This document shows, one piece after another, positions 1-64,000 of a DNA stretch of 64,000 bases. Within the stretch, counting starts at the first letter, position 1. Each line of letters begins with the position of its first letter. Source of the stretch: Bosea beijingensis (GTDB taxonomy: Bacteria; Pseudomonadota; Alphaproteobacteria; Rhizobiales; Beijerinckiaceae); contig NZ_CP132359.1 in the NCBI RefSeq assembly GCF_030758975.1, forward strand, positions 1,380,811 through 1,444,810. The letters are read 5' to 3'. The translations under genes and the position numbers were made by a program. Under the pieces are notes generated by a model, which saw only the letters and a list, made by a program, of their open reading frames with translations, was not told where the DNA came from and did not search any database.

Positions 1-990
1 CAGTTCGGCGCGCTCCTCATTGGTCAGGACGAGATCGCCGGGCTCGTCCGCAACGCCGGCAAGCCAGCGGGCGAAGCCGGGCACCGGCGAGAGCGTCACG
101 AAGGTATCGAGCCCCGGCAATTCGCGCTTCAGGTCCTCGGCCACCTGCTTGATCAGGAAATTGCCGAAGGAGATGCCGCGCAGGCCTTCCTGGCAGTTCG
201 AGATTGAATAGAACACCGCCGTCGTCGCCTGCTGCGCGGGCAGGATCGCGCGCTCGGCCTCCAGCACCTCGCCGATACTGCGCGGGATGTCGCCGGTCAG
301 CGCGACCTCGACGAAGATCAGGGGATCGTCGACGAGCTGCGGATGGAAGAATGCGAAGCAGCGCCGATCCGCCGGCTCCAGCCGGCGCCGGAGGTCGTCC
401 CAGCCCTGGATCTCATGGACCGCCTCGTAGCGGATGATCTTCTCCAGGACGTTCGCCGGCGTGCGCCAGTCGATCCGGCGCAGGACGAGGAAGCCACGGT
501 TGAACCAGGAGCCGAAGAGATGGCGAAAATCCTCGTCGATGCCCTTGAGCTCCGGCTCCGCCGCCATCGCCTCGAACAGGGCCTCGCGCATCCGCACGAG
601 AACATGGGTGCCCTCGGGGGCGAGATTCAGGCGGCGCAGCAATTCCTGCCGGCGCGGCTCGGATGCCTGATGCAGGGCCGCGACGGTCGCCGGATAGGGC
701 TTGGCGCGATAGGCCTCGATCGCGGCGTCGAGCCGGTCGTGATCGGGGCCGAAACGCTCCCGCAGCAGGTTGAAGAAGGCGAGCCGGCCGGGCTTGTCGA
801 GCCCCTGCCAGGCTTCCAGCACGGCCTGCGCCAGCGCCATCCCCGAGGCCTCACCCCGACCGGACAGCAGGTCCTCGCAGAGCTTGTCGATCGGGCGCGA
901 GCGGTTGCCGAGGAAGCGCTCGAAACCGATCAGCGCGCGGCCGCGATCGGCCACGTTGGTCAGAAGTTCGCCGAGAAATGCCATGTCCAT
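1..990 (-). CDS. Malonyl-CoA decarboxylase, N-terminal 330 residues (runs off left edge)
   Basis: Decarboxylates malonyl-CoA to acetyl-CoA in the cytoplasm. The visible protein begins MDMAFLGELL and reads through the all-helical N-terminal domain into the catalytic domain. Typical family stretches are LFGSWFNRGFLVLRRIDW, AVFYSISNCQEGLRGISFG and TFVTLSPVPGF; the last holds the conserved serine of the active site. The partner histidine lies beyond the window edge. The start at 990 is preceded by GGGAG at about 994-998; a second in-frame ATG lies two codons further in. The gene is a separate unit from the otnK-like gene upstream (59 bp gap). Family assignment is firm; whether it serves malonate catabolism or fatty acid control cannot be seen here. 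Confidence 0.9.
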   Translation of the reverse strand, partial: MDMAFLGELLTNVADRGRALIGFERFLGNRSRPIDKLCEDLLSGRGEASGMALAQAVLEAWQGLDKPGRLAFFNLLRERFGPDHDRLDAAIEAYRAKPYPATVAALHQASEPRRQELLRRLNLAPEGTHVLVRMREALFEAMAAEPELKGIDEDFRHLFGSWFNRGFLVLRRIDWRTPANVLEKIIRYEAVHEIQGWDDLRRRLEPADRRCFAFFHPQLVDDPLIFVEVALTGDIPRSIGEVLEAERAILPAQQATTAVFYSISNCQEGLRGISFGNFLIKQVAEDLKRELPGLDTFVTLSPVPGFARWLAGVADEPGDLVLTNEERAEL

Positions 991-1048
991 GCCGGCTCCC
1001 AATCCGTAGCCTGATCCTATACGAGATTCAGCGCAGGCAAATTGGGCA

Positions 1049-2314
1049 TCAGCGCAGCAGGTTCCAGGCTTTCAGGAAGAAATCCGGCGTGCCGAAATTG
1101 CCGGATTTCAGTGCGACGACCATCTCCGGCCCGTCGACGACGCGGGTCCAGGGCACGCCGGGATCGATTTCCGGGCCGATTTCCAGCGTGCGGATGCCCA
1201 AGCCCAGCACGGTCGCGCCCGAGGTCTCGCCGCCCGCGACGAGAAGCCGCGTCACGCCGCCCTCCGACAGCCGCCGCGCGACTTCGGCAAAGGCGTGCTC
1301 GACGATGCTGCCGGCCTTCTCGCGGCCGAGCTTGTCCTGCACCGCCGCGACCTCGGCCGGATCGTCACTGGAATAGACGAGAAAAGGCTTGTCGGCCGAT
1401 TGGGCCAATGCCCAGGCGGCGAGGCTTTCCGCATTCTGGCTGCCATCGGCCAGCGCGAAGGGGTCGACCTTGAGCGCCGGAAAGCCAGCGCCCAGCGCCG
1501 CCTTGATCTGGCCGCGCGTCGCGGTCGAGCAACTGCCGGAAATGATGCCGGCGCGCCCGGCCGGGGCTTTCAGCTCCGCCGGGCCCGGACGTTCGGGCAA
1601 GAGACCGGCACGACGGAAATTCTGCGGCAGGCCCATCGCAATGCCCGAGCCGCCGGTCAGCAGCACATGCTCCGACACGGCATGGCCGAGCGTCATCAGG
1701 TCTTCGTTGGTCAAGGCATCGGTAACGGCATAGCGGATGCCGTCGGCCTGGAGCTTCGCGAGGCGCGCCTTCACCGCCGAAGGACCGGCGAGCACGGTGG
1801 CGTAGTCGACGAGGCCGGTCTCGGCCTTCGCCTGCGTCGACATCAATCGCATCAGGCTGGAATCGCGCATCGGCGTCAGCGGATGATCCTTCATCGAGCT
1901 TTCGTGCAGCGGCACGGCACCGACGAAGAGATAGCCCTGATAGATCGAGCGGCCATTCGCAGGGAACGCCGGGCAGACGATGGCGAGCTTGGCGCCGAGG
2001 CGCTGCGCCAGCGCATTCGCCACCGGCCCGATATTGCCCTGCGCCGTCGAATCGAAGGTCGAGCAGTATTTGAACAGGATCTGGCGCGCGCCGCCCTTCA
2101 GCAGCGCCTCGCAGGCGGCGAGCGAATCCGCGACGGCCTCCGCAACCGGATTGGTCCGTGATTTCAGCGCGACGACGACGGCATCGGCTTCCGGCAGGGC
2201 GGCGTCGGCCGGAGGCACGCCGATGACCTGCACGGTGCGCATGCCCGCCCGGTTCAGCATCAGCGCGACATCGGTCGCGCCCGTCATGTCGTCGGCGATC
2301 ACGCCCAGCAGCAT
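1049..2314 (-). CDS. otnK: Four-carbon acid sugar kinase, OtnK type (DUF1537)
   Basis: Predicted ATP-dependent kinase of 421 residues acting on 3-oxo-tetronate or a related sugar acid. The N-terminus carries the family signature IADDMTGATD, and the C-terminal half has the nucleotide-binding stretch GGETSGATVLGLGI. Length is normal for the family. The ATG at 2314 is chosen because GGGGAGA lies just upstream; longer readings have no family similarity. In characterised pathways OtnK sits with an epimerase/isomerase, a dehydrogenase and an aldolase (OtnI, OtnC, LtnD). None is next to it here, and its divergent neighbour is a peptide importer, so the true substrate is open. Confidence 0.85.
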   Translation of the reverse strand: MLLGVIADDMTGATDVALMLNRAGMRTVQVIGVPPADAALPEADAVVVALKSRTNPVAEAVADSLAACEALLKGGARQILFKYCSTFDSTAQGNIGPVANALAQRLGAKLAIVCPAFPANGRSIYQGYLFVGAVPLHESSMKDHPLTPMRDSSLMRLMSTQAKAETGLVDYATVLAGPSAVKARLAKLQADGIRYAVTDALTNEDLMTLGHAVSEHVLLTGGSGIAMGLPQNFRRAGLLPERPGPAELKAPAGRAGIISGSCSTATRGQIKAALGAGFPALKVDPFALADGSQNAESLAAWALAQSADKPFLVYSSDDPAEVAAVQDKLGREKAGSIVEHAFAEVARRLSEGGVTRLLVAGGETSGATVLGLGIRTLEIGPEIDPGVPWTRVVDGPEMVVALKSGNFGTPDFFLKAWNLLR

Positions 2315-2618
2315 GCTCGATCTCCCCTGCCCACTCGGGCGCCTTGCCTTGCCGACCGCCGTTCTAGTCCCTGCCGAGAAAGCTGGCGACCGCCGTTGCC
2401 GCATCGTGCATGTCCACCCCGCACATGGAAACCCGTTTCCGGCAATGCCTCTCGTGCCCAGGGGACAAGCACGGCTGCCTGCGAATTGATGCGGCGCATC
2501 ATCGACGGCGGCCGCGATCTGAGTCAGGTTAGTGCCACAAGGAACGAATTGAGCAGGACGACCCGCTGCCGACGCGGCGGGAACGTTCGCCGACAACCGT
2601 CCGGAACGAGGGGATATC
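2315..2618. other. Divergent intergenic region between otnK and the peptide importer
   Basis: About 300 bases separating two outward-facing genes, so it should hold both promoters. The only clear element is the GAGGGGATATC ribosome-binding region just before the ATG at 2619. No gene, hairpin or repeat stands out. Confidence 0.4.
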
Positions 2619-4124
2619 ATGAAGCTTTTGAAGGTTGCGATCTCCGCCGCCGCGCTCGCGCTCGCGACGTTGCCGGCCCTGGCCCAGGCGCCATCCACCC
2701 TGCGCATCGGCCTGCAGGAAGACCCCGACATGCTCGATCCGCACAAGGCGCGCACCTTCGTCGGCCGCATCGTCTTCATGGGGTTGTGCGACCGGCTGGT
2801 CGACATCACGCCGGAGCTGAAGCTGGTGCCGCGGCTGGCGACGGAATGGAACTTCTCCGCCGACGGCCTGACGCTGACGATGAAGCTGCGCAGCGATGCG
2901 AAGTTCCACGATGGCGAAGCCTTCAATGCCGAGGCCGCCAAGGCCAATCTGGAGCGCGCCCGCACCCTGCCCGACTCGCTGCGCAAGGCCGAGCTCGCCT
3001 CGGTCGATACCATCGAGGCGCCTGACGCCACCACGCTGGTGATCAAGCTGAAGCGCCCGGACGCAACGCTGCTCTCGCAGCTCACCGACCGCGCCGGCAT
3101 GATGCTGTCGCCCAAGACGCTTTCGGGCGACGTCGCCGCCAAGCCGGTCTGTTCAGGTCCTTATAAATTCGTCGAGCGGGTGCAGAACGACCGCATCGTG
3201 CTGGAGAAGTTCAAGGAGCACTGGGAGGCCGACAAGTACAATTTCGACCGCGTGCTCTACCGCTCGATCCCCGATACGACGGTGCGTCTCGCCAACCTGC
3301 GCTCCGGCGAGCTCGACATGCTGGAGCGGCTGGCCCCGACCGACGTGAAGTCGGCTCAATCGGACAAGTCGCTGAAGATCGAGAGCATCGCCAATCTCGG
3401 CTACCAGGGCATCACCATCAACACCAATAACGGCGAAGCGGCTAAGCAGCCGATGGGCCAGGACAAGCGCGTGCGCCAGGCGCTCTCGCTGTCGATCGAT
3501 CGCAAGGTGCTGAGCCAGGTCGTGTTCGAAGGGCTCTATGCTCCCTCGAACCAGCCGTTCAACCCCGGCAACTACTATGTCAGCGCCGACCTGCCGGTAC
3601 CGGCCCGCGACCTCGCCAAGGCCAAAGCCCTGCTCAAGGAAGCCGGGCAGTCCAAGGTCACGGTCGAGCTCTTCGTCACCAACAACCCGGTCGACGCCCA
3701 GCTCGGGCAGGTGATCCAGGCGATGGCACAGGAAGCCGGCATCGACATCCAGATCCGCTCGACCGAATTCGCCAGCCAGTTGCGCGACCAGCAGCAGGGC
3801 AAGTTCCAGATGAGCCGCGTCGGCTGGTCCGGCCGCATCGACCCGGATGGCAACATTCACCCCTTCGCTCATTCGAAGGGCAACCAGAACGACGGCAAAT
3901 ACGCCAATGCCGAGGTCGACAAGCTGCTCGACGAGGCCCGCACGATCTACGAGCCGGCCGAGCGCAAGAAGCGCTACGACGCCGCGCAGAAGATCCTGCA
4001 GGACGAGTTGCCGATCGTCTATCTCTATAACCAGACGGTGTTCTTCGCGATGCGCTCCAACCTGCAGGGCTTCGCAATCAACCCCGACGGGATCATCCGG
4101 CTGGCGGGAATGAAGCGCTCGTGA
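2619..4124 (+). CDS. Peptide/opine ABC transporter substrate-binding protein (family 5, DppA-like)
   Basis: Periplasmic binding protein of 501 residues. A Sec signal peptide ends near residue 22 (cleavage after ALA in LPALAQA). The mature chain opens with TLRIGLQEDPDMLDPHKA, the usual start of family 5 proteins that bind di- and oligopeptides, opines or glutathione-like ligands. RVRQALSLSIDRK is the typical hinge-side signature. The strong ribosome site is GAGGGG. It heads an operon with two permeases, a gamma-glutamyltransferase-like enzyme and a DUF1028 protein, which suggests gamma-glutamyl or other small peptides as ligand; that is inference. No ATPase gene is present in this operon. Confidence 0.9.
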   Translation: MKLLKVAISAAALALATLPALAQAPSTLRIGLQEDPDMLDPHKARTFVGRIVFMGLCDRLVDITPELKLVPRLATEWNFSADGLTLTMKLRSDAKFHDGEAFNAEAAKANLERARTLPDSLRKAELASVDTIEAPDATTLVIKLKRPDATLLSQLTDRAGMMLSPKTLSGDVAAKPVCSGPYKFVERVQNDRIVLEKFKEHWEADKYNFDRVLYRSIPDTTVRLANLRSGELDMLERLAPTDVKSAQSDKSLKIESIANLGYQGITINTNNGEAAKQPMGQDKRVRQALSLSIDRKVLSQVVFEGLYAPSNQPFNPGNYYVSADLPVPARDLAKAKALLKEAGQSKVTVELFVTNNPVDAQLGQVIQAMAQEAGIDIQIRSTEFASQLRDQQQGKFQMSRVGWSGRIDPDGNIHPFAHSKGNQNDGKYANAEVDKLLDEARTIYEPAERKKRYDAAQKILQDELPIVYLYNQTVFFAMRSNLQGFAINPDGIIRLAGMKRS

Positions 4125-4151
4125 CGCTGCTCATGATCTGAGGGCTGGCCC

Positions 4152-5096
4152 ATGGCCACGCTCATCCTCCGCCGTTTCCTGATCGCGATACCGACGCTCT
4201 TTCTGGTGTCGCTCTTCGTCTTCGCCCTGCAGCGCGCGCTGCCGGGCGACCCCTTCCTCGTGATCGCCGGCGAGGAACGCGACCCCGAGGTGATCGCGCG
4301 CTTGCGCGAGATCTACCGGCTGGACGATCCGATCTTCGTCCAGTTCTTCGCCTGGCTCGGGCAGGTCGTGCAGGGTGATTTCGGCCGCTCGCTGCGCACC
4401 GGCGAGCCGGTCCTCGGGCTGATCCTGCAGAAGCTGCCGGTGACGATCCAGCTCGCCACCGCCTCGATCCTGGTCGCGATCGTCATAGGCATTCCGATCG
4501 GCATCCTGGCCGCGCGGCGCAAGGGCACGGTGGTCGACTATTCCGCCAGCGCGGTCGCGCTCTCCGGCCTGTCGATCCCGAATTTCTGGTTCGGGATCAT
4601 GCTGATCCTGCTGGTCTCGGTATACCTGAAATGGCTGCCGGCCTCGGGCTATGAATCGATCTTCGAGAACCCCTGGGAGGCGATCAAACGCCTGATCATG
4701 CCGGCCTTCGTGCTTGGCAACGGGCTCGCCGCCTTCCTGATGCGCCATACCCGCTCGGCAATGCTGGAGGTGCTGCGCTCGGACTATGTCCGCACCGCCC
4801 GCGCCAAGGGGCTCGACGAGGACACGGTCGTGCATCGCCATGCGCTGCGCAACGCGCTGGTGCCGATCATCACGCTGACCACCCTGCTCTTCGGCGAATT
4901 GCTGGCCGGCGCGGTGCTGACCGAGCAGGTCTTCACCATCCCCGGTTTCGGCAAGCTGATCGTCGATGCCGTGTTCAACCGCGACTATGGCGTGGTGCAG
5001 GGCGTCGTGCTGTGCACGGCCATCGGCTTCATCCTGATGAACCTGATCGCCGACATCCTCTACATCCTCGTCAATCCGCGCCTGAGGACCGGCTGA
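4152..5096 (+). CDS. Peptide ABC transporter permease 1 (DppB-like)
   Basis: Inner-membrane permease of 314 residues with about six hydrophobic segments. It starts with the DppB-type N-terminus (RRFLIAIPTLFLVSLFVFAL) and carries the cytoplasmic EAA-type loop YVRTARAKGLDEDTVVHRHA, where the ATPase docks. The stop codon overlaps the ATG of the next permease by one base (TGATG), indicating translational coupling. It lies 27 bp downstream of the binding protein. Confidence 0.92.
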   Translation: MATLILRRFLIAIPTLFLVSLFVFALQRALPGDPFLVIAGEERDPEVIARLREIYRLDDPIFVQFFAWLGQVVQGDFGRSLRTGEPVLGLILQKLPVTIQLATASILVAIVIGIPIGILAARRKGTVVDYSASAVALSGLSIPNFWFGIMLILLVSVYLKWLPASGYESIFENPWEAIKRLIMPAFVLGNGLAAFLMRHTRSAMLEVLRSDYVRTARAKGLDEDTVVHRHALRNALVPIITLTTLLFGELLAGAVLTEQVFTIPGFGKLIVDAVFNRDYGVVQGVVLCTAIGFILMNLIADILYILVNPRLRTG

Positions 5097-5977
5097 TGGC
5101 TTCGCTCGATTCCATCGCCTCGGCAGGCGGATCGGCCGGTGTCAGCGGTCGCCCCGGCGTTCTGGCGCGCCTCATCCGCAACAAGTCCGCGCTGCTCGGC
5201 GGCGGGCTCGTCCTGATCTTCGTCCTGATGGCGGTTCTGGCGCCGGTGCTGCCTTTGGCCGATCCGTTCAAGTCGAACTTCCTCGCCATCCGCAAGCCGC
5301 CCTCCGAACTCTACTGGTTCGGCACGGACGAGCTCGGCCGCGATCAGGTCTCGCGATTGTTCTACGGGGCGCAGGCTTCGCTGCTCGCGGGCATCGTATC
5401 GGTGCTGATCGCGGTGGCGATCGGCCTGCCCTTCGGCCTGCTCGCCGGCTGGTATGGCGGCTGGATCGATATCGTGATCTCGCGCGTCACCGAGGCCCTG
5501 CTCGCCTGCCCGTTCCTGATCCTCGCCATCGCCTTCGCCGCCGTGCTCGGGCCATCGCTGACCAATGCGATGATCGCGATCGGCCTGTCCGCCGTGCCGA
5601 TCTTCATCCGGCTGATCCGCGGGCAGGTGATGAATGTGAAAGCGGAGGATTTCGTCGAGGGCGCGCGGGCGGTCGGGGCACGGGACCTCCGGTTGATGTT
5701 CCGCCATGTCCTGCCCAACACCCTGTCCCCCATCGTGGTGCAGTCGACTTTGTTCATGGCGCAGGCGATCATTCTGGAAGCCGCCCTCTCCTTCCTCGGC
5801 CTCGGCCAGCAGCCGCCGTCGCCGTCCTGGGGACAGATGCTCAACGTCGCCAAGAACTTCATGGAGCAGGCGCCGTGGATGTCGGTGGCGCCGGGCGTCT
5901 GCATCTTCCTCGCCGTGCTCGGCTTCAACCTGCTCGGCGACGGCCTGCGCGACGCGCTCGATCCGAAAGAAAACTAA
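5096..5977 (+). CDS. Peptide ABC transporter permease 2 (DppC-like)
   Basis: Second permease of the importer, 293 residues. The N-terminus is cytoplasmic (RLIRNKSALLGGGLVLIF), followed by the DppC hallmark WFGTDELGRDQVSRLFYGA and an EAA loop DFVEGARAVGARDLRLMFRH. The start is fixed by the one-base overlap with the upstream permease. A broken relative of this family lies at 13782-14141 on the other strand. The two ATPase subunits usual for this class are not encoded in the operon and must come from elsewhere. Confidence 0.92.
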   Translation: MASLDSIASAGGSAGVSGRPGVLARLIRNKSALLGGGLVLIFVLMAVLAPVLPLADPFKSNFLAIRKPPSELYWFGTDELGRDQVSRLFYGAQASLLAGIVSVLIAVAIGLPFGLLAGWYGGWIDIVISRVTEALLACPFLILAIAFAAVLGPSLTNAMIAIGLSAVPIFIRLIRGQVMNVKAEDFVEGARAVGARDLRLMFRHVLPNTLSPIVVQSTLFMAQAIILEAALSFLGLGQQPPSPSWGQMLNVAKNFMEQAPWMSVAPGVCIFLAVLGFNLLGDGLRDALDPKEN

Positions 5978-5994
5978 GCTTCAGGGATACGCCC

Positions 5995-7794
5995 ATGTTC
6001 ACCACCCGCCCCGAAATCCTCGGCACCTTCGGTGTCGTGACCTCGACGCACTGGCTCGCCACCGCGTCCGGCATGGCGATGCTGGAAAAGGGCGGCAACG
6101 CCTTCGATGCCTGCGCCGCCGCTGCCTTCGTCCTGCAGGTGGTGGAGCCGCATCTCGTCGGCCCGGCCGGGGACATGCCGGCCGTGTTCTATTCGGCCGA
6201 GACCGGTAAGGTGGAGACGCTCTGCGCGCAGGGGCCGGCCCCACAGGCGGCGACCATCGCGGCCTACAAGGCGCTCGGCCTCGACCTGATCCCAGGCTCC
6301 GGCCTGCTCGCCACCGTTATCCCCGGCGCCTTCGGCGGCTGGATGACTCTGCTGCGCGACCACGGGCGGCTGAAGCTGCGCGACGTGCTGGAGCCGGCGA
6401 TCGGCTATTTCGAGAACGGCCACCCGATGCTGCCGCGCGTCTCGGATTCGATCCGGGAGCTGAGCGACCTCTTCAGCAACGAGTGGTCGACATCGGGCGA
6501 CGTCTATCTGCCCGGCGGCAACGTGCCGGAAGCGCGCAAGCTCTTCGCCAACAAGGCCGCGGCCGAGACCTACAAGCGCATCCTCTCCGAGGCGGAAGCC
6601 AAGGGCGACGACCGGCAGGAGCAGATCCAGGGCGCCTATGACGCCTGGTACAAGGGCTTCGTCGCCGAGGCGATGGACCGCTTCTGCCGCACGCAGGAGG
6701 TGATGGATTCCTCCGGCCGGCGCAACAAGGGCCTGCTGACCGCGCAGGACATGGCGAATTACAAGCCGACCTACGAGACGCCGACCTCCGTGACCTATCA
6801 TGACTGGGAGGTCTTCAAGATCGGCCCCTGGGGCCAGGGCCCGGCCTTCCTGCAGACACTGAAGATCCTTGAAGGCGTCGATCTCGCCGGGATGGGGCCC
6901 GCGAGCCCCGAATTCGTCCACCATGTCGTCGAGGCGATGAAGCTCGCCTTCGCCGATCGCGAGGCCTATTACGGCGACCCGGATTTCGTGAAGGTGCCGC
7001 TCGCGACGCTGCTCTCCGAAGACTATGCCGCCGGCAGGCGCGGGCTCATCGGCGAGCGCGCTTCGCTGGAGTTGCGGCCGGGCGTCGTCTCCGGCTACGA
7101 GGCGCAGGTCGCGCATGCAATGAAGGCGCTCGGCGCCATCGCCCAGCCCACCCAGGGCGGCGCCAGCGTCGGCGAGCCGACCATGGCCTCGATGGTCGCG
7201 GCCGGCCGCAAGGGCGATACGGTCCATATCGACGTCATCGACAAATGGGGCAACATGATCGCGGCAACGCCTTCCGGTGGCTGGCTGCAATCCTCCCCGG
7301 TGATTCCAGAGCTCGGCTTCCCGCTGAATTCCCGCGCCCAGAGCTTCTGGCTGGAGGAAGGCCTGCCGGCCTCGCTCGCGCCGGGCAAGCGGCCGCGCAC
7401 GACGCTGACGCCCTCGATAGCCTTCGAGCACGGCAAGCCCCGCCTCGCCTTCGGCACGCCGGGCGGCGACCAGCAGGAGCAGTGGCAGCTCGGCCTGTTC
7501 CTGCGCCGCGTCCATCACGGCCTCAACCTGCAGGAGGCGATCGACCTGCCGCTGTTCCACACACAGCACTTCCCCTCCTCCTTCTACCCGCGCTCGTCGC
7601 GGCCCGGCCATATGATGATCGAGGAGAGCATCGGCGCCGCCGCACTGGCCGAACTGGAGCGCCGCGGCCATGCCGTCGAGAAGGCGCCCGCCTGGACGGT
7701 GGGGCGGCTCACTGCGGCAGAACGCGGCGATGACGGCCTCTTGCGCGCCGCCGCGACGCCGCGTCTGATGCAAGCCTATGCCGCCGGCCGCTGA
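5995..7794 (+). CDS. Gamma-glutamyltransferase-like Ntn hydrolase
   Basis: 599-residue member of the gamma-glutamyltransferase family, close in style to the YwrD branch. These enzymes self-cleave before a threonine; here the candidate is Thr409 in KGDTVHIDVIDKWGN. The small-subunit region continues with SGGWLQSSPVIPELGFPLNSR and TPGGDQQEQWQ. There is no signal peptide, so it should act in the cytoplasm on an imported gamma-glutamyl compound, unlike periplasmic GGTs. It lies 17 bp after the permease gene and shares its operon. Substrate is unknown; glutathione fragments or gamma-glutamyl amides are reasonable candidates. Confidence 0.85.
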   Translation: MFTTRPEILGTFGVVTSTHWLATASGMAMLEKGGNAFDACAAAAFVLQVVEPHLVGPAGDMPAVFYSAETGKVETLCAQGPAPQAATIAAYKALGLDLIPGSGLLATVIPGAFGGWMTLLRDHGRLKLRDVLEPAIGYFENGHPMLPRVSDSIRELSDLFSNEWSTSGDVYLPGGNVPEARKLFANKAAAETYKRILSEAEAKGDDRQEQIQGAYDAWYKGFVAEAMDRFCRTQEVMDSSGRRNKGLLTAQDMANYKPTYETPTSVTYHDWEVFKIGPWGQGPAFLQTLKILEGVDLAGMGPASPEFVHHVVEAMKLAFADREAYYGDPDFVKVPLATLLSEDYAAGRRGLIGERASLELRPGVVSGYEAQVAHAMKALGAIAQPTQGGASVGEPTMASMVAAGRKGDTVHIDVIDKWGNMIAATPSGGWLQSSPVIPELGFPLNSRAQSFWLEEGLPASLAPGKRPRTTLTPSIAFEHGKPRLAFGTPGGDQQEQWQLGLFLRRVHHGLNLQEAIDLPLFHTQHFPSSFYPRSSRPGHMMIEESIGAAALAELERRGHAVEKAPAWTVGRLTAAERGDDGLLRAAATPRLMQAYAAGR

Positions 7795-7805
7795 GGGATA
7801 ATCGC

Positions 7806-8534
7806 ATGACCTGGTCCATCGTCGCCCGCGACGCCGCGACCGGCGCCTATGGCGTCGCCGTCTCGACCTGCGCCTTCGCGGTCGGTGCCCGCGTGCCCTA
7901 TGGCGGCGGGCGCGTCGGCGCCATCGCCACGCAGGCCTTCGTCAATCCGCTCTACGGTGTCGATGGGCTGAGGCTCCTGCAGGAGGGCCGCTCGGCGGTC
8001 GAGATCATCGCGACGTTGACGGCAGCCGACGAAGGCCGCGCCCACAGGCAGCTCCACGTCATCGACCGCGACGGCAAGAGCGCCTCGCATACCGGCGCGG
8101 CCTGCATCGACTGGTGCGGCGCCGTCGACGGGCCGCAGGTTTCGGTTGCCGGCAACATGCTTGCCGGCCCGGAGGTCGTTCAGGAAACGCTGAAGGCCTA
8201 TATCGCCTCCTCGGCGCTCGATTTCGACGAGCGCCTGCTGGTCGCGCTGGAGGCCGGCGAGAAGGCCGGCGGCGACAAGCGCGGCAAGCAATCCGCCGCG
8301 ATCCGCATCTGGAACGGCGAGCCGGTGCCGAGCATCGACATCCGCGTCGACGACCACACGGACCCGCTCACGGAGTTGCGGCGGCTCTGGCGCGTGGCGC
8401 ATCAGCGCTCGGTGCCGTTCCAGCAGGCCTCGCCCTCGCGCGGGCGTCCTGCCGGCGTCACCGACCGGACCGAGCTCGACCGCCTCTGCACGGAATACGC
8501 CGCCGCCTGGAACGCCCGGCACCCGGAGACCTGA
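7806..8534 (+). CDS. DUF1028 family Ntn-hydrolase-like protein
   Basis: 242-residue protein beginning MTWSIVARDAATGAYGVAV, diagnostic of DUF1028. Members have an Ntn-hydrolase fold, but no firm reaction is known to me. Central stretches GAIATQAFVNPLYGVDGL and QVSVAGNMLAGPEVV are typical. It starts 11 bp after the GGT-like gene and is probably co-transcribed. DUF1028 genes often sit beside peptide importers and amidohydrolases, which supports a role in breaking down an imported amide or peptide. Confidence 0.85.
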   Translation: MTWSIVARDAATGAYGVAVSTCAFAVGARVPYGGGRVGAIATQAFVNPLYGVDGLRLLQEGRSAVEIIATLTAADEGRAHRQLHVIDRDGKSASHTGAACIDWCGAVDGPQVSVAGNMLAGPEVVQETLKAYIASSALDFDERLLVALEAGEKAGGDKRGKQSAAIRIWNGEPVPSIDIRVDDHTDPLTELRRLWRVAHQRSVPFQQASPSRGRPAGVTDRTELDRLCTEYAAAWNARHPET

Positions 8535-8617
8535 CCGGCCAAGCGCATTCTCGCCACCTCCGGGGCATGATAGGTTGACGCTCCGTCACGTTGTCATGCC
8601 GACGATAGGGTAGTGAG

Positions 8618-9277
8618 ATGGCCGATCCGAACACCGAAGCCCTGCAGCAACGCATCGCCACGCTTGAGGCGCAGGTTGCAAACCTGATGCAAGCGATTTC
8701 GGCGGATCGCAGCGGCAATGTGGTCATCAACGCGCGCGGTTCGCTGACGGTTAATTGCGGAACGGGCATGGTGCTGTACGCAGGCAACTCCATCACGCTG
8801 ACGCCTGGCATGGATTTGATTTTAAGGCCCGGGCACGACCTGAACGCAACTTCAGGCAACAGTCTGAACCTGACCTCAGGCAACTATCTGAACCTGACCA
8901 CAAGCAACAATGCAACGATAGCCGTCAGCGGCCGGCTGCGCGTCAGTGGTAACGCGGCCTCATTCGAGACGCGCAGCTTCAACGTCAGCGCGGCGGTGGG
9001 CTGCGATATCGAAAGCGGGCAAAACTTTGCCATAACAGCGGGCAAGGACATGGCGATGAGCGTCGGCGCGGGCATGGCCCTCAGTGTCGGCAAGTCGCTT
9101 GCGATCGAAAGCGCCGACGCCGCGACGCTCAGGAGCGGCGATGCCAAGCTGCACATGAAGAAGGATGGCAGCGTCGAATTGCAAGGACGCGATATCGCAC
9201 TCAAGGCTTCCGGACGCCTCGAAGCCAAGGCGTCCGGCCATGTCACGATCAAGGGATCGAAGATCCTGCAGAATTGA
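8618..9277 (+). CDS. Free-standing spike-like beta-solenoid protein (VgrG/gp5 C-terminus type)
   Basis: 219 residues with no signal peptide. Residues 5-28 form a short coiled-coil-like helix (LQQRIATLEAQVANLMQA). The rest is a run of short degenerate repeats, for example SGNSLNLTSGNYLNLTTSN and GKDMAMSVGAGMALSVGKS. The end, KKDGSVELQGRDIALKASG then VTIKGSKILQN, resembles the tapering needle at the C-terminus of type VI VgrG and phage gp5 proteins. No VgrG core, OB-fold, effector, phage or secretion gene is near. The ribosome site is weak (AGGGT), and a TTGACG hexamer at 8575-8580 could belong to its promoter. Codon use is less GC-extreme than in neighbours, hinting at transfer. Function unknown. 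Confidence 0.75.
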   Translation: MADPNTEALQQRIATLEAQVANLMQAISADRSGNVVINARGSLTVNCGTGMVLYAGNSITLTPGMDLILRPGHDLNATSGNSLNLTSGNYLNLTTSNNATIAVSGRLRVSGNAASFETRSFNVSAAVGCDIESGQNFAITAGKDMAMSVGAGMALSVGKSLAIESADAATLRSGDAKLHMKKDGSVELQGRDIALKASGRLEAKASGHVTIKGSKILQN

Positions 9278-9289
9278 AGCCCGTCCGCC

Positions 9290-9374
9290 ATGCTCGCCCT
9301 TGTGGCGAGCATCCACGTCTTGAACACCGGTCTCGATCAGTGAAGACGTGGATGGTCGGGACAAGCCCGACCAT
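9290..9374. repeat. Palindromic intergenic element of three consecutive hairpins
   Basis: Three inverted repeats stand side by side: ATGCTCGCC/GGCGAGCAT (9290-9312), CCACGTCTT/AAGACGTGG (9313-9351) and ATGGTCGGG/CCCGACCAT (9352-9374). The arrangement between two convergent genes is typical of REP/BIME-type elements of Hyphomicrobiales and could also stop transcription from both sides. Confidence 0.65.
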
Positions 9375-9399
9375 GACGGCCGACGTCGGTTCGATGAGC

Positions 9400-10521
9400 T
9401 CAGGTCAGCTTGCCGCGGGCCGCGACCGGTAGTTCCCCGATAAGCTTGTCGCCGCGCACGGTGACCAGGCGATCCACCATGTTGACGACGACGCAGACAT
9501 GGTTCGGCACAACGCGCACGATCTCGCCGACGAGCGGGCGCTTGTTCGAGGCGGAGAGGTCGAGGAAGCCATGCTCCTCCGCGAACTGCGCGATCCGCGC
9601 CGCCGGGTATTCGAGGATATAGCCGTGGCCGTCGAGATTGCCCTTGTCGCTGGTCAGCGTCTTCGAACCTGAATCGAGGATGCCGCGATCGGCGCCGGCG
9701 CGGCTCACTACGGTCGCATAGACCATGAGCGCGCAATCCTCGAGCGTCGCGACGCCGGCCGCGATCTGCATGCGGTCGTTGAAGATCGAGGTGCCCGAGC
9801 GGTGCTCGGTCGAGCCTTTCAGCTTGCCGATATGGGGCAGATTGGGCGAGCCGCCGGTCGAGACGATATCGGCCTTGAGGCCGGCATCGCGCAGGCCGGC
9901 ATTGGCGGTGTCGAGGAAAACCTGCGTCCGCTCCCAGCCATCCTCCGGCGGGTACAGCAGGAAGCCGGCGAAACGCAGGCCGGGCGAAGCCGCGACCATC
10001 TTGGCAAGCTCGACCGCTTCGCCCGGCGTCTCGACGCCGGCGCGCTTGCGGCCGGTATCGCATTCGATGACGACCTCTAGATCGCGGCCCGCGATCTCCC
10101 CGGCCCGCGGCAGGCCGGAAATGGTGACCGGGTTGTCGGCGGCGACGATCATCCGGACGCGGCGCTGGAGCGCGCCAAGGCGGCCGAGCTTCTCCTCGCC
10201 GATGATATTGTAGCTGATCAGGATGTCGTCGACGCCGCCATCGGCCATGATCTCGGCTTCGCCAAGCTTCTGGCAGGTGATGCCGCGGGCGCCGGCCTCG
10301 ATCTGGAGGCGGGCCAGCTCGGGCGATTTATGCGTCTTGATATGCGGGCGGTTGGCGAGGCCGGCGGCGTCGCAGGTGGCCTGCAGGCGGGCGATATTGG
10401 CATCGACCTTGTCGAGATCGATGACAACGGCGGGCGTGCCGTAGACGCGCGCGATCTCGGCGGCGAGCGGGGTGGCGGCCGGCTGCTCGACGGCCCTGGA
10501 GGTGGTCGCGGTCACGCTCAT
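9400..10521 (-). CDS. D-threonine aldolase / D-serine dehydratase-like PLP enzyme
   Basis: 373-residue fold-type III PLP enzyme with an alanine-racemase-like barrel. The PLP lysine is most likely Lys62 in RPHIKTHKSPEL. Near the C-terminus PNHVC provides His341 and Cys343; a His-x-Cys pair is the metal site of zinc-dependent D-serine dehydratases, while D-threonine aldolases usually have His-x-Asp, so dehydratase chemistry is slightly favoured. It acts in the cytoplasm on a D-beta-hydroxy amino acid. Its ATG overlaps the stop of the RidA gene by four bases, so the two are translationally coupled. RidA clears reactive enamines formed by PLP dehydratases, which fits. Confidence 0.85.
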   Translation of the reverse strand: MSVTATTSRAVEQPAATPLAAEIARVYGTPAVVIDLDKVDANIARLQATCDAAGLANRPHIKTHKSPELARLQIEAGARGITCQKLGEAEIMADGGVDDILISYNIIGEEKLGRLGALQRRVRMIVAADNPVTISGLPRAGEIAGRDLEVVIECDTGRKRAGVETPGEAVELAKMVAASPGLRFAGFLLYPPEDGWERTQVFLDTANAGLRDAGLKADIVSTGGSPNLPHIGKLKGSTEHRSGTSIFNDRMQIAAGVATLEDCALMVYATVVSRAGADRGILDSGSKTLTSDKGNLDGHGYILEYPAARIAQFAEEHGFLDLSASNKRPLVGEIVRVVPNHVCVVVNMVDRLVTVRGDKLIGELPVAARGKLT

Positions 10522-10976
10522 GGATGCACCTTGACGATAACTTCGATCTCGACGGTCATGCGGTTCGGCAGCGAGCCCATGCCGACGGCCGAGCGAGCAT
10601 GGCGGCCGCGATCCCCGAGCACGGCGACGAACAGGTCCGAGCAGCCGTTGATGACCTTGGGATGATCGGAGAAATCAGGCGCGGCATTGACCATGCCGAG
10701 CAGCTTGACGACCTCGACCTTGTCGAGCGAACCGACCGCCTTCTTCATGGCGGCCAGCAGGCCCAGCCCGGTCTGCTTGGCGTGCTCGTATGCCTGCTCG
10801 ACAGTGACGTCGGTGCCGACCTTGCCGGTGGGATAGGTGCCGTCGGCGCGCTTCGGGCCCTGGCCCGAGAGATAGACCGTGTCGCCGACCTGCTTGAAGC
10901 TGACATAGGTCGCGACCGGGGTCGGCACGTCCGGCAGGGTCAGCCCCAGCTCCTTCAACCTGTCTTCAGCGCTCAT
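10518..10976 (-). CDS. RidA family enamine/imine deaminase
   Basis: 152-residue RidA/YjgF protein (VYLSGQGPK near residue 35, SLPNRMTVEIEVIVKV at the end). It hydrolyses 2-aminoacrylate-type enamines released by PLP enzymes. It is somewhat longer than the 128-residue E. coli RidA because of an N-terminal extension (SAEDRLKELGL), as in the YjgH/other RidA subgroups. A strong ribosome site GAGGAGAG lies before ATG 10976. It directly precedes and overlaps the D-amino-acid PLP enzyme gene. Residue-level proof of deaminase activity was not attempted. Confidence 0.9.
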   Translation of the reverse strand: MSAEDRLKELGLTLPDVPTPVATYVSFKQVGDTVYLSGQGPKRADGTYPTGKVGTDVTVEQAYEHAKQTGLGLLAAMKKAVGSLDKVEVVKLLGMVNAAPDFSDHPKVINGCSDLFVAVLGDRGRHARSAVGMGSLPNRMTVEIEVIVKVHP

Positions 10977-10988
10977 GGCGTTCTCTCC

Positions 10989-11537
10989 TCAAAATCCAGC
11001 CGGCATCTGCCGCGCCGGCCTGTCCTGTCCGTCGTTCAGTTCGCGGCGCATATAGCGTGCCGCATCGTCATAGCTCGCGAGCTTGCGATCAAGCGCGGGG
11101 TCATGCACCTCGCGAAAACCTTGCCGTCGCCAGAAGCCGATCGAGTCGTTGACCGCGACGAGCGCAAGGCTCGAATAGCCGCGCTCAGCAGCCTGACCGG
11201 CGATCGCGGCGACAATCGTACCCGCCGCTCCGCTGCCGCGCCCAGCCGGCAACAAGGCGAGGTCGTGAAGATACCAGTTCGCGACATCCTGCGGGATATC
11301 GCCGAGCAGGGAATTCAAGGCCGGGACGGTGCCCGCCGGCCACGGATGGCTAACGAGATATCCTTGCAGCACACCGTCTTCGCCGGCCAGCACATGGCAG
11401 CCCTCAGGCGCCAGATGCAGACGCTCCGCGAAGACCGCCTCGTCCTCCGGATAACCTGGATGCACGACGGCCGCGATCGCCATCACGCCCGGCAGGTCGG
11501 CCGGCGCCATGCGGCGCCAGCCCGTTTCGCGTGACAT
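10989..11537 (-). CDS. GNAT family N-acetyltransferase
   Basis: 182-residue acetyltransferase with the acetyl-CoA pyrophosphate loop in LLPAGRGSGAAG and a C-terminal AVNDSIGFWRRQGFRE strand-helix typical of GNAT enzymes. The acceptor is unknown. It sits in an operon with a D-amino-acid PLP enzyme, an amidohydrolase of the deacetylase type and a D-carbamoylase, so an amino acid is a plausible acceptor. The gap to the upstream amidohydrolase gene is only 7 bp. Confidence 0.8.
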   Translation of the reverse strand: MSRETGWRRMAPADLPGVMAIAAVVHPGYPEDEAVFAERLHLAPEGCHVLAGEDGVLQGYLVSHPWPAGTVPALNSLLGDIPQDVANWYLHDLALLPAGRGSGAAGTIVAAIAGQAAERGYSSLALVAVNDSIGFWRRQGFREVHDPALDRKLASYDDAARYMRRELNDGQDRPARQMPAGF

Positions 11538-11544
11538 AAAAAAC

Positions 11545-12708
11545 CTACGCCGCGACCTTCGGGAACTTGCCGGTCCGCTTCGGGTGCCACCACTTGCCCT
11601 TGAGCACGACGCCCTCGGAGACGAACTTCCTGTCGCCGATCAGGTGCTCGCCGACGACGTCGACATAGTCGAACTTGCCTTCCTTGACGGTCAGGATCGT
11701 CGCGTCGCCGAGCGAGCCGACCTTGAGCGAGCCGTATTCCGGGCGCTTCAGCGCCATGGCGGCATTCACCGTCGAGGCGGCGATGACGTTGTTCAGGCTC
11801 ATGCCCATGCAGAGGAACTTGGACATGGTGGTGACCTGGTCATAGGCCGGGCCGTCGATGCAGAGCTTATGAACGTCCGACGAGATCACGTCCGGCTCGA
11901 AGCCGTTGGCGAGCATGGCTCGCGTGGTCTTGAACGAGAACGAGCCCTTGCCGTGGCCGATATCGAAGATGACGCCGCGCTTGCGGGCGGCCAGCACCTC
12001 CGGCTTCACTGTGCCCTGCGCAGTCGCCGGCGCGTTCGGGAAGGGGCGGAAGGCGTGGGTCAGCACGTCGCCCGGCCGCAGCATGCCGATGACTTCCTCA
12101 TAGGACGGCGGCGGATGGTCGATATGGCACATCAAGGGCATGCCAACCTCGTTGGCGACCTGCAGCGCGATGTTCAGGGGCTTGGTGCCCTGATCGCCGG
12201 AGGCGTGAAGGCCGACGCGGACCTTGATGCCGACGATGTAGTCGCGGTTCTTGTCGGCGACCTCGGCGCAGTCGATCGGGTTCATCAGGCGCATGTCGCC
12301 GCTCTCGCCGACCATGACGCGATGGTCGAAACCGTAGATGCCGGCATGCGAGACGTGGAGATAGGCGAGGATGCGCGCCTGGCTCTGCTCGATGACATGC
12401 TTGCGGAAGCCCGGCCAGTTGCCTGGGCCGGCCGAGCCGGTATCGACCGAGGTGGTGACGCCCGAGAGCCGGCAGAACTCGTCGGCGTCGATCCCGAGCG
12501 AGGTGCCGCCCCAGTAGACATGGGTGTGCAGGTCGATCAGGCCGGGCGAGACGATGTAGCCGGAGACGTCGCGGATTTCCTTGGCGCCTTTCAGGTCCTT
12601 GCCGAAGCCGGAGACCTTGCCGTCCGTGAAGGCGACATCGAGGATGCCGTCATGCTTCTGGGAGGGGTCGATGACGCGGCCGCCCTTCAGGATGAGATCG
12701 TGGGTCAC
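11545..12708 (-). CDS. Amidohydrolase/deacetylase family metallohydrolase
   Basis: 387-residue TIM-barrel amidohydrolase. Visible metal ligands are His61 and His63 (LIDLHTH), probable carboxylated Lys162 (GIKVRVG), His195 (CHIDHP), His218 and Asp278 (ISSDVH), so a binuclear site looks intact. The sequence resembles the Atu3266-type branch, whose characterised members hydrolyse N-acetyl-D-amino acids or acetyl esters. The start is a GTG at 12708 behind AAAGGAAG. It is co-directional with a D-carbamoylase gene 24 bp upstream. Confidence 0.85.
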   Translation of the reverse strand: MTHDLILKGGRVIDPSQKHDGILDVAFTDGKVSGFGKDLKGAKEIRDVSGYIVSPGLIDLHTHVYWGGTSLGIDADEFCRLSGVTTSVDTGSAGPGNWPGFRKHVIEQSQARILAYLHVSHAGIYGFDHRVMVGESGDMRLMNPIDCAEVADKNRDYIVGIKVRVGLHASGDQGTKPLNIALQVANEVGMPLMCHIDHPPPSYEEVIGMLRPGDVLTHAFRPFPNAPATAQGTVKPEVLAARKRGVIFDIGHGKGSFSFKTTRAMLANGFEPDVISSDVHKLCIDGPAYDQVTTMSKFLCMGMSLNNVIAASTVNAAMALKRPEYGSLKVGSLGDATILTVKEGKFDYVDVVGEHLIGDRKFVSEGVVLKGKWWHPKRTGKFPKVAA

Positions 12709-12732
12709 TTTGTTTCTTCCTTTGGAGGCTGA

Positions 12733-13668
12733 TCAAACCGGGGAGACGGCGCCCTTGCGCTCGACGATCAGGCCATAGGCCTGGGGCTCGCGATGCCGGG
12801 CGAAATTGAAGGTGGAGGCCTTGTAGCTCTTGCCGAGGTCCATGTCGCAGCGGGCGACGACAAGCTCGTCATCCTCGGTCACGGCCTGGGCCACGACCTC
12901 GCCGGTCGGCGCGATGATGCAGGAGCCGCCGATCTGGTCGACGCCGGCCTCCAGCCCCGCCTTGGCGACGCCGACGACCCAGGTGGCGTTCTGATAGGCG
13001 CCGGCCTGCATCACGAGCTGGTTGTGGAAATTGCCGAGCCGGTCATGGTCGGGCGCCGGCGGATTATGCTTGGGCGTGTTGTAGCCGAGCACGATCAGTT
13101 CGACGTCCTGCAAACCCATCGAGCGGTAGCTCTCCGGCCAGCGGCGGTCGTTGCAGATCATCATGCCGATATTGGCGTCCATCGTGCGCCAGACCGGCCA
13201 GCCGAGTTCGCCGGTCTCGAAGTAGCGCTTCTCCAGATTCTGGAAGGGCGCAGCGGGGCGATGCTCGGGATGGCCCGGCAAATGAATCTTGCGGTATTTG
13301 CCGACGATCGAGCCCGACTTGTCGACAAGGATCGCGGTGTTGAAGCGACGCTTGCGGCCCTGCTCGAAGGCGAGCTCGCAATAGCCGAGATGGAAGCCGA
13401 CGCCGAGGCGCTTGCTCTCCTCGAAGAGCGGCGCGGTCTCGTTCGAGGGCATGGCGCTTTCGAACCAGCCGTCGATCTCGGCTTCGTCGTCGATCCACCA
13501 ATGCGGGAAGAAGGCGGTGAGCGCCGCTTCCGGATAGACGACGAGATCGGCCCCGTGGCTCTTCGCCTGCCGCATCAATTCGACCATGCGGACGACGGCC
13601 GAGGCCCGGCTCTCATCACGCTGGATGGGGCCGAGCTGGGCGGCGGCGACGGTCAGGATACGGGTCAC
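12733..13668 (-). CDS. N-carbamoyl-D-amino acid hydrolase (D-carbamoylase)
   Basis: 311-residue nitrilase-superfamily enzyme that converts N-carbamoyl-D-amino acids to D-amino acid, CO2 and ammonia. The catalytic triad is visible: Glu47 (YPEAAL), Lys127 (KYRKIHLPGH) and Cys172 (ICNDRRWPE). The last two motifs are almost identical to the well-studied Agrobacterium enzyme, as is YNTPKHNPP. The start is a GTG at 13668 with GGAG upstream. No hydantoinase is adjacent, although the amidohydrolase downstream could take that place. It probably headed or followed a longer transporter operon before the deletion described at 13782-14177. Confidence 0.9.
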   Translation of the reverse strand: MTRILTVAAAQLGPIQRDESRASAVVRMVELMRQAKSHGADLVVYPEAALTAFFPHWWIDDEAEIDGWFESAMPSNETAPLFEESKRLGVGFHLGYCELAFEQGRKRRFNTAILVDKSGSIVGKYRKIHLPGHPEHRPAAPFQNLEKRYFETGELGWPVWRTMDANIGMMICNDRRWPESYRSMGLQDVELIVLGYNTPKHNPPAPDHDRLGNFHNQLVMQAGAYQNATWVVGVAKAGLEAGVDQIGGSCIIAPTGEVVAQAVTEDDELVVARCDMDLGKSYKASTFNFARHREPQAYGLIVERKGAVSPV

Positions 13669-13781
13669 GTCGGAGGCTCCGGATGAAAATCACCCTACAG
13701 GGCAAGGCTTCGATGTGCCGAGCCGGCGCGTCAAGCGCCGGCAATGCGGGGCGTGGGTTGTCCCAGTTGCGGGGCGGGCTC

Positions 13782-14141
13782 TCAAAGCGTCTTGGCGAGA
13801 CGCGGATCGAGGGAGTCTCTTAGGCCATCGCCGAGCAAGTTGACCGCCAGCACGGTGATCGAGAGGAACACGGCCGGGAACAGGATGATGTGCGGGCGGA
13901 CCTGCCAGAGCGCCCTGCCCTCGGCCATGATGTTGCCCCAGGAGGGCGTCGCCGGCGGCACGCCCGCGCCGATGAAGGACAGGATCGCCTCGACGATCAT
14001 CGCGCTGGCGCAGATATAGGTCGCCTGCACGCTCATCGGCGCGAAGGTGTTGGGCAGGATGTGGCGGAAGATGATGCGCGGCACGCGCGCGCCGTTCGCC
14101 ACAGCCGCCTCGACATAGGGCTGCTCGCGCCGCAGCACGAG
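13782..14141 (-). pseudogene. C-terminal remnant of a DppC-type peptide ABC permease
   Basis: About 120 residues matching the last third of a DppC permease: EAA loop QPYVEAAVANGARVPRIIFR, then SFIGAGVPPATPSWGNIM and a normal C-terminus LLGDGLRDSLDP. The N-terminal two thirds, with most membrane segments and the WFGTDELGRD region, are missing. Upstream of about 14141 the reading frame continues into unrelated sequence, so the gene is broken there. It lies 113 bp upstream of and in line with the D-carbamoylase gene, suggesting that a peptide importer once belonged to this operon. Confidence 0.8.
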
Positions 14142-14177
14142 CGCACCAAGCTCTTCCTCTCGCAGATCCTGCACTGA
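14130..14177 (+). pseudogene. Last 15 codons of a polar amino acid ABC transporter ATPase (GlnQ/HisP type)
   Basis: On the plus strand, 14130-14177 encodes PQHERTKLFLSQILH followed by a stop, a close match to the conserved C-terminus of amino acid ABC ATPases. Nothing upstream in this frame belongs to the family; instead the permease remnant runs in on the opposite strand. An intrinsic terminator in the same direction follows at 14205, as expected for the real end of a gene. I infer that a deletion or inversion joined the 3' ends of two genes here. Confidence 0.6.
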
Positions 14178-14204
14178 GAGCGGGCATTTCCGTCAGCGAT
14201 TGCC

Positions 14205-14233
14205 AACGCGCCGGCTCCGCCGGCGCGTTTTGC
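14205..14233 (+). terminator. Orphan intrinsic terminator
   Basis: Perfect stem AACGCGCCGGC / GCCGGCGCGTT with a TCC loop, then a T-rich tail on the plus strand. No intact plus-strand gene precedes it; it fits the lost gene whose tail lies at 14130-14177. Confidence 0.7.
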
Positions 14234-14297
14234 GTTTCGGGATGTTTCGGAACGAAACCGGGCCTGCCCCGTTGGTGACGGGAACGGAGGATACGTC

Positions 14298-14579
14298 ATG
14301 AAACGTCTTGTTCCTGCCCTGCTCGCCGCGCTTCTGATGAGCGGCGGGGCCTATGCCCAGTCGATCAATGTCGGTCCCGGCGGCGTCAGCGTCGATACGC
14401 GCTCGCCGCGCGAGCGGGCCATCGATCGGGAAATCCGGGAGGAGCGGCGCGACCGTTATGACCGCCGTCGCGAGCGCGAATGGCGCCGCGCGAGTTCTCG
14501 CCGCGACTGCCGCACCGTGACGACCGAGCGCGAAACCCGCCGCGGCGTCGTGCGTCGGACGACCCGCGTCTGCGATTGA
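14298..14579 (+). CDS. Small exported arginine-rich protein of unknown function
   Basis: 93 residues. A Sec signal peptide (RLVPALLAALLMSGGAYAQ) ends near residue 20. The mature part is rich in Arg and Glu (RERAIDREIREERRDRYDRR) and ends with a cysteine pair region (RDCRTVT and RVCD). This resembles other short basic exported proteins of Hyphomicrobiales with no assigned role. GGAACGGAGG lies before the ATG. It is transcribed alone and stops before the bidirectional terminator at 14618. Confidence 0.8.
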   Translation: MKRLVPALLAALLMSGGAYAQSINVGPGGVSVDTRSPRERAIDREIREERRDRYDRRREREWRRASSRRDCRTVTTERETRRGVVRRTTRVCD

Positions 14580-14617
14580 GTTCAGCCGCGCCGGCAGGCA
14601 CGGCATCCGCCCATGAA

Positions 14618-14648
14618 AAGGCCCGCGACGCCAAGCGTCGCGGGCCTT
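14618..14648. terminator. Bidirectional intrinsic terminator
   Basis: Perfect 14-bp stem AAGGCCCGCGACGC / GCGTCGCGGGCCTT with loop CAA. A-run and T-run flanks let it serve the convergent genes at 14298 and 14664. Confidence 0.9.
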
Positions 14649-14663
14649 CTGCTGGAACGAGGC

Positions 14664-15824
14664 TTACTTGCCGTCGCGCGCCTTCACAGCCTGATCGGGG
14701 AAGTCCGAGAACACACCGTCGAGCCCGAGCGCGAAGAAGGCCTTGTATTCGGCGCCCGCATCGCCCTTGAAGTCGGAGGTCAGACGCTTCGCCTCGCTGC
14801 GGAAGGTCCAGCTATGGACCAGCAGCCCCGCTGCGTGAGCATCCTTCACCACATTGGTCGGCGCGATCAGCGTGCGGTCGCGCTCGTCGATCGCGCCGTC
14901 GCCATTCAGGTCCTGCGGCTTGCCGTCGGCACCGATCGTCTGCTTGGCGCCGATCAGGTACGGCTTCCACGGACCGACGCCGTCGGCATAGGTCGCGATC
15001 TCTTTGAGGCCCTCGGCCGAGAGCATGTCCTGGAAGGTGCGCTTGTCGCCAAGCACTGCGAAGTCGTAGGGGCGGTCGAAGGGCGCGGCGAGCGTAACCT
15101 TGCCGTCCTTGTCGACGCCGTCGCCATCGACGAGCTGGACGAGGCGCAGTTGCGTCTTCGGGCGCAGGTATTTCAGGTTCGCGGTCTCGAAGCTCTGGAT
15201 GAAGACCGGCGCGGTCTTGTCGGTCCAGCCGGCGGCCTTGAGCATGTCCAGAAGCTTGTCCTCGAAGGCGAGGCCGAGCGCGGCGTGATAGGTCGGATGT
15301 TTGGTCTCGGGATAGATGCCGATGGTGCGGCCGGTGCGGGCGCTCTCGGCCTTGGCGAGGTCGATCACTTCCTGGAAGGTCGGGATCTGGTACTTGCCGT
15401 TATGCGACTGGTCGCGGTCGGCGAAGGCCTGCTTGGCCTTCAGCGTCTTGATCTCGGCAGCGGTGAAGTCGTTGGCGAACCAGTCGGTCGTGTCGACGCC
15501 GTCGACCTTGCGCGTGGTCTTGCGGTTGGCGAATTCCGGGCGGTCGGCGACATCGGTCGTGCCTGACAGCATCGGCTCGTGGCGGACGACGAGTACGCCG
15601 TCCTTGGTCGAGACGAGGTCCGGCTCGATGAAGTCGGCGCCCTGCTGGATCGCGAGCTTGTAGCCTTCGATCGTATGCTCCGGCAGGTAGCCGCTGGCGC
15701 CGCGATGGGCGACGACGAGCGGCTTCTGGCCCGACAGCGTCGGGGCCGCCTGCGCGAATGCGGCCGGCGCCTGAAAGGCCAGAGCGGCGAGGAACGTCGT
15801 CGAGAGAAGGAAGTGCTTTGTCAT
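14664..15824 (-). CDS. glpQ: Periplasmic glycerophosphodiester phosphodiesterase (GlpQ-type)
   Basis: 386-residue enzyme that cleaves glycerophosphodiesters to glycerol-3-phosphate and an alcohol. A signal peptide spans residues 1-25. Active-site motifs are His40-Arg41 (VAHRGASG), Glu67/Asp69 (FIEPDL) and His82 (VVRHEP), with substrate-side IYPETKHP. An unusual feature is a 12-residue EF-hand-like loop at 305-316 ([12 protein letters not shown]), which could bind calcium; calcium is the known cofactor of the family, but this loop is not part of the standard core as far as I know. The start at 15824 is chosen because it opens the signal peptide. Confidence 0.9.
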
Positions 15825-16023
15825 AGTCTGGCTCAGCCTCGCGAAAATGCGTGGGACCTTAAGGTGGCGGACATGACACGGCCATGAAGCCACTGTTCGG
15901 CCTCGCCCGCCAGAGAGCGGCTCGATCTGCAGTCGCGGAAAGGTCTAGTTTACCAAAACCCTTCCGCCAGGAAACAAATGCAACCGAAGGTTGTTGTTTC
16001 GGCGATGGTCGGCGGAGGTACGC

Positions 16024-16107
16024 ATGTGGCTTTGGCTCGTCGCTACGATCGGAACAACTGCATTGATGGCGATCACCTGGATCGCAGCCGAGAGGTGGAA
16101 GCTTTAG
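16024..16107 (+). CDS. Possible 27-residue membrane microprotein
   Basis: An ATG at 16024 follows GGCGGAGG with good spacing. The 27 codons begin MWLWLVATIG, continue as one hydrophobic segment and end AERWKL, the layout of single-pass small membrane proteins. It lies alone in the 500-base gap between glpQ and the small lipoprotein gene; the rest of that gap shows only the terminator at 16228. Support is limited to ribosome site, length and hydropathy. Confidence 0.4.
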   Translation: MWLWLVATIGTTALMAITWIAAERWKL

Positions 16108-16227
16108 AGCCTGGAATGACGAACGCCCGAAAGCTGTCCGTTGCGCCAAATTCGCGGTTGGCCGCGATATCGAATTGCTGCGGCTGATCCGGCTTTTGTC
16201 TGCCGGTTCCCTCGCTCTGTTCGCGAC

Positions 16228-16262
16228 AAAAAAACCCGCCCCGGCGGAGGCCGGCGCGGGTT
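16228..16262 (-). terminator. Intrinsic terminator of the small lipoprotein gene
   Basis: Stem AACCCGC(GCC)GGC against its complement, with a seven-T run on the minus strand after it, located 63 bp past the stop of the gene at 16326. Confidence 0.85.
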
Positions 16263-16325
16263 GTACTGTCGCTGGCGGACATGAGCGGGAGGTTGCTGGG
16301 CGTAAGCCAGCCCTCCCGTGCAACC

Positions 16326-16463
16326 TCAGCGGCGGTTTTCGAGAGTCGTCTTGGCGTCGAGGCGCTTGGAGGCCGGCGGGGTGTAGTCCGGCTGCTGGGT
16401 GGCGCAGGCGGCGAGGCCGAGCGCGACGAGGCTCAGGATGACGATGCGGCTGGCGCTTTTCAT
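16326..16463 (-). CDS. Small lipoprotein of unknown function
   Basis: 45 residues: a signal sequence ending in the lipobox LGLAAC (Cys19 or 20), then a short polar tail beginning ATQQPDYTPP and ending TTLENRR. It should be lipidated and anchored to the inner or outer membrane. Size and tail resemble the many short lipoproteins of Hyphomicrobiales. It has its own terminator and a weak GGGA ribosome site. Confidence 0.75.
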   Translation of the reverse strand: MKSASRIVILSLVALGLAACATQQPDYTPPASKRLDAKTTLENRR

Positions 16464-16644
16464 GCGAGTGTATCCCAATGGCCGCGACATGCGGTTGCAT
16501 CGTCTTTCCGCTTGTGGAACGACCGCGTCAAGAGTGTGGCGCTGAGGTCTTCATGTCCCGGCGTCATGCTTGAATCGGTCGAAGCTTGTTCGACACCGTC
16601 GTTACGGCGCCCCGGAAGCTGTCCGGCGCCAGGATTGAAGCGTC

Positions 16645-17943
16645 ATGACTCCAGCCGCCCGGATCAGCGCCGCCATCGAGGTGCTCCAGGATATCGTCGA
16701 GCGCCGCCGCCCGGCTGCCGATTCTCTCAAGGACTGGGGCCTGTCGCGCCGTTTCGCCGGCTCGAAGGACCGCGCCGCCATCGCCTCGCTGGTCTATGAC
16801 GCGCTCCGCCGCAAGGCGTCCTCGGGCTACGCCATGGCCTCCGAGGCGCCGCGCGCGCTCGTTCTCGGCATGCTGGCAGGCCTGCGCGGGATGGGTGTCG
16901 CCGAGATCGCGGAACTCTGCTCGGGCGAGAATCACGCGCCGCAGCCCCTGAGCGACGACGAGACGGCGCTGCTGACCGCCTTCTCGGTCGAAGGTGCGCC
17001 GGACTGGGTGCAGGCCGACGTACCGGAATGGCTCTGGCCGTCGTTCCGGACGGGCCTAGGCGAAGTGGCAATCGCCGAGGGGCAAGCCTTGGCTGCCCGC
17101 GCGCCGATCGACCTGCGCGTCAACCGGCTCAAGGCCGGCCGCGATGCCGTGCTGAAGGACCTTGATCCTCTCCAGCCGGAGCAGGCGCCCTGGTCGCCTG
17201 ACGCCCTGCGCTTCCAGCCCGGCCATGACGGCCGCGGCCCCTCGCTCCAGACCGAACCAGGATTCTTCGCCGGCGCCTTCGAGATTCAGGACGAGGGCTC
17301 GCAACTGGTGACGTTGCTCGCCGGTGCCCGGCCCGGCCAGACCGTGATCGATCTTTGCGCCGGGGCAGGGGGCAAGACGCTGGCGCTCGCCGCGCTGATG
17401 GCCAATCGCGGCAGCCTCTACGCCACCGACCTCGACAGCCGTCGTCTCGCACCGCTGCATGACCGGCTGGCCCGCTCGGGAGCGGGCATCGTCGAGGTCC
17501 GCATTCCCCGCTCGCGCGGCCACGAGCCCTTCGCCGATATCGCCGGCCAGGTCGATCTCGTGCTGGTCGATGCGCCCTGCACCGGTTCCGGCACCTGGCG
17601 GCGCAACCCGGATGCCAAGTGGCGCGTGCGCCCCGGCGCATTGGCCGAGCGCATCAAGGACCAGGCCGAGGTGCTGGCGCGCGCCGCGAGGCTGGTGAAG
17701 CCCGGCGGCCGCATCGCCTATATCACCTGCTCGGTGCTGCCGGAGGAGAACGATGAGGCGATCCGCGCCTTCCTCGGCAAGCATGCCGGCTTCTCGATCG
17801 TGGCGCCGATCGACGTGCTCAGGGGCGCCGAGAGCGATTTCTCCCTGCTCGCCCGCTTCGCCACCGAGTGTGGCCTGCAGCTCTCGCCGCGACGCACCGG
17901 CACGGACGGGTTCTATCTGGCCTGCCTGACGCGCAACGCGTGA
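16645..17943 (+). CDS. rsmB: RsmB/NOP family (cytosine-5) RNA methyltransferase
   Basis: 432-residue SAM-dependent methyltransferase, probably of 16S rRNA. The N-terminal NusB-like helical region covers roughly residues 1-140. The catalytic domain has SAM motif I VIDLCAGAGGKT (235-244), motif IV DAPCTGSG with Cys312, and motif VI TCSVLPEEN with nucleophile Cys362. Ends TGTDGFYLACLTR, the usual family terminus. Length matches RsmB. Its neighbours downstream (hydrolase, guaA) are in the same direction. Other NOP-family enzymes such as RsmF are less likely because of the N-terminal domain. Confidence 0.9.
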   Translation: MTPAARISAAIEVLQDIVERRRPAADSLKDWGLSRRFAGSKDRAAIASLVYDALRRKASSGYAMASEAPRALVLGMLAGLRGMGVAEIAELCSGENHAPQPLSDDETALLTAFSVEGAPDWVQADVPEWLWPSFRTGLGEVAIAEGQALAARAPIDLRVNRLKAGRDAVLKDLDPLQPEQAPWSPDALRFQPGHDGRGPSLQTEPGFFAGAFEIQDEGSQLVTLLAGARPGQTVIDLCAGAGGKTLALAALMANRGSLYATDLDSRRLAPLHDRLARSGAGIVEVRIPRSRGHEPFADIAGQVDLVLVDAPCTGSGTWRRNPDAKWRVRPGALAERIKDQAEVLARAARLVKPGGRIAYITCSVLPEENDEAIRAFLGKHAGFSIVAPIDVLRGAESDFSLLARFATECGLQLSPRRTGTDGFYLACLTRNA

Positions 17944-18057
17944 GATCTCGGGAGCGGTTTCGCTTCCGCATCGACACCGCGCTGAAACTCTGCGAGGTTT
18001 CCGACCGGCGACGTGTCCGGCCGGAACCTGAAGCCGGCTGCTACAGGGGATCGTGAG

Positions 18058-18744
18058 ATGTCCGACAAGCCCGCAATCGTCCTTGTTCATGGTTTCTGGG
18101 GCGGCGCCGCCCACTGGTCGAAGGTCATCCTCGAGCTCTCCCGGCGCGGCCACTCCGGCCTGCATGCCGTCGAGAATCCACTGACATCGCTGGCGGACGA
18201 CGCCGAGCGCACCCGCAAGATGGTGCGGCAGATCGCCGGTCCGGTCGTGCTCGTCGGCCATTCCTATGGCGGCAAGGTCATCACCGAGATGGGCGACCTG
18301 CCGAACGTCAAGGCGCTGGTCTTCATCGCGGCCTTCGCGCCCGATGCCGGCGAAAGCGCCGACGGCATCAGCCAGGCCAGGCCGCCGAAGGCCTTCCCCA
18401 ACATCGCACCCGACAGCGACGGCTATCTCTGGATCAAGCCGGACAAGTTCCGCGAGAGCTTCTGCCAGGACCTGCCGGCCGACGAGGCCATGATCATGGC
18501 GATCACGCAGAAGGCGCCGATCGGCTCGACCTTCGGCGACACCGTAACGGCGCCGGCCTGGCGGAAGACGCCGAACTGGTACCAGATCTCGACCGCCGAT
18601 CGGATGATCGCGCCCGAAAATCAGGTCATGATGGCGCAGCGCATGCGCCCGCAGAAGACCTTGACGCTCGACGCCAGCCACGCCTCGCTCGCCTCCCGTC
18701 CGGCCGAGGTCTCCGACCTGATCGAGGACGCCGCCAAGGCCTAG
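18058..18744 (+). CDS. Alpha/beta hydrolase
   Basis: 228-residue hydrolase with oxyanion stretch VLVHGFWGG, nucleophile elbow GHSYGG (Ser near 64) and a late histidine in LDASHASL. It resembles the EstC-like esterase group often annotated as alpha/beta hydrolases of unknown substrate. The ribosome site AGGGG lies before ATG 18058. The stop codon TAG lies inside the left arm of the inverted repeat starting at 18743, so the extreme 3' end may have been set by insertion of that element. Confidence 0.85.
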   Translation: MSDKPAIVLVHGFWGGAAHWSKVILELSRRGHSGLHAVENPLTSLADDAERTRKMVRQIAGPVVLVGHSYGGKVITEMGDLPNVKALVFIAAFAPDAGESADGISQARPPKAFPNIAPDSDGYLWIKPDKFRESFCQDLPADEAMIMAITQKAPIGSTFGDTVTAPAWRKTPNWYQISTADRMIAPENQVMMAQRMRPQKTLTLDASHASLASRPAEVSDLIEDAAKA

Positions 18745-18799
18745 GGTCTGTACTCGTTTTGGCCCGATCAGAACACCGTCCATAACGAGTACAGACCCT
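18743..18799. repeat. 57-bp element with perfect 16-bp inverted ends
   Basis: AGGGTCTGTACTCGTT at 18743-18758 is exactly complementary to AACGAGTACAGACCCT at 18784-18799, with a 25-base spacer. It may act as a terminator, but it lacks a T-run, and long perfect ends look more like the terminal repeats of a miniature or internally deleted mobile element. No flanking target duplication was evident. Confidence 0.6.
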
Positions 18800-18870
18800 G
18801 GCGGCAGTGGCGCCATGCGTTCGGGCGCGGCCCCGTTGCGCGCGCCCGCGCGATCCATTAACGGAACGCG

Positions 18871-20439
18871 ATGACGAGCGCTCAGCCCCATCACGACTCC
18901 ATCCTCATCATCGATTTCGGCTCGCAGGTGACGCAGCTCATCGCGCGGCGCATCCGCGAGATCGGCGTCTATTGCGAGATCGCCCCCTTCCAGTCCGCTT
19001 CCGAGGCCTTCGCCCGCATGAAGCCGAAGGGCGTGATCTTCTCGGGCGGCCCGGCTTCGGTGCCGGACGAGGGCAGCCCGCGGGCTCCCGAGGCGGTCTT
19101 CTCGGCCAATATCCCGCTGATGGGAATCTGCTACGGCCAGCAGACCATGGCGCACCAGCTAGGCGGCAAGGTCGAGGGCGGGCATGCTGCCGAATTCGGC
19201 CGTGCCGATGTCGAGATCGTCACGCCGTCCGCGCTGTTCGAGGGCGTCTGGGAAGAGGGCGGCCGCTATCCGGTCTGGATGAGCCATGGCGACCGGGTCA
19301 CGCAGCTCCCGGCTGGCTTCACGGTCAAGGCGACCTCGGAGAACGCCCCTTATGCCGTGGCGAGCGACGAGACCAGGCGCTTCTACACCACGATGTTCCA
19401 TCCCGAGGTGGTCCACACGCCTGATGGCGGCAAGCTGCTGCGCAATTTTGTCGTCGGGATCTGCGGCTGCAAGCCGGACTGGAGCATGTCGGCCTACCGC
19501 TCCGAGATGCAGAAGAAGATCAAGGAGCAGGTCGGCACCGGCCGCGTCATCTGCGGGCTTTCCGGCGGGGTCGACTCGGCCGTTGCGGCGGTGCTGATCC
19601 ACGAGGCGATCGGGGACCAGCTCACCTGCGTCTTCGTCGACCATGGCCTGATGCGGATGAACGAGGCCGAAGAGGTCGTCCGCCTGTTCAGGGATCACTA
19701 CAACATCCCGCTGGTCCATGTTGAGGCCGAAGAGCTTTTCCTTACCGAGCTCGCCAAATGCGGCGCCGATCCGGAAGCCAAGCGCAAGACCATCGGCCGG
19801 CTCTTCATCGACGTCTTCGACGCCGAAGCCGCCAAGCTCGGTGGGGCCGATTTCCTGGCGCAGGGCACGCTCTATCCCGACGTGATCGAGAGCGTCTCCT
19901 TCTCCGGCGGGCCTTCGGTCACGATCAAGAGCCACCACAATGTCGGCGGCCTGCCCGAGCGCATGAAAATGAAGCTCGTCGAGCCGCTGCGCGAACTGTT
20001 CAAGGACGAGGTCCGCGTGCTCGGCCGCGAGCTCGGCCTGCCCGAGGCCTTCGTCGGCCGCCACCCGTTCCCGGGACCGGGCCTTGCCATCCGCTGCCCC
20101 GGCGAGATCACCAAGGAGAAGCTCGACATCCTGCGCAAGGCCGATGCGATCTATCTCGACGAGATCCGCAAGGCCGGACTCTACGACGTGATCTGGCAGG
20201 CCTTCGCCGTGCTGCTGCCGGTCCGCACCGTCGGCGTGATGGGCGACTACCGCACCTATGACCATGTCTGCGCCTTGCGCGCGGTGACCTCGGTCGACGG
20301 CATGACGGCGGATTTCTACCCCTTCGACATGAACTTCCTCGGCCGCGCCGCGACCCGCATCATCAACGAGGTCAAGGGCATCAACCGCGTCGTCTACGAC
20401 GTGACATCGAAGCCCCCCGGCACGATCGAGTGGGAGTGA
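18871..20439 (+). CDS. guaA: GMP synthase (glutamine-hydrolysing)
   Basis: 522 residues; converts XMP to GMP with ATP and glutamine. The N-terminal class I amidotransferase has Cys88 (GICYGQQ), His177 and Glu179 (MFHPEV). The ATP pyrophosphatase domain carries the PP-loop SGGVDS at 231-236. The C-terminal dimerisation domain ends with the family signature [14 protein letters not shown]. Full length, no anomalies. Confidence 0.98.
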
Positions 20440-20504
20440 TCGGGAGCATTCCGATCACATCAGGCAGCACCCTTCGATACGGTGCGGCCCTTTGAAGCGA
20501 AACG

Positions 20505-20554
20505 ATCCACCCGTCGCGGGCTGAACAGATTCAGTCGGTGGCGGGTGGATTTTT
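20505..20554 (+). terminator. guaA terminator
   Basis: Outer stem ATCCACCCG / CGGGTGGAT with an inner CTGAA/TTCAG stem, followed directly by TTTTTCG. Confidence 0.8.
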
Positions 20555-20641
20555 CGTTTGAGCGATCGATGGCGTTTCCGGCGTTTGCCTCTCCGAAACG
20601 ACTATCGGGCATCTTTGGCGCTCTGCTGCCCGGAGGCTGAT

Positions 20642-21328
20642 GTGGAAACGTCGCTCTATCTGCCCGTCAAACGCTTCCTCGAAGAGCACGGCTACACCGT
20701 GAAGGGTGAGATCGGACCGTGCGATCTCGTCGGGCTCCGCGACGGCGATCCGTCCGTCGTGGTGATCGGCGAACTGAAGCTCAGCTTCAATCTCGAGCTC
20801 ATCCTGCAGGGCGTCGACCGGCTGAGCATCGGCGACGAGATCTGGCTTGCGGCCCAGCTCTCCGCGAGAGGCAAGGGGCGCGAGAGCGATCCGCGTTATC
20901 GCAATCTCTGCCGGCGCCTCGGCTTCGGCCTGCTCGGCGTCTCCAAAGCCGGCGAGGTCGCCATCCTCGTGTCGCCGGCGGCCGCCCCGCCGCGCAAGGA
21001 CCCGCGCCGGCGTTCGCGGCTGGTGGACGAACACAGGCGCCGTCAGGGCGATCCGGCCATGGGCGGGGGCACGCGCAGGCCGATCATGACGGCTTATCGT
21101 CAGCAGGCTCTGGCCTGCGCGGCTGCGATGGCCGACGAGCCGAAGCGGCCGCGGGACCTCAAGCCGTCCTGTCCCGACGCCCAGAAGATCCTGCACCGCA
21201 ACGTCTATGGCTGGTTCGAGCGCTCCGGGCGCGGCGTCTATGCGCTGACGGAGGCCGGCCGCAGCGCCCTGGCGACATGGCATGCGCCGTCTCCAGCAAG
21301 CCAGGACGTTGCGGGGCTTGCGGCCTGA
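20642..21328 (+). CDS. DUF2161 PD-(D/E)XK nuclease-like protein
   Basis: 228 residues from a GTG start at 20642, picked because GGAGG precedes it and the protein then opens with the family pattern ETSLYLPVKRFLEEHGY. The PD-(D/E)XK site is visible as Asp28 (CDLVGL) and Glu44-x-Lys46 (IGELKLS). The C-terminal third looks like a small winged-helix (NVYGWFERSGRGVYALTEAG). Upstream in-frame TTG at 20558 is rejected because it lies in the guaA terminator trailer. The role is unknown; a DNA repair or restriction-like nuclease is possible. Confidence 0.75.
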   Translation: METSLYLPVKRFLEEHGYTVKGEIGPCDLVGLRDGDPSVVVIGELKLSFNLELILQGVDRLSIGDEIWLAAQLSARGKGRESDPRYRNLCRRLGFGLLGVSKAGEVAILVSPAAAPPRKDPRRRSRLVDEHRRRQGDPAMGGGTRRPIMTAYRQQALACAAAMADEPKRPRDLKPSCPDAQKILHRNVYGWFERSGRGVYALTEAGRSALATWHAPSPASQDVAGLAA

Positions 21329-21416
21329 GCGCAGCCATCCGCTTGCCATGGAGGTGCCGCATCGCGATCGTAGGGCTTTTCAGACCCCCCAGAGTTGAGA
21401 TGAAGGAATTGCCTGG

Positions 21417-21731
21417 ATGCTTGGTCGGAAACTGCTTGCCGCTGGAACCTTGTCTCTTGCTGCACTGACGCTGGCGGCCTGCCAGAGCGATGTGCAGCAG
21501 ACGCCGGTAGGAGCTGCGCCCGGCCTGCCCGGCACCTGCCGTGAGGACGCGGCCGAGGCATTGGCGGGCAAGGCCCGCGTCAGTGATGCCGAGGCCCAGG
21601 AGACCACCGGCGCGACCATCGTTCGGCAGATTCGGCCGGGGCAGGGCGTGACGATGGATTATCGCCGGGAGCGCGTGACCATCGAGACCAATCCGAAAAC
21701 CGGCAAGATCGTCCGCGCCTATTGCGGTTAG
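21417..21731 (+). CDS. Peptidase inhibitor I78 family lipoprotein
   Basis: 104 residues. Lipobox LTLAAC gives a lipidated periplasmic protein. The mature domain shows the I78 pattern: AEALAGKA, TTGATIVRQIRPGQGVTMDY and a terminal KIVRAYCG. Two cysteines (GTC and AYC) probably form the fold's disulfide. Family members inhibit serine peptidases such as elastase and subtilisin. It appears to be a single-gene unit. Confidence 0.88.
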   Translation: MLGRKLLAAGTLSLAALTLAACQSDVQQTPVGAAPGLPGTCREDAAEALAGKARVSDAEAQETTGATIVRQIRPGQGVTMDYRRERVTIETNPKTGKIVRAYCG

Positions 21732-21748
21732 GCAGGAGCCGGCCGCGT

Positions 21749-21789
21749 CATCCCGGACGAGCTGCGCAGCAGCGCCGATCCGGGATCCA
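21749..21789. repeat. REP-like palindromic intergenic element
   Basis: TCCCGGA at 21751-21757 and TCCGGGA at 21779-21785 flank a palindromic GCTGCGCAGC (21761-21770). Elements of this look are scattered through many Hyphomicrobiales genomes. Confidence 0.5.
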
Positions 21790-21876
21790 TCATGGAGCTC
21801 CGGAGCCTTGCGATGGACCGGGGGGCAAGCTCGGGATCGTTCGGCAGTTGTGAGAAAGTTCTGGACGCTATAAACG

Positions 21877-21903
21877 AAAAAACCGCCCGAAAGGGCGGCT
21901 TTT
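21877..21903 (-). terminator. rpmG terminator
   Basis: Minus-strand hairpin CCGCCC-TTTC-GGGCGG followed by a run of T, 31 bp past the rpmG stop. Confidence 0.9.
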
Positions 21904-21933
21904 CAAAGCGAAGTCAGATCGGGAGGCAGGGCC

Positions 21934-22101
21934 TCACTTGATCTTGGTTTCCTTGAACTCGACGTGCTTGCGCGCGACGGGGTCGTACTTCTTCTTCGAC
22001 ATCTTCTCGGTCATCGTGCGCGAGTTCTTTTTCGTCACGTAGAAGAAGCCGGTGTCGGCGGTCGAAAGCAGCTTGATCTTGATCGTCACGGCCTTGGCCA
22101 T
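21934..22101 (-). CDS. rpmG: 50S ribosomal protein L33
   Basis: 55-residue large-subunit ribosomal protein: starts [18 protein letters not shown], contains [10 protein letters not shown] and ends [11 protein letters not shown]. It has no CxxC zinc ribbons, so it is the zinc-independent form. GAGGA stands seven bases before the ATG at 22101. Confidence 0.97.
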
Positions 22102-22241
22102 GGGTCTATCCTCGAACCATGCGGGCCAAAGGCCCTCGGAAAAGAAAATGGCCGGGCGAACCCGGCAAACCGTCAGCGCGGGGAATGCCGCAAAGGGCCG
22201 GCGAAGTCAAGGAAGAATAGCTCTGCGGCGCGAATGGCTCC

Positions 22242-22976
22242 TCAAAGCTCCTCGCGCACGAAGCTGCCGCGCTTCTCCCAGTAGAACGGGACAGGCAGCC
22301 AGGGCGCGAAACCGGCTTCGATCCGGGCCTCGACCTCCTGGATGATCACCTTGGTGATGGTCGGCAGGTCGAGTTCCTTGGCCTCGTCGAAATCGACCCA
22401 GACCAGATCGACCAGCTCCGAATCGGGCCCGATGATGCCGTCGATCCGCTTGGCGACGGCGGAGGCGTCGATCGCAAAGAAGCGGGTGTCGAATCGCTTC
22501 GGCCGGCGCGGCGGCGTGATCGCGCGCGCGACGAAGGTCACCTCCGAGAGATCGGGATAGACGCCCTGCGCCGCGAAATCGCTCCAGCTCCCGGGCAGTA
22601 CTATCTCTGGCGTGCCGAACTCGTCGGAGCCGAAGAGCAGGCCGGTTTCCTCGAAGGTCTCGCGGATCGCGGCCATCGCCAGCGCCCGCGCCTTGCCAGC
22701 GCTGGGGCGCAGGCAGCGCTTGCCGAGCCGGTCCTCGCAGATCTGGGGCACCGCGCCGGTCGCGACCATCTGCCGGTCGCCGGCATCGACGCGCCCGCCG
22801 GGAAAGACGTACTTGCCCGGCATGAACTTGTGGCTGGCGTGGCGCTTGCCCATGAGCACCTTCGGCCGCGCGCCGCTGCGATCCAGAATCATCATGGTCG
22901 CGGCGTCCTTGGGACGCTGATTGTTGGTGGTGCGCGCCCGCTCGGCCTGGGTCAGCGTGACGGTATGGTCGGTCAT
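22242..22976 (-). CDS. NUDIX hydrolase
   Basis: 244 residues. The NUDIX helix RETFEETG lies at 105-112, but the usual glycine-rich lead-in FPGGRVDAGD is 40 residues earlier at 58-67, so the loop is expanded as in the NUDT19/RP2p-like branch. Those enzymes cleave CoA derivatives or other nucleoside diphosphates; the substrate here is unknown. Its ATG overlaps the stop of the DUF983 gene by four bases. It belongs to the rnr-DUF983-NUDIX run, with rpmG 140 bp downstream. Confidence 0.88.
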   Translation of the reverse strand: MTDHTVTLTQAERARTTNNQRPKDAATMMILDRSGARPKVLMGKRHASHKFMPGKYVFPGGRVDAGDRQMVATGAVPQICEDRLGKRCLRPSAGKARALAMAAIRETFEETGLLFGSDEFGTPEIVLPGSWSDFAAQGVYPDLSEVTFVARAITPPRRPKRFDTRFFAIDASAVAKRIDGIIGPDSELVDLVWVDFDEAKELDLPTITKVIIQEVEARIEAGFAPWLPVPFYWEKRGSFVREEL

Positions 22977-23422
22977 GAACGTGAATCCGAAGGGGGCAGC
23001 GGCTGGCGCTCGGGCCTATCGGGCTCGCCGCCGAAGCCATGCATGCGCACGGCCCATTGCAGGCCGACGACACCGCCTTTGACGGGCTGCATCAGCGCGA
23101 AGGACAGGAGGATGGTAAGCAGCGGCCAGACGGTCATGTGCAGCCACATCGGCCATTCCGCGAATTTCTCTGCGAGCAGCAGGCCGCCGACGATGATGTG
23201 GCCGACGATCGTGATCACGATATAGGGCGGCAGGTCGTCGGCGCGCTGGTGGTGCAGGTCCTCGCCACAGGCCTCGCATCGGTCTACCGGCTTCAGGAAG
23301 GCGCGGAACAGCCGGCCTTGGCCGCAATGCGGACAGCGGCCGCGCAGGCCGCGCGCCACCGCCTGGCGCCAGTCGCGCGTGTCGAGATGTGTCCCCGCGC
23401 TGTGGATCTGGACGCCCATCAC
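22973..23422 (-). CDS. DUF983 membrane protein with two CxxC motifs
   Basis: 149 residues. The N-terminal zinc-ribbon-like part has RCPHC and RCEAC, followed by two membrane helices (YIVITIVGHIIVGGLLL and WPLLTILLSFALM). Function unknown. It overlaps both neighbours by four bases (rnr upstream, NUDIX downstream), so the three are translationally coupled. ATG at 23422; a second ATG follows at once. Confidence 0.88.
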   Translation of the reverse strand: MMGVQIHSAGTHLDTRDWRQAVARGLRGRCPHCGQGRLFRAFLKPVDRCEACGEDLHHQRADDLPPYIVITIVGHIIVGGLLLAEKFAEWPMWLHMTVWPLLTILLSFALMQPVKGGVVGLQWAVRMHGFGGEPDRPERQPLPPSDSRS

Positions 23423-25788
23423 CGCCTCTTGCCCGGCTTGCTCTTGCCCGACTTGCCTTTGCCGAAGCCGCCCCCGCCCGGCTTGCCCTTCTTGCCGAAG
23501 CTCGCCGCCGGCCGGCTCGTACCGAAAGGTACTGCGCCGCCGCGCCGCTTGCCGGCGCGCCCCGTCGCCACGACACGTCCCTCCGAGAGCAGTTCGAAGC
23601 GCAGCGCGCCTGCGACGGGCGCGGCCTCGATCAGCTTGACATGGACCCGGTCGCCGAGGCGCCAGCTTTCGCCGGTGCGCTCGCCGATCAGGGCGTGGGC
23701 CGCCTCGTCATAGCGATAGTAGTCGCCGCCCAGCGTCGAGGCCGGGATGAAGCCGTCGGCGCCGGTGCCGTCGAGCTTTACGAACAGCCCGGCCTTATGC
23801 ACGCCGCCGATGCGCCCGTCGAAGCTCGCACCGATCTGGTCGGCGAGGAAATGAGCGATCAGGCGGTCGGTGGTCTCGCGCTCGGCCGCCATGGCGCGCC
23901 GCTCCGCCGCCGAGATGCGGGTCGCGGCCTCGCGCAGCTCTGCGAGCGTGGTGCTTTTCGGTAGGCCATCGTCGCCGAGCTTCAGCGCCGTGATCAGCGC
24001 GCGATGCACGATCAGGTCGGCATAGCGCCGGATCGGCGAGGTGAAATGCGCGTAGCGGCGCAGGTTGAGGCCGAAATGCCCGTAATTCTCGGCGACATAC
24101 TCGGCCTGGGCCTGCGTGCGCAGCACCACCTCGTTGATCAGCGTCTCGTTCTCCGAGCCCTTGATCATGCCGAGGATGCGGTTGAACAGCACGGGCCTCA
24201 GCGCCCCGTCCTGCGGCAGCTTGATGCCGATCGAGGCCAGCACCTCGCCGAGCGCCCGCATCTTTTCCAGCGAGGGCTCGTCATGGCAGCGATAGATCAA
24301 CTGGCTGCCGGCCTTTTCCAGCGTCTCGGCCGCCGCGACATTGGCGAGGATCATGAATTCTTCGATCAGGCGATGCGCCGCGAGCCTGTCCGGCACGATG
24401 ACGCGATCGACCGAGCCGTCGGGCTTCAGGATCAGCTTGCGCTCGGGCAGGTCGAGCTCGAGCGGCTGGCGCTGGTCGCGGGCGCGGGCCGCGATGCCAT
24501 AGGCCGCCCAGAGCGGCATCAGCACGCTGTCGCGGATCGGCGCGGTCTTCTCGTCGGTCTGCCCGTCGATGGCAGCCTGGGCCTGCTGGTAGGAGAGCTT
24601 CGCCGCCGAGCGCATCAGCACGCGGTGGAAGGAATGGCTTTTCTTCGAGCCGTCCGCCTTGAGCGCGAGCCTGACGGCGAGCGCCGGCCGGTCCTCATGC
24701 TCCCGCAGCGAACAGAGATCGTTCGAGATCCGCTCCGGCAGCATCGGCACGACGCGGTCGGGGAAATAGACCGAGTTGCCGCGTTCCAGCGCCTCGCGGT
24801 CGAGCGCCGAATGCGGCGTCACATAGGCTGCTACATCGGCAATGGCGACGGTGACGACGAAGCCGCCGGGATTGTCCGGGTTGTCATCCAGCACGGCATG
24901 GACCGCGTCGTCATGGTCCTTGGCATCGGCCGGGTCGATCGTGACGAGCGGCAGGTCACGCCAGTCCTCGCGGCCCTTCAGCGAGGCGAGCGGTGCGTTC
25001 GCGGCTTCCTGAAGCGCGGCCGGCGGAAACTCGTGCGGAATGCCATGGGCATGGATCGCGATCAGGCTGACGGCGCGCTCCGATTTGATCGAGCCCAGCC
25101 GCTCGCGCACGTGCGCTTCCGGTGGGCCGAAGCGGCTCTCGCGGCGCATCGCGACCGAGACGAGATCGCCGTCCTGCGCTTCTCCCGTGCGGCCCTTGGG
25201 GATGATCGCCTCGCGCCCCTGCGCCTTCTTGTCGATCGGCACCAGCCGGCCGGAGCCGTCGGGCAGGGCGCGGAAGATGCCGAGCACGGCGGCCTTGGCC
25301 TTGCCCATCACCTTGAGCACACGGCCGGAATATCCAAAGCCCTCGACGCCACGCAGCCGCGTCAGCTTGAGGATGACATGATCGCCGACGCCGGGCACCG
25401 GCGCTGCCGACTTGTCCTTGCGCCGGCCTTCGCGGGGGCGCTCGATCAGGATCTGCGGCGGGTCGCCGTTCTCGACCGCGTCCCATTCCAGCGGCTGGGC
25501 GACGAGGTCGCCCTCGCGGTCGCGGCGCTTGATCTCGGAGAGCAGCACGGGCGGCAGCGCGCCGCGCGGATGGACCGGGCGCTCCTTGCCGTCGCCGCCG
25601 ATCTCGCCTTCCTCCGCCATCTCCTTGAGCAGGCGCTTCAGCCAGATCTTGCCGCCGCCATCGAGGCCGAAGGCCTTGGCGATCTCGCGGCGGCCGACCT
25701 CGCGGCCGGCAGCGCGCTCCTCCTCGATGAAGTCGAGAATGGCCTCGCGGCTCGGATCAGGAACGGACACGGCCGGCACTCGGGGCAT
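23419..25788 (-). CDS. rnr: Ribonuclease R
   Basis: 789-residue 3'-5' exoribonuclease that degrades structured RNA. The layout is an N-terminal winged-helix (about 10-70), cold-shock domains, and the RNB catalytic domain with DPADAKDHDDA at 285-295. A C-terminal S1 domain (GGVHKAGLFVKLDGTGADGF) and a basic Gly/Lys tail (GKKGKPGGGGFGKGKSGKSK) follow. ATG 25788 is chosen; its ribosome site is poor, and a GTG seven codons in (SVPDPSREAIL) would also suit the family. The upstream leader has a micro-ORF and a hairpin (see 25867-26019). topA, often found upstream in relatives, is absent. Confidence 0.95.
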   Translation of the reverse strand: MPRVPAVSVPDPSREAILDFIEEERAAGREVGRREIAKAFGLDGGGKIWLKRLLKEMAEEGEIGGDGKERPVHPRGALPPVLLSEIKRRDREGDLVAQPLEWDAVENGDPPQILIERPREGRRKDKSAAPVPGVGDHVILKLTRLRGVEGFGYSGRVLKVMGKAKAAVLGIFRALPDGSGRLVPIDKKAQGREAIIPKGRTGEAQDGDLVSVAMRRESRFGPPEAHVRERLGSIKSERAVSLIAIHAHGIPHEFPPAALQEAANAPLASLKGREDWRDLPLVTIDPADAKDHDDAVHAVLDDNPDNPGGFVVTVAIADVAAYVTPHSALDREALERGNSVYFPDRVVPMLPERISNDLCSLREHEDRPALAVRLALKADGSKKSHSFHRVLMRSAAKLSYQQAQAAIDGQTDEKTAPIRDSVLMPLWAAYGIAARARDQRQPLELDLPERKLILKPDGSVDRVIVPDRLAAHRLIEEFMILANVAAAETLEKAGSQLIYRCHDEPSLEKMRALGEVLASIGIKLPQDGALRPVLFNRILGMIKGSENETLINEVVLRTQAQAEYVAENYGHFGLNLRRYAHFTSPIRRYADLIVHRALITALKLGDDGLPKSTTLAELREAATRISAAERRAMAAERETTDRLIAHFLADQIGASFDGRIGGVHKAGLFVKLDGTGADGFIPASTLGGDYYRYDEAAHALIGERTGESWRLGDRVHVKLIEAAPVAGALRFELLSEGRVVATGRAGKRRGGAVPFGTSRPAASFGKKGKPGGGGFGKGKSGKSKPGKRR

Positions 25789-25866
25789 TGGGCAAGGAAA
25801 AGCGTGACACGCCGCCTGTCTGCCACGGCTCGCGGCCATGCGCCAGCGTTAGCCGCTCAGAAGCAA

Positions 25867-25894
25867 GAAGGGCCGCCCTTGCGGGCAGCCCTTC
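25867..25894 (-). promoter_or_regulatory. Hairpin in the rnr leader
   Basis: GAAGGGC and GCCC pair with GGGC and GCCCTTC around a TTGC loop, with one mismatch. No T-run follows on either strand, so it is not a standard terminator. It lies between the micro-ORF at 25942 and rnr, so a leader or attenuator role is possible. The rest of the 25789-26211 gap holds only the micro-ORF. Confidence 0.45.
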
Positions 25895-25941
25895 CATTGC
25901 CGAACCGCGATCCGGCGAACCGGATCTTAAGGTGCGAAAAC

Positions 25942-26019
25942 TCACGCGGAATAGAAACCCCAGCAAGAAGAGGTCCAGGTCCGCCCGCCTTGCACCAGCG
26001 GTTGATGACAATGAGACAC
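25942..26019 (-). CDS. Possible 25-residue leader peptide behind a maximal Shine-Dalgarno
   Basis: AAAGGAGGTGATCC on the minus strand (26021-26034) is complementary to the whole 3' tail of 16S rRNA and is followed by GTG at 26019. The frame runs 25 codons (starts SHCHQPLVQ, includes GRTWTSSCWGFYSA) to a TGA at 25942. Such perfect complementarity at correct spacing is unlikely by chance. The peptide has two Trp and two Cys. The next gene on this strand is rnr, 153 bp on. Translation and function are unproven. Confidence 0.45.
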   Translation of the reverse strand: MSHCHQPLVQGGRTWTSSCWGFYSA

Positions 26020-26211
26020 TGGATCACCTCCTTTCAGTTGTTGCCGACAAGAAGGAGGCTAAGGCGATTCTGCGGGACTCGCAAATGCCAAAAAATGCGC
26101 TGGACGAGCACGACCAAAGTCGCGTTCCAGCCCATGAATGCGGGAGGCGATCCTTGCCCTGCTCTGGAATGAGGCAATGAAGTCTGCCGGAAAGGCAGGA
26201 TTCGCAAGGTG

Positions 26212-26622
26212 CTATCCGTGCAGCTTCAATCCCTTGGTGATCTTGTCGATCTCCTTGCGCTCGGCATGGACCCCGAGACCCACGAGATCGAGCGCATCCG
26301 TTGCCACCGCCGCAACGGCGGCGCGGTTGTCGATATCGTTGCCGGTTGCGAACAGTTCCCTGGTATAGAGATGCGGCCTGACGCCGCGCTGCTGCGCCCG
26401 CTGTAGCATTGTCGTGAGCTCCGTGGCGCTAGCTGCGAAGATCAGGACGGGCTGGCGGATCAGCGGCCCGTAGAAGCGGCTGGACGCATCCTGATAGGGC
26501 TCGCCCGCGAGTTCGGGGGCGGTTCCGACGAGCCCGCCGGCGAGGAAGCTGGCGACGTTGAGTTTTTGCCAGGTTGCGAGATCATCGCGAACCACGATGG
26601 CGATCTTGGTATCGTAACGCAT
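26212..26622 (-). CDS. DUF2000 family protein
   Basis: 136 residues from ATG 26622, opening MRYDTKIAIVVRDDLATWQK, the family start. Later parts are FYGPLIRQPVLIF and DALDLVGLGVHAERKEIDK. DUF2000 proteins have no known reaction. The partner is the divergent AraC regulator at 26621; the two start codons share bases within CATG, a pairing that suggests one controls the other. Confidence 0.85.
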   Translation of the reverse strand: MRYDTKIAIVVRDDLATWQKLNVASFLAGGLVGTAPELAGEPYQDASSRFYGPLIRQPVLIFAASATELTTMLQRAQQRGVRPHLYTRELFATGNDIDNRAAVAAVATDALDLVGLGVHAERKEIDKITKGLKLHG

Positions 26623-27490
26623 GGATGCATCGCTAGCCGAGGCCGGGAAGGCCCGTCTTGAACGATCGTGCGGGCCTGAGCGGGACTGGGTCCGGCTCGG
26701 CACCGGCGCGCCCGGTATCGAACGCATGGAGGCGTTCTTCCGGGGCTATGCCTATGACCCGCACCGCCACGACACCTATGCCTTCGGGCTGACGCTCTCG
26801 GGTGTGCAGTCCTTCGATTATCGTGGCGCAAGGCGCGACAGCCTCGGTGGCTACGCCATCGTCCTGCATCCCGACGAGGTCCATAACGGCCGCTCCGGGA
26901 TCGAGAGCGGCTTCCGCTACCGCATGCTCTATGTCGAGCCGCGCCTGATCCGGCAGGCGATGGGCGAGGGCGGCCGCGCTTTGCCCTTCATATCCACAGC
27001 CGTTTCGCAGGAACCGCGCCTTGTCGCGGCGATAGCTCATGCGCTGCGCGATCTCGACCAGCCATTAGACCCGCTGGCGGCGGACGATCTGGTCGAGGGG
27101 CTGGCCCAGGCCTTGCTCGCGGTCGATCGCTCTGCCGGGCACGTCCGTTCATCCCAGTTCGACGCCTCCGCTTTGGAACAGGCGCGCGACTATCTCGATG
27201 CCCACGCTACCGAAACCGTCGATTCGAGCCGGCTGGAGGCCATGACCGGGCTCGATCGCTTCGCTCTCGCGCGTCAGTTCCGCGCGGCCTTCGGTACGAG
27301 CCCCTACAATTACCTCGTCATGCGCCGCCTCGATCGCGCCCGCCGGATGCTGGCGCTAGGAACGCCCCTGGCCGACGCAGCCTTCGCCTGTGGCTTCGCC
27401 GACCAGAGCCACTTCACCCGCCAGTTCCGCCGCGCCTATGGCGTCACGCCGGGTCGGTGGCGGGCTCTGCAACGGCAAATCCGGGCCTGA
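26621..27490 (+). CDS. AraC family transcriptional regulator
   Basis: 289 residues if read from ATG 26621. The N-terminal cupin-like sensing domain includes YDPHRHDTYAFGLTLSG and LHPDEVHNG. The C-terminal double helix-turn-helix spans about 185-285 (LARQFRAAFGTSPYNYLVMR, FADQSHFTRQFRRAYGVTPG). The assigned start exactly overlaps the start of DUF2000 on the other strand; an internal ATG at 26726 (MEAFFRGY) would leave room for a promoter but would cut conserved RDWVRLGTGAPGIER. Likely controls DUF2000; ligand unknown. Confidence 0.88.
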   Translation: MDASLAEAGKARLERSCGPERDWVRLGTGAPGIERMEAFFRGYAYDPHRHDTYAFGLTLSGVQSFDYRGARRDSLGGYAIVLHPDEVHNGRSGIESGFRYRMLYVEPRLIRQAMGEGGRALPFISTAVSQEPRLVAAIAHALRDLDQPLDPLAADDLVEGLAQALLAVDRSAGHVRSSQFDASALEQARDYLDAHATETVDSSRLEAMTGLDRFALARQFRAAFGTSPYNYLVMRRLDRARRMLALGTPLADAAFACGFADQSHFTRQFRRAYGVTPGRWRALQRQIRA

Positions 27491-27569
27491 GACCGGCATC
27501 GCTTTGGCTTGCCCCGCCCGCCGCCTCCATGCTTGAAGCAGCGAAAGCCGGCTTTGCGGAGTATCTGAC

Positions 27570-28556
27570 ATGCAGCTTGGAATGATCGGCCTCGGCCGGA
27601 TGGGTGGCAATATCGTGCGCCGGCTGATGCGCGCCGGCCATGAATGCGTGGTCTATGATCGCGATCCGAAGCCGGGCCAGGCGCTCGCCGCCGATGGCGC
27701 GACGCTCGCCAGCGATCTCAAGGACATGGTCGCCAAGCTCAAGGCGCCGCGCGCCATCTGGGTGATGCTGCCGGCCGGCAAGATCACTGAGGCGACGCTG
27801 GCCGAACTCGCCGGCCTGGTCGGCGAGGGCGACACGCTGATCGATGGCGGCAACGCCTTCTGGAAGGACGATGTCCGCCGCGGCAAGGAGCTTGGCGCGA
27901 AGGGCATCCATTACATGGACATCGGCACCTCCGGTGGTGTCCACGGGCTCGATCGCGGCTATTGCCTGATGATCGGCGGCGACAAGGAAGCCTTCGACCG
28001 GCTGGAGCCGATCTTCGCGACGCTGGCGCCCGGCAAGGGCGAGATCGAGCCGACCAGGCATCGCGAGGGTCGCAACCCGACGAGCGAGCAGGGCTATCTC
28101 CATTGCGGCCCGACCGGCGCAGGCCATTTCGTCAAGATGGTCCATAACGGCATCGAATACGGCATGATGCAGGCCTTCGCGGAGGGTTTCGACCTCCTGC
28201 GCAACGCCTCGGCCAAGGAAGGCCTGCCGGCTGAATACGGCTTCGATTTCGATACCGCCGAGATCGCCGAGGTCTGGCGCCGCGGCTCGGTCGTCACCTC
28301 GTGGCTGCTTGATCTCACCGCCGAGGCGCTGGCCGCCGACGAGGAGCTCTCCTCCTATACCGGCAACGTCTCGGATTCCGGCGAGGGTCGCTGGACGGTC
28401 GATGCCGCTGTCGAGACTGCGACCCCGGCCGAGGTGCTGACCTCGGCCCTGTTCGCGCGCTTCCGCTCCCGCGTCGACCACACCTTCGGCGAGAAGATCC
28501 TCTCGGCGATGCGCGCCGGCTTCGGCGGCCATGTCGAACCCAAGAAGCAGGGCTGA
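27570..28556 (+). CDS. gnd: 6-phosphogluconate dehydrogenase, decarboxylating (short form)
   Basis: 328 residues. Oxidises 6-phosphogluconate to ribulose-5-phosphate and CO2. The Rossmann start is [18 protein letters not shown]. The active-site region has [30 protein letters not shown] and the catalytic-lysine stretch [14 protein letters not shown]. The short length matches the GndA/YqeC-type branch, which often prefers NAD+. Gluconokinase follows 4 bp later, so gluconate is phosphorylated and oxidised by one transcript. Confidence 0.93.
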
Positions 28557-28560
28557 GACG

Positions 28561-29085
28561 GTGGCAGAGGCAGCAAGCGGCGGCCGCCCGGCCGTCATCG
28601 TCGTCATGGGCGTGGCGAGCTCGGGCAAGACCTCGCTCGGCGAGCGTCTGGCGGAGCGTCTTGGCTGGCCCTTCCGCGACGCCGATTCCTTCCACCCGCC
28701 CGAGAACGTCGCCAAGATGGCCGGCGGCACGCCGCTCACCGACGAGGACCGCAAGCCCTGGCTCGCGGCCATCGCCGCCTGGATCGACGATCTCCGCGCG
28801 AAGGGCGAGCACGGCATCGTCACCTGCTCGGCGCTGAAGCGCGCCTACCGGCAGGTGATCGTCGGCGACCGGCCCGACGTGACGCTGGTCTATCTCAAGG
28901 GCTCGCGCGAATTGATCGGCCGGCGCATGGCCGCCCGCCAGCACCATTTCATGCCGCCGGCCCTGCTCGATAGTCAGTTCGCCGCGCTTGAGGAGCCGGG
29001 CGACGACGAGAAGCCGCTGGTCGTCTCGGTCGAGGACAGCAAGGACGCGATCGTGCAGGACGTGGTGGATCGGCTCGGCCTCTGA
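28561..29085 (+). CDS. gntK: Gluconokinase (GntK type)
   Basis: 174 residues from a GTG at 28561. Phosphorylates gluconate to 6-phosphogluconate. P-loop GVASSGKT (17-24), DADSFHPPENVAKM and CSALKRAYRQ are family signatures. An ATG at 28531 inside the gnd end is possible but adds ten non-conserved residues. Coupled to gnd. Confidence 0.92.
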   Translation: MAEAASGGRPAVIVVMGVASSGKTSLGERLAERLGWPFRDADSFHPPENVAKMAGGTPLTDEDRKPWLAAIAAWIDDLRAKGEHGIVTCSALKRAYRQVIVGDRPDVTLVYLKGSRELIGRRMAARQHHFMPPALLDSQFAALEEPGDDEKPLVVSVEDSKDAIVQDVVDRLGL

Positions 29086-29094
29086 CGAGCCGCC

Positions 29095-30528
29095 TCACGT
29101 CACCTCGAACCAGCTCCACAGTCCGAGATCGAAGCGCTCCAGCACCGTCGACGAGATCAGCCAGCGGCCGGGATTCTCGGCGATGAAGGCGATGTGCAGC
29201 TTCTTGCGCTCGGGGATCTGCACGGTGTCGAGAAAATAGTTCTCCCAGCCGTCGTCCAGCGGGTGCAGCAGCCGGAAGCTGTGGCCATGGACATGGAACG
29301 GCTGGACGAAGGCGGTGCGGTTGTCGATCGCCATCACGATCGGCGTGCCGCGCTTGACGCTGAATAGCGGCTTGCCGTCGAACGAGCCGGTGCCGCCATT
29401 GACCCGCCAGGGGCGGGCGAGATCGAGCCCGCTGAAATCGAGCTTCTGGTCCTCGGTCAGCTTCGCGCCGCCCTCGATGACGAGTTCGGGGCGAAGCGCG
29501 TCCTGCATGCGCACGCCGAGCGGCAGGGCCGGGTTGAGCTTCAGCGCAGGCGCCGCTGCCGGCGGCACTTGCGGCTGTCCGGCCGTCACGATCCTGACCA
29601 AAGGCAGCCCGCCGCCGATCAGGGCGCTGATATTAACGGCGGCACCGACCTCGATCGGCAGGTCGAGGATGACGTCGTAGCGCGCGCCCGGCGCGAAGGG
29701 CAGTTGCGAACGCACGGGTGCAAAACTCTCGGTTGGCTGGCTATCCACGGCGATCACGGTCGCCTTTCCGCCATCGAAGCGAAGTCGCATGATCCGGGCA
29801 TTGCAGGCATTGGCGAGCCTGAGACGAATGCGCGCGCCCGGCCGCGCCGAGATCGGCTGCGGCGGTGAGCGCCCGTTCACGGTGAGCCAGCTCCCGAGCC
29901 GTCCTGCCGAGGCCCCGGCGTTGCCCTGCAGCACGAAGGGCTGGAGCGCCTGATCGTCGCCGATCAGCCAGTCCGTGACGAGGACGGGCAGATCGAGATC
30001 GACAGGCAGCGGTTCCTTCTCCTCCACGATGACGAGCCCGCTCAGGCCCCGGCCGGCAGGTTCGGACGAACTGCCGGCCCGGAGCGGGCGGTAGAGCAGG
30101 GTGCCCGAATCCGGCGGCGTGATCCGGAATTCGCCGGTTTCTCCGGGCGCGATCGGCGGGCGCGTGAAGCTGGCGGCGCCGTCGCGCTCGGCCTCGCCGC
30201 GCAGGCCATACCAGTGCAGGTCGAGCGGTGCCGTCGTCTTGTTCTCGAGCTTCAGGGCCAAGGTCTCGCCCTGTTTGATTCGCAAGGCAGAGCCGTTCGC
30301 GGTGCCATCGAAGGCCCAGATTTCCGTATCGACCGGCGACGACGGGCGCAGTCGGACTTTCGTGGGGGCTGCGACGAGCGTCTGCCGCTGCGGTTCCGCG
30401 ACGGGCTTGGCAGCCGGGCCGGGAGCTTGCGCGAAACCGACCTCGGGCGCGAGCAGGCAGGTGCCGCCGAGCCCCGCCAGCATATGGCGGCGTGTGAGCG
30501 AGGGGCGGGCGGCGCGGGGCTTCGTCAT
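29095..30528 (-). CDS. Multicopper-oxidase fold protein with degenerate copper sites
   Basis: 477 residues with a Tat-type leader (LTRRHMLAGLGG), so probably exported folded. Three cupredoxin domains are recognisable, but the copper ligands are mostly lost. HWHG has become H105-W-Y (LDLHWYGL) and the second HxH has become LLYRPLR (144-150). The third, HxxHxH, reads QPFHVHGH (409-416). The fourth, HCHxxxH, reads SSTVLER (459-465), with neither the T1 cysteine nor its histidines. Catalytic oxidase activity is therefore unlikely; a structural role such as that of SufI/FtsP is one possibility. The frame is intact, so this is not simple decay. Confidence 0.85.
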   Translation of the reverse strand: MTKPRAARPSLTRRHMLAGLGGTCLLAPEVGFAQAPGPAAKPVAEPQRQTLVAAPTKVRLRPSSPVDTEIWAFDGTANGSALRIKQGETLALKLENKTTAPLDLHWYGLRGEAERDGAASFTRPPIAPGETGEFRITPPDSGTLLYRPLRAGSSSEPAGRGLSGLVIVEEKEPLPVDLDLPVLVTDWLIGDDQALQPFVLQGNAGASAGRLGSWLTVNGRSPPQPISARPGARIRLRLANACNARIMRLRFDGGKATVIAVDSQPTESFAPVRSQLPFAPGARYDVILDLPIEVGAAVNISALIGGGLPLVRIVTAGQPQVPPAAAPALKLNPALPLGVRMQDALRPELVIEGGAKLTEDQKLDFSGLDLARPWRVNGGTGSFDGKPLFSVKRGTPIVMAIDNRTAFVQPFHVHGHSFRLLHPLDDGWENYFLDTVQIPERKKLHIAFIAENPGRWLISSTVLERFDLGLWSWFEVT

Positions 30529-30717
30529 GGCCTATCGCATAATCCGGCCGGCCGGTTCTGGCGAGAGCCGGTCCAGACCCGGCCTCGAAAAGCGCTGCGC
30601 GCCGCCTGTTTTGCAGAACCGTCATTTTTTTGCTGCATGGCCCGGCCGAAATGCGTATAGGCCTGCGGCTTGACGATGGCCGCGCTGCGTTTGCTCGCGC
30701 GTAAGCGCTATCGGCCG

Positions 30718-30802
30718 GCGGGCGTGGCGGAATTGGTAGACGCACTGGTTTTAGGTACCAGCGGCGAAAGTCGTGGGGGTTCGAGTCCCTCCGCCCGCAC
30801 CA
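30718..30802 (+). tRNA. tRNA-Leu (UAG)
   Basis: 85 nt with encoded CCA. Acceptor GCGGGCG pairs with CGCCCGC; anticodon stem CTGGT/ACCAG encloses loop TTTAGGT with anticodon TAG; long variable arm GCGGCGAAAGTCGT as in type II tRNAs. Confidence 0.97.
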
Positions 30803-30940
30803 CTGGCATAGATCGCCGCGCGCCCTTCAGGGCGCGGAAACGGTGATCGGTGTGAAAGATTTTTCGCGAGCGCGGCGGCGGTCGGAACCGGCGTCGCGCT
30901 TTGGATATTGAGACGTAAACGAGCTGTTGGCGGTACAAAA

Positions 30941-32371
30941 ATGAACGTGACCGAAACCCTGTCCCAGGGCCTCAAGCGCGAATTCCAGGTGGTGCTGAAC
31001 GCCGCCGACCTGAAGTCCAGGCTCGATGGCAGCCTGCAGGACCTCCAGGGCAAGGCCAAGATCAATGGCTTCCGCCCGGGCAAGGTGCCGGTCGCGCATC
31101 TGCGCCGCCTCTATGGCCGCTCGGTCATGTCCGACGTGCTGCAGAACGCCGTCAACGAGGCGAACCAGAAGATCGTCGCCGACAACAACCTGAAGCTCGC
31201 CTTCGAGCCGCAGATCCGCTTCCCTGAGAACAAGGAAGAGATCGAGGCCGCTATGGAGGCCAAGGGCGATCTCGCCTTCACCGTCGCGCTCGAGGTTCTC
31301 CCCAAGATCGAGCTCGCCGACCTCTCGGACGTTTCGCTGGTGAAGCCGGTCGCCGAGGTTCCGGACGCCGATGTCGACGCCGCGCTGCTGCGCATGGCCT
31401 CCGGCAACCGCAGCTACACCTCGAAGGGCGAGAAGGCCAAGGCCGAGAAGGGCGACCGCCTGATCATCTCCTTCGTCGGCACGCTTGACGGCGAGAAGTT
31501 CGACGGCGGCACGGGCGAGGGCATCCCGCTCGATCTCGGCGCCGGCCAGTTCATCCCCGGCTTCGAGGAGCAGCTCGAGGGCGCCAAGAATGGCGAGACC
31601 CGCACCGTCAAGGTGACCTTCCCCGAGAACTACGCGGCCGAGAACCTCGCCGGCAAGCCGGCCGAGTTCGAGGTCACCGTGACCGACGTCCAGGCTCCCG
31701 AGGCGATCAAGATCGACGACGAGCTCGCCAAGGGCTTCGGCATGGAATCGCTCGACAAGCTCAAGGAAGCCGTGACCGAGCAGATCGGCCGTGACTTCGT
31801 CGCGCAGTCGCGGCGCAAGCTCAAGAAGGGCCTGCTCGACGCGCTGGACGGCAAGTACACCTTCGAACTGCCGCCGACCCTGGTCGAGCAGGAGTTCGCC
31901 AGCGTGTGGAGCCAGGTCGAAGCCGACATGAAGCAGGCCAACAAGACCTTCGCCGACGAGGACACCACCGAGGACGCCGCCCGCGCCGACTATCGCAAGA
32001 TCGCCGAGCGCCGCGTGCGCCTGGGCCTCGTGCTGGCCGAGATCGGCGAGCAGGCCAAGGTCCAGATCTCGGATGACGAGGTCACCCAGGCCCTGATCGA
32101 GCGCGCGCGCCAGTTCCCGGGCCAGGAGAAGGAAGTCTGGGACTTCTATCGCAAGAACCCGCAGGCTCTGGCCGAGATCCGCGCCCCGATCTTCGAGGAG
32201 AAGGTCGTCGACCATCTGCTCGGCCAGGTGAAGGTCGAGGACCAGACGGTTTCGCGCGAGGCGCTTTACGCCGACGACGACGCCGAGGAAGCCACCGAGG
32301 CCAAGCCGAAGAAGGCCGCCGCCAAGAAGACGAAGAAGGCCGAAGCCAAGGCCGACGACGCCTCTGCCTGA
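30941..32371 (+). CDS. tig: Trigger factor
   Basis: 476-residue ribosome-bound chaperone and peptidyl-prolyl isomerase. The ribosome-binding loop is GFRPGKVP at 43-50. An FKBP-like domain lies near 155-245 ([20 protein letters not shown]), followed by the helical C-terminal cradle. It ends with a Lys/Ala-rich low-complexity tail. The ATG at 30941 is the family start ([15 protein letters not shown]). First gene of the tig-clpP-clpX-lon run. Confidence 0.97.
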
Positions 32372-32417
32372 GCATCGGACCGAAAAGTGGGTGCCACTTT
32401 TCGGAACAATCCGATGC
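32372..32417. repeat. 46-bp palindromic intergenic element
   Basis: GCATCGGA...CCGATGC ends enclose CGAAAAGTGG / CCACTTTTCG. This palindrome type is widespread in Hyphomicrobiales and lies directly after the tig stop, where it may also end transcription. Confidence 0.7.
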
Positions 32418-32633
32418 TGGCCAAAGAGCCGGATCGCTACTTTGCGTCCGACAGGACGCATCGCGATCTGGCCTAGCGGCAACCTTAACGACAGCATTTG
32501 CGCCGCTGGCCTTCGCGACCGGCGGCGCTTCCCTTTTCAGCCGCGATTGCCGTGCTTATGTGGGTGGCTTCCTAAACGCTGCCGATTCGACATCTCGCTG
32601 GGTTTCCCAGCGCTCCATCTCAAGGACAGATCC

Positions 32634-33257
32634 ATGCTTCGCGATCCGCTCGAGACCTACAACAATCTCGTCCCGATGGTGGTCGAGCAGTCGAGCCGCG
32701 GCGAGCGCGCCTTCGACATCTATTCGCGCCTGCTGCGCGAGCGCATCATCTTCCTGACCGGCCCGGTCGAGGATTACTCCGCCTCGCTGATCGTGGCGCA
32801 GCTCCTGTTCCTCGAAGCCGAGAACCCCAAGAAGGAAATCTCCTTCTACATCAACTCCCCCGGCGGCGTGGTCACCTCCGGCCTCTCGATCTACGACACC
32901 ATGCAGCTCATCCGCTGCCCGGTGACGACGGTCTGCATCGGCCAGGCCGCCTCGATGGGCTCGCTGCTGCTGACGGCCGGCGCCAAGGACATGCGCTTCG
33001 CCTTGCCGAATGCCCGCATCATGGTTCACCAGCCTTCGGGCGGCTATCAGGGCCAGGTCACCGACATCCTGATCCATGCCAAGGAGGTCGAGAGCCTGAA
33101 GAAGCGGCTGAACGAGATCTACGTGAAGCACACCGGGCGCCCCTACGAGGAGATCGTGGCCGCCCTCGAGCGCGACAATTTCATGACCGCCGAACAGGCC
33201 AAGGAGTTCGGCCTGATCGACAAGGTCATGGAGCGTCGGCCGGAGGCCGAGGCCTGA
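32634..33257 (+). CDS. clpP: ATP-dependent Clp protease proteolytic subunit
   Basis: 207-residue serine protease that forms the ClpXP chamber. Catalytic triad Ser107 (GQAASMGS), His132 (MVHQPSGG) and Asp181 (ERDNFM). Family start [15 protein letters not shown] follows ATG 32634. Directly upstream of clpX, its unfoldase partner. Confidence 0.97.
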
Positions 33258-33523
33258 TCGGGCGCTCGCGATCCTGTGGGTTGGCCCTGCTCATCGGAGC
33301 CCCCATATTGAACGAAGGACGGCCCCGTGTTTGCATGGGGTCGGGGGTGAGCGGACAGGCGCTCCATTCTGATCCGGCTTAGGCCGGCCCTGCGTATCCG
33401 AATGTACCGGAACGGGCCGTTAACCTAATCATCGTGATCTGAGCGCTTAGATATGACGGAGAGACGACGGCCGCACCCGCCACGGGCGATGCGGCTCCCG
33501 GCTCCCGAACTGGAGATGGACGG

Positions 33524-34795
<1,272 letters not shown>

Positions 34796-34820
34796 TCTCT
34801 CCCGCATTGCGACAACAGGA

Positions 34821-34844
34821 CGCGCGCCCCTTGGCGCGCGTTTT
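34821..34844 (+). terminator. clpX terminator
   Basis: Stem CGCGCGCC / GGCGCGCG with loop CCTT, followed by TTTT. Confidence 0.85.
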
Positions 34845-34971
34845 GCGTTTGCGATGGATATGGGCTGGCAGCGGTTTCGCATCGCGACAGCCCTGCGCGA
34901 GATTGAACCGCCTGACCTCGCGGTATCCGTCCTTCGTCTGCAGGACAGCGGTGCATGAGCCGGATACCTCG

Positions 34972-35000
34972 CTTGAAAGCCGGCGAGGAAGTCTCCACTT
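34972..35000 (+). promoter_or_regulatory. Possible heat-shock (RpoH) promoter of lon
   Basis: CTTGAAA at 34972-34978 and CTCCACTT at 34993-35000 resemble the alphaproteobacterial sigma-32 pattern CTTGAAA / CCCCAT, with a slightly imperfect -10. It lies 141 bp before lon, a classic heat-shock gene. The rest of the 345-base gap shows only the clpX terminator. Confidence 0.4.
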
Positions 35001-35140
35001 TAGGTGCACTTGCGAGAGTCGCATGCCTGATGAGGGTGCGGTGCGCGAGGGCGGAGAGGCGAATGGTCGCTTTGGCCGCACACGTCCGATCGCTCCGCCC
35101 ATCTTGGGGGTCCGCCGGGCGCAACTGCAAAGGAACTGCC

Positions 35141-37567
35141 ATGACTGGCTCGACGCCCCGCGCTCCTTTCGTCACAGGCGAGACTGGCACCTACCCGGTT
35201 CTGCCTTTGCGCGACATCGTCGTTTTCCCCCATATGATCGTCCCGCTCTTCGTCGGCCGCGAGAAGTCCATCCGCGCGCTTGAGGAAGTGGTGAAGACGG
35301 ACGGGCTCATCCTGCTGGCGACCCAGAAGAACGCCGGCGACGATGACCCGCAGCCCAACGAGATCTACGAGATCGGCACGCTCGCCCGCGTGCTGCAGCT
35401 CCTGAAGCTGCCCGACTCCACCGTGAAGGTGCTGGTCGAGGGCGTCGGCCGCGCCAAGGCCTCGTCCTATTCGGCGAGCGAGTCGTTCTACGAGGCCGAG
35501 GCCACCGGCCTGGCCGAGGAAGAGGGCAAGAAGGTCGAGGTCGAGGCGCTCGCCCGTTCGGTCGTCTCCGAGTTCGAGAGCTATGTGAAGCTCAACAAGA
35601 AGATCTCGGGCGAGATCGTCGCCGCGGTCACGCAGATCGACGAGCCGACCAAGCTCGCCGACACCGTCGCCTCGCATCTGGCGGTCAAGATCGCCGACCG
35701 CCAGGGCGTTCTGGAGATCACCAACGTCGCTCATCGCCTTGAGAAGGTCCTGTCGCTCATGGAGAGCGAGATGTCCGTGCTCCAGGTCGAGAAGCGCATC
35801 CGTTCGCGCGTCAAGCGCCAGATGGAGAAGACCCAGCGCGAGTACTATCTCAACGAGCAGATGAAGGCGATCCAGAAGGAGCTTGGCGACGGCGAGGAAG
35901 GCCGTGACGAGCTGGCCGAGCTGGAAGAGCGCATCGCCCAGACCAAGCTCACCAAGGAAGCCCGCGACAAGGCGACGGCCGAACTGAAGAAGCTGCGCCA
36001 GATGTCGCCGATGTCCGCGGAAGCGACCGTGGTGCGCAACTATCTCGACTGGATGCTCGGCATTCCGTGGGGCAAGAAGTCCAAGATCAAGAAGGACCTC
36101 AACGCCGCCCAGCTCGTGCTCGACGACGATCACTTCGGCCTGGACAAGGTCAAGGACCGCATCGTCGAATATCTCGCCGTGCAGCAGCGCGCCAATAAGC
36201 TCGCTGGTCCGATCCTGTGCCTCGTCGGCCCTCCGGGCGTCGGCAAGACCTCGCTCGGCAAGTCGATCGCCAAGGCGACCGGCCGCGAGTTCGTGCGCAT
36301 GTCGCTCGGCGGCGTGCGTGACGAGGCCGAGATCCGCGGTCACCGCCGCACCTATATCGGCTCGATGCCCGGCAAGATCATCCAGTCGATGAAGAAGGCC
36401 AAGACCTCGAACCCGCTCATCCTGCTCGACGAGATCGACAAGATGGGCCAGGACTTCCGCGGCGATCCCTCGGCGGCCCTGCTGGAGGTGCTCGACCCCG
36501 AGCAGAACTCGACCTTCAACGACCATTACCTCGAGGTCGATTACGACCTGTCGAACGTGATGTTCGTGACGACGGCGAACACGCTGAACATCCCGCCGGC
36601 CCTGCTGGACCGCATGGAGGTGATCCGCATCGCCGGCTACACCGAGGAAGAGAAGACCGAGATCTCGCGCAAGCACCTGATCCCGAACGCGATCAAGAAG
36701 CACGGGCTCAATGGTAAGGAATGGTCGATCACCGACGAGGCTCTGCAGACCCTGGTCCGGCGCTATACGCGTGAAGCCGGCGTCCGCAGCCTCGAGCGCG
36801 AGATTTCCAACACGGTCCGCAAGGGCGTGAAGGACATCGTGCTCGGCAAGAAGGCCAAGGTCGTGGTCAACGAGCCACTGCTGGAAGAATATCTCGGCCC
36901 GCCGCGCTATCGCTACGGCATGGCGGAGACGGAGGATCAGGTCGGTGTCGTCACCGGTCTGGCCTGGACCGAGGTCGGCGGCGAATTGCTGACGATCGAG
37001 GGCGTCATGGTGCCCGGCAAGGGCCGCATGACCGTCACCGGCAACCTGCGCGACGTGATGAAGGAATCGATCTCGGCGGCGGCATCCTATGTCCGCTCGC
37101 GAGCCGTCGATTTCGGCATCGAGCCGCCGCTCTTCGACCGGCGTGACATCCACGTCCACGTTCCCGAAGGGGCGACCCCGAAGGACGGCCCGTCGGCCGG
37201 TATCGCGATGGCGACCACCATCGTCTCGATCCTGACCGGCATCCCGACCAATCGCGACGTCGCCATGACCGGCGAGGTCACGCTGCGAGGCAGGGTGCTG
37301 CCGATCGGCGGTCTGAAGGAGAAGCTCCTGGCGGCTCTGCGCGGCGGCATCAAGAAGGTGCTGATCCCCGAGGAGAACGCCAAGGACCTGATCGACCTGC
37401 CGAAGTCCGTCCGTGACGGGCTGGAGATCGTCCCGGTGGCGCGCATGGAGCAGGTGCTCCAGCACGCGCTGACCCGCCAGCCGGTTCCGATCGTCTGGGA
37501 AGAGGATCTCAAGGCCCCGCTGCCCAAGGGCGGCGACGAGGATGCAGCGGGCGTCGTCGCCCACTGA
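35141..37567 (+). CDS. lon: ATP-dependent protease Lon
   Basis: 808-residue AAA+ protease. The N-terminal substrate domain starts [20 protein letters not shown]. Walker A is GPPGVGKT (363-370) and the Walker B region ILLDEIDK. The catalytic dyad is Ser685 ([11 protein letters not shown]) and Lys728 (GGLKEKLL). Start ATG 35141 follows AAAGGA. Full length, terminator at 37590. HU (hupB) often follows lon in relatives but is absent here. Confidence 0.98.
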
Positions 37568-37589
37568 CCTCCGATCTTGGAAGAACGAG

Positions 37590-37617
37590 CCGCCGGCGCA
37601 CAAGCGCCGGCGGTTTT
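37590..37617 (+). terminator. lon terminator
   Basis: Stem CCGCCGGCGC / GCGCCGGCGG with loop ACAA and a TTTTC tail. Confidence 0.9.
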
Positions 37618-37702
37618 CGTTTGGGGGCACCCCGGTCATTGCCGCGGCGTTCGCCGGTACCCATCTCGATGGCTTCTCGGCAATGGACCCGATCGGAAGC
37701 TC

Positions 37703-37915
37703 ATGAAGCTGCGACGCTCTCGGAAGCACAGGCCAAGGCCGGATCGCTGGGCCGCCTTCGACAGCCTTCCCGCGCTGGTGCGACAGGCGATGGCGCAGGC
37801 AGCCTATCCGCTGGATCCGCTCAAGCTGGTCAATGCGAGCGGTGTCGAGGACGCGATCCGCCGGATTGCCCGGCTCGATGCCGCGGCCAGACGGCGCGTG
37901 GAGCGCTCCGAATAA
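37703..37915 (+). CDS. Small basic protein, possibly DUF6525
   Basis: 70 residues behind GGAAG. A basic N-terminus (KLRRSRKHRPRPDRW) is followed by AFDSLPALVRQAMAQAAYPL and a helical basic tail. The pattern of a short protein predicting one domain around FDSLPxxVRQAM recalls DUF6525, but I am not certain. No membrane segment. It stands alone between lon and tRNA-Val. Confidence 0.6.
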   Translation: MKLRRSRKHRPRPDRWAAFDSLPALVRQAMAQAAYPLDPLKLVNASGVEDAIRRIARLDAAARRRVERSE

Positions 37916-37941
37916 CCGGCGTCATCGATGTGGCTGGATCA

Positions 37942-38017
37942 TGGTGGGCGGTGACGGGCTCGAACCGCCGACCCTCTCCGTGTAAAGGAGACGCTCTACC
38001 AACTGAGCTAACCGCCC
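37942..38017 (-). tRNA. tRNA-Val (UAC)
   Basis: 76 nt with encoded CCA. Acceptor GGGCGGT/ACCGCCC; anticodon loop TTTACAC gives anticodon TAC; TTCGAGC T-loop. Confidence 0.97.
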
Positions 38018-38132
38018 TCGCGGTCGCGTTTAAGGCCTCGGCAGCCGCATCGCAAGGGTTGTTGGCCTGGTCGCCCAAGATGGCTCGCCCGCGGCCGAAT
38101 TCCGCCATCTTCATCGTCACCCTGCCGGCACC

Positions 38133-38600
38133 ATGATGACGTGCTGCTTGATCCGCTCTCGTCCTGTCCTGAGCTACGCAGGCGTTGTCGCTTGCGTGAG
38201 CCTTGCCCTTGTGGCGGGGCAAGCGCCCGCGCAGACGCTGCTGCCTGATTCCTTCTTCGTCGACCGCCCCGCCTTCTCCCAGCCTGAGCAGTCGGGCAAG
38301 CCGGCGAGCTGCGAATCCATTGCAGCGCAGCTTCCCGATTCGACGCCCGCCGATTCGCGCGTCGACATGGCGATCGCGGGAGCGGTCAGTCTGCTCCGGA
38401 CGGATGGTGCGCTCTGGTATATCGCCGTTTGTGCCGAGCCGGGTGTGCGGGTTCTGTGCGTGACCTATGGTGCCGGGGACCTGAAATTGGGCGACAGGGC
38501 GGTGCTGCGAGGCGGATATAATCGCCAGGACAAGCGTCACGTCCTGCTCGATCCCTGCCTTGCATCGCCCGAAAGCGGAGAGGGCGCGGCCGAGCGTTGA
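38133..38600 (+). CDS. Exported cysteine-containing protein of unknown function
   Basis: 155 residues. The signal peptide (SYAGVVACVSLALVAGQAPAQ) probably ends near residue 34. The mature part has four cysteines (SCES, AVCAEP, VLCVTYG, DPCLAS) that could form two disulfides, and a beta-rich middle (GALWYIAVCAEPGVRVLCV). A second ATG follows the first at once. I do not recognise the family. Single gene between tRNA-Val and tRNA-Asp. Confidence 0.7.
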   Translation: MMTCCLIRSRPVLSYAGVVACVSLALVAGQAPAQTLLPDSFFVDRPAFSQPEQSGKPASCESIAAQLPDSTPADSRVDMAIAGAVSLLRTDGALWYIAVCAEPGVRVLCVTYGAGDLKLGDRAVLRGGYNRQDKRHVLLDPCLASPESGEGAAER

Positions 38601-38716
38601 GCGTGTCCGAGGATATTTTTCCCCAGATGTGATTTTGCCGGCGACACTCGCTTGACACTTCGGGCCGAGGGCAATACTCACCACGTCGCTGACGGCGAAT
38701 GCCTCAGCCGCCCAGC

Positions 38717-38793
38717 GCGGGCGTAGCTCAGTTGGTTAGAGTGCCGGCCTGTCACGCCGGAGGTCGCGGGTTCGAGCCCCGTCGCCCGCGCCA
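38717..38793 (+). tRNA. tRNA-Asp (GUC)
   Basis: 77 nt with encoded CCA. Acceptor GCGGGCG/CGCCCGC; anticodon loop CTGTCAC gives GTC; T-arm GCGGG-TTCGAGC-CCCGT. The accessory polyol region begins just beyond its 3' end. Confidence 0.97.
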
Positions 38794-39027
38794 TATTTCC
38801 CAAGCACTTAGCATGATTTCCGAGGCGCCCGTTAGAAACGGGCCGCCGGGTGCGTTGGAGATTTGAACGCCCTTCGTTCTCCGGAGCGCTCCTCTGACAG
38901 GCGCGGCTCAACGACCTTTTCGGCGGCGCTGCGACAGCCCGCGCGTCTTGCAGCTTGTTGGTCCCGAAGGTGACCCGATCTGGGCGCTATAGTCGCCCGC
39001 TTGCGCGCGGAGACGCTGGCGGCCCAG

Positions 39028-40515
39028 CTAGGAAGCGCTGCGTGATCCGAGAAACGCGTCGATGCTGGCGCGGGTCCCGGATCGCCAGATCCTCTGCAGC
39101 GCTTGAGAGAACGCTTCCCGGAAGCGCCGATCATCCGGCAGGTCTCCATAGATGTCGCGCATCTGGAGCCATGCATCCGGCGTAAGGCGGGCTCGCCGCG
39201 CCTCTGCGCTGAGCCGCGACCAATTCGGATCGTTCGGCGCGATCGGTCGCCCGCTCTCCGTTTCGCCGTAGCAGTAGCGGCACCAGAGCGCGCTCACGAG
39301 CGCGAGTCCGTCGATGGGCCGGCCGGCCTGCAAGGCATCGCGCAGCGTCGGCAGGATGAATTTCGGCTGGCGGTTGGACCCGTCGAGGCAGAGCCGGCGG
39401 ATGGTGTCGCCGATCTTCGGATTGGCGAAGCGCCGCTCGATCGTGCGCTTGTAGGCGGCGAGATCGGTATCCGGCACCGGCGGGACGACCGGAATGACCT
39501 CGTCGTCGAGCAGGGCCGAGAGGAAGCGGGCGATCTGGGCGTCCTCCATCGCCTCATGGACGAAATGGATGTCGAGCAGGCCGGCGGGGTAGGCGATCGC
39601 CGCATGGCCACCATTGAGGATGCGGATCTTCATCAGCTCGAACGGCGCGACATCGGCGACGAACTGCACGCCGACCTCTTCGAGACGCGGCCGGCCGGCC
39701 GGGAAATGATCCTCCAGCACCCATTGCCGGAAATCCTCGCAGAAGACCGGGCGGCTGTCCGCGATGCCGAAGTCGTCGTGCAGTGACTGGCGCTCGCGCT
39801 CCGAGGTCGCCGGCGTGATGCGATCGACCATGCCATTGGGGAAGGCGACGCTCTCGCGAAGCCAGCGCGCATCGTTGCTGTCGATCAGGTCGACCAACCC
39901 GACCACGGCGTCGGCCGTGACATGGCCGTTGCCCGGCAGGTTGTCGCAGGACATCACGGTGAAGGGCGGCAAGCCGGCCGCACGCCGTCTGAGGAGACCA
40001 GCGGCTATCAGGCCGAAGGCGGTCTTCGGGGCGGCAAGGCGGTCGGCGGCGTCGGCGATGATATCGGGATGGCCGGGATCGAAGGCCTGCGTCGCCGGGT
40101 CGATATAATAGCCGCCCTCGGTGACCGTGAGCGAGACGATCCGGGTGCGGGGATCGACGAGCCTTTCGAGGATCGCGGCGCTGTCGCCCGGCGCGACGAA
40201 ATCGATCATCGCGCCGGTGACGCGCGCCTGCGATCGTTCGGCCTCCTGCGTCACCACCGTCGTCAGGAAATCCTGCGCGGCGAGGTCGCGGCCCATCTCG
40301 GCATCGCTCTCGCGCACGCCGGTGCCGATGATCGCCCAGTCATGATCGCGCCCGCGCTCGAACAATTCGTCGAGATAGGCGGCCTGATGCGCGCGGTGGA
40401 AATTGCCGACGCCGATATGGACGATGCCCGGGTTTAGCTCTTCCCGCTGATAGCTGGGAACACCGACCGACGGGCTGAGCTGCCCGAGCGTCGCGCGGGA
40501 GAGGCACACTGCCAT
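39028..40515 (-). CDS. Mannitol/arabitol dehydrogenase family polyol dehydrogenase
   Basis: 495-residue long-chain NAD(P)-dependent polyol dehydrogenase (MtlK/UxaB family). The N-terminal Rossmann part has IVHIGVGNFHRAHQA. The catalytic Lys-x5-Asn-x2-His motif reads KIRILNGGH. Likely oxidises D-mannitol to fructose or D-arabitol to D-xylulose; the latter would feed the xylulokinase in the same run of genes. Last gene of the minus-strand run that begins at 48895, 3 bp after the GDPD gene. Confidence 0.9.
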   Translation of the reverse strand: MAVCLSRATLGQLSPSVGVPSYQREELNPGIVHIGVGNFHRAHQAAYLDELFERGRDHDWAIIGTGVRESDAEMGRDLAAQDFLTTVVTQEAERSQARVTGAMIDFVAPGDSAAILERLVDPRTRIVSLTVTEGGYYIDPATQAFDPGHPDIIADAADRLAAPKTAFGLIAAGLLRRRAAGLPPFTVMSCDNLPGNGHVTADAVVGLVDLIDSNDARWLRESVAFPNGMVDRITPATSERERQSLHDDFGIADSRPVFCEDFRQWVLEDHFPAGRPRLEEVGVQFVADVAPFELMKIRILNGGHAAIAYPAGLLDIHFVHEAMEDAQIARFLSALLDDEVIPVVPPVPDTDLAAYKRTIERRFANPKIGDTIRRLCLDGSNRQPKFILPTLRDALQAGRPIDGLALVSALWCRYCYGETESGRPIAPNDPNWSRLSAEARRARLTPDAWLQMRDIYGDLPDDRRFREAFSQALQRIWRSGTRASIDAFLGSRSAS

Positions 40516-40518
40516 GGC

Positions 40519-41259
40519 TTAGCCTTTCCGAGCAGCACGCAGCATCAAGGCGAGGTCGGGACGGTCGCTGGTAATCTGTGCGATCGGTTGGCCGAGCCAG
40601 AAATCGAGTTCGCGCACCGTGTTGGGCACCCAGGCGCCGAGCTTGTCGCGCCCGACGATGCCGACGGCGCGCTCGACGCATAGCCGCAGCAGCGACTGCT
40701 CGACGGCGATGATGCAGCCGAGATCGACGAAGCGCTGCAAGGTTCGGTCGACGCCGCCGAAGGCCTCGCAGGAGCGGCGGTCGACCGAGGCGAGCCGGCG
40801 CATATGCGGCGCCTTCGTCCGGATCTCCTCGATCACCTCCGGCACGAAGCAGGTCAGCACCACGCGCGCGGCCATCTTGCGGGCCTCGACGAGCGCGATG
40901 ACCTTGTCGAGCAGGCCGGGATAGGGATTGCCATAGGCATCCATCTTCATCTCGATCTCGAGTTCGATCCCGGTCGGGCCGAAGACATCGAGCACCTCCG
41001 GCAGGGTCGGGATGGTTTCGCCCAGCGTGTCGTCAAGCGTCACCTTGGCGAGCGCCGCCCGCGAGAGATGCGCGACCGGCCCCTTGTGATCGGTGGTGCG
41101 GTCGAGCAACGGGTCATGGATCACCATGATCTCGCCGTCGCTGGAGAGATGAACGTCGAGCTCGACGGCGTCGACGCCCAGGCCGCAGACATTGCGGAAG
41201 CCGCTCAGGCTGTTCTCCGCCCAGATGTTGCGCGCGCCGCGATGACCGATGATCCGCAT
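40519..41259 (-). CDS. ugpQ: Cytoplasmic glycerophosphodiester phosphodiesterase (UgpQ type)
   Basis: 246-residue GDPD-family enzyme without signal peptide. Active-site motifs GHRGARNIWAENSL (His5-Arg6), AVELDVHLSSDG and MVIHDPLLDRTT; GIELEIEMKMD supplies the substrate-side acidic residues. It should cleave glycerophosphodiesters after import. It follows the permease gene ugpE by 30 bp, the same association as ugpQ with the ugp operon of enterobacteria. Confidence 0.9.
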   Translation of the reverse strand: MRIIGHRGARNIWAENSLSGFRNVCGLGVDAVELDVHLSSDGEIMVIHDPLLDRTTDHKGPVAHLSRAALAKVTLDDTLGETIPTLPEVLDVFGPTGIELEIEMKMDAYGNPYPGLLDKVIALVEARKMAARVVLTCFVPEVIEEIRTKAPHMRRLASVDRRSCEAFGGVDRTLQRFVDLGCIIAVEQSLLRLCVERAVGIVGRDKLGAWVPNTVRELDFWLGQPIAQITSDRPDLALMLRAARKG

Positions 41260-41289
41260 GTCGAAAAGCCCTGCTAGCCTGTTGGCGGG

Positions 41290-42180
41290 TTATTTGCCGC
41301 TATCCACCAGCCCCTTCACGAACCAGCGCTGGAGGATGAGGATGACGATGGTCGGCGGCAGCATCGTCAGGAAGGCCGCGTTCATCAGGAGATGCCAGGT
41401 CGGCAGCGAGTCGCTCTGCGGCATCAGCTTCTTCAGGCCGATCACGGCATTGGCCATGGCGGGCTCGGTGGTGAGCAGCAGCGGCCAGAGATACTGGTTC
41501 CAGCCCATCAGGAAGAGGATGATCGCCAGCGCCACGATGTTCGAGCGCGACAGCGGCAGCAGGATCAGCCGGAAGAACTGCCAGGGCGTCGCGCCGTCGA
41601 TGCGCGCGGCCTCGCAGAGCTCGTCGGGGATGGTGAGGAAGAACTGGCGGAACAGGAAGGTCGCGGTTGCAGACGCAATCAGCGGCAGGATCAGGCCGGA
41701 ATAGGTGTTGACCAGGTTCCAGTCGAGATCGACCAGCGCCTTGATGCCGAGCCAGGAGCCGAGGATGTTCAGCGGCAGCGCGACATTCGCGGCGGATTCA
41801 TAGGTTGGCACGATGCGCACCTCGATCGGCAGCATCAGCGACATGAAGATCAGCCAGAAGGCCGTCATCCGGAAGGGAAAGCGGAAATAGGTGACGGCGA
41901 AAGCCGCGATCACCGAGACCGCGAGCTTCCCCACAGTGATGCCGGTTGCGATGATGAAGGAGTTGAGCAGCAGCCGGCCGAAATTGGCGTTGCTCAAAAC
42001 CGTCTGCATGTTCGCGAAGAACTGGCTGCCGGGCAGCCAGGACATCGGTACACGCATGATCTCCTGCTGCGAGAGCGAGCCGGTGACGAAGACGAAATAG
42101 ATCGGCAGGCAGACGAGCGCCGCGCCCACCAGCAGGATCATGTGGCAGAGAGCGTCGATGACGGGGGTGCGCTCGTTCAT
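41290..42180 (-). CDS. ugpE: Glycerol-3-phosphate-type ABC permease (UgpE/MalG-like)
   Basis: 296-residue inner-membrane permease with about six membrane segments. EAA-type loop ELCEAARIDGATPWQFFRLI and family C-terminus LQRWFVKGLVDSGK. Four bp downstream of ugpA. The name rests mainly on the very UgpB-like binding protein at the head of the operon. Confidence 0.9.
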   Translation of the reverse strand: MNERTPVIDALCHMILLVGAALVCLPIYFVFVTGSLSQQEIMRVPMSWLPGSQFFANMQTVLSNANFGRLLLNSFIIATGITVGKLAVSVIAAFAVTYFRFPFRMTAFWLIFMSLMLPIEVRIVPTYESAANVALPLNILGSWLGIKALVDLDWNLVNTYSGLILPLIASATATFLFRQFFLTIPDELCEAARIDGATPWQFFRLILLPLSRSNIVALAIILFLMGWNQYLWPLLLTTEPAMANAVIGLKKLMPQSDSLPTWHLLMNAAFLTMLPPTIVILILQRWFVKGLVDSGK

Positions 42181-42184
42181 GGTT

Positions 42185-43192
42185 CTAGACGCTGTAGTTC
42201 ACGCGGCGCTCCACGAAGCGGAACTGCGCGAAGGTCAGGAGCAGCGCGAGCGCCATCAGCACGACGGACTGCGCGGCCGACGAGCCGAGATCGAGCGTGA
42301 CGAAGCCGTCCTGATAGACCTTGTAGACCAGGATCGAGGTAGCACCGGCCGGGCCGCCGCGTGTGGTGGCGTCGACGATGGCGAAGGTCTCGAACAGCCC
42401 GTAGACGAAGTTGATCACGATCAGGAAGAACAGTGTCGGTGCGATCATCGGCAGCGAGATGCGCAGGAAGCGCTGGATCGGCCCAGCGCCGTCCAGATAA
42501 GCGGATTCGAGGATCGACTGGGGCACCGACATCAGGGCCGCGACGAGGAAGATGTAGTTGTAGCAGATGTGCTTCCACGAGGCGGCCATGACCACCAGCG
42601 CGAGCGCATGCCAGGAATTGCGGTTCGGGTCCCAGTCCAGCCCCATCCCCTGCAGCATATGGGCGACCGGGCCGACGCGGGGATTGAACAGGAAGGCGAG
42701 CATGATGCCGGCGATCGCCGGCGCGATGGCATAGGGCAGCAGCAGCACGGTGCGATAGGCGCCGCGGCCGCGCAGGATGTGGTTCGAGGCGAAGGCGAGC
42801 AGCAGCGCGAGCGACAGGGTCAGCACGTTCTGCGCGATCGTGAAGATCAGCGTGACCTGCGCCGAGGACCAGTAGACGTTGCTGCGGAAGAGCCGTTCGA
42901 AATTCTGGAAGCCGACCCATTGGGTCGTGGCGCCGAACGGGTCGGTGAGCTGGAAGGCCTGGATCAGAGCCCTGATCGAGGGAATGAAGAAGAACAAGAG
43001 CAGGATGAAGAGCTGCGGCGCCAGCAGCCAGAAGGGCAGGCGCCATTCCTTGAAATGCGCCCGCTTCAGCCCGCTCTCGGTCTGGCCATCGCTGGTGCCC
43101 TTCACGAAAAGGCGCCGCAGCGGCGAGCGGAGGCGTGGACCGCCCCCGCCAGCCGCTTGGGCGAGGCCAGCAGCCTTATTTCTTGCCAGCAT
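42185..43192 (-). CDS. ugpA: Glycerol-3-phosphate-type ABC permease (UgpA/MalF-like)
   Basis: 335 residues from ATG 43192, which overlaps the end of ugpB by 17 bp. Six-segment permease with EAA loop ILESAYLDGAGPIQRFLR. The N-terminus before AHFKEWRLPFWLLAP is unconserved, so a later start is possible. Confidence 0.88.
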   Translation of the reverse strand: MLARNKAAGLAQAAGGGGPRLRSPLRRLFVKGTSDGQTESGLKRAHFKEWRLPFWLLAPQLFILLLFFFIPSIRALIQAFQLTDPFGATTQWVGFQNFERLFRSNVYWSSAQVTLIFTIAQNVLTLSLALLLAFASNHILRGRGAYRTVLLLPYAIAPAIAGIMLAFLFNPRVGPVAHMLQGMGLDWDPNRNSWHALALVVMAASWKHICYNYIFLVAALMSVPQSILESAYLDGAGPIQRFLRISLPMIAPTLFFLIVINFVYGLFETFAIVDATTRGGPAGATSILVYKVYQDGFVTLDLGSSAAQSVVLMALALLLTFAQFRFVERRVNYSV

Positions 43193-44489
43193 TGAGCTGC
43201 TCGTAGCGGCGCAGCGCCTCGTTGCCGCGCGACACGGCATCGTCGAGCGCCTGCTGCACCGGCTTCCTGCCGAGGAAGGCGGCCGAGACCTCTTCCATGA
43301 TCGCGACGTTGATCTGGTTGCTGTTGCCGATGCGGAAGCCCAATGAATTGTCACTGGGCGTGCCGCGCATCAACTGAACCACGGCGATCTCGCGGGTTGG
43401 GTTCTTCTCGTAGTAGCCCTGCGCCTTGGCGGCGTCATAGGCGGCGGTCGTGACCGGTACATAGCCGGTCGCCTGGTGCCACCAGACCTGCGTGTCGGTC
43501 TTGGCGAGGAAGTCGTAGAAGGCGGCGACCGCCTTGTACTTCTCCGGCGTGTGGCCTTTAAGGGTCCAGAGCGCGGCGCCGCCGATGACGCTGTTCTTCG
43601 GCGTGACGCCCTGCTCATAGGGGATTTCCCTCGCGCTCCAGTCGAACTTGGCGGCCGCGACGACGGCGGCATGCGAAGCGGTGGAGGCGATGATCGTCGA
43701 GCATTCGCCGGAGGTGAAGAGCTGGATCGGGATGATGCCCTGGCCGGCGAGCTGCATCACGCCCGACGAGACGAGGCGCTTCATCCGCTCGACCTGGCCG
43801 ACGAGCTTGCCCTTGTTGAAGACGAAGCTGGTGTCGAGCCCGTCCATGCCGTTGCGCTTGGTCGCATAAGGGATGTCGTTCACGGCGCTGTAGTTCTCGA
43901 GGAAGCTCCACTCGTAGTCGCCGGGGAGCACCATCGCGCATTTCGAGACGCCCTTGGCCTTGATCGCGTCGAGCTGCGGCTCGAGTTCCTGCCAGGTCGC
44001 AGCGGGCTTGTCGAAGCCGGCCGCTTTGAAATGGTCGCGGTTGTAGAACAGGATCGGCGTCGAGGAGTTGAACGGCATCGCCTGCAGCTTGCCGTTGATG
44101 GCGAAGTAGCTGACCACCGGGGCGATGAATTTCGAGGTGTCGAGCGGCATGCCCTGCTCGGCCATCAATTCGTTGGTAGGGACGATGGCGCCGGAATTGA
44201 CCATGGTCAGGAAGGAACGCTCGTTCGACTGTACGATCTCGGGCTGGCGCTTGGCGCGATAGGCCGCGATCGTGCCGTTCAGGACCTCGTCATAGGTGCC
44301 CTTGGCGATCGATTTGACGACGTAGTCCTTCTGCGAGTCGTTGAACTTCTTCACGACCTCGTCGACGCGCTCGCCGAGCGCGCCGCTCATCGCGTGCCAG
44401 AGTTCGATTTCGGTTGCCGCCTGCACGGCGGAGATTCCCGTCAGCAGCAGGGCGCCTGCACCCGCCAAAGCGCCATAGAAAGGTCGCAT
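43176..44489 (-). CDS. ugpB: UgpB-like glycerophosphodiester/glycerol-3-phosphate binding protein
   Basis: 437-residue periplasmic binding protein with a signal peptide ending near residue 24. It tracks E. coli UgpB closely: IELWHAMSGALGERVDEV, PFNSSTPILFYNRDHFK, GGAALWTLKGHTPEKY, WHQATGYVPVTTAAYD and a GRKPVQQALDDAVSRGNEAL tail. Expected ligands are glycerol-3-phosphate and glycerophosphodiesters. Ribosome site GAGGGAGG before ATG 44489. Two operator-like palindromes lie just upstream (44518-44548). The cognate ATPase UgpC is missing from the operon. Confidence 0.92.
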   Translation of the reverse strand: MRPFYGALAGAGALLLTGISAVQAATEIELWHAMSGALGERVDEVVKKFNDSQKDYVVKSIAKGTYDEVLNGTIAAYRAKRQPEIVQSNERSFLTMVNSGAIVPTNELMAEQGMPLDTSKFIAPVVSYFAINGKLQAMPFNSSTPILFYNRDHFKAAGFDKPAATWQELEPQLDAIKAKGVSKCAMVLPGDYEWSFLENYSAVNDIPYATKRNGMDGLDTSFVFNKGKLVGQVERMKRLVSSGVMQLAGQGIIPIQLFTSGECSTIIASTASHAAVVAAAKFDWSAREIPYEQGVTPKNSVIGGAALWTLKGHTPEKYKAVAAFYDFLAKTDTQVWWHQATGYVPVTTAAYDAAKAQGYYEKNPTREIAVVQLMRGTPSDNSLGFRIGNSNQINVAIMEEVSAAFLGRKPVQQALDDAVSRGNEALRRYEQLNAGKK

Positions 44490-44517
44490 GTCAAAGCCTC
44501 CCTCATTCGTCTTTTGC

Positions 44518-44548
44518 GAGCATATGCTCTTTGTTGAAGCATATGCTC
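44518..44548. promoter_or_regulatory. Tandem operator, probably for the SorC regulator
   Basis: AGCATATGCTC occurs twice with a 19-bp start-to-start distance (44519 and 44538); the first is part of the perfect palindrome GAGCATATGCTC. The site lies between the regulator gene and ugpB, right before ugpB's ribosome site. Confidence 0.65.
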
Positions 44549-44644
44549 GCATACTGGCTTGTTATGTCAACCGTTGGTGACGGGCGCATGACAGCCGCGC
44601 GCGATCGCTCGCGCGTCGGGTGGATGGGGGCGTGTATGTGAGGA

Positions 44645-45592
44645 TCAGTCCGCGAGCAGGGCGCGGGCGGTGTCCTCGTCGGTGACGAGGCCGTTGACGA
44701 TCCTGCCGGTCAGGGCGGCGCGAAGCGGCAAGACCTTGGCCGGGCCCTGGCCGATGCAGATGCGCAGGCGGCTGCTGCCCGGTTCCGGCGGTACGCTGGT
44801 GACGCGCAGGTTGGTGCCGCGATCGAGGAAGCGACCTTCGGCATCGAAAACCCAGCCGGTGACTTCGCCGACAGCGCCGTGGCGGACCATGTCGAGCAAT
44901 TCGCTGCGGTTCATGAAGCCATCGCGATAGAGCACGGCGTCCTCGCCGATCTGGCTGATGCCCATGACCCAGAGATCGGCCTCGCCGGCGATGGCGCGGA
45001 TGCGGCGGATCGACTCGATCTCGACGAGCTGGGCGCGCTCCTCGGGGCTTGAGACATAAAGCGGCAGCGGCATCGGGAAATGCTGCGCCTTGGTGATCTC
45101 GGCGAGCTTCACCAGCGTGTCGAACGGGCTGGCCGAGCCGTCCGGCGAGATGGTGCCGACCAGCGAAACCAGCCGGTGCAGCGGGCAGGACATCGAAGGC
45201 ACGCGCTCGATGCTGGCGCGCATCGAGCGGCCTGTGCCGAGCGCCATGACCAGCGACTTGCGCGAGCGCAGCCAGCGTTCGATCAGGACGCCGCCCAGCG
45301 CGGCGATGCCTGCTGCGCCCGTTTCCGGCGAGCCGTCGGAGGGGGCGACATCGCAATGCAGCAGCTCGAAGCGGTCGCGCAATCTGGCCGCGAGGTCCAT
45401 GCAGGTGCTGATCGGATGGTTCATCCGGAAGCTGATCAGCCCCTCGCTGCGGCAGAGCGAGACGAGGCGTTGCGCCGCCGGGCGCGAGATGTTCAGGATC
45501 TGCGCAATGTCGTCCTGCGTGCGCCCGGCGATATAGTAGAGCCAGCCGGCGCGGGCTGCATCTTCGAGGCGGGTGCTGTCGTTCTCTGCCAT
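44645..45592 (-). CDS. SorC family sugar-responsive regulator
   Basis: 315 residues. An N-terminal helix-turn-helix (TQDDIAQILNISRPAAQRLV) is followed by the SorC effector domain (VMALGTGRSMRASI, LVSLVGTISPDGS, ADLWVMGISQIGEDA). SorC proteins bind a phosphorylated sugar. ATG 45592 follows the HAD gene by 7 bp, so it is part of the run ADH-xylB-HAD-sorC-ugpBAE. Likely controls ugpB and the run through the palindromes at 44518 and 46307. Confidence 0.9.
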   Translation of the reverse strand: MAENDSTRLEDAARAGWLYYIAGRTQDDIAQILNISRPAAQRLVSLCRSEGLISFRMNHPISTCMDLAARLRDRFELLHCDVAPSDGSPETGAAGIAALGGVLIERWLRSRKSLVMALGTGRSMRASIERVPSMSCPLHRLVSLVGTISPDGSASPFDTLVKLAEITKAQHFPMPLPLYVSSPEERAQLVEIESIRRIRAIAGEADLWVMGISQIGEDAVLYRDGFMNRSELLDMVRHGAVGEVTGWVFDAEGRFLDRGTNLRVTSVPPEPGSSRLRICIGQGPAKVLPLRAALTGRIVNGLVTDEDTARALLAD

Positions 45593-45599
45593 CGCCGTC

Positions 45600-46283
45600 T
45601 CAGTGGGGCGCGGGCGCAAGCGCGAGCTCCCGCCAGGATTCGAAGAGGCGATCGGCTCCGGCTGCCAGCAAGGCCTGGCGCTGGTCAAGCACGGCGAAAT
45701 GGCTGCCGGCGGCGAGGCCATAGGCCGTCATGCCCGCCGCTTTCGCCGCGGTCACGCCGCTGACGCTGTCCTCGATCACCAGGCAGCGCTCGGGCGCGAC
45801 GCCGCGCTCGCTTGCTGCCAGCAGGAAGAGGTCGGGCGCCGGCTTGCCGCGCTGCACGCGCGTCGTGCTGAAAATCCGGCCGGCGAACAGGTCCCAGAGT
45901 TCGGTCTTGCGCAGGCAAGTCTCGATGCGCTCCTCGTCGCTGGACGAAGCCACGCAATAGTCGCTGCTCAGGCCTTCGACGGCATCGCGGACGCCTTCGA
46001 CCGGCTGGAGGTCGCGCCTGAACGCCGCGAAGAGCTGCGCCCGCCAGTCCCGTGTGAAATCAGCCGAGGCCGGGCGGCCGGTCATTCTCTCGTAGTCCTC
46101 GATGACTGCGCTGGCCGGCCGCCCGAGATAGCGGCGCATGACCGCTTCCAGATCATAGCTCGCATCGAAAGGCGAGAGAATATCGACGAGGGTCCGGCAG
46201 CTTATGGTTTCGCTGTCGACGAGCACGCCGTCGCAGTCGAGGATGACGAGGTCGAAGGGTGAGGGCGGGGGCAGAGAGGGCAT
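45600..46283 (-). CDS. HAD family sugar-phosphate phosphatase/phosphomutase-like
   Basis: 227-residue HAD hydrolase with nucleophile Asp16 and Asp18 in LDCDGVLVDSE, a helical cap, motif II VASSSDEERIE, motif III Lys in RGKPAPDLFLLAA and motif IV VIEDSVSGV. Similar to YieH/beta-phosphoglucomutase-type proteins; in this setting dephosphorylation of a polyol- or sugar-phosphate is the simplest guess. Confidence 0.88.
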   Translation of the reverse strand: MPSLPPPSPFDLVILDCDGVLVDSETISCRTLVDILSPFDASYDLEAVMRRYLGRPASAVIEDYERMTGRPASADFTRDWRAQLFAAFRRDLQPVEGVRDAVEGLSSDYCVASSSDEERIETCLRKTELWDLFAGRIFSTTRVQRGKPAPDLFLLAASERGVAPERCLVIEDSVSGVTAAKAAGMTAYGLAAGSHFAVLDQRQALLAAGADRLFESWRELALAPAPH

Positions 46284-46306
46284 CGGGCAACAGTCGATAT
46301 GAACGG

Positions 46307-46325
46307 ATGCTCACATGAAGAGCAT
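46307..46325. promoter_or_regulatory. Possible further SorC site upstream of the HAD gene
   Basis: ATGCTC and GAGCAT form a perfect inverted repeat with a 7-base spacer. These are the same half-sites as in GAGCATATGCTC at 44518, in the opposite arrangement. It lies 24 bp before the HAD start. Confidence 0.4.
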
Positions 46326-46356
46326 TCGCCCGATCATCTGTCAAACGTCGCCTCGG

Positions 46357-47817
46357 TCAGCGCAGCGTGTTGCTGACCTCTGCAGCGCGCCGCCAGATCG
46401 CGTAACGCTGCGCATAGGCCGCTGCCCTGGCAGGCTGCGGCATGAAGATGTCGGCTTCGCCCGCCGGCAGTGTGCAGACGGTGTCCGGTGACCCGCCGGT
46501 GTAGGCCAGGCGGGCGAGGCGCGCGGCGCCGAAGGCCGCGCCAGCCTCTGCCTGGCGATAGCGCCTGAGCGGCAGGTCCAGCACATCCGCGAGGATCGAG
46601 AGCCACAGGTCGGAACGCGCCCCGCCGCCGATGGCCATGGCCTCCCCGATGCGCGATGTCCCGGATTCAAGCGCTTCCTTGCCGTCCCTGAAGGCGAAGG
46701 CGACGCCTTCAAGCACGGCCTGGGTCATGACCTTGCGATCCGTGTCGTGGCCGAGGCCGGCGAAGGCGCCACGCAATTGCGGATCGTTATGTGGCGTGCG
46801 CTCGCCCGACAGATAGGGCGTGAAAAGCGCCGGTGACGGGCGCTCTACCCGCGGGCCAAGCTCGCCCAGCAATGCCGCTTCGGACTGCCCGGAGACGGAG
46901 GCCCACCAGCTCAGGCTTGCGGCGGCCGAAAGATGAACCGACATCTGGTGCCAGCGCTCAGGCAGGGCATGGCAGAAGGCATGGACGGCGCTGCCGGCGC
47001 GCGGTTCGAAGCCGGCGGTCGTGCGCCAGAGCACGCCGGAAGTGCCGAGCGACAGGAAGCTCGATCCCGGCGCGATCGCACCCAATCCGATCGCTCCTGC
47101 GGCATTGTCGCCCGCGCCGCCGGCGAAGACAGGCGGGGTGTCGAAGCCGAGTTCGCGGCTGATTTTCGCGCGCATGCGGCCGGCAGGCCGCGAGCCCTCG
47201 GCAAGGGCGGGCATCTGGCTGCGATCGAGCCCGGTCGCGGCCAGCATCCGGTCCGACCAGGCGCGGCGGCCGGTATCGAGCCAGAGCGTGCCGGAGGCAT
47301 CGGACATCTCCTCGATAGCCTCGCCGGTGAGCACAAGCCGCAGATAGGCCTTGGGCAGCAGGACCTTGCGGGTGCGTCGGAAGATTTCGGGCTCGTGTCG
47401 GCGCACCCAGAGCAGCTTGGGCGCGGTGAAGCCGGGCATGGCGATGTTGCCGGTGATCGCACGGGAGTCCGGCTCGTTGGCTTCGATCTCGGCGCATTCG
47501 GTGGCGGCGCGGCCGTCGTTCCAGAGGATGCAGGGGCGCAGCGGTTGATCGCGCTCGTCCAGCAGAACCGCGCCATGCATCTGGCCGGAGAGGCCGATGC
47601 CGGCGCAGCGGGGGAACTCCTGCGGGGCCATTTCCTTCAGGCCGCGCAAGACCTCCAACGTCGCGGCGATCCAGTCGGCCGGGTCCTGCTCGGACCAGAG
47701 CGGGAAGGGGCGGGCGACGGCCAGCTCCCGCGTCACTGAGGCGAGCACATGTTGCCGGTGATCGACCAGCACGGCCTTGACCGAGGACGTCCCGAGATCG
47801 ATGCCGATATAGGTCAC
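46357..47817 (-). CDS. xylB: Xylulokinase
   Basis: 486-residue FGGY kinase that phosphorylates D-xylulose. ATP-binding IGIDLGTSSVKAVLVD at the N-terminus, the XylB signature GLSGQMHGAVLLD, substrate region ILWNDGRAA, and the second FGGY domain with PYLSGERTPHNDP. Normal length. It would use xylulose formed by the polyol dehydrogenases on either side (ADH 37 bp upstream, MtlK-type at the operon end). Confidence 0.93.
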   Translation of the reverse strand: MTYIGIDLGTSSVKAVLVDHRQHVLASVTRELAVARPFPLWSEQDPADWIAATLEVLRGLKEMAPQEFPRCAGIGLSGQMHGAVLLDERDQPLRPCILWNDGRAATECAEIEANEPDSRAITGNIAMPGFTAPKLLWVRRHEPEIFRRTRKVLLPKAYLRLVLTGEAIEEMSDASGTLWLDTGRRAWSDRMLAATGLDRSQMPALAEGSRPAGRMRAKISRELGFDTPPVFAGGAGDNAAGAIGLGAIAPGSSFLSLGTSGVLWRTTAGFEPRAGSAVHAFCHALPERWHQMSVHLSAAASLSWWASVSGQSEAALLGELGPRVERPSPALFTPYLSGERTPHNDPQLRGAFAGLGHDTDRKVMTQAVLEGVAFAFRDGKEALESGTSRIGEAMAIGGGARSDLWLSILADVLDLPLRRYRQAEAGAAFGAARLARLAYTGGSPDTVCTLPAGEADIFMPQPARAAAYAQRYAIWRRAAEVSNTLR

Positions 47818-47854
47818 ATCAGGGCCTGTGGCGCAGGTTCAACGACGTTGGGCT

Positions 47855-48895
47855 TCAGCGATGGTCCTGGGGCAAGCCGCCCGGATAGATCATGCTCTTG
47901 ACCATACCGTCTTCATTCGCCGCGTGGCGGCGGAAGGCGGCCGGCCCTTCGGCAAGGGGGAAGCGATGGCTCACCACGGCCTCGACATCGACCTTGCCGA
48001 GCGCCACGAGTTCGATCGCGCGCGGATAGACATGGCCCATCCGGCGCGAGAACTTGATGTTGAGCCCGCGCCTGCGGGCTTCCGCCGCCGGGATCACGTA
48101 GCTGTCGCCGTCGGGGATGCCGACCAGTACGACACGGCCGCCGATGCGGGCGGCGCGAATGGCGTCGCGGAACCCCTCAGGGGCGTTGGTCGCCTCGATG
48201 ACCAGCGGCATGCCTTCGCTCTTCGTCCATTCGGCGATGTCGGCGACGCTGGCGCCGGCTTTGTTCGCTCCGAGCTTCAGCGCCAGTTCGCGGCGATGCG
48301 GCTGCGGATCGCAGGCGAGAATCTCGCCGACGCCGGCCGTGCGCAGCACCTGCAGGATCAGCAGGCCGATCGGGCCGCAGCCGATCAGCGCGACGCGTTC
48401 GAGCAGGCGCGGCTTGGCGAGATCGACCGCATGGATCGCGACGCCGAGCGGTTCGAGCATGACGGCCTCGCTCGGCGAGAAGGTCTCGGGCACCGCGACG
48501 ACCTGCGATTTCGGCACCCAGATACGCTCCGTCATCGCCCCGTCATGCGGGGGAGCCCCGATGAAGACGACCTCGGGACAGAGATTGGGATGCCCGCTCC
48601 GGCAATGCTCGCACTGGCCGCAAGCCTGGTTGGGGTCGACGGCGACGAGGGCGCCGCGCGTCAGGCCGAGTTCGGGCAGGTCCTCCGTCAGCCAGCCGCT
48701 GAACTCGTGGCCGGGCACGAAGGGCGTCGCGATCACGGCCGAGCCGATGCCGCCATCCTTGTAGTAGTGCAGGTCGCTGCCGCAGAGGCCGACGGCGGCG
48801 ACATCGAGCAGGGTTTCCCCCGCCGCTCCCTCCCGGAGATTGAAGGGCGCGACGCGGGCATCGCCGGCAGCGTGGAGGAAGACGGCATGGGACAT
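47855..48895 (-). CDS. Zinc-dependent polyol dehydrogenase (sorbitol/xylitol dehydrogenase type)
   Basis: 346-residue medium-chain dehydrogenase. Catalytic zinc region GLCGSDLHYYKDGG and PGHEFSG; structural zinc CGQCEHCRSGHPNLC; Rossmann motif IGCGPIGLLILQ. Resembles L-idonate/sorbitol/xylitol dehydrogenases; with xylulokinase next door xylitol or another pentitol is a good candidate. First gene of the minus-strand run, divergent from a second SorC regulator. Confidence 0.9.
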   Translation of the reverse strand: MSHAVFLHAAGDARVAPFNLREGAAGETLLDVAAVGLCGSDLHYYKDGGIGSAVIATPFVPGHEFSGWLTEDLPELGLTRGALVAVDPNQACGQCEHCRSGHPNLCPEVVFIGAPPHDGAMTERIWVPKSQVVAVPETFSPSEAVMLEPLGVAIHAVDLAKPRLLERVALIGCGPIGLLILQVLRTAGVGEILACDPQPHRRELALKLGANKAGASVADIAEWTKSEGMPLVIEATNAPEGFRDAIRAARIGGRVVLVGIPDGDSYVIPAAEARRRGLNIKFSRRMGHVYPRAIELVALGKVDVEAVVSHRFPLAEGPAAFRRHAANEDGMVKSMIYPGGLPQDHR

Positions 48896-48932
48896 GGGAG
48901 GTCGCCACTCGCTATGCGAACAATCTTATGCA

Positions 48933-48954
48933 AATGTATTTTGGGATTTACATT
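48933..48954. promoter_or_regulatory. Operator-like inverted repeat between ADH and the second SorC gene
   Basis: AATGTA (48933) and TACATT (48949) are separated by 10 bases inside an AT-rich stretch that stands out in the GC-rich 193-bp divergent region. Confidence 0.4.
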
Positions 48955-49088
48955 GGTTTACGTCAAGCATGATCCGTTGGCTGACTGCGTTGTCGCAGCT
49001 TGTGAAAGCGATGTAAGCCAGCTTTGAAGACCTCGCCTGCCATTGCCGACCGCTTCCTAGGCGGCTCCCATCGCATCAGGATACCGCC

Positions 49089-50039
49089 ATGCCGGAGGAA
49101 CCGCAGACGCAAGTTCGAGCCGCCTGGCTCTACTACATGGAAGGTTTGACCCAGGCGGAGATCGCGGACCGGCTTAAGATGACCCGCCTGCGCGTCAACC
49201 GGCTGCTGGTCGAGGCTCGCAGCAGTGGCCTCGTCAACATCACCATCAATTCCAGGCTGGAAAGCTGCGTCCGGCTGGAGCGCGCGCTGATGGCGGAATT
49301 CGGCCTGAAGGACGCGATCGTGGTGCCGAGCCCCGCGGATCCCGACCAGATCGCAGCGCAGATCGGCAAGGCGGCCGGAGAATTCGTCTCCCGGGTCATC
49401 GAGGATAAGCCCAGCGGCGTCTTCGGCGTCGGCTGGGGCGGGACGCTGCGGGAAACCATCCGCCATATCCGGTCCGGGCAGTATCGCGACCTCGCGGTGA
49501 CCTCGATGATGGGCGGGCTGACCTATGGCATCGAGATCAACACCTTCGAGATCGCCAGCCATTTCGCCCGGCTCTGGCAGGCTGAGTGCCATTATCTGGC
49601 GGCGCCGATCTATGCGGGCGCTCCGCAATCGCGCGACACCATCCTGGCGCAGGACGTGTTCGAGGCGGCCTTCGCCCGGATCAGGGCGACCGATGTCGCG
49701 ATCCTCAGCGCCGGCGACCTGAGCGAGCGCTCGCTGCTGGTGCGCTATGGTCTGCCGGGCGATGTCCGTGTCGCCGAGCTGGCGGAAGCCGGCGCGGTCG
49801 GCGACATGCTCGGCCAGTTCATCGACCGCCGCGGACAGGCCATCGCGCATCCGATCAATCGCCGCGCCATCGCACTCCCGCTCGATGCCCTGCGCCGGAT
49901 CCCGACCGTGATCTTGGCGTCAGGCGGGACCAACAAGGCGGAGGTCATCGCGGCCACCTTGCGCGGGAAGCTCGCCTCGGTGCTGATCACGGACGAAGAG
50001 GCGGCGGCTGCCGTGCTGGAGAGCCCGGCGCCGGCCTGA
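49089..50039 (+). CDS. SorC family sugar-responsive regulator (second copy)
   Basis: 316 residues, only distantly like the regulator at 44645. HTH LTQAEIADRLKMTRLRVNRLL followed by the SorC domain (GVFGVGWGGTLRETIRHI, LSAGDLSERSLL, LASGGTNKAEVIAATLRG). It is the only plus-strand gene in the 39-64 kb region and is divergent from the zinc dehydrogenase gene and convergent with the IMPase gene. It may control either or both flanking runs. Confidence 0.9.
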   Translation: MPEEPQTQVRAAWLYYMEGLTQAEIADRLKMTRLRVNRLLVEARSSGLVNITINSRLESCVRLERALMAEFGLKDAIVVPSPADPDQIAAQIGKAAGEFVSRVIEDKPSGVFGVGWGGTLRETIRHIRSGQYRDLAVTSMMGGLTYGIEINTFEIASHFARLWQAECHYLAAPIYAGAPQSRDTILAQDVFEAAFARIRATDVAILSAGDLSERSLLVRYGLPGDVRVAELAEAGAVGDMLGQFIDRRGQAIAHPINRRAIALPLDALRRIPTVILASGGTNKAEVIAATLRGKLASVLITDEEAAAAVLESPAPA

Positions 50040-50049
50040 AGGCTGGATG

Positions 50050-50841
50050 TCAGGCGCTGCGGATCGCTTCCAGCAATTCGTCGTGGATGAGGCCGTTGGT
50101 GACGACCTTCTCCAGGTCTTCGTCGAGCGAATTTCGGCCGTCGACTGTGGTGACCTTGCCGCCGGCTGCCCGCACCAGCGGCATTGCTGCGGCATGCGAG
50201 ACGATATCGGCCTTGAGGCCGATGAAGGCGTCGAGCCGCCCGGCCGCGACCAGCGACATCTCCAGGCCGCCGGAGACGATCACTCGCACGCCGCGGCACA
50301 GGCCGGCGAGGCGGCGGATCACGTCGCTCGTCCGGTTGGCGTCCTCGGTGCTGTAATGCGAGGTCAGGCAAATCGAGACAGTGGCGTCGCTGAGGCGCGT
50401 CGTGGCCGAGACGCGCGCCGGTCGGCCGTCGACCGTCGCGATGCCGCCCTCAGTGAAGCGAGCCGAGAGCCCGGCAAGCGGCGCATGGGTCAGGCCGAGC
50501 ACGGTGCGGCCCTGTTCCTGATAGGCCATCGTGACGGAGAACCAGGGCAGGCCGGACGCATAGTTCACCGTGCCGTCGAGCGGGTCGATGATCCAGCGCG
50601 GCGCCTGTTCCGAGCCGGAGAAGCCGGCCTCTTCCGAGAGGATCGCCGCCTCGGGCGCCAGGACGCGCAGGCCGTCGATCACGAGACGCTCGGAAGCGAG
50701 GTCGGCTGCCGTGACCACGTCGTTCAGCTCCTTGCGGGTAACGCCGAGCTCGGCGCCCTGCATCTGCACGAGCACCTCGCCGGCCCGGCGGGCAAGGGCG
50801 TCGGCCTGATCGAGCAGGGCGAGAAGACGTGGTTCGGTCAT
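50050..50841 (-). CDS. Inositol monophosphatase family phosphatase
   Basis: 263 residues with the metal-dependent phosphatase motifs SEEAGFSG, WIIDPLDGTVNYASG and a late LVRAAGGKVTTVDGR. Substrates in the family include inositol-1-phosphate, glycerol phosphates and histidinol phosphate. Its ATG overlaps the stop of the GpdQ-like gene by four bases, so diester cleavage and monoester removal are coupled. Confidence 0.88.
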   Translation of the reverse strand: MTEPRLLALLDQADALARRAGEVLVQMQGAELGVTRKELNDVVTAADLASERLVIDGLRVLAPEAAILSEEAGFSGSEQAPRWIIDPLDGTVNYASGLPWFSVTMAYQEQGRTVLGLTHAPLAGLSARFTEGGIATVDGRPARVSATTRLSDATVSICLTSHYSTEDANRTSDVIRRLAGLCRGVRVIVSGGLEMSLVAAGRLDAFIGLKADIVSHAAAMPLVRAAGGKVTTVDGRNSLDEDLEKVVTNGLIHDELLEAIRSA

Positions 50842-51680
50842 CGGGCAGGCACCGTTTGCGGCTTTCCGGGATATGCGGGATCGAGCACGAAATCCCGGCG
50901 CGGTCCATAGTCGCCGATCGGCTGGAGATGGCTGACGAGGCCGAGGCCGGGCCTCCAGACATGCAGCGCCAGCGCCGGCGGCTCCATCACGAACCTGTTT
51001 TCGGTGCCGGGCCTCAGATCGAGCGCGACCTGATGGGCGGTGCCCGGCACGACATAGCCGATGGTGCCGGCGAAACGTAGCTGGATCGGCCGGTGATAAT
51101 GGCCGCAGAGCACGCGCTCGATCTCGGGGTGATCGGCGATCAGGCAGGCGAATCCGGGCGAGACCTGGCAGGGCATGATGTCCATGCCGTCGACGCCAAC
51201 TGGGAAAGGCGGATGATGCATGAAGATCACCGTCGGCTTGCCCTGTCCCTGCGCGAGCTGCCCGGCGAGCCAGGCCTCGCGTTCGGCGCAGATCTCGCCA
51301 CCATCCTCGCCGGCGACGACGGTGTCGAGACCGATCAGCCGGACGGGAAAATCGTCGATGATGTAATGCAGGAAGCCCGCCTGCGGCAGGTAGGGGTGAT
51401 CGGGACGCAATTCCCTAGCGAAGCTGTCGCGGCGGTCATGGTTGCCGGGGATGACATAGACTGGCATCGGCAGGCGCTTCAGTGCCGCGCGGACGATGCC
51501 GTATTCCTCGGGCAGGCCGCAATCGGAGAGGTCTCCGGTGACCAGCACGCAATCGGGGCGCGGTTCCAGCTTCAGGATTTCGTCCACGGCGCGCTCGATC
51601 GCCGGATTGGTCTCGACGATGCCATAGGCGGGATTGCCATGGGGGCGGGCATGGAAGTCGCTGAGCTGGGCGATGATCAT
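50838..51680 (-). CDS. GpdQ-like binuclear metallophosphodiesterase
   Basis: 280 residues. Metal ligands match Enterobacter GpdQ almost position for position: Asp8, His10, Asp50, Asn80, His156 and the pair His194/His196 (CGHYH). PYGIVETN-like AYGIVETNPA, VIPGNHD, FMHHPPFPVG and VPGTAHQV also agree. GpdQ hydrolyses glycerophosphodiesters; cAMP-type CpdA activity is the main alternative. Start ATG 51680 opens IIAQLSDFH. Coupled to the IMPase gene. Confidence 0.9.
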   Translation of the reverse strand: MIIAQLSDFHARPHGNPAYGIVETNPAIERAVDEILKLEPRPDCVLVTGDLSDCGLPEEYGIVRAALKRLPMPVYVIPGNHDRRDSFARELRPDHPYLPQAGFLHYIIDDFPVRLIGLDTVVAGEDGGEICAEREAWLAGQLAQGQGKPTVIFMHHPPFPVGVDGMDIMPCQVSPGFACLIADHPEIERVLCGHYHRPIQLRFAGTIGYVVPGTAHQVALDLRPGTENRFVMEPPALALHVWRPGLGLVSHLQPIGDYGPRRDFVLDPAYPGKPQTVPAR

Positions 51681-51718
51681 CGGAAAGCCTTTGGAATGAT
51701 GGGCCGGCATGGAATCTC

Positions 51719-51838
51719 AGCCCTCATCCTGAGGAGCAGCCGGAGGCTGCGTCTCGAAGGATGCTCCAGATGGTTCCGGAGTCCCCTGAAACATCCTTCG
51801 AGACGCGATCCTTCGGATCGCTCCTCAGGATGAGGGCT
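51719..51838. repeat. 120-bp long inverted repeat
   Basis: Outer arms AGCCCTCATCCTGAGGAGC and GCTCCTCAGGATGAGGGCT are perfect, with inner complementary segments (GTCTCGAAGGATG / CATCCTTCGAGAC) around a short centre. It belongs to a repeat type common in Hyphomicrobiales and may terminate the ABC operon before the GpdQ-like gene. Confidence 0.8.
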
Positions 51839-51896
51839 CAATAGCAAGGCCGCCCGGTCGGAACCGGGCGGCGAGGCAGCACCGAAGCGCCGCCGC

Positions 51897-53168
51897 TTAC
51901 TTCATCAGGGCTTCGGTCTCGGAGACGATGCGCTCGATGCCGGCCTTTGGCTGGATCTCGCCGCGCATCACGCCGGCGACGACCTCGCGCTGCTGGCGCC
52001 AGATGCGCACCGAATTGCCGCCCGGATAGCCTTCCCACGGCGCGGCGCGGGAGACCTGGCCGTTGATCGTGCGGAAATTGGCATTCTCCTTGTAGAACGG
52101 GCCGAGGAAGGCATCCTCGCCGGCGCGCAGATTGGTCGGCATGTAGCCGGCGGTCTCGACGACGATCTTCTGGGCCTCGGGCCCGGTCACGAACTTGATG
52201 AACTCCCAGGCGGCCTTCTGCTTGGCGGCGTCCTTCGCGGTGATCAGCGCGGCATTGCCGCCGGTCGGCAGCTTGCCCTTGGCCTTGTCGTCGACCGGGA
52301 AGAGGGCCGTCTTCAGCGTGAAGCGGTCGCCGATCAGGTCGGTGACCTGGCGCAGGCGTGCGGGGGTGTCGAAGAAGATGCCGATCTTGCCGGCGATGAA
52401 CTGCTGGCGCGACTGGTCCCAGTCGATCAGCGGCATGCCGCCTTCGGTGACGAAGCTGCGCAGCAGCGACAATGTCTTCTCGCCGGTCTCGCCGCCGAAC
52501 GCGACCTTCTTGCCGTCGGCCGAGAGCATGGAATGCCCGCCCTGCAGGATCACGCCGCGCCAGAGCCAGTCATCCGGCCAGTCATGGATGTTGTAGGCCA
52601 TGCCGGCGGTGTCGCCGCTGCGGATCTTCTTGGCGAGCGCGACGGTGTCGGCCCAGTTGTCGGGCATCTTGTCGGGATCACCGCCGGCCTTCTTCACCAG
52701 ATCGGCGTTGAAGTACATCAGCGGGGTCGAGGCGTTGAAGGCGAGGCCCGCCTGCTTGCCCGCGACCTGCCCGAGCGAGAGCAGCGCGTCGGAGTAATTG
52801 GCCTTGCGCCAGGCTTCCGGCTCGGCCTTCAGCAGCGGGCCGAGATCGACGACCTGCTTGCGCTTGTCGAGGGTCTCGACGAGCTCGGTCAGCAGGTGGA
52901 AGCCGGAATAGTAGACATCCGGCAACTGGTTGGTCACGGACGACCGCAGCATCGCCTGATGGCCTTCGTCGTAGCTCGCGGCCGGCGCCCGGAAATTGAT
53001 CTTGATGTCCGGGTGCTTCTTCATGAATTCCGCGGCGATCGGCTCGTGGAACTTGGCGAAGGCCGGGAAGGCGTAGAGCACGTCGAGCGTGACCTGCTGG
53101 GCCTTCGCGGCGGTCGAGGCGGCGAGGGTCAATGCCGCAGCGGCAAGGATTTTGCCGAGAGGTTTCAT
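51897..53168 (-). CDS. ABC transporter substrate-binding protein, UgpB-like
   Basis: 423 residues, signal peptide to about residue 23. Family 1 sugar/glycerophosphate binder with AFNASTPLMYFNADLVKKAGG, the same ligand-side stretch seen in UgpB, and a C-terminal GGNSVRIWRQQREVVAGVMRG. AAGGAGATC precedes ATG 53168. Its operon contains a metallophosphoesterase, and a GpdQ-like enzyme plus IMPase follow, so a phosphodiester or phosphopolyol ligand is favoured. Confidence 0.88.
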   Translation of the reverse strand: MKPLGKILAAAALTLAASTAAKAQQVTLDVLYAFPAFAKFHEPIAAEFMKKHPDIKINFRAPAASYDEGHQAMLRSSVTNQLPDVYYSGFHLLTELVETLDKRKQVVDLGPLLKAEPEAWRKANYSDALLSLGQVAGKQAGLAFNASTPLMYFNADLVKKAGGDPDKMPDNWADTVALAKKIRSGDTAGMAYNIHDWPDDWLWRGVILQGGHSMLSADGKKVAFGGETGEKTLSLLRSFVTEGGMPLIDWDQSRQQFIAGKIGIFFDTPARLRQVTDLIGDRFTLKTALFPVDDKAKGKLPTGGNAALITAKDAAKQKAAWEFIKFVTGPEAQKIVVETAGYMPTNLRAGEDAFLGPFYKENANFRTINGQVSRAAPWEGYPGGNSVRIWRQQREVVAGVMRGEIQPKAGIERIVSETEALMK

Positions 53169-53257
53169 GCGTGATCTCCTTGGCATGGACAGCGGGGCTG
53201 TCGGGTTGCAGTTGCTTCAGGCCTGAACTTTGGGCGGGGCGGGCGGCCGTGCGGCCG

Positions 53258-54133
53258 CTACTTCACCCCGGTCATGGTGATGCCGTCGATGAACCGGCGC
53301 CTCGCGACGAGGAAGGCGATGACGAGCGGCGCGGTCAGGATCGTCGCAGCGGCGGTCAATGCGCCGTAGTTCGATCCGGTCTCGGCATCGGCGAAGAACA
53401 TCATGCCGAGCGGCGGCGGCGCGAGCCTGGCGTCGGAGATGACGATGAGCGGCCAGTAGAGGTCGTTCCAATGCGCCACGGCCGAGAACACCGAGAAAGC
53501 GGCGATGGCCGGCCAGGCGCTCGGCGTGACAATGCGCCAGACGATCTCGAACTCGCTCATGCCGTCGAGCCGGGCGGCGTTGATGATGTCGTCGGGAAAG
53601 CTGCGGAAGAACTGGCGGAACAGGAAGATGGCGAAGACCGAGAGGAAGAACGGCACCATCATCGAGAAATAGGTGTTGAGCAGGCCGAGTTGGGCGAGCG
53701 CGATATAGAGCGGCATCGCCGGCACCTGCACGGGAATGCATAGGCCGAGCAGCACCAGTACGAAGAGCGCGTTGCGGCCGGGAAAATCGAGCTTCGCCAG
53801 CGCATAGGCGCAGGGGATGGCGACGAGGAGCTGCACGATCAGGATGCCGCCGCAGAGGATGACGCCGTTCAGCGCGAAGCGCAGCAGCGGCGCCTTCTCC
53901 ATGGCGAAGCCGTAGTTCTGCAGGCCGTAGAACTGCTTCGGCCAGAGCGAGATCTCGGCGTTGAAGATCTCGGCCGGGGGCTTGATCGAGGTCACCAGCA
54001 TCCAGACGAAGGGCGCCAGCATGAAGATCGCGCCGGCGATCAGCACGCCATGGACCAGAGCCAGCGTCACGAAGCGGCGCAGCACCGAGTGGACGGGCGT
54101 GACCGTGGCGGCGGGGAGCGCGAGATCGGTCAT
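53258..54133 (-). CDS. ABC permease (MalG/UgpE type)
   Basis: 291-residue six-segment permease; EAA loop DIINAARLDGMSEFEIVWRI; C-terminus RRRFIDGITMTGVK. The ATG overlaps the stop of the MalF-type gene by one base (TGATG). Partner of the binding protein at 51897. Confidence 0.9.
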   Translation of the reverse strand: MTDLALPAATVTPVHSVLRRFVTLALVHGVLIAGAIFMLAPFVWMLVTSIKPPAEIFNAEISLWPKQFYGLQNYGFAMEKAPLLRFALNGVILCGGILIVQLLVAIPCAYALAKLDFPGRNALFVLVLLGLCIPVQVPAMPLYIALAQLGLLNTYFSMMVPFFLSVFAIFLFRQFFRSFPDDIINAARLDGMSEFEIVWRIVTPSAWPAIAAFSVFSAVAHWNDLYWPLIVISDARLAPPPLGMMFFADAETGSNYGALTAAATILTAPLVIAFLVARRRFIDGITMTGVK

Positions 54134-55056
54134 CAGTAATGCACCTTCTTGTCGAGGGCGAAGGTCTGCACGGCCGAGAAGACGAGGATGAAGGCGAGGA
54201 AGATGAAGGTCAGCGCCGCGGCATAGCCGGTGCGGAAGTACTGAAAACCCTCGAGATAGATGTTGTAGAGCAGCACCTCGGTGGAGCCGACCGGCCCGCC
54301 GCGCGTCATCACCGCCACCGTGTCGAAGATCTTGAAGGCGGTGATCATCGTGGTGACCAGGACGAACATCGTCGTCGGCCCGAGCAGCGGCCAGGTGATG
54401 GTCAGGAAGCGGTCGATCCCGCTGGAGCAGCCGTCGATATCGGCGGCCTCGTAGAGATCGCGCGGGATCGCGGTCAGGCCGGCCAGGAACAGGATCATGT
54501 TGAAGCCGATGAGCTGCCAGATGCCGATCACGGCGAGCGTCGCCAGCGCGGTCGAGGGCTCGCTGAGGAAGGCGATCGGGCCGATACCCAGCCATTTCAG
54601 CAGGCCGTTGACCGGCCCGAGCGAAGGATGGAGCAGGAACTGCCAGACTGTCGCCATCGCGATCAGCGTCGAGGTCACCGGCAGGAAATAGACCACTTCG
54701 TAGAAGGAGCGCGTGCGCTTGCGCCGATGCACCAGCACGGCGATCAGCAACGCGCCGAACACGCCGCCGGGCACGACAATGGCGACGTAGAGCAGCGTGT
54801 TGACGAGCGAGCGCCGGATGATCGGATCGGCCAGCGCCTTCTGGAAATTGGCGAGCCCGACCCAGTCCATGTCGACGCCGCCGAACTCGTAATTGGTCAG
54901 GCTGAGCCAGAGCAGCACAGCGAGCGGCAGCAGGATCGTCAGCAGCAGCAGGACGAAGGCCGGCAGCGCGAAGCCGAGTCCCGTGATCCGCTCGATCCAG
55001 AGCCTGCGGCGCGTGGCGGGAGCAAAGTCAACTGATGATGCGAGGGCGAGGGTCAT
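54133..55056 (-). CDS. ABC permease (MalF/UgpA type)
   Basis: 307-residue permease with six membrane segments; EAA loop DLYEAADIDGCSSGIDRFL and TRGGPVGSTEVLLYNIY. Two bp after the ATPase gene and overlapping the MalG-type gene. Confidence 0.9.
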   Translation of the reverse strand: MTLALASSVDFAPATRRRLWIERITGLGFALPAFVLLLLTILLPLAVLLWLSLTNYEFGGVDMDWVGLANFQKALADPIIRRSLVNTLLYVAIVVPGGVFGALLIAVLVHRRKRTRSFYEVVYFLPVTSTLIAMATVWQFLLHPSLGPVNGLLKWLGIGPIAFLSEPSTALATLAVIGIWQLIGFNMILFLAGLTAIPRDLYEAADIDGCSSGIDRFLTITWPLLGPTTMFVLVTTMITAFKIFDTVAVMTRGGPVGSTEVLLYNIYLEGFQYFRTGYAAALTFIFLAFILVFSAVQTFALDKKVHY

Positions 55057-55058
55057 GC

Positions 55059-56246
55059 TCAGGCCCTCAGCGGCACGACGGAGCCGGTCGCGGCGCCGGG
55101 GCCGCGCGGCTCGATGCGCTCGCCATCGGCGGCGAAGACATGGGCGGCGGTCTCGTCGAAGCCGAGCGTGACCTCGGCGGCCTCGTTCACCCCGGCGGCT
55201 GCGGCGGGTGTCGCGCGCATCGTCACGCCCGCGGCATCGCGCCCGGCGAGATCGAAATGCAGGATGTACTCGGAGCCGAGATTCTCCTTGCGCCGCAGGC
55301 GTGCCGAGAACCAGGCCCGGCCGCTGCCGCCGGGCTCGCCCTGGATGAGCGAAAGCCCTTCCGAACGAATGCCCAGCGTCACCGCTTGTCCCTGCGCGAG
55401 GGGCACGGCGAGCGCCAACGGTCGGCCGAAGAGTTCGAGGCGTCCACCCTGCGCGACCGTCGCCGGCAGCAGGTTGATCGCCGGGCTGCCGATGAATTGC
55501 GCGACCTTCAGCGAGGCGGGCTTCTCGTAGAGCTGCGAGGGCGTGCCGAGCTGCAGCACGGACCCGGAATCCATCATCGCGACGCGGTCCGACATCGTCA
55601 TCGCCTCGACCTGGTCGTGCGTGACATAGATGAAGGTCGCGCCGAGGCGCTTGTGCAGCTCGGCCAGCTCCGTGCGCATATGGACGCGCAGCTTGGCGTC
55701 GAGATTCGAGAGCGGTTCGTCCATCAGGAAGACGTCCGGGTTGCGCACCATGGCTCGCCCGAGCGCGACGCGCTGGCGCTGCCCACCCGAGAGCTGGGCC
55801 GGTTTGCGCGCCAGCAGATGGTCGAGCTGGAGCTGCGCCGCGACGGCAGCGACATCGGCCTCGATGCCTCGCATCACCGTCCTGCGCTGGGCGGAAAGCT
55901 GCCGCAGCAGCGGCAGGCGCTGCCAGAGCTTGAGCCGCGACATCGTCAGCGGCAGGGCGATGTTCGCGCCGACGCTCATATGCGGATAGAGCGCATAGGA
56001 CTGGAAGACCATGGCGACGCGGCGCTCATGCGGGCGCAGATGGTCGACGCCGCTGCCGCCGATCGCGACACTGCCGCCATCCTGATGCTCCAGGCCGGCA
56101 ATGATCCGGATCAGCGTCGATTTCCCGCAGCCGGACGGGCCGACCAGCGTCAGGAACTCGCCATCGGCGATATCGAGATCGACGCCGCCCAGCACCTTCG
56201 TCGGTCCGAAGGATTTGGCGATCGAGGAGAGTGTGACCTTGGCCAT
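55059..56246 (-). CDS. ABC importer ATPase (MalK/UgpC type)
   Basis: 395 residues. Walker A GPSGCGKST (36-44), signature LSGGQRQR (152-159), Walker B VFLMDEP (172-178), then a C-terminal regulatory OB domain. Compared with MalK it has an extra helical stretch of about 23 residues at 106-128 (KLWQRLPLLRQLSAQRR). It is the only such ATPase in the window, although three importers of this class are present; sharing is possible, as with MsmX-type ATPases. Confidence 0.92.
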   Translation of the reverse strand: MAKVTLSSIAKSFGPTKVLGGVDLDIADGEFLTLVGPSGCGKSTLIRIIAGLEHQDGGSVAIGGSGVDHLRPHERRVAMVFQSYALYPHMSVGANIALPLTMSRLKLWQRLPLLRQLSAQRRTVMRGIEADVAAVAAQLQLDHLLARKPAQLSGGQRQRVALGRAMVRNPDVFLMDEPLSNLDAKLRVHMRTELAELHKRLGATFIYVTHDQVEAMTMSDRVAMMDSGSVLQLGTPSQLYEKPASLKVAQFIGSPAINLLPATVAQGGRLELFGRPLALAVPLAQGQAVTLGIRSEGLSLIQGEPGGSGRAWFSARLRRKENLGSEYILHFDLAGRDAAGVTMRATPAAAAGVNEAAEVTLGFDETAAHVFAADGERIEPRGPGAATGSVVPLRA

Positions 56247-56326
56247 GGCTTCGCCTTTCTGCGGCCCTGCGGGCTCATCGTTGGGCGTGTTTCGGCCCGG
56301 CGCCCGCTGGCGGCCGGGAAGGCGTT

Positions 56327-57148
56327 TCAGGCGGCGTGCGGCGGGTAGACCTCGTGGATCACGTCGTCGATCCAGAGCGTCTTCAGCGCGGGTATCTCGT
56401 GGATTTCGGCCGTGAATTCCCGTCCGTCGAAGGTGTAGGAGACGGCACCGAGCGTGGTCGTTCCGGCCATGCCCGGCTGCAATTCGGGGCCGACGACGAA
56501 ACCGGAGGAGGGCCCCCAGATATAGCGCGTGCCGGCGATCGTGAAGTCATGCGCGCGGTGCAGGTGGCCGCTGGCGACGAAGGCGACCTCGTGGCGGCTG
56601 ATGAGATCGAGCAGATGCGCGCGGGGCCGCGGCGGCACGCTCCAGTAGCCCATGTCGCCCTCGTCGGGCGCCTGGACGAAAAGCGGGCGGTGCAGGAACC
56701 AGCCGAGGCGGCGGCGCTGCGCCTCCGCGATCTGCTGGTCGAGCCAGGCGAGCTGGCGCTTTTCCTCGGCCTCGTCGCTGCCGAAGAGCATCGAATTGAG
56801 GCCGATCAAGCGCCAGTCCTCGAGGTCATGGACCCAGAAGTCTTCGCCGAGATGCTGGCGCCAGCGCACGAGGCGGGCATCGTTCACCGGCTGGTGCGGA
56901 TGATAGGCTTCGCCGACATCGTGATTGCCGGGGATGCTGAGCACGGGCCTGCCCAGCGCGTCGAGCAAAGTCCGGCAATGGCGCATGTCCTCGTCGATAT
57001 CCGCACCATCGACCGTGACGTCGCCGGTATGGATGACGAGGTCCGGCGCCTGTGCGCGGAGCCACTCGGTCAGCGGAGCCCAATTGTCGGCGAAATGCCG
57101 CTTGGTCGGACTCAGATGCGTGTCGGAAATCTGCACGATACGCTGCAT
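56327..57148 (-). CDS. Metallophosphoesterase (second GpdQ/CpdA-like enzyme)
   Basis: 273 residues. Metal ligands visible: Asp9, His11 (QISDTHLSP), Asp43 (HTGDVTVDG), Asn75-His76 (IPGNHDVGE), a middle His (WFLHRPLF) and a GHLH pair (SGHLHRAHDF). GGAGGGGAC precedes ATG 57148. It heads the ABC operon 57148-51897 and so probably acts on the imported compound. Substrate unknown; a phosphodiester fits. Confidence 0.88.
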   Translation of the reverse strand: MQRIVQISDTHLSPTKRHFADNWAPLTEWLRAQAPDLVIHTGDVTVDGADIDEDMRHCRTLLDALGRPVLSIPGNHDVGEAYHPHQPVNDARLVRWRQHLGEDFWVHDLEDWRLIGLNSMLFGSDEAEEKRQLAWLDQQIAEAQRRRLGWFLHRPLFVQAPDEGDMGYWSVPPRPRAHLLDLISRHEVAFVASGHLHRAHDFTIAGTRYIWGPSSGFVVGPELQPGMAGTTTLGAVSYTFDGREFTAEIHEIPALKTLWIDDVIHEVYPPHAA

Positions 57149-57228
57149 GTCCCCTCCGGAATTCGCCACTTCTTCGGGCGACCGTCTCATCCCGGAGCGA
57201 GCGCCGGGCAGCGGCTTTGCCTTGGACC

Positions 57229-57260
57229 ATACAAATGAATGTTTGATGACACAATTGTAT
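57229..57260. promoter_or_regulatory. Operator-like inverted repeat before the metallophosphoesterase operon
   Basis: ATACAAATG (57229) and CAATTGTAT (57252) match in 8 of 9 positions across a 14-base spacer, in an AT-rich island 81 bp before the start codon. Confidence 0.45.
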
Positions 57261-57304
57261 TTTAAGCGTTCTTTCACCTCGCTGCGGTCGAAAACTGTTG
57301 CCGG

Positions 57305-58033
57305 CTAGAGATCCGTACTCTGCGGCAGGATCACGAGGTCGCGGATCGTGACATTGCGCGGGCGGGTCAGCATGAAATGCACGGCCTCCGCCACCTCTTC
57401 CGCCTCGATCAGGCCGCCGCGAGCGCGCTCGGCGTCGAGCTTCTCCTTTGGCCAGTCGGCAATCAGGGCGGTCACCACCGGGCCGGGCAGCACGGCACCG
57501 ACGCGCAGGCCATGCGGGATGACCTGCCGGCGCAAGGTGTGGACGAAGGCCTGAACCGCATGTTTCGAGGCGGTGTAGACCGGCTCCCAGACCACCGGGA
57601 CGATGCCGGCGACCGAGCTGGTGACGAGGATGTCCCCGGTCTTGCGCGCGATCATATGCGGCAGCACGGCATGGATGCTGCGGAAGACCGCGTTGACGTT
57701 GAGGTTGAGCATGCGGTCCCAGGCATCGGGATCGCCTTCGCTCACCGGCCCGCCGACATAAGAGCCGGCATTGGCATGGAAGATCTCGAGCGGGCCGGCC
57801 TTGTCGAGGATCGCCGGCAGCATGCCGGCGACGGAGACGGGATCGGTGAGGTCGACGACGAGCGGGATGGCCGCACCACCGAGCGGTTCGCAGGCCTTCG
57901 CGAGCGCTTCGCCGTCGCGATCGACCAGGACGACGCGCGCGCCGGCTGCGAGCAGGCGCTTCGCGCAGGCGAGGCCGATTCCCGAGGCCGCGCCGGTGAT
58001 CGCGGCGGTCTTTCCGGTCAGGTCCTGGGTCAC
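57305..58033 (-). CDS. SDR family polyol dehydrogenase, ribitol 2-dehydrogenase-like
   Basis: 242 residues from a GTG at 58033 that forms GTGA with the kinase stop. Cofactor motif TGAASGIG (13-20), NAG (88-90), catalytic Ser139/140, Tyr153 and Lys157 (YTASK). Sequence style (DIFHANAG-like [34 protein letters not shown]) recalls rhizobial ribitol dehydrogenases, which make D-ribulose. The coupled upstream gene is a ribulokinase-like enzyme, the logical next step. Confidence 0.87.
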
Positions 58034-59685
58034 GTCGAGGTCTCCGATAGAGCGTGATGGCGCGGGGGGCGCATGAGCGCACGAGCCGTGCGGGCCGCGG
58101 CTTGCAATGTCTCGAAGGCAGCAAGGCGATTTGCGTGCAACTCGGCGATCTCGCCACCGGCCGGAGTGAAGACGGCGGCGCCGGGCGCCATCTCGGTCAT
58201 GGCCTCGCCGAGGCCGGGGAAGGCTTTCGCGGCCGTCGCCCCGAGCATGGCCGAGCCGAGCAGAACCGGGTCGACATCGTCGGGGGCGAGCAACGGCAAT
58301 CCCGAGCAGTCCGCCAGCAATTGCCGGATCAGGGGATGGCGCCCGGCGCCGCCGCTGAGCACGATCGCGTCGATCGTGGCGCCCTTCGCTCGGCTGGCCT
58401 CGATGATCTGGCGCAGGCCGTAGCCGATACCGGTCAGGCCCGCGACATAGAGCGCGGCGAGATGGTCGAGATCGCGCTCCATGCCGAGCCCCGCGATCAC
58501 GGCGCGCGCCTGCGGATCGGCATGGGGCGAGCGGTTGCCGAGGAAATCCGGCACGACGATGATCTCGCCGGCGAGGCGGGCCGCTTCCGACGGCGTGGCG
58601 ACATGCCGGGCTGCCTGTGTCGCGAGCCAGTTCGGCAATGACAGCCCTTCGGCTTCGGCAAGGCGCTGCGCCTCGGGCGCCGCCGGGTGGAAGCCGATAA
58701 GCTGCTCGATGGCGGCACCGGCACCGGATTGCCCGCCCTCGCTGAGCCAGAGACCGGGCGCCATCGCCGAGAAATACGGGCCCCAGATGCCGGGAATGAA
58801 GACCGGTTCGGCACTGCTCGCCATGGTGCAGGCCGAGGTGCCGAAGACATAGGCCATGCGGGTCAGCGCCGAGCCGTGCGGGGAGCGCACGCCGACCGAG
58901 CCGACACCGCCGGCATGGGCATCGATCAATCCGGCGGCGACGCACGTGCCGGGCTTCAGGCCAAGCTCGGCCGCCGCCTGCTCAGTGAGACCACCGCCGA
59001 GGGCCGTACCGCCCGGAACGATCTCGGTGCCGATGCGGTCGAAATTGCCATCGGCGAGATCGTCGAGGCCGATCTGGCGAAAATAGCTCGCGTCCCAGCG
59101 CGCTTCATGGGCGAGATAGGTCCATTTGCAGGTGACCGTGCAGGTCGAGCGCGCGAGCGAGCCGGTCGCGCGCCAGGTCAGGAAATCCGGCAGATCGAAG
59201 AATTGCCAGGCCGCGTCATAGGTCGCCGGCAGGTTCTCCTTGAGCCAGAGCAGCTTCGGCGTCTCCATCTCCGGCGAGATCGTGTCGCCGACATAGGCGA
59301 GGACCGGATGCCTGGTCGCGTTGATGCGCTCCGTCTGGTCGAGCGCGCGATGGTCCATCCAGACGATGATGTCGCGGGTGGCGTCGCCATGCGGCCCGAC
59401 GGGGACGGGTTTCCCGCCGGGGCCGAGCACGACCAGCGAGCAGGTCGCGTCGAAGCCGAGACCGGCGATGTCGTCCGGCCTGAGCTCAGCCTGATCCATC
59501 GCCTCTCGGACGCTGACACAGACCGCATGCCAGATATTCGCGCTCGACTGCTCGGCGATGTCAGGCCCGTCGCGCCAGAGCGCGATATCGCGCTTCGCCG
59601 TCGCGAGCATGCGCCCGGCCTTGTCGAAGATGCCGGCCCGGGCGCTGCCGGTGCCGACATCGATGCCGATGAAATGGCCGGCCAT
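58030..59685 (-). CDS. FGGY carbohydrate kinase, D-ribulokinase-like
   Basis: 551 residues. N-terminal [42 protein letters not shown] and C-terminal [15 protein letters not shown] are typical of the ribulokinase (FGGY/YDR109-like) branch rather than of glycerol or xylulose kinases. Expected reaction is D-ribulose to D-ribulose-5-phosphate. One base after the FAD oxidoreductase gene, and coupled to the SDR. Confidence 0.87.
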
Positions 59686-59686
59686 G

Positions 59687-61126
59687 TCAGGCGGCAGCAC
59701 GGTTCGGCGGCCCGGCGCGGGTGCCGTCCGGGTTGCGCAGGTAGACGCCGCGCTCGAGCTGCTGGCGGCGCAGTTCGCCCACATCGATATCGGCCGGCGG
59801 GCGGTTGCCGCGCACCGAGATCTTGGCGGCGCGGCCGGCGGCTTCGCCCATCGCCATGCAGGTCGCCATCACGCGGATCGCGCCCATCGCCTCATGGGTC
59901 GCGGAGATGCTGCGCCCGGCGACGAGCAGGTTGCCGATCTTCTGCGGCACCAGCGAGCGATAGGGGATGTCGTAGCAGTCGCCGCACCAGATCAGCGTGC
60001 AGCCATCGTCGGAAGGGCGGTGGATGTCGATCGGATAGCTCGCCACCGCGATCGCGTCGTCGAAATGCGTGCAGGCCAGCACGTCCTCCTGCGTCATCAC
60101 ATATTGGCCGCGGATGCGACGCGTCTCGCGGATGCCGAGGAAGGGCGCGGTCTTGGTGAAATAGGCGTTCTCGAAGCCCGGCACGTAATTGACGAGATAG
60201 GTGACGATGTCGTCGATCTGGGCGCGGCCCTCGATCTCGCCCTTGGTCAGACTGCGGGCATCGGTCCCGTCCGTGCCCTTGACGCGGGTCATGTTGATCC
60301 AGACCTCGCCCTTCTTCAGGCCGGTGATGATGATGGTGCGCTCGTTCGGGATCTGCAGGCCGCGCTCGGCCTTGGCCTTGGCCATCAATTCGCGCATTCC
60401 GACGACGATGAACTGGTGGTTCTGGCCGAAATACTCGGCCGGAATGAAGTCGGTGAGATAGGTCCGCGCCGCAGGCGGGGCATTGGCGATGGAAAGGCGC
60501 AGCGCATCGGTGTCGACGCCGGCGAGGCAGAACATCAGCGTCGGCGGCTGCATGCCGCCATGCTCGTTGCCCTTCTCGGTCGGCACGCCGGCGCTGTAGG
60601 CGACGTCCGCGTCGCCGCTGCAATCGATCACGACCTTGGCAAGGATGGCGGTGCGGCCGCTCTTGCTCTCGGTGATGACGCCGCGGATCGTGTCGTTCTC
60701 GACCAAGGCGCCGGCGAAGAAGGTGTAGAACAGCACGTCGACGCCGGCTTCCGTCAGCATCTCCAGCGCGACCGTCTTCACCGCCTCGGGCTCGACCAGC
60801 GTGATGCCCATGTGGAGCGGGCAGGGCCGGTGCTCGCTCGCGCCCTGGCGCTCGCGGCGCAGGCGCTCGATGAATTTCTGCGGCAGGCCTTCGATGATCT
60901 GGTTGCCCTTCTGGCCGAGGAAGCCGAGCACCGGCAGGCCGATCGTCATATTGCCGCCGACGAAGCTGCGGCTCTCGATCAGCCCGACGCGCAGGCCATC
61001 CTCGGCGGCGGCGAGCGCAGCGGTGAGGCCGGATGGGCCGCCGCCGACGACGAGCACGTCATATTCGGCGGAGACGGGGATGGAGCGGGCCGGCTCCTCG
61101 ATGAAGCGGGTCGCGGCGGTCGACAT
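59687..61126 (-). CDS. FAD-dependent oxidoreductase (PF12831-type)
   Basis: 479 residues. Dinucleotide motif YDVLVVGGGPSGLTAALAAA, CSGDADVAYSAG, GRSISATHEAMGAIRVMATCMAMG at the C-terminus. The family is often found with sugar importers, but its substrates are poorly known. Placed between the binding protein and the ribulokinase, it may oxidise the imported sugar or polyol. No signal peptide; cytoplasmic. Confidence 0.85.
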   Translation of the reverse strand: MSTAATRFIEEPARSIPVSAEYDVLVVGGGPSGLTAALAAAEDGLRVGLIESRSFVGGNMTIGLPVLGFLGQKGNQIIEGLPQKFIERLRRERQGASEHRPCPLHMGITLVEPEAVKTVALEMLTEAGVDVLFYTFFAGALVENDTIRGVITESKSGRTAILAKVVIDCSGDADVAYSAGVPTEKGNEHGGMQPPTLMFCLAGVDTDALRLSIANAPPAARTYLTDFIPAEYFGQNHQFIVVGMRELMAKAKAERGLQIPNERTIIITGLKKGEVWINMTRVKGTDGTDARSLTKGEIEGRAQIDDIVTYLVNYVPGFENAYFTKTAPFLGIRETRRIRGQYVMTQEDVLACTHFDDAIAVASYPIDIHRPSDDGCTLIWCGDCYDIPYRSLVPQKIGNLLVAGRSISATHEAMGAIRVMATCMAMGEAAGRAAKISVRGNRPPADIDVGELRRQQLERGVYLRNPDGTRAGPPNRAAA

Positions 61127-61199
61127 GGCGGAGATCCTTCAGGTGCAACGAATGGAGCGAGCGCCTGCGCGGCCGGGTGCCCGCAGGTCGAAAGAGTGA

Positions 61200-62495
61200 T
61201 CAGGCCGGCATCATTGGTTTGACGCGCTCGATGATCGCGGAGACCGCGTCCTTGACCGGCTTGCGGCCGATCACGGCGAGCTGAACCTCCTCGAGGAAGG
61301 TCGCCTGGGCGCGGGCGGCTTCGGGGAAGGGCGGGAAGGCGCCCCGCGCCGTCGCCAATACCTTGGCCTCGACGGCGGCGAGCGGGTTCTTCGCTTTGAG
61401 CCCTTCATCGGCATAGGAGGAGACGCGGACCGGGCCGTTGCCGTTGATCGCCATGCCGAGCGTCACGCGCTTGCTGGAGACCTCCTTGATGAAGCTCCAG
61501 GCCATTGCCTTGTCCTTGGCGTTCTTGGGGATCGACATCGCCCAGGCCTCGACGACGGAAGCCATCGGCATCTTGCCCTCGATCGCCTTTGAGCCGGGGA
61601 AGGGCACGGCCTTGATCTTGCCGGGGAACTTGCTCTGCTCGGCATTGTTGAGCTGCGCGCCCCGCGCGAAGGGCAGAACGGTGAAGGCGGCACGGCCCTG
61701 CTGCAGCCATGTCACCTGGTCGTCGTTCTTGGTCGTGGCGTAGCTGCGGGGCAGGCTGCCGGCCTCGAACATGCCACGCAGTGCGCTGAGCCCTTGCTCC
61801 AGCGCCTCGCGGTTCGGCACGAGCTTGAGATCGGGGCTGATGAAGTCGCCGCCATAGGCGCGGGCGAACATCACCGGGAAGACGGCGAGGTCGCTCGCCA
61901 GCACCATACCGGTCACCGGCGTGCCGGCCTTGGAGGTGAAAGTCGTCTTCTTCGCCTGCTCGATCAGCTCTTCCAGCGTCGCCGGCGGGGCGGAGATGCC
62001 GGCCTCCTCCAGCAGCGCCTCGTTGTAGAACAGGCCTTGCGTCGCGTGGCGCACGGGAATTCCGATCAGCTTGCCGTCGACCGTCATGCCCTGGACGAGG
62101 CCCGGCGCGATATCGCCGAAATCTTCGATCGCGTCCTTATCCTGATACGGGCCGAGCGGCTCGAACAAGGCGGCGATCTGCGAGGTTGGACGATTGTCGA
62201 TGAGATAGCCGACGCCGTACTCGGTTTCCTTCAGGCTGGCTTCGCGGAAGAGCCGGTCTTGCAACGGGTTAGAGTCGAAGGTGGTGAAGGCGATCTCGGC
62301 GTCGTTGGCCTTGCGCCAGCCCGCCATCAGGTCGCCGTCGCCGCTGCCGAGCACGGTCTGGTGGACCTTGTGACTGAGCACGTTCAGCGTCTTGCCGGCG
62401 GCGCGCGCTGTGCCAACGGTGAAGGCGGCGGCGACACCGGCGGAGCCGGCGATGAAGGCACGGCGGGTAAGCTTGGTCTTAGGCTTGTTCGGCAT
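61200..62495 (-). CDS. ABC transporter substrate-binding protein with Tat leader
   Basis: 431 residues. Twin-arginine leader KLTRRAFIAGSAGVAAAF, then a family 1 extracellular solute-binding domain (GLFYNEALLEEAGISAPPAT, AWSFIKEVSSKRVTLGM). Polyol or sugar ligand expected from the operon (FAD oxidoreductase, ribulokinase, ribitol-type SDR downstream). Confidence 0.88.
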   Translation of the reverse strand: MPNKPKTKLTRRAFIAGSAGVAAAFTVGTARAAGKTLNVLSHKVHQTVLGSGDGDLMAGWRKANDAEIAFTTFDSNPLQDRLFREASLKETEYGVGYLIDNRPTSQIAALFEPLGPYQDKDAIEDFGDIAPGLVQGMTVDGKLIGIPVRHATQGLFYNEALLEEAGISAPPATLEELIEQAKKTTFTSKAGTPVTGMVLASDLAVFPVMFARAYGGDFISPDLKLVPNREALEQGLSALRGMFEAGSLPRSYATTKNDDQVTWLQQGRAAFTVLPFARGAQLNNAEQSKFPGKIKAVPFPGSKAIEGKMPMASVVEAWAMSIPKNAKDKAMAWSFIKEVSSKRVTLGMAINGNGPVRVSSYADEGLKAKNPLAAVEAKVLATARGAFPPFPEAARAQATFLEEVQLAVIGRKPVKDAVSAIIERVKPMMPA

Positions 62496-62520
62496 GTTCT
62501 TCCTCCCTCTTTTTGGTTGG

Positions 62521-63354
62521 CTATCCCTTCGTCGAACCGGCGGTGAGGCCGGCCACGAGGTAGCGGTTCATGAAGACGACGAAGAGAAGGACGGGCACGA
62601 GCTGCACCGTCGCGGCGGCGAAGAGGATCCCCCAGTCGACCCCGTCGATGGAGCCGATCATCTCGGAGATCACGAGCGGGGCGGTTTTCGCCTTGGTCGC
62701 GGTGAAGATGAAGGCGAAGAGGAACTCGTTCCAGGAGAAGACGATCACGAAGACCGAGACCGCGAGCACGCCGGGCATCGCCAGCGGCGCGATGACCTTG
62801 CGCAGGATGGTCATGCGGCTTGCGCCATCCATCGCGGCGGCTTCGTCGAGCTCGCGCGGGATCTGGTCCATGAAGGTGCGCATGAGCACGGTGCCGAGCG
62901 AGACGAAGAAGGTCGCGTAGAGCAGGATCAGCACGAGATGCGTATCGCTGAGCCCGAGCCAGTTCACGATCGGGAAAAGCGGCAGGGTCACCACGATCGG
63001 CGGGATCAGGCGGACGATGATGAGCCCGAGCAGGCTTGCGCCGAGCCAACGCCCGGAATTGCGCGAATAGACATAGCCGGCGCAGGCGCTGGCGACGATG
63101 GCGAGCAGGGTCGCGCCGACCGTGATCAGCAGGCTGTTGAGCAGCCCCTCGAAGAACACGCCCCACGAGCGCCAGAGCGCGGCGTAGTGCTTGAAGGTCG
63201 GGGTGAACAGCCATTTCGGCGGCATCGCGAAGATGTCCTGGCCGGGCTTCAGCGAGGACATCGCGATGAACAGGATCGGGAACAGCGACCAGAACAGGAT
63301 CGCCGCGACGGCGAGCGCCTTGCCCAGCCCGATCAGAAGCCGCTCAGTGCGCAT
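62521..63354 (-). CDS. ABC permease (MalG type)
   Basis: 277 residues from ATG 63354 (MRTERLLIG), overlapping the upstream permease by 11 bp. Six membrane segments; EAA loop ELDEAAAMDGASRMTILRKV; ends RYLVAGLTAGSTKG. Partner of the Tat-exported binding protein. Confidence 0.9.
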   Translation of the reverse strand: MRTERLLIGLGKALAVAAILFWSLFPILFIAMSSLKPGQDIFAMPPKWLFTPTFKHYAALWRSWGVFFEGLLNSLLITVGATLLAIVASACAGYVYSRNSGRWLGASLLGLIIVRLIPPIVVTLPLFPIVNWLGLSDTHLVLILLYATFFVSLGTVLMRTFMDQIPRELDEAAAMDGASRMTILRKVIAPLAMPGVLAVSVFVIVFSWNEFLFAFIFTATKAKTAPLVISEMIGSIDGVDWGILFAAATVQLVPVLLFVVFMNRYLVAGLTAGSTKG

Positions 63355-64000
63355 GAGAGACGCCTCCACGCCTGAGCAGGAAGACATAGGCGCCTGCCAG
63401 CAGCAGCGAGGCCAGCACCATGATCCAGGCGGTCGCCGCGGCCGGGCCGAAGGCGTTGAAGCTGAAGGCCTCCTGATAGAGGTAGATCGCCACCACCTCG
63501 GTCGAGCGCGCCGGGCCGCCTTTGGTCAGGAGCCAGGCCTCCGAGAACAGGCGGAAGGCGAAGATGTAGCGGAACAGCAGCGCGATCAGCATGGCTGGCG
63601 CAAGCAGCGGCAGCGTCACCTGCCGGAAAGCCTGCCAGCGCGTCGCGCCGTCGATCCGGGAGGCTTCGTAGAGCTCGGCGGGAATGGCGAGGCGGGCCGC
63701 ATAGACGATGACGAAGGTGAAGGGCAGGTGCAGCCAGATCGTCAAAAGGCCGATCAGGACCATCGCGTGCGACGGCTCGAAGGACCAGTCGAGCGTCGGC
63801 AGGCCGAGCGTGCGCAGCGTCAGTGTGATCGGCCCCGCATCGGGATCGAACAGGAAGCGCCACATCACCACGGCGGTGACCTCGCTGACCGCATAGGGCG
63901 CAAGCACCGCGACGAGCAGGAAACGACGGAAGGGCAGGCCGCTGGCGAAGAGCAGCGCCATGCCGAGCCCGACGGCGAGTTCCAGATGCACGGCCACCAC
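63344..64000 (-). CDS. ABC permease (MalF type), C-terminal 218 residues (runs off right edge)
   Basis: The frame is open at the window edge. EAA loop ELYEASRIDGATRWQAFRQV and TKGGPARSTEVVAIYLYQEA identify a MalF-type sugar permease. It overlaps the MalG-type gene. The N-terminal segments and any ATPase would lie beyond 64000. Confidence 0.9.
   Translation of the reverse strand: MVAVHLELAVGLGMALLFASGLPFRRFLLVAVLAPYAVSEVTAVVMWRFLFDPDAGPITLTLRTLGLPTLDWSFEPSHAMVLIGLLTIWLHLPFTFVIVYAARLAIPAELYEASRIDGATRWQAFRQVTLPLLAPAMLIALLFRYIFAFRLFSEAWLLTKGGPARSTEVVAIYLYQEAFSFNAFGPAAATAWIMVLASLLLAGAYVFLLRRGGVSHAH

Follow-up and report, generated by a model that had tools for sequence, protein, structure and literature searches.

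The nearest known counterparts of this locus each share part of its logic. The ugpBAECQ genes of E. coli and rhizobia have, like module A below, a UgpB/A/E-type importer with a nearby GDPD gene. The acc operon of Ti plasmids, which serves agrocinopines, combines an importer, a diesterase and a monoesterase, with a sugar phosphate released inside the cell, and the Klebsiella GpdQ locus places a GpdQ-type diesterase among ABC importer genes beside genes of head-group catabolism (iol). In the accessible text on S. meliloti, smo/mtlK, lalA-rbtABC and mpt join a polyol dehydrogenase and a kinase to feed central metabolism. Finally, in xanthosan uptake by XanT-XanP of Xanthomonas, a sugar phosphodiester is taken up and then hydrolysed as a nutrient (accessible text of PMC12807533).

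Gene content and unit boundaries

The window is the whole 64,000-nucleotide stretch of Bosea beijingensis DNA that was analysed; the features discussed here are the following.

39028-40515, minus: A1, mannitol/D-arabitol dehydrogenase family (MtlK-like); Pfam Mannitol_dh; best PDB match mannitol 2-dehydrogenase 1lj8, 406 bits
40519-41259, minus: A2, GDPD-family phosphodiesterase; PF03009, 8e-27; HRG, E-D, HD and E-x-K motifs kept
41290-42180, minus: A3, UgpE-type permease; NCBIfam UgpE 328.8 bits, cut-off 297
42185-43105, minus: A4, UgpA-type permease, start uncertain; NCBIfam UgpA 317.5 bits, cut-off 335
43176-44489, minus: A5, binding protein of the UgpB clade whose glycerol pocket is altered (by residues); UgpB 396.4 bits, cut-off 411
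44518-44548, no strand: module A promoter with GAGCATATGC palindromes in tandem; alignment of 16 sequences upstream of A5
44645-45592, minus: A6, SorC-type regulator; PF04198, 2.4e-48, on the longer ORF 44645-45721
45600-46283, minus: A7, HAD phosphatase (YieH/HxpB-like); PF13419; NCBIfam 6-phosphogluconate phosphatase 120 bits, below cut-off 211
46357-47817, minus: A8, xylulokinase (XylB); TIGR01312 532 bits, cut-off 380
47855-48895, minus: A9, zinc-type polyol dehydrogenase (MDR); PF08240/PF00107; L-idonate 5-dehydrogenase 172 bits, below cut-off 469
48933-48954, no strand: conserved AATGTA-N10-TACATT palindrome between A9 and R2
49089-50039, plus: R2, SorC-type regulator; 56.5% identity to a pRL9 protein annotated as sugar-binding regulator
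50050-50841, minus: B1, inositol-monophosphatase family (IMPase); PF00459, 1.5e-45; motifs
50838-51710, minus: B2, GpdQ-like phosphodiesterase (GpdQb); best PDB match GpdQ 2dxl, 170 bits
51897-53168, minus: B3, binding protein, phosphate site of UgpB type (by residues); hhalign to UgpB, probability 100
53258-54133, minus: B4, permease; PF00528
54133-55056, minus: B5, permease; PF00528
55059-56246, minus: B6, UgpC/MalK-type ATPase; UgpC 386 bits, cut-off 432
56327-57148, minus: B7, metallophosphoesterase (GpdQa), first gene of module B; PF00149, 1.5e-13; motifs
57214-57263, no strand: conserved block upstream of B7 with AAAATACAATTG at 57252-57263; alignment covers 5 genomes from 2 genera
57305-58033, minus: B8, ribitol/sorbitol dehydrogenase-like SDR; best PDB matches ribitol 2-dehydrogenases 9x6o and 5jo9, 340 and 310 bits
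58030-59688, minus: B9, FGGY pentulose kinase; TIGR01315 699 bits, cut-off 409; best PDB match 3gg4, 529 bits
59687-61126, minus: B10, FAD oxidoreductase PF12831 (Pfam); adjoins B9 in 10/15 genomes
61200-62495, minus: B11, binding protein without phosphate-site residues (residue comparison); Pfam/NCBIfam
62521-63345, minus: B12, permease; Pfam/NCBIfam
63345-64000, minus: B13, permease continuing past the window end; Pfam/NCBIfam

The 25 kb seem to be divided into three units, each with a promoter of its own: module A, apparently UgpBAE, GDPD and MtlK; module B, apparently the metallophosphoesterase, importer, GpdQ and IMPase with the linked SorC/ADH/XylB genes; and unit C, which looks like an importer, FAD enzyme, pentulose kinase and ribitol-dehydrogenase-like SDR behind a LacI-like reading frame. 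The LacI-like frame lies beyond B13 and was recognised by eye.

Pfam and NCBIfam bear out the inventory of the original prediction: three CUT1-type importers, each a binding protein with a permease pair, lie at the coordinates given above; its four or five phosphoesterases are five (one GDPD, one HAD, one IMPase and two metallophosphoesterases); the polyol dehydrogenases do represent three folds (Mannitol_dh, MDR and, at about 57305-58033, SDR); and there are two FGGY kinases. There is one importer ATPase gene (B6), and module A has none of its own in the window. The SorC-type regulator R2 was absent from that inventory. The description of two enzymes as GpdQ-like fits B2, which keeps the metallophosphoesterase motifs and scores 170 bits against GpdQ versus 74 bits against Rv0805, but is a loose label for B7, since that protein has the motifs and no PDB match at E 0.001. 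Tight coupling of the genes was likewise claimed, and nine junctions do overlap or lie less than 10 bases apart (B13/B12, B10/B9, B9/B8, B6/B5, B5/B4, B2/B1, A7/A6, A4/A3 and A2/A1), whereas four have gaps of 155 (A6/A5), 156 (B8/B7), 186 (B3/B2) and, depending on the start chosen, 70-109 bases (A5/A4). Conserved promoter-like blocks lie within the A6/A5 and B8/B7 gaps.

A single pathway across the whole 25 kb is rejected because of the LacI-like frame, the binding protein B11 without phosphate residues, and the separation of unit C, which adjoins module A or B in 8/15 genomes and was not found next to either in the other 7 (mostly drafts, with matches on other contigs). The phosphodiester scheme originally drawn over the region finds partial support: none as one joint pathway including unit C, but some for modules A and B, where comparative linkage and shared regulatory DNA speak for it.

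Binding-site residues and phosphoesterases

Against the curated Ugp cut-offs, A3 scores above that for UgpE, while A4 and A5 fall slightly below those for UgpA and UgpB; the specific names of A7 and A9 are under their NCBIfam cut-offs. In all 38 aligned A-type UgpB rows the phosphate-coordinating Tyr64, Ser143, Ser266 and Tyr342 are kept, as are E88 and G303, whereas the glycerol-coordinating Arg393 is replaced in 38/38 and kept in 13/13 classical rows (residue roles as in the accessible text of PMC12718374). The Trp188 clamp is replaced at the aligned position and an aromatic residue stands two places before Trp191, giving D-[aromatic]-x-W where classical UgpB has W-x-x-W. This signature sets the A-type clade apart from glycerol-phosphate importers. 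Since the UgpBs in the accessible text of PMC12718374 bind glycerol phosphates or glycerophosphocholine, glycerol may still be one half of the ligand. The UgpB-type phosphate-site residues are present in A5 and B3, and absent in B11.

Among the phosphoesterases, no signal peptide is visible by eye in any N-terminus, so diester cleavage would follow import. B1, which was also aligned to 2p3n, keeps the EE and DPLDGT motifs of the inositol monophosphatase family, and the third metal-site Asp of that family is His in 18/18 rows.

These features bear on two other explanations. One is ordinary scavenging of glycerophosphodiesters (deacylated phospholipids) for phosphate and glycerol-3-phosphate, the polyol genes serving free mannitol, arabitol or ribitol as smo, mtl and rbt do. 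The Ugp scores of A3 and A5 suit it, the loss of R393 across the whole sampled A-type clade does not, and, with the genomic evidence below, we regard it as unlikely. The other supposes that nothing but free polyols or sugars is taken up, with the phosphoesterases as damage-control phosphatases for kinase by-products. Unit C is compatible with it, B11 having no phosphate residues, and the free-polyol smo locus of S. meliloti, with mtlK and nearby phosphatase-like and kinase genes (accessible text of PMC10433430), offers a precedent for both explanations; yet free-polyol uptake leaves unexplained both the conserved phosphate-binding residues and the phosphoesterases of four families (GDPD, GpdQ-type, EEP-family and PHP-domain) that adjoin A-type or B3-type importers, and we consider it very improbable.

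Conservation and promoter elements

Module B is complete in 5/5 family genomes with a GpdQb at least 70% identical (149 family genomes searched), two of which have no match to the module A GDPD. GpdQa (B7) was found in only 8/15 module A genomes, so modules A and B often part; its relatives occur in 28/297 genomes of the order, with context covered for Phyllobacterium only. Farther away, one stretch of R. johnstonii pRL9 holds SorC, UgpC, UgpB (56%), UgpA, UgpE, GDPD, HAD, SDR and FGGY genes, the SDR matching B8 at 68% and the FGGY kinase B9 at 63%; this operon is not mentioned in the accessible text of the R. leguminosarum papers searched. In another family, genome G436 has relatives of A5, A2, B1-B3, R2, A9, B8 and B9 within 20 kb. 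The linkage of phosphoesterase and polyol genes in relatives, whose absence was to count against the original prediction, holds for modules A and B across several genera and families, some loci excepted.

Among the matches listed, A-type loci found through UgpB have GDPD in 8/8 and FGGY in 5/8 cases, versus 0/12 and 0/12 for classical UgpB loci at the same cut-offs (Fisher 8e-6 and 0.004), counting at identity cut-offs of our choosing, with at most 4 candidates scored per genome and loci under 10 kb, e.g. L028, left out. The UgpB-found A-type set comprises L152-L159 plus L147 and L148, hand-picked from 236 plasmid records; L009-L062 were found with GDPD itself, and their GDPD linkage is therefore by selection. 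L029/L103 and L026/L111 appear to be identical genomes. Sub-cut-off GDPDs lie near 4/13 classical UgpBs (L163, L164, L166 and L172). Polyol linkage in several genera, when the chosen cut-offs show none at any of 13 classical ugp loci (L171 has a 32% identical SDR about 8 kb off, below cut-off), argues against ordinary glycerophosphodiester scavenging, which is in turn favoured by the A-type loci without polyol genes: among the matches listed, 4/10 of the UgpB-found loci (L148, L154, L157 and L159) have none within 10.5 kb.

The company of GpdQ-type enzymes elsewhere speaks for that explanation and equally for the polyol-phosphodiester scheme, as importer and enzyme adjoin ethanolamine genes in Thioclava and, with GpdQ itself, inositol genes in Klebsiella. 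The enzyme of Azospirillum thermophilum lies about 3.6 kb from eutBC with no adjoining importer, and that of Martelella has an IMPase-family gene and a remotely related UgpB-type importer for company. A relative in S. chiapasense sits in a phn C-P lyase cluster and one in Ruegeria beside an unrelated importer, contexts showing that a GpdQ-type enzyme does not in itself imply a polyol. No informative context emerged around the GDPD/GpdQ relatives of Deinococcus deserti and Paraburkholderia. In several relatives a PhoD with a twin-arginine signal directly follows GDPD.

A third explanation, an agrocinopine-like system for sugar phosphodiesters from plants or other organisms, with the polyol genes acting on a reduced or isomerised product, has the acc gene order of importer, AccF (GDPD family) and IMPase-family protein as its model (roles as in the accessible text of PMC4526662), and A2 relatives do occur with oligopeptide-type importers, beside HAD (Microvirga, Paracoccus) or a SorC-type gene (R. 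etli). We consider it quite improbable, as the importer class differs, annotated AccF is 34% identical to A2 over 47%, and the protein at the AccG position shares 29% identity with B1 and retains the Asp replaced there; on these values A2 and B1 were rejected as orthologues of AccF and AccG.

The regulatory DNA would link the polyol genes to module B. The 12-base pattern AAAATACAWTTG, in which W was chosen after both sites had been seen, has two sites in the 5.56-Mb genome, the A9/R2 (SorC/ADH) and B7 (module B) promoters, and so rare a common element also argues against ordinary glycerophosphodiester scavenging. The palindrome between A9 and R2 is the sole site in the genome at ≤1 mismatch, and the exact 12-mer GAGCATATGC occurs once. 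The divergent A9/R2 promoter aligns in 13/17 relatives checked and is absent in L152, L153, L030 and L031. In G051, from another genus, the R2 palindrome is present at the R2/A9 promoter and again at the UgpB/HAD (module A) promoter; when 15 A-type loci beyond the closest relatives were searched ahead of UgpB, a 1-mismatch site was found in L106 only, the remaining 14 having the operator at 3 mismatches or not at all.

Proposed pathways and known systems

The gene families, catalytic motifs, phosphate-site residues, linkage, rare shared promoter elements and lack of visible signal peptides lead us to favour, as somewhat probable, two parallel polyol-phosphodiester scavenging pathways, modules A and B, lying side by side and following the same logic. 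In each, the UgpB-type ABC importer would take up an intact polyol-carrying phosphodiester, a cytoplasmic diesterase (GDPD in A, GpdQ-type in B) would cut it, and the phosphate left over would be stripped by a monoesterase, which is the HAD enzyme in A and the IMPase in B; the MtlK or MDR enzyme would then oxidise the polyol to a ketose, which xylulokinase would route into the pentose phosphate pathway. R2 may control both module B and the ADH/XylB/HAD/SorC operon, and A6 probably controls module A. Counting against this reading are the frequent parting of the modules, the A-type loci with no polyol gene nearby, the His at the IMPase metal site, the absence of an ATPase gene from module A, the sub-cut-off names of the HAD and ADH enzymes, the glycerol-based ligands of the UgpBs in PMC12718374 and the low identity of the Klebsiella binding protein. 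Phosphodiester transport, the order of reactions, a pentitol or related polyol as head group and the pairing of regulators with operators are what we infer from these observations. The nutrients first put forward, ribitol/arabitol teichoic acid or glycerophosphoinositol, are guesses.

More tentatively, and as a possibility we hold doubtful, Hyphomicrobiales of soil and roots might mix and match dedicated pentitol-phosphodiester pathways, with a new UgpB subclass that reads phosphate rather than glycerol, a SorC regulator whose operator is its own, and PhoD as the first polymer cutter outside the cytoplasm; example nutrients would be ribitol/arabitol teichoic-acid fragments or a glycerophospho-pentitol of fungi or plants that is yet to be described. 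Root-associated bacteria have many UgpB/CUT1-type carbohydrate importers for which no ligand is known; here the chemistry of the nutrient is predicted by the enzymes encoded alongside, a diesterase, a monoesterase, a dehydrogenase and a kinase. If confirmed, the pathways would point to a source of carbon and phosphorus that has been overlooked in soil, perhaps Gram-positive wall polymers or fungal polyol esters, and would provide a neighbour-based rule for annotating phosphodiester importers.

Listings from the openly accessible literature showed no description of this pathway, and each known system differs from it. The substrate of XanT-XanP is a cyclic galactose diester, and the likeness is drawn from function, not from gene families (accessible text of PMC12807533). 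The S. meliloti loci serve free polyols, and a diesterase is not mentioned in the accessible text. The stretch examined at the Klebsiella locus has inositol genes, no ketose kinase and no annotated IMPase, and its importer binding protein shares no more than 23-26% identity with B3 and A5. The acc operon uses an oligopeptide-type importer, its AccF and AccG-position protein are remote, and no polyol pathway genes lie in the stretch examined. The ugpBAECQ set differs from module A, which in the window has no ugpC, has SorC-type regulators and attached polyol and kinase genes, and belongs with a UgpB clade that lacks R393 and carries D-[aromatic]-x-W for W-x-x-W.

Units, genes and promoters

Comparative anatomy supports well, for modules A and B, the original prediction that the region scavenges polyol phosphodiesters by import, cleavage, dephosphorylation, oxidation and phosphorylation, while the extension to unit C is only loosely supported; the overall scheme, including binding of and growth on diesters, is what we infer from sequence. 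The window is part of a single 5.56-Mb contig and has uniform GC content, and the closest named relatives of the GDPD (A2) are from Bosea (96% identical). All the predicted gene families were found in the window with Pfam/NCBIfam; what had been overlooked was a SorC-type regulator, R2, between the ADH and the IMPase.

41290–44489, importer of module A (binding protein A5, permeases A4/A3)
49089–50039, plus strand, SorC-type regulator R2
50050–50841, IMPase B1 of module B
51720–51840, inverted repeat between GpdQb (B2) and binding protein B3
59687–61126, FAD oxidoreductase B10 (PF12831) of unit C
61200–64000, importer of unit C (binding protein B11, permeases B12/B13)

Conserved promoter-like DNA marks the probable starts of what are likely three units rather than one. 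Upstream of A5, 16 aligned sequences all contain TTGACA and a pair of GAGCATATGC-like palindromes, some of which deviate at one or two positions; the 12-mer GAGCATATGCTC has a single exact match in the genome. Upstream of B7 (GpdQa), five genomes of two genera share a conserved stretch of some 40 bases, flanked by sequence that cannot be aligned. The palindrome AATGTA-N10-TACATT between A9 and R2 is kept with at most one mismatch in 13/13 aligned relatives, and at that tolerance is the sole site in the genome. AAAATACAWTTG, the W of which was fixed only after both sites had been inspected, has exactly two genome sites, at the A9/R2 and B7 promoters, which points to joint control by R2 of ADH-XylB-HAD-SorC and module B. 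In another genus (G051), the R2 palindrome, with one mismatch, lies at the module A promoter as well, between UgpB and HAD (found in none of 200 shuffles), and in G122 (L113) the same 12-base word is just upstream of an R2-type gene.

The window has one importer ATPase gene against three permease pairs; the importers of module A and unit C are without an ATPase gene in their own units, and the UgpC-like B6 may supply all three importers. By eye, the three binding proteins have signal peptides and none is apparent at the N-terminus of any of the five phosphoesterases, which implies that the diester would have to be taken up whole and cleaved after import.

Module A and its binding pocket

UgpB relatives were searched in 397 genomes of the order; among the matches listed, 10 genomes reached at least 500 bits (at least 53% identity), and classical UgpBs at most 370. 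All eight such loci outside the genus of the window (“A-type”) were fetched, with 12 classical loci for comparison, eight of them from the same genomes. A GDPD of the A2 subfamily lies near UgpB in 8/8 A-type loci versus 0/12 classical ones, and an FGGY kinase in 5/8 versus 0/12, three of these five being close relatives and one match being only 36%. The R. johnstonii plasmid pRL9 has the entire scheme in consecutive genes; Nitratireductor has GDPD, PhoD and HAD, with no polyol genes in the vicinity. Among 25 distinct A-type loci (27 rows) found via GDPD or GpdQb, one or more polyol or kinase genes lie no further than 10.5 kb away in 22, the exceptions being L013 (short), L026 and L112. A PhoD-type gene immediately follows the GDPD in seven loci, and all six N-termini inspected by eye have a twin-arginine-like motif. 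PhoD and GlpQ of B. subtilis act on teichoic acids; teichoic acid may thus still be a substrate.

In Phaeobacter UgpB (PMC12718374), phosphate is held by Tyr64, Ser143, Ser266 and Tyr342, and glycerol by Gly303, Arg393, Glu88 and two Trp. The 38 A-type rows (including two duplicate genomes) retain the four phosphate residues, Glu88, Gly303 and Trp191, with Arg393 replaced by Asn, Met, Thr or Trp; classical UgpBs have Arg393 in 13/13 rows and Trp188 in 12/13. From this, the ligand is predicted to carry phosphate, with its other half bound differently from glycerol. In A-type proteins, an aromatic residue two positions ahead of Trp191 means that an aromatic clamp may persist.

Module B and unit C

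GpdQb relatives (E 1e-30 or better) occur in 36/149 family genomes, with at least 70% identity in five (G000, G011, G148, G051, G010; next best 51%). All five have GpdQa, ATPase, two permeases, binding protein, GpdQb, IMPase, R2 and ADH; G148, G051 and G010 have a second xylulokinase between R2 and the IMPase. The GDPD has no match in G148 and G010 at the cut-off of the family-genome search, so module B can, by gene content, stand alone as a complete importer-to-kinase route. GpdQa was detected in 8/15 genomes carrying module A.

The Tyr, Ser, Ser/Thr and Tyr of the UgpB phosphate site are kept in B3 and its relatives (19 rows from 12 sources, one without the first Tyr because its sequence is cut). 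B3-type importers lie beside GpdQ-type genes in Thioclava, Roseibium and Allorhizobium (30–34% to B2), and adjoin a GpdQa-type gene in Phyllobacterium (51% to B7), an EEP-family gene and HAD in Rhizobium sp. 007, and a PHP-domain gene in Paracoccus (a weak Pfam match, barely over cut-off).

The near-perfect 120-base inverted repeat between GpdQb and B3 folds as RNA at −87 kcal/mol (z −10.4) and has about twenty dispersed genome copies at roughly 70–90% identity; it is a REP/MITE-like element. In 18/18 rows of the B1 clade, His (motif SHAAA) replaces the Asp that we take to serve the third metal site in IMPase-family proteins, unlike the IMPase at the AccG position of the acc operon, which retains this Asp.

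The closest matches of unit C are ribitol 2-dehydrogenases for B8 (SDR) and the 3gg4 kinase for B9 (FGGY). B10 is 94–99% identical in 10/15 relatives' genomes, each with the kinase adjacent. Unit C, or its FGGY and SDR genes, abuts module A or B in 8/15 genomes and was not found beside them in 7/15; B11 is without the UgpB-type phosphate residues. Since orthologues of its SDR and kinase follow GDPD and HAD on pRL9, unit C may complete a ribitol branch.

Known systems and neighboring genes

Literature searches found no description of this pathway. The acc operon follows the same logic as the modules: importer, diesterase and monoesterase (PMC4526662). Sequence comparison rejected both A2 as the AccF orthologue and B1 as the orthologue of the AccG-position protein.

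A neighbor rule, by which a GpdQ-type enzyme and an importer accompany head-group genes, has examples with ethanolamine and inositol genes. On Thioclava plasmids (L141, L146), a B3-type importer and GpdQ-type phosphodiesterase adjoin divergent eat-eutBC genes, which suggests glycerophosphoethanolamine uptake. On an S. chiapasense plasmid (L149), a phn C-P lyase cluster includes a GpdQ-like gene together with an importer of its own. In Klebsiella (L151, L173), the gene among the ABC importer genes, with inositol catabolism genes adjoining, encodes GpdQ proper (619 bits across 274 residues), and the binding protein of that importer is remote from B3 and A5; this setting suggests that glycerophosphoinositol may be the natural substrate of the textbook glycerophosphodiesterase GpdQ.
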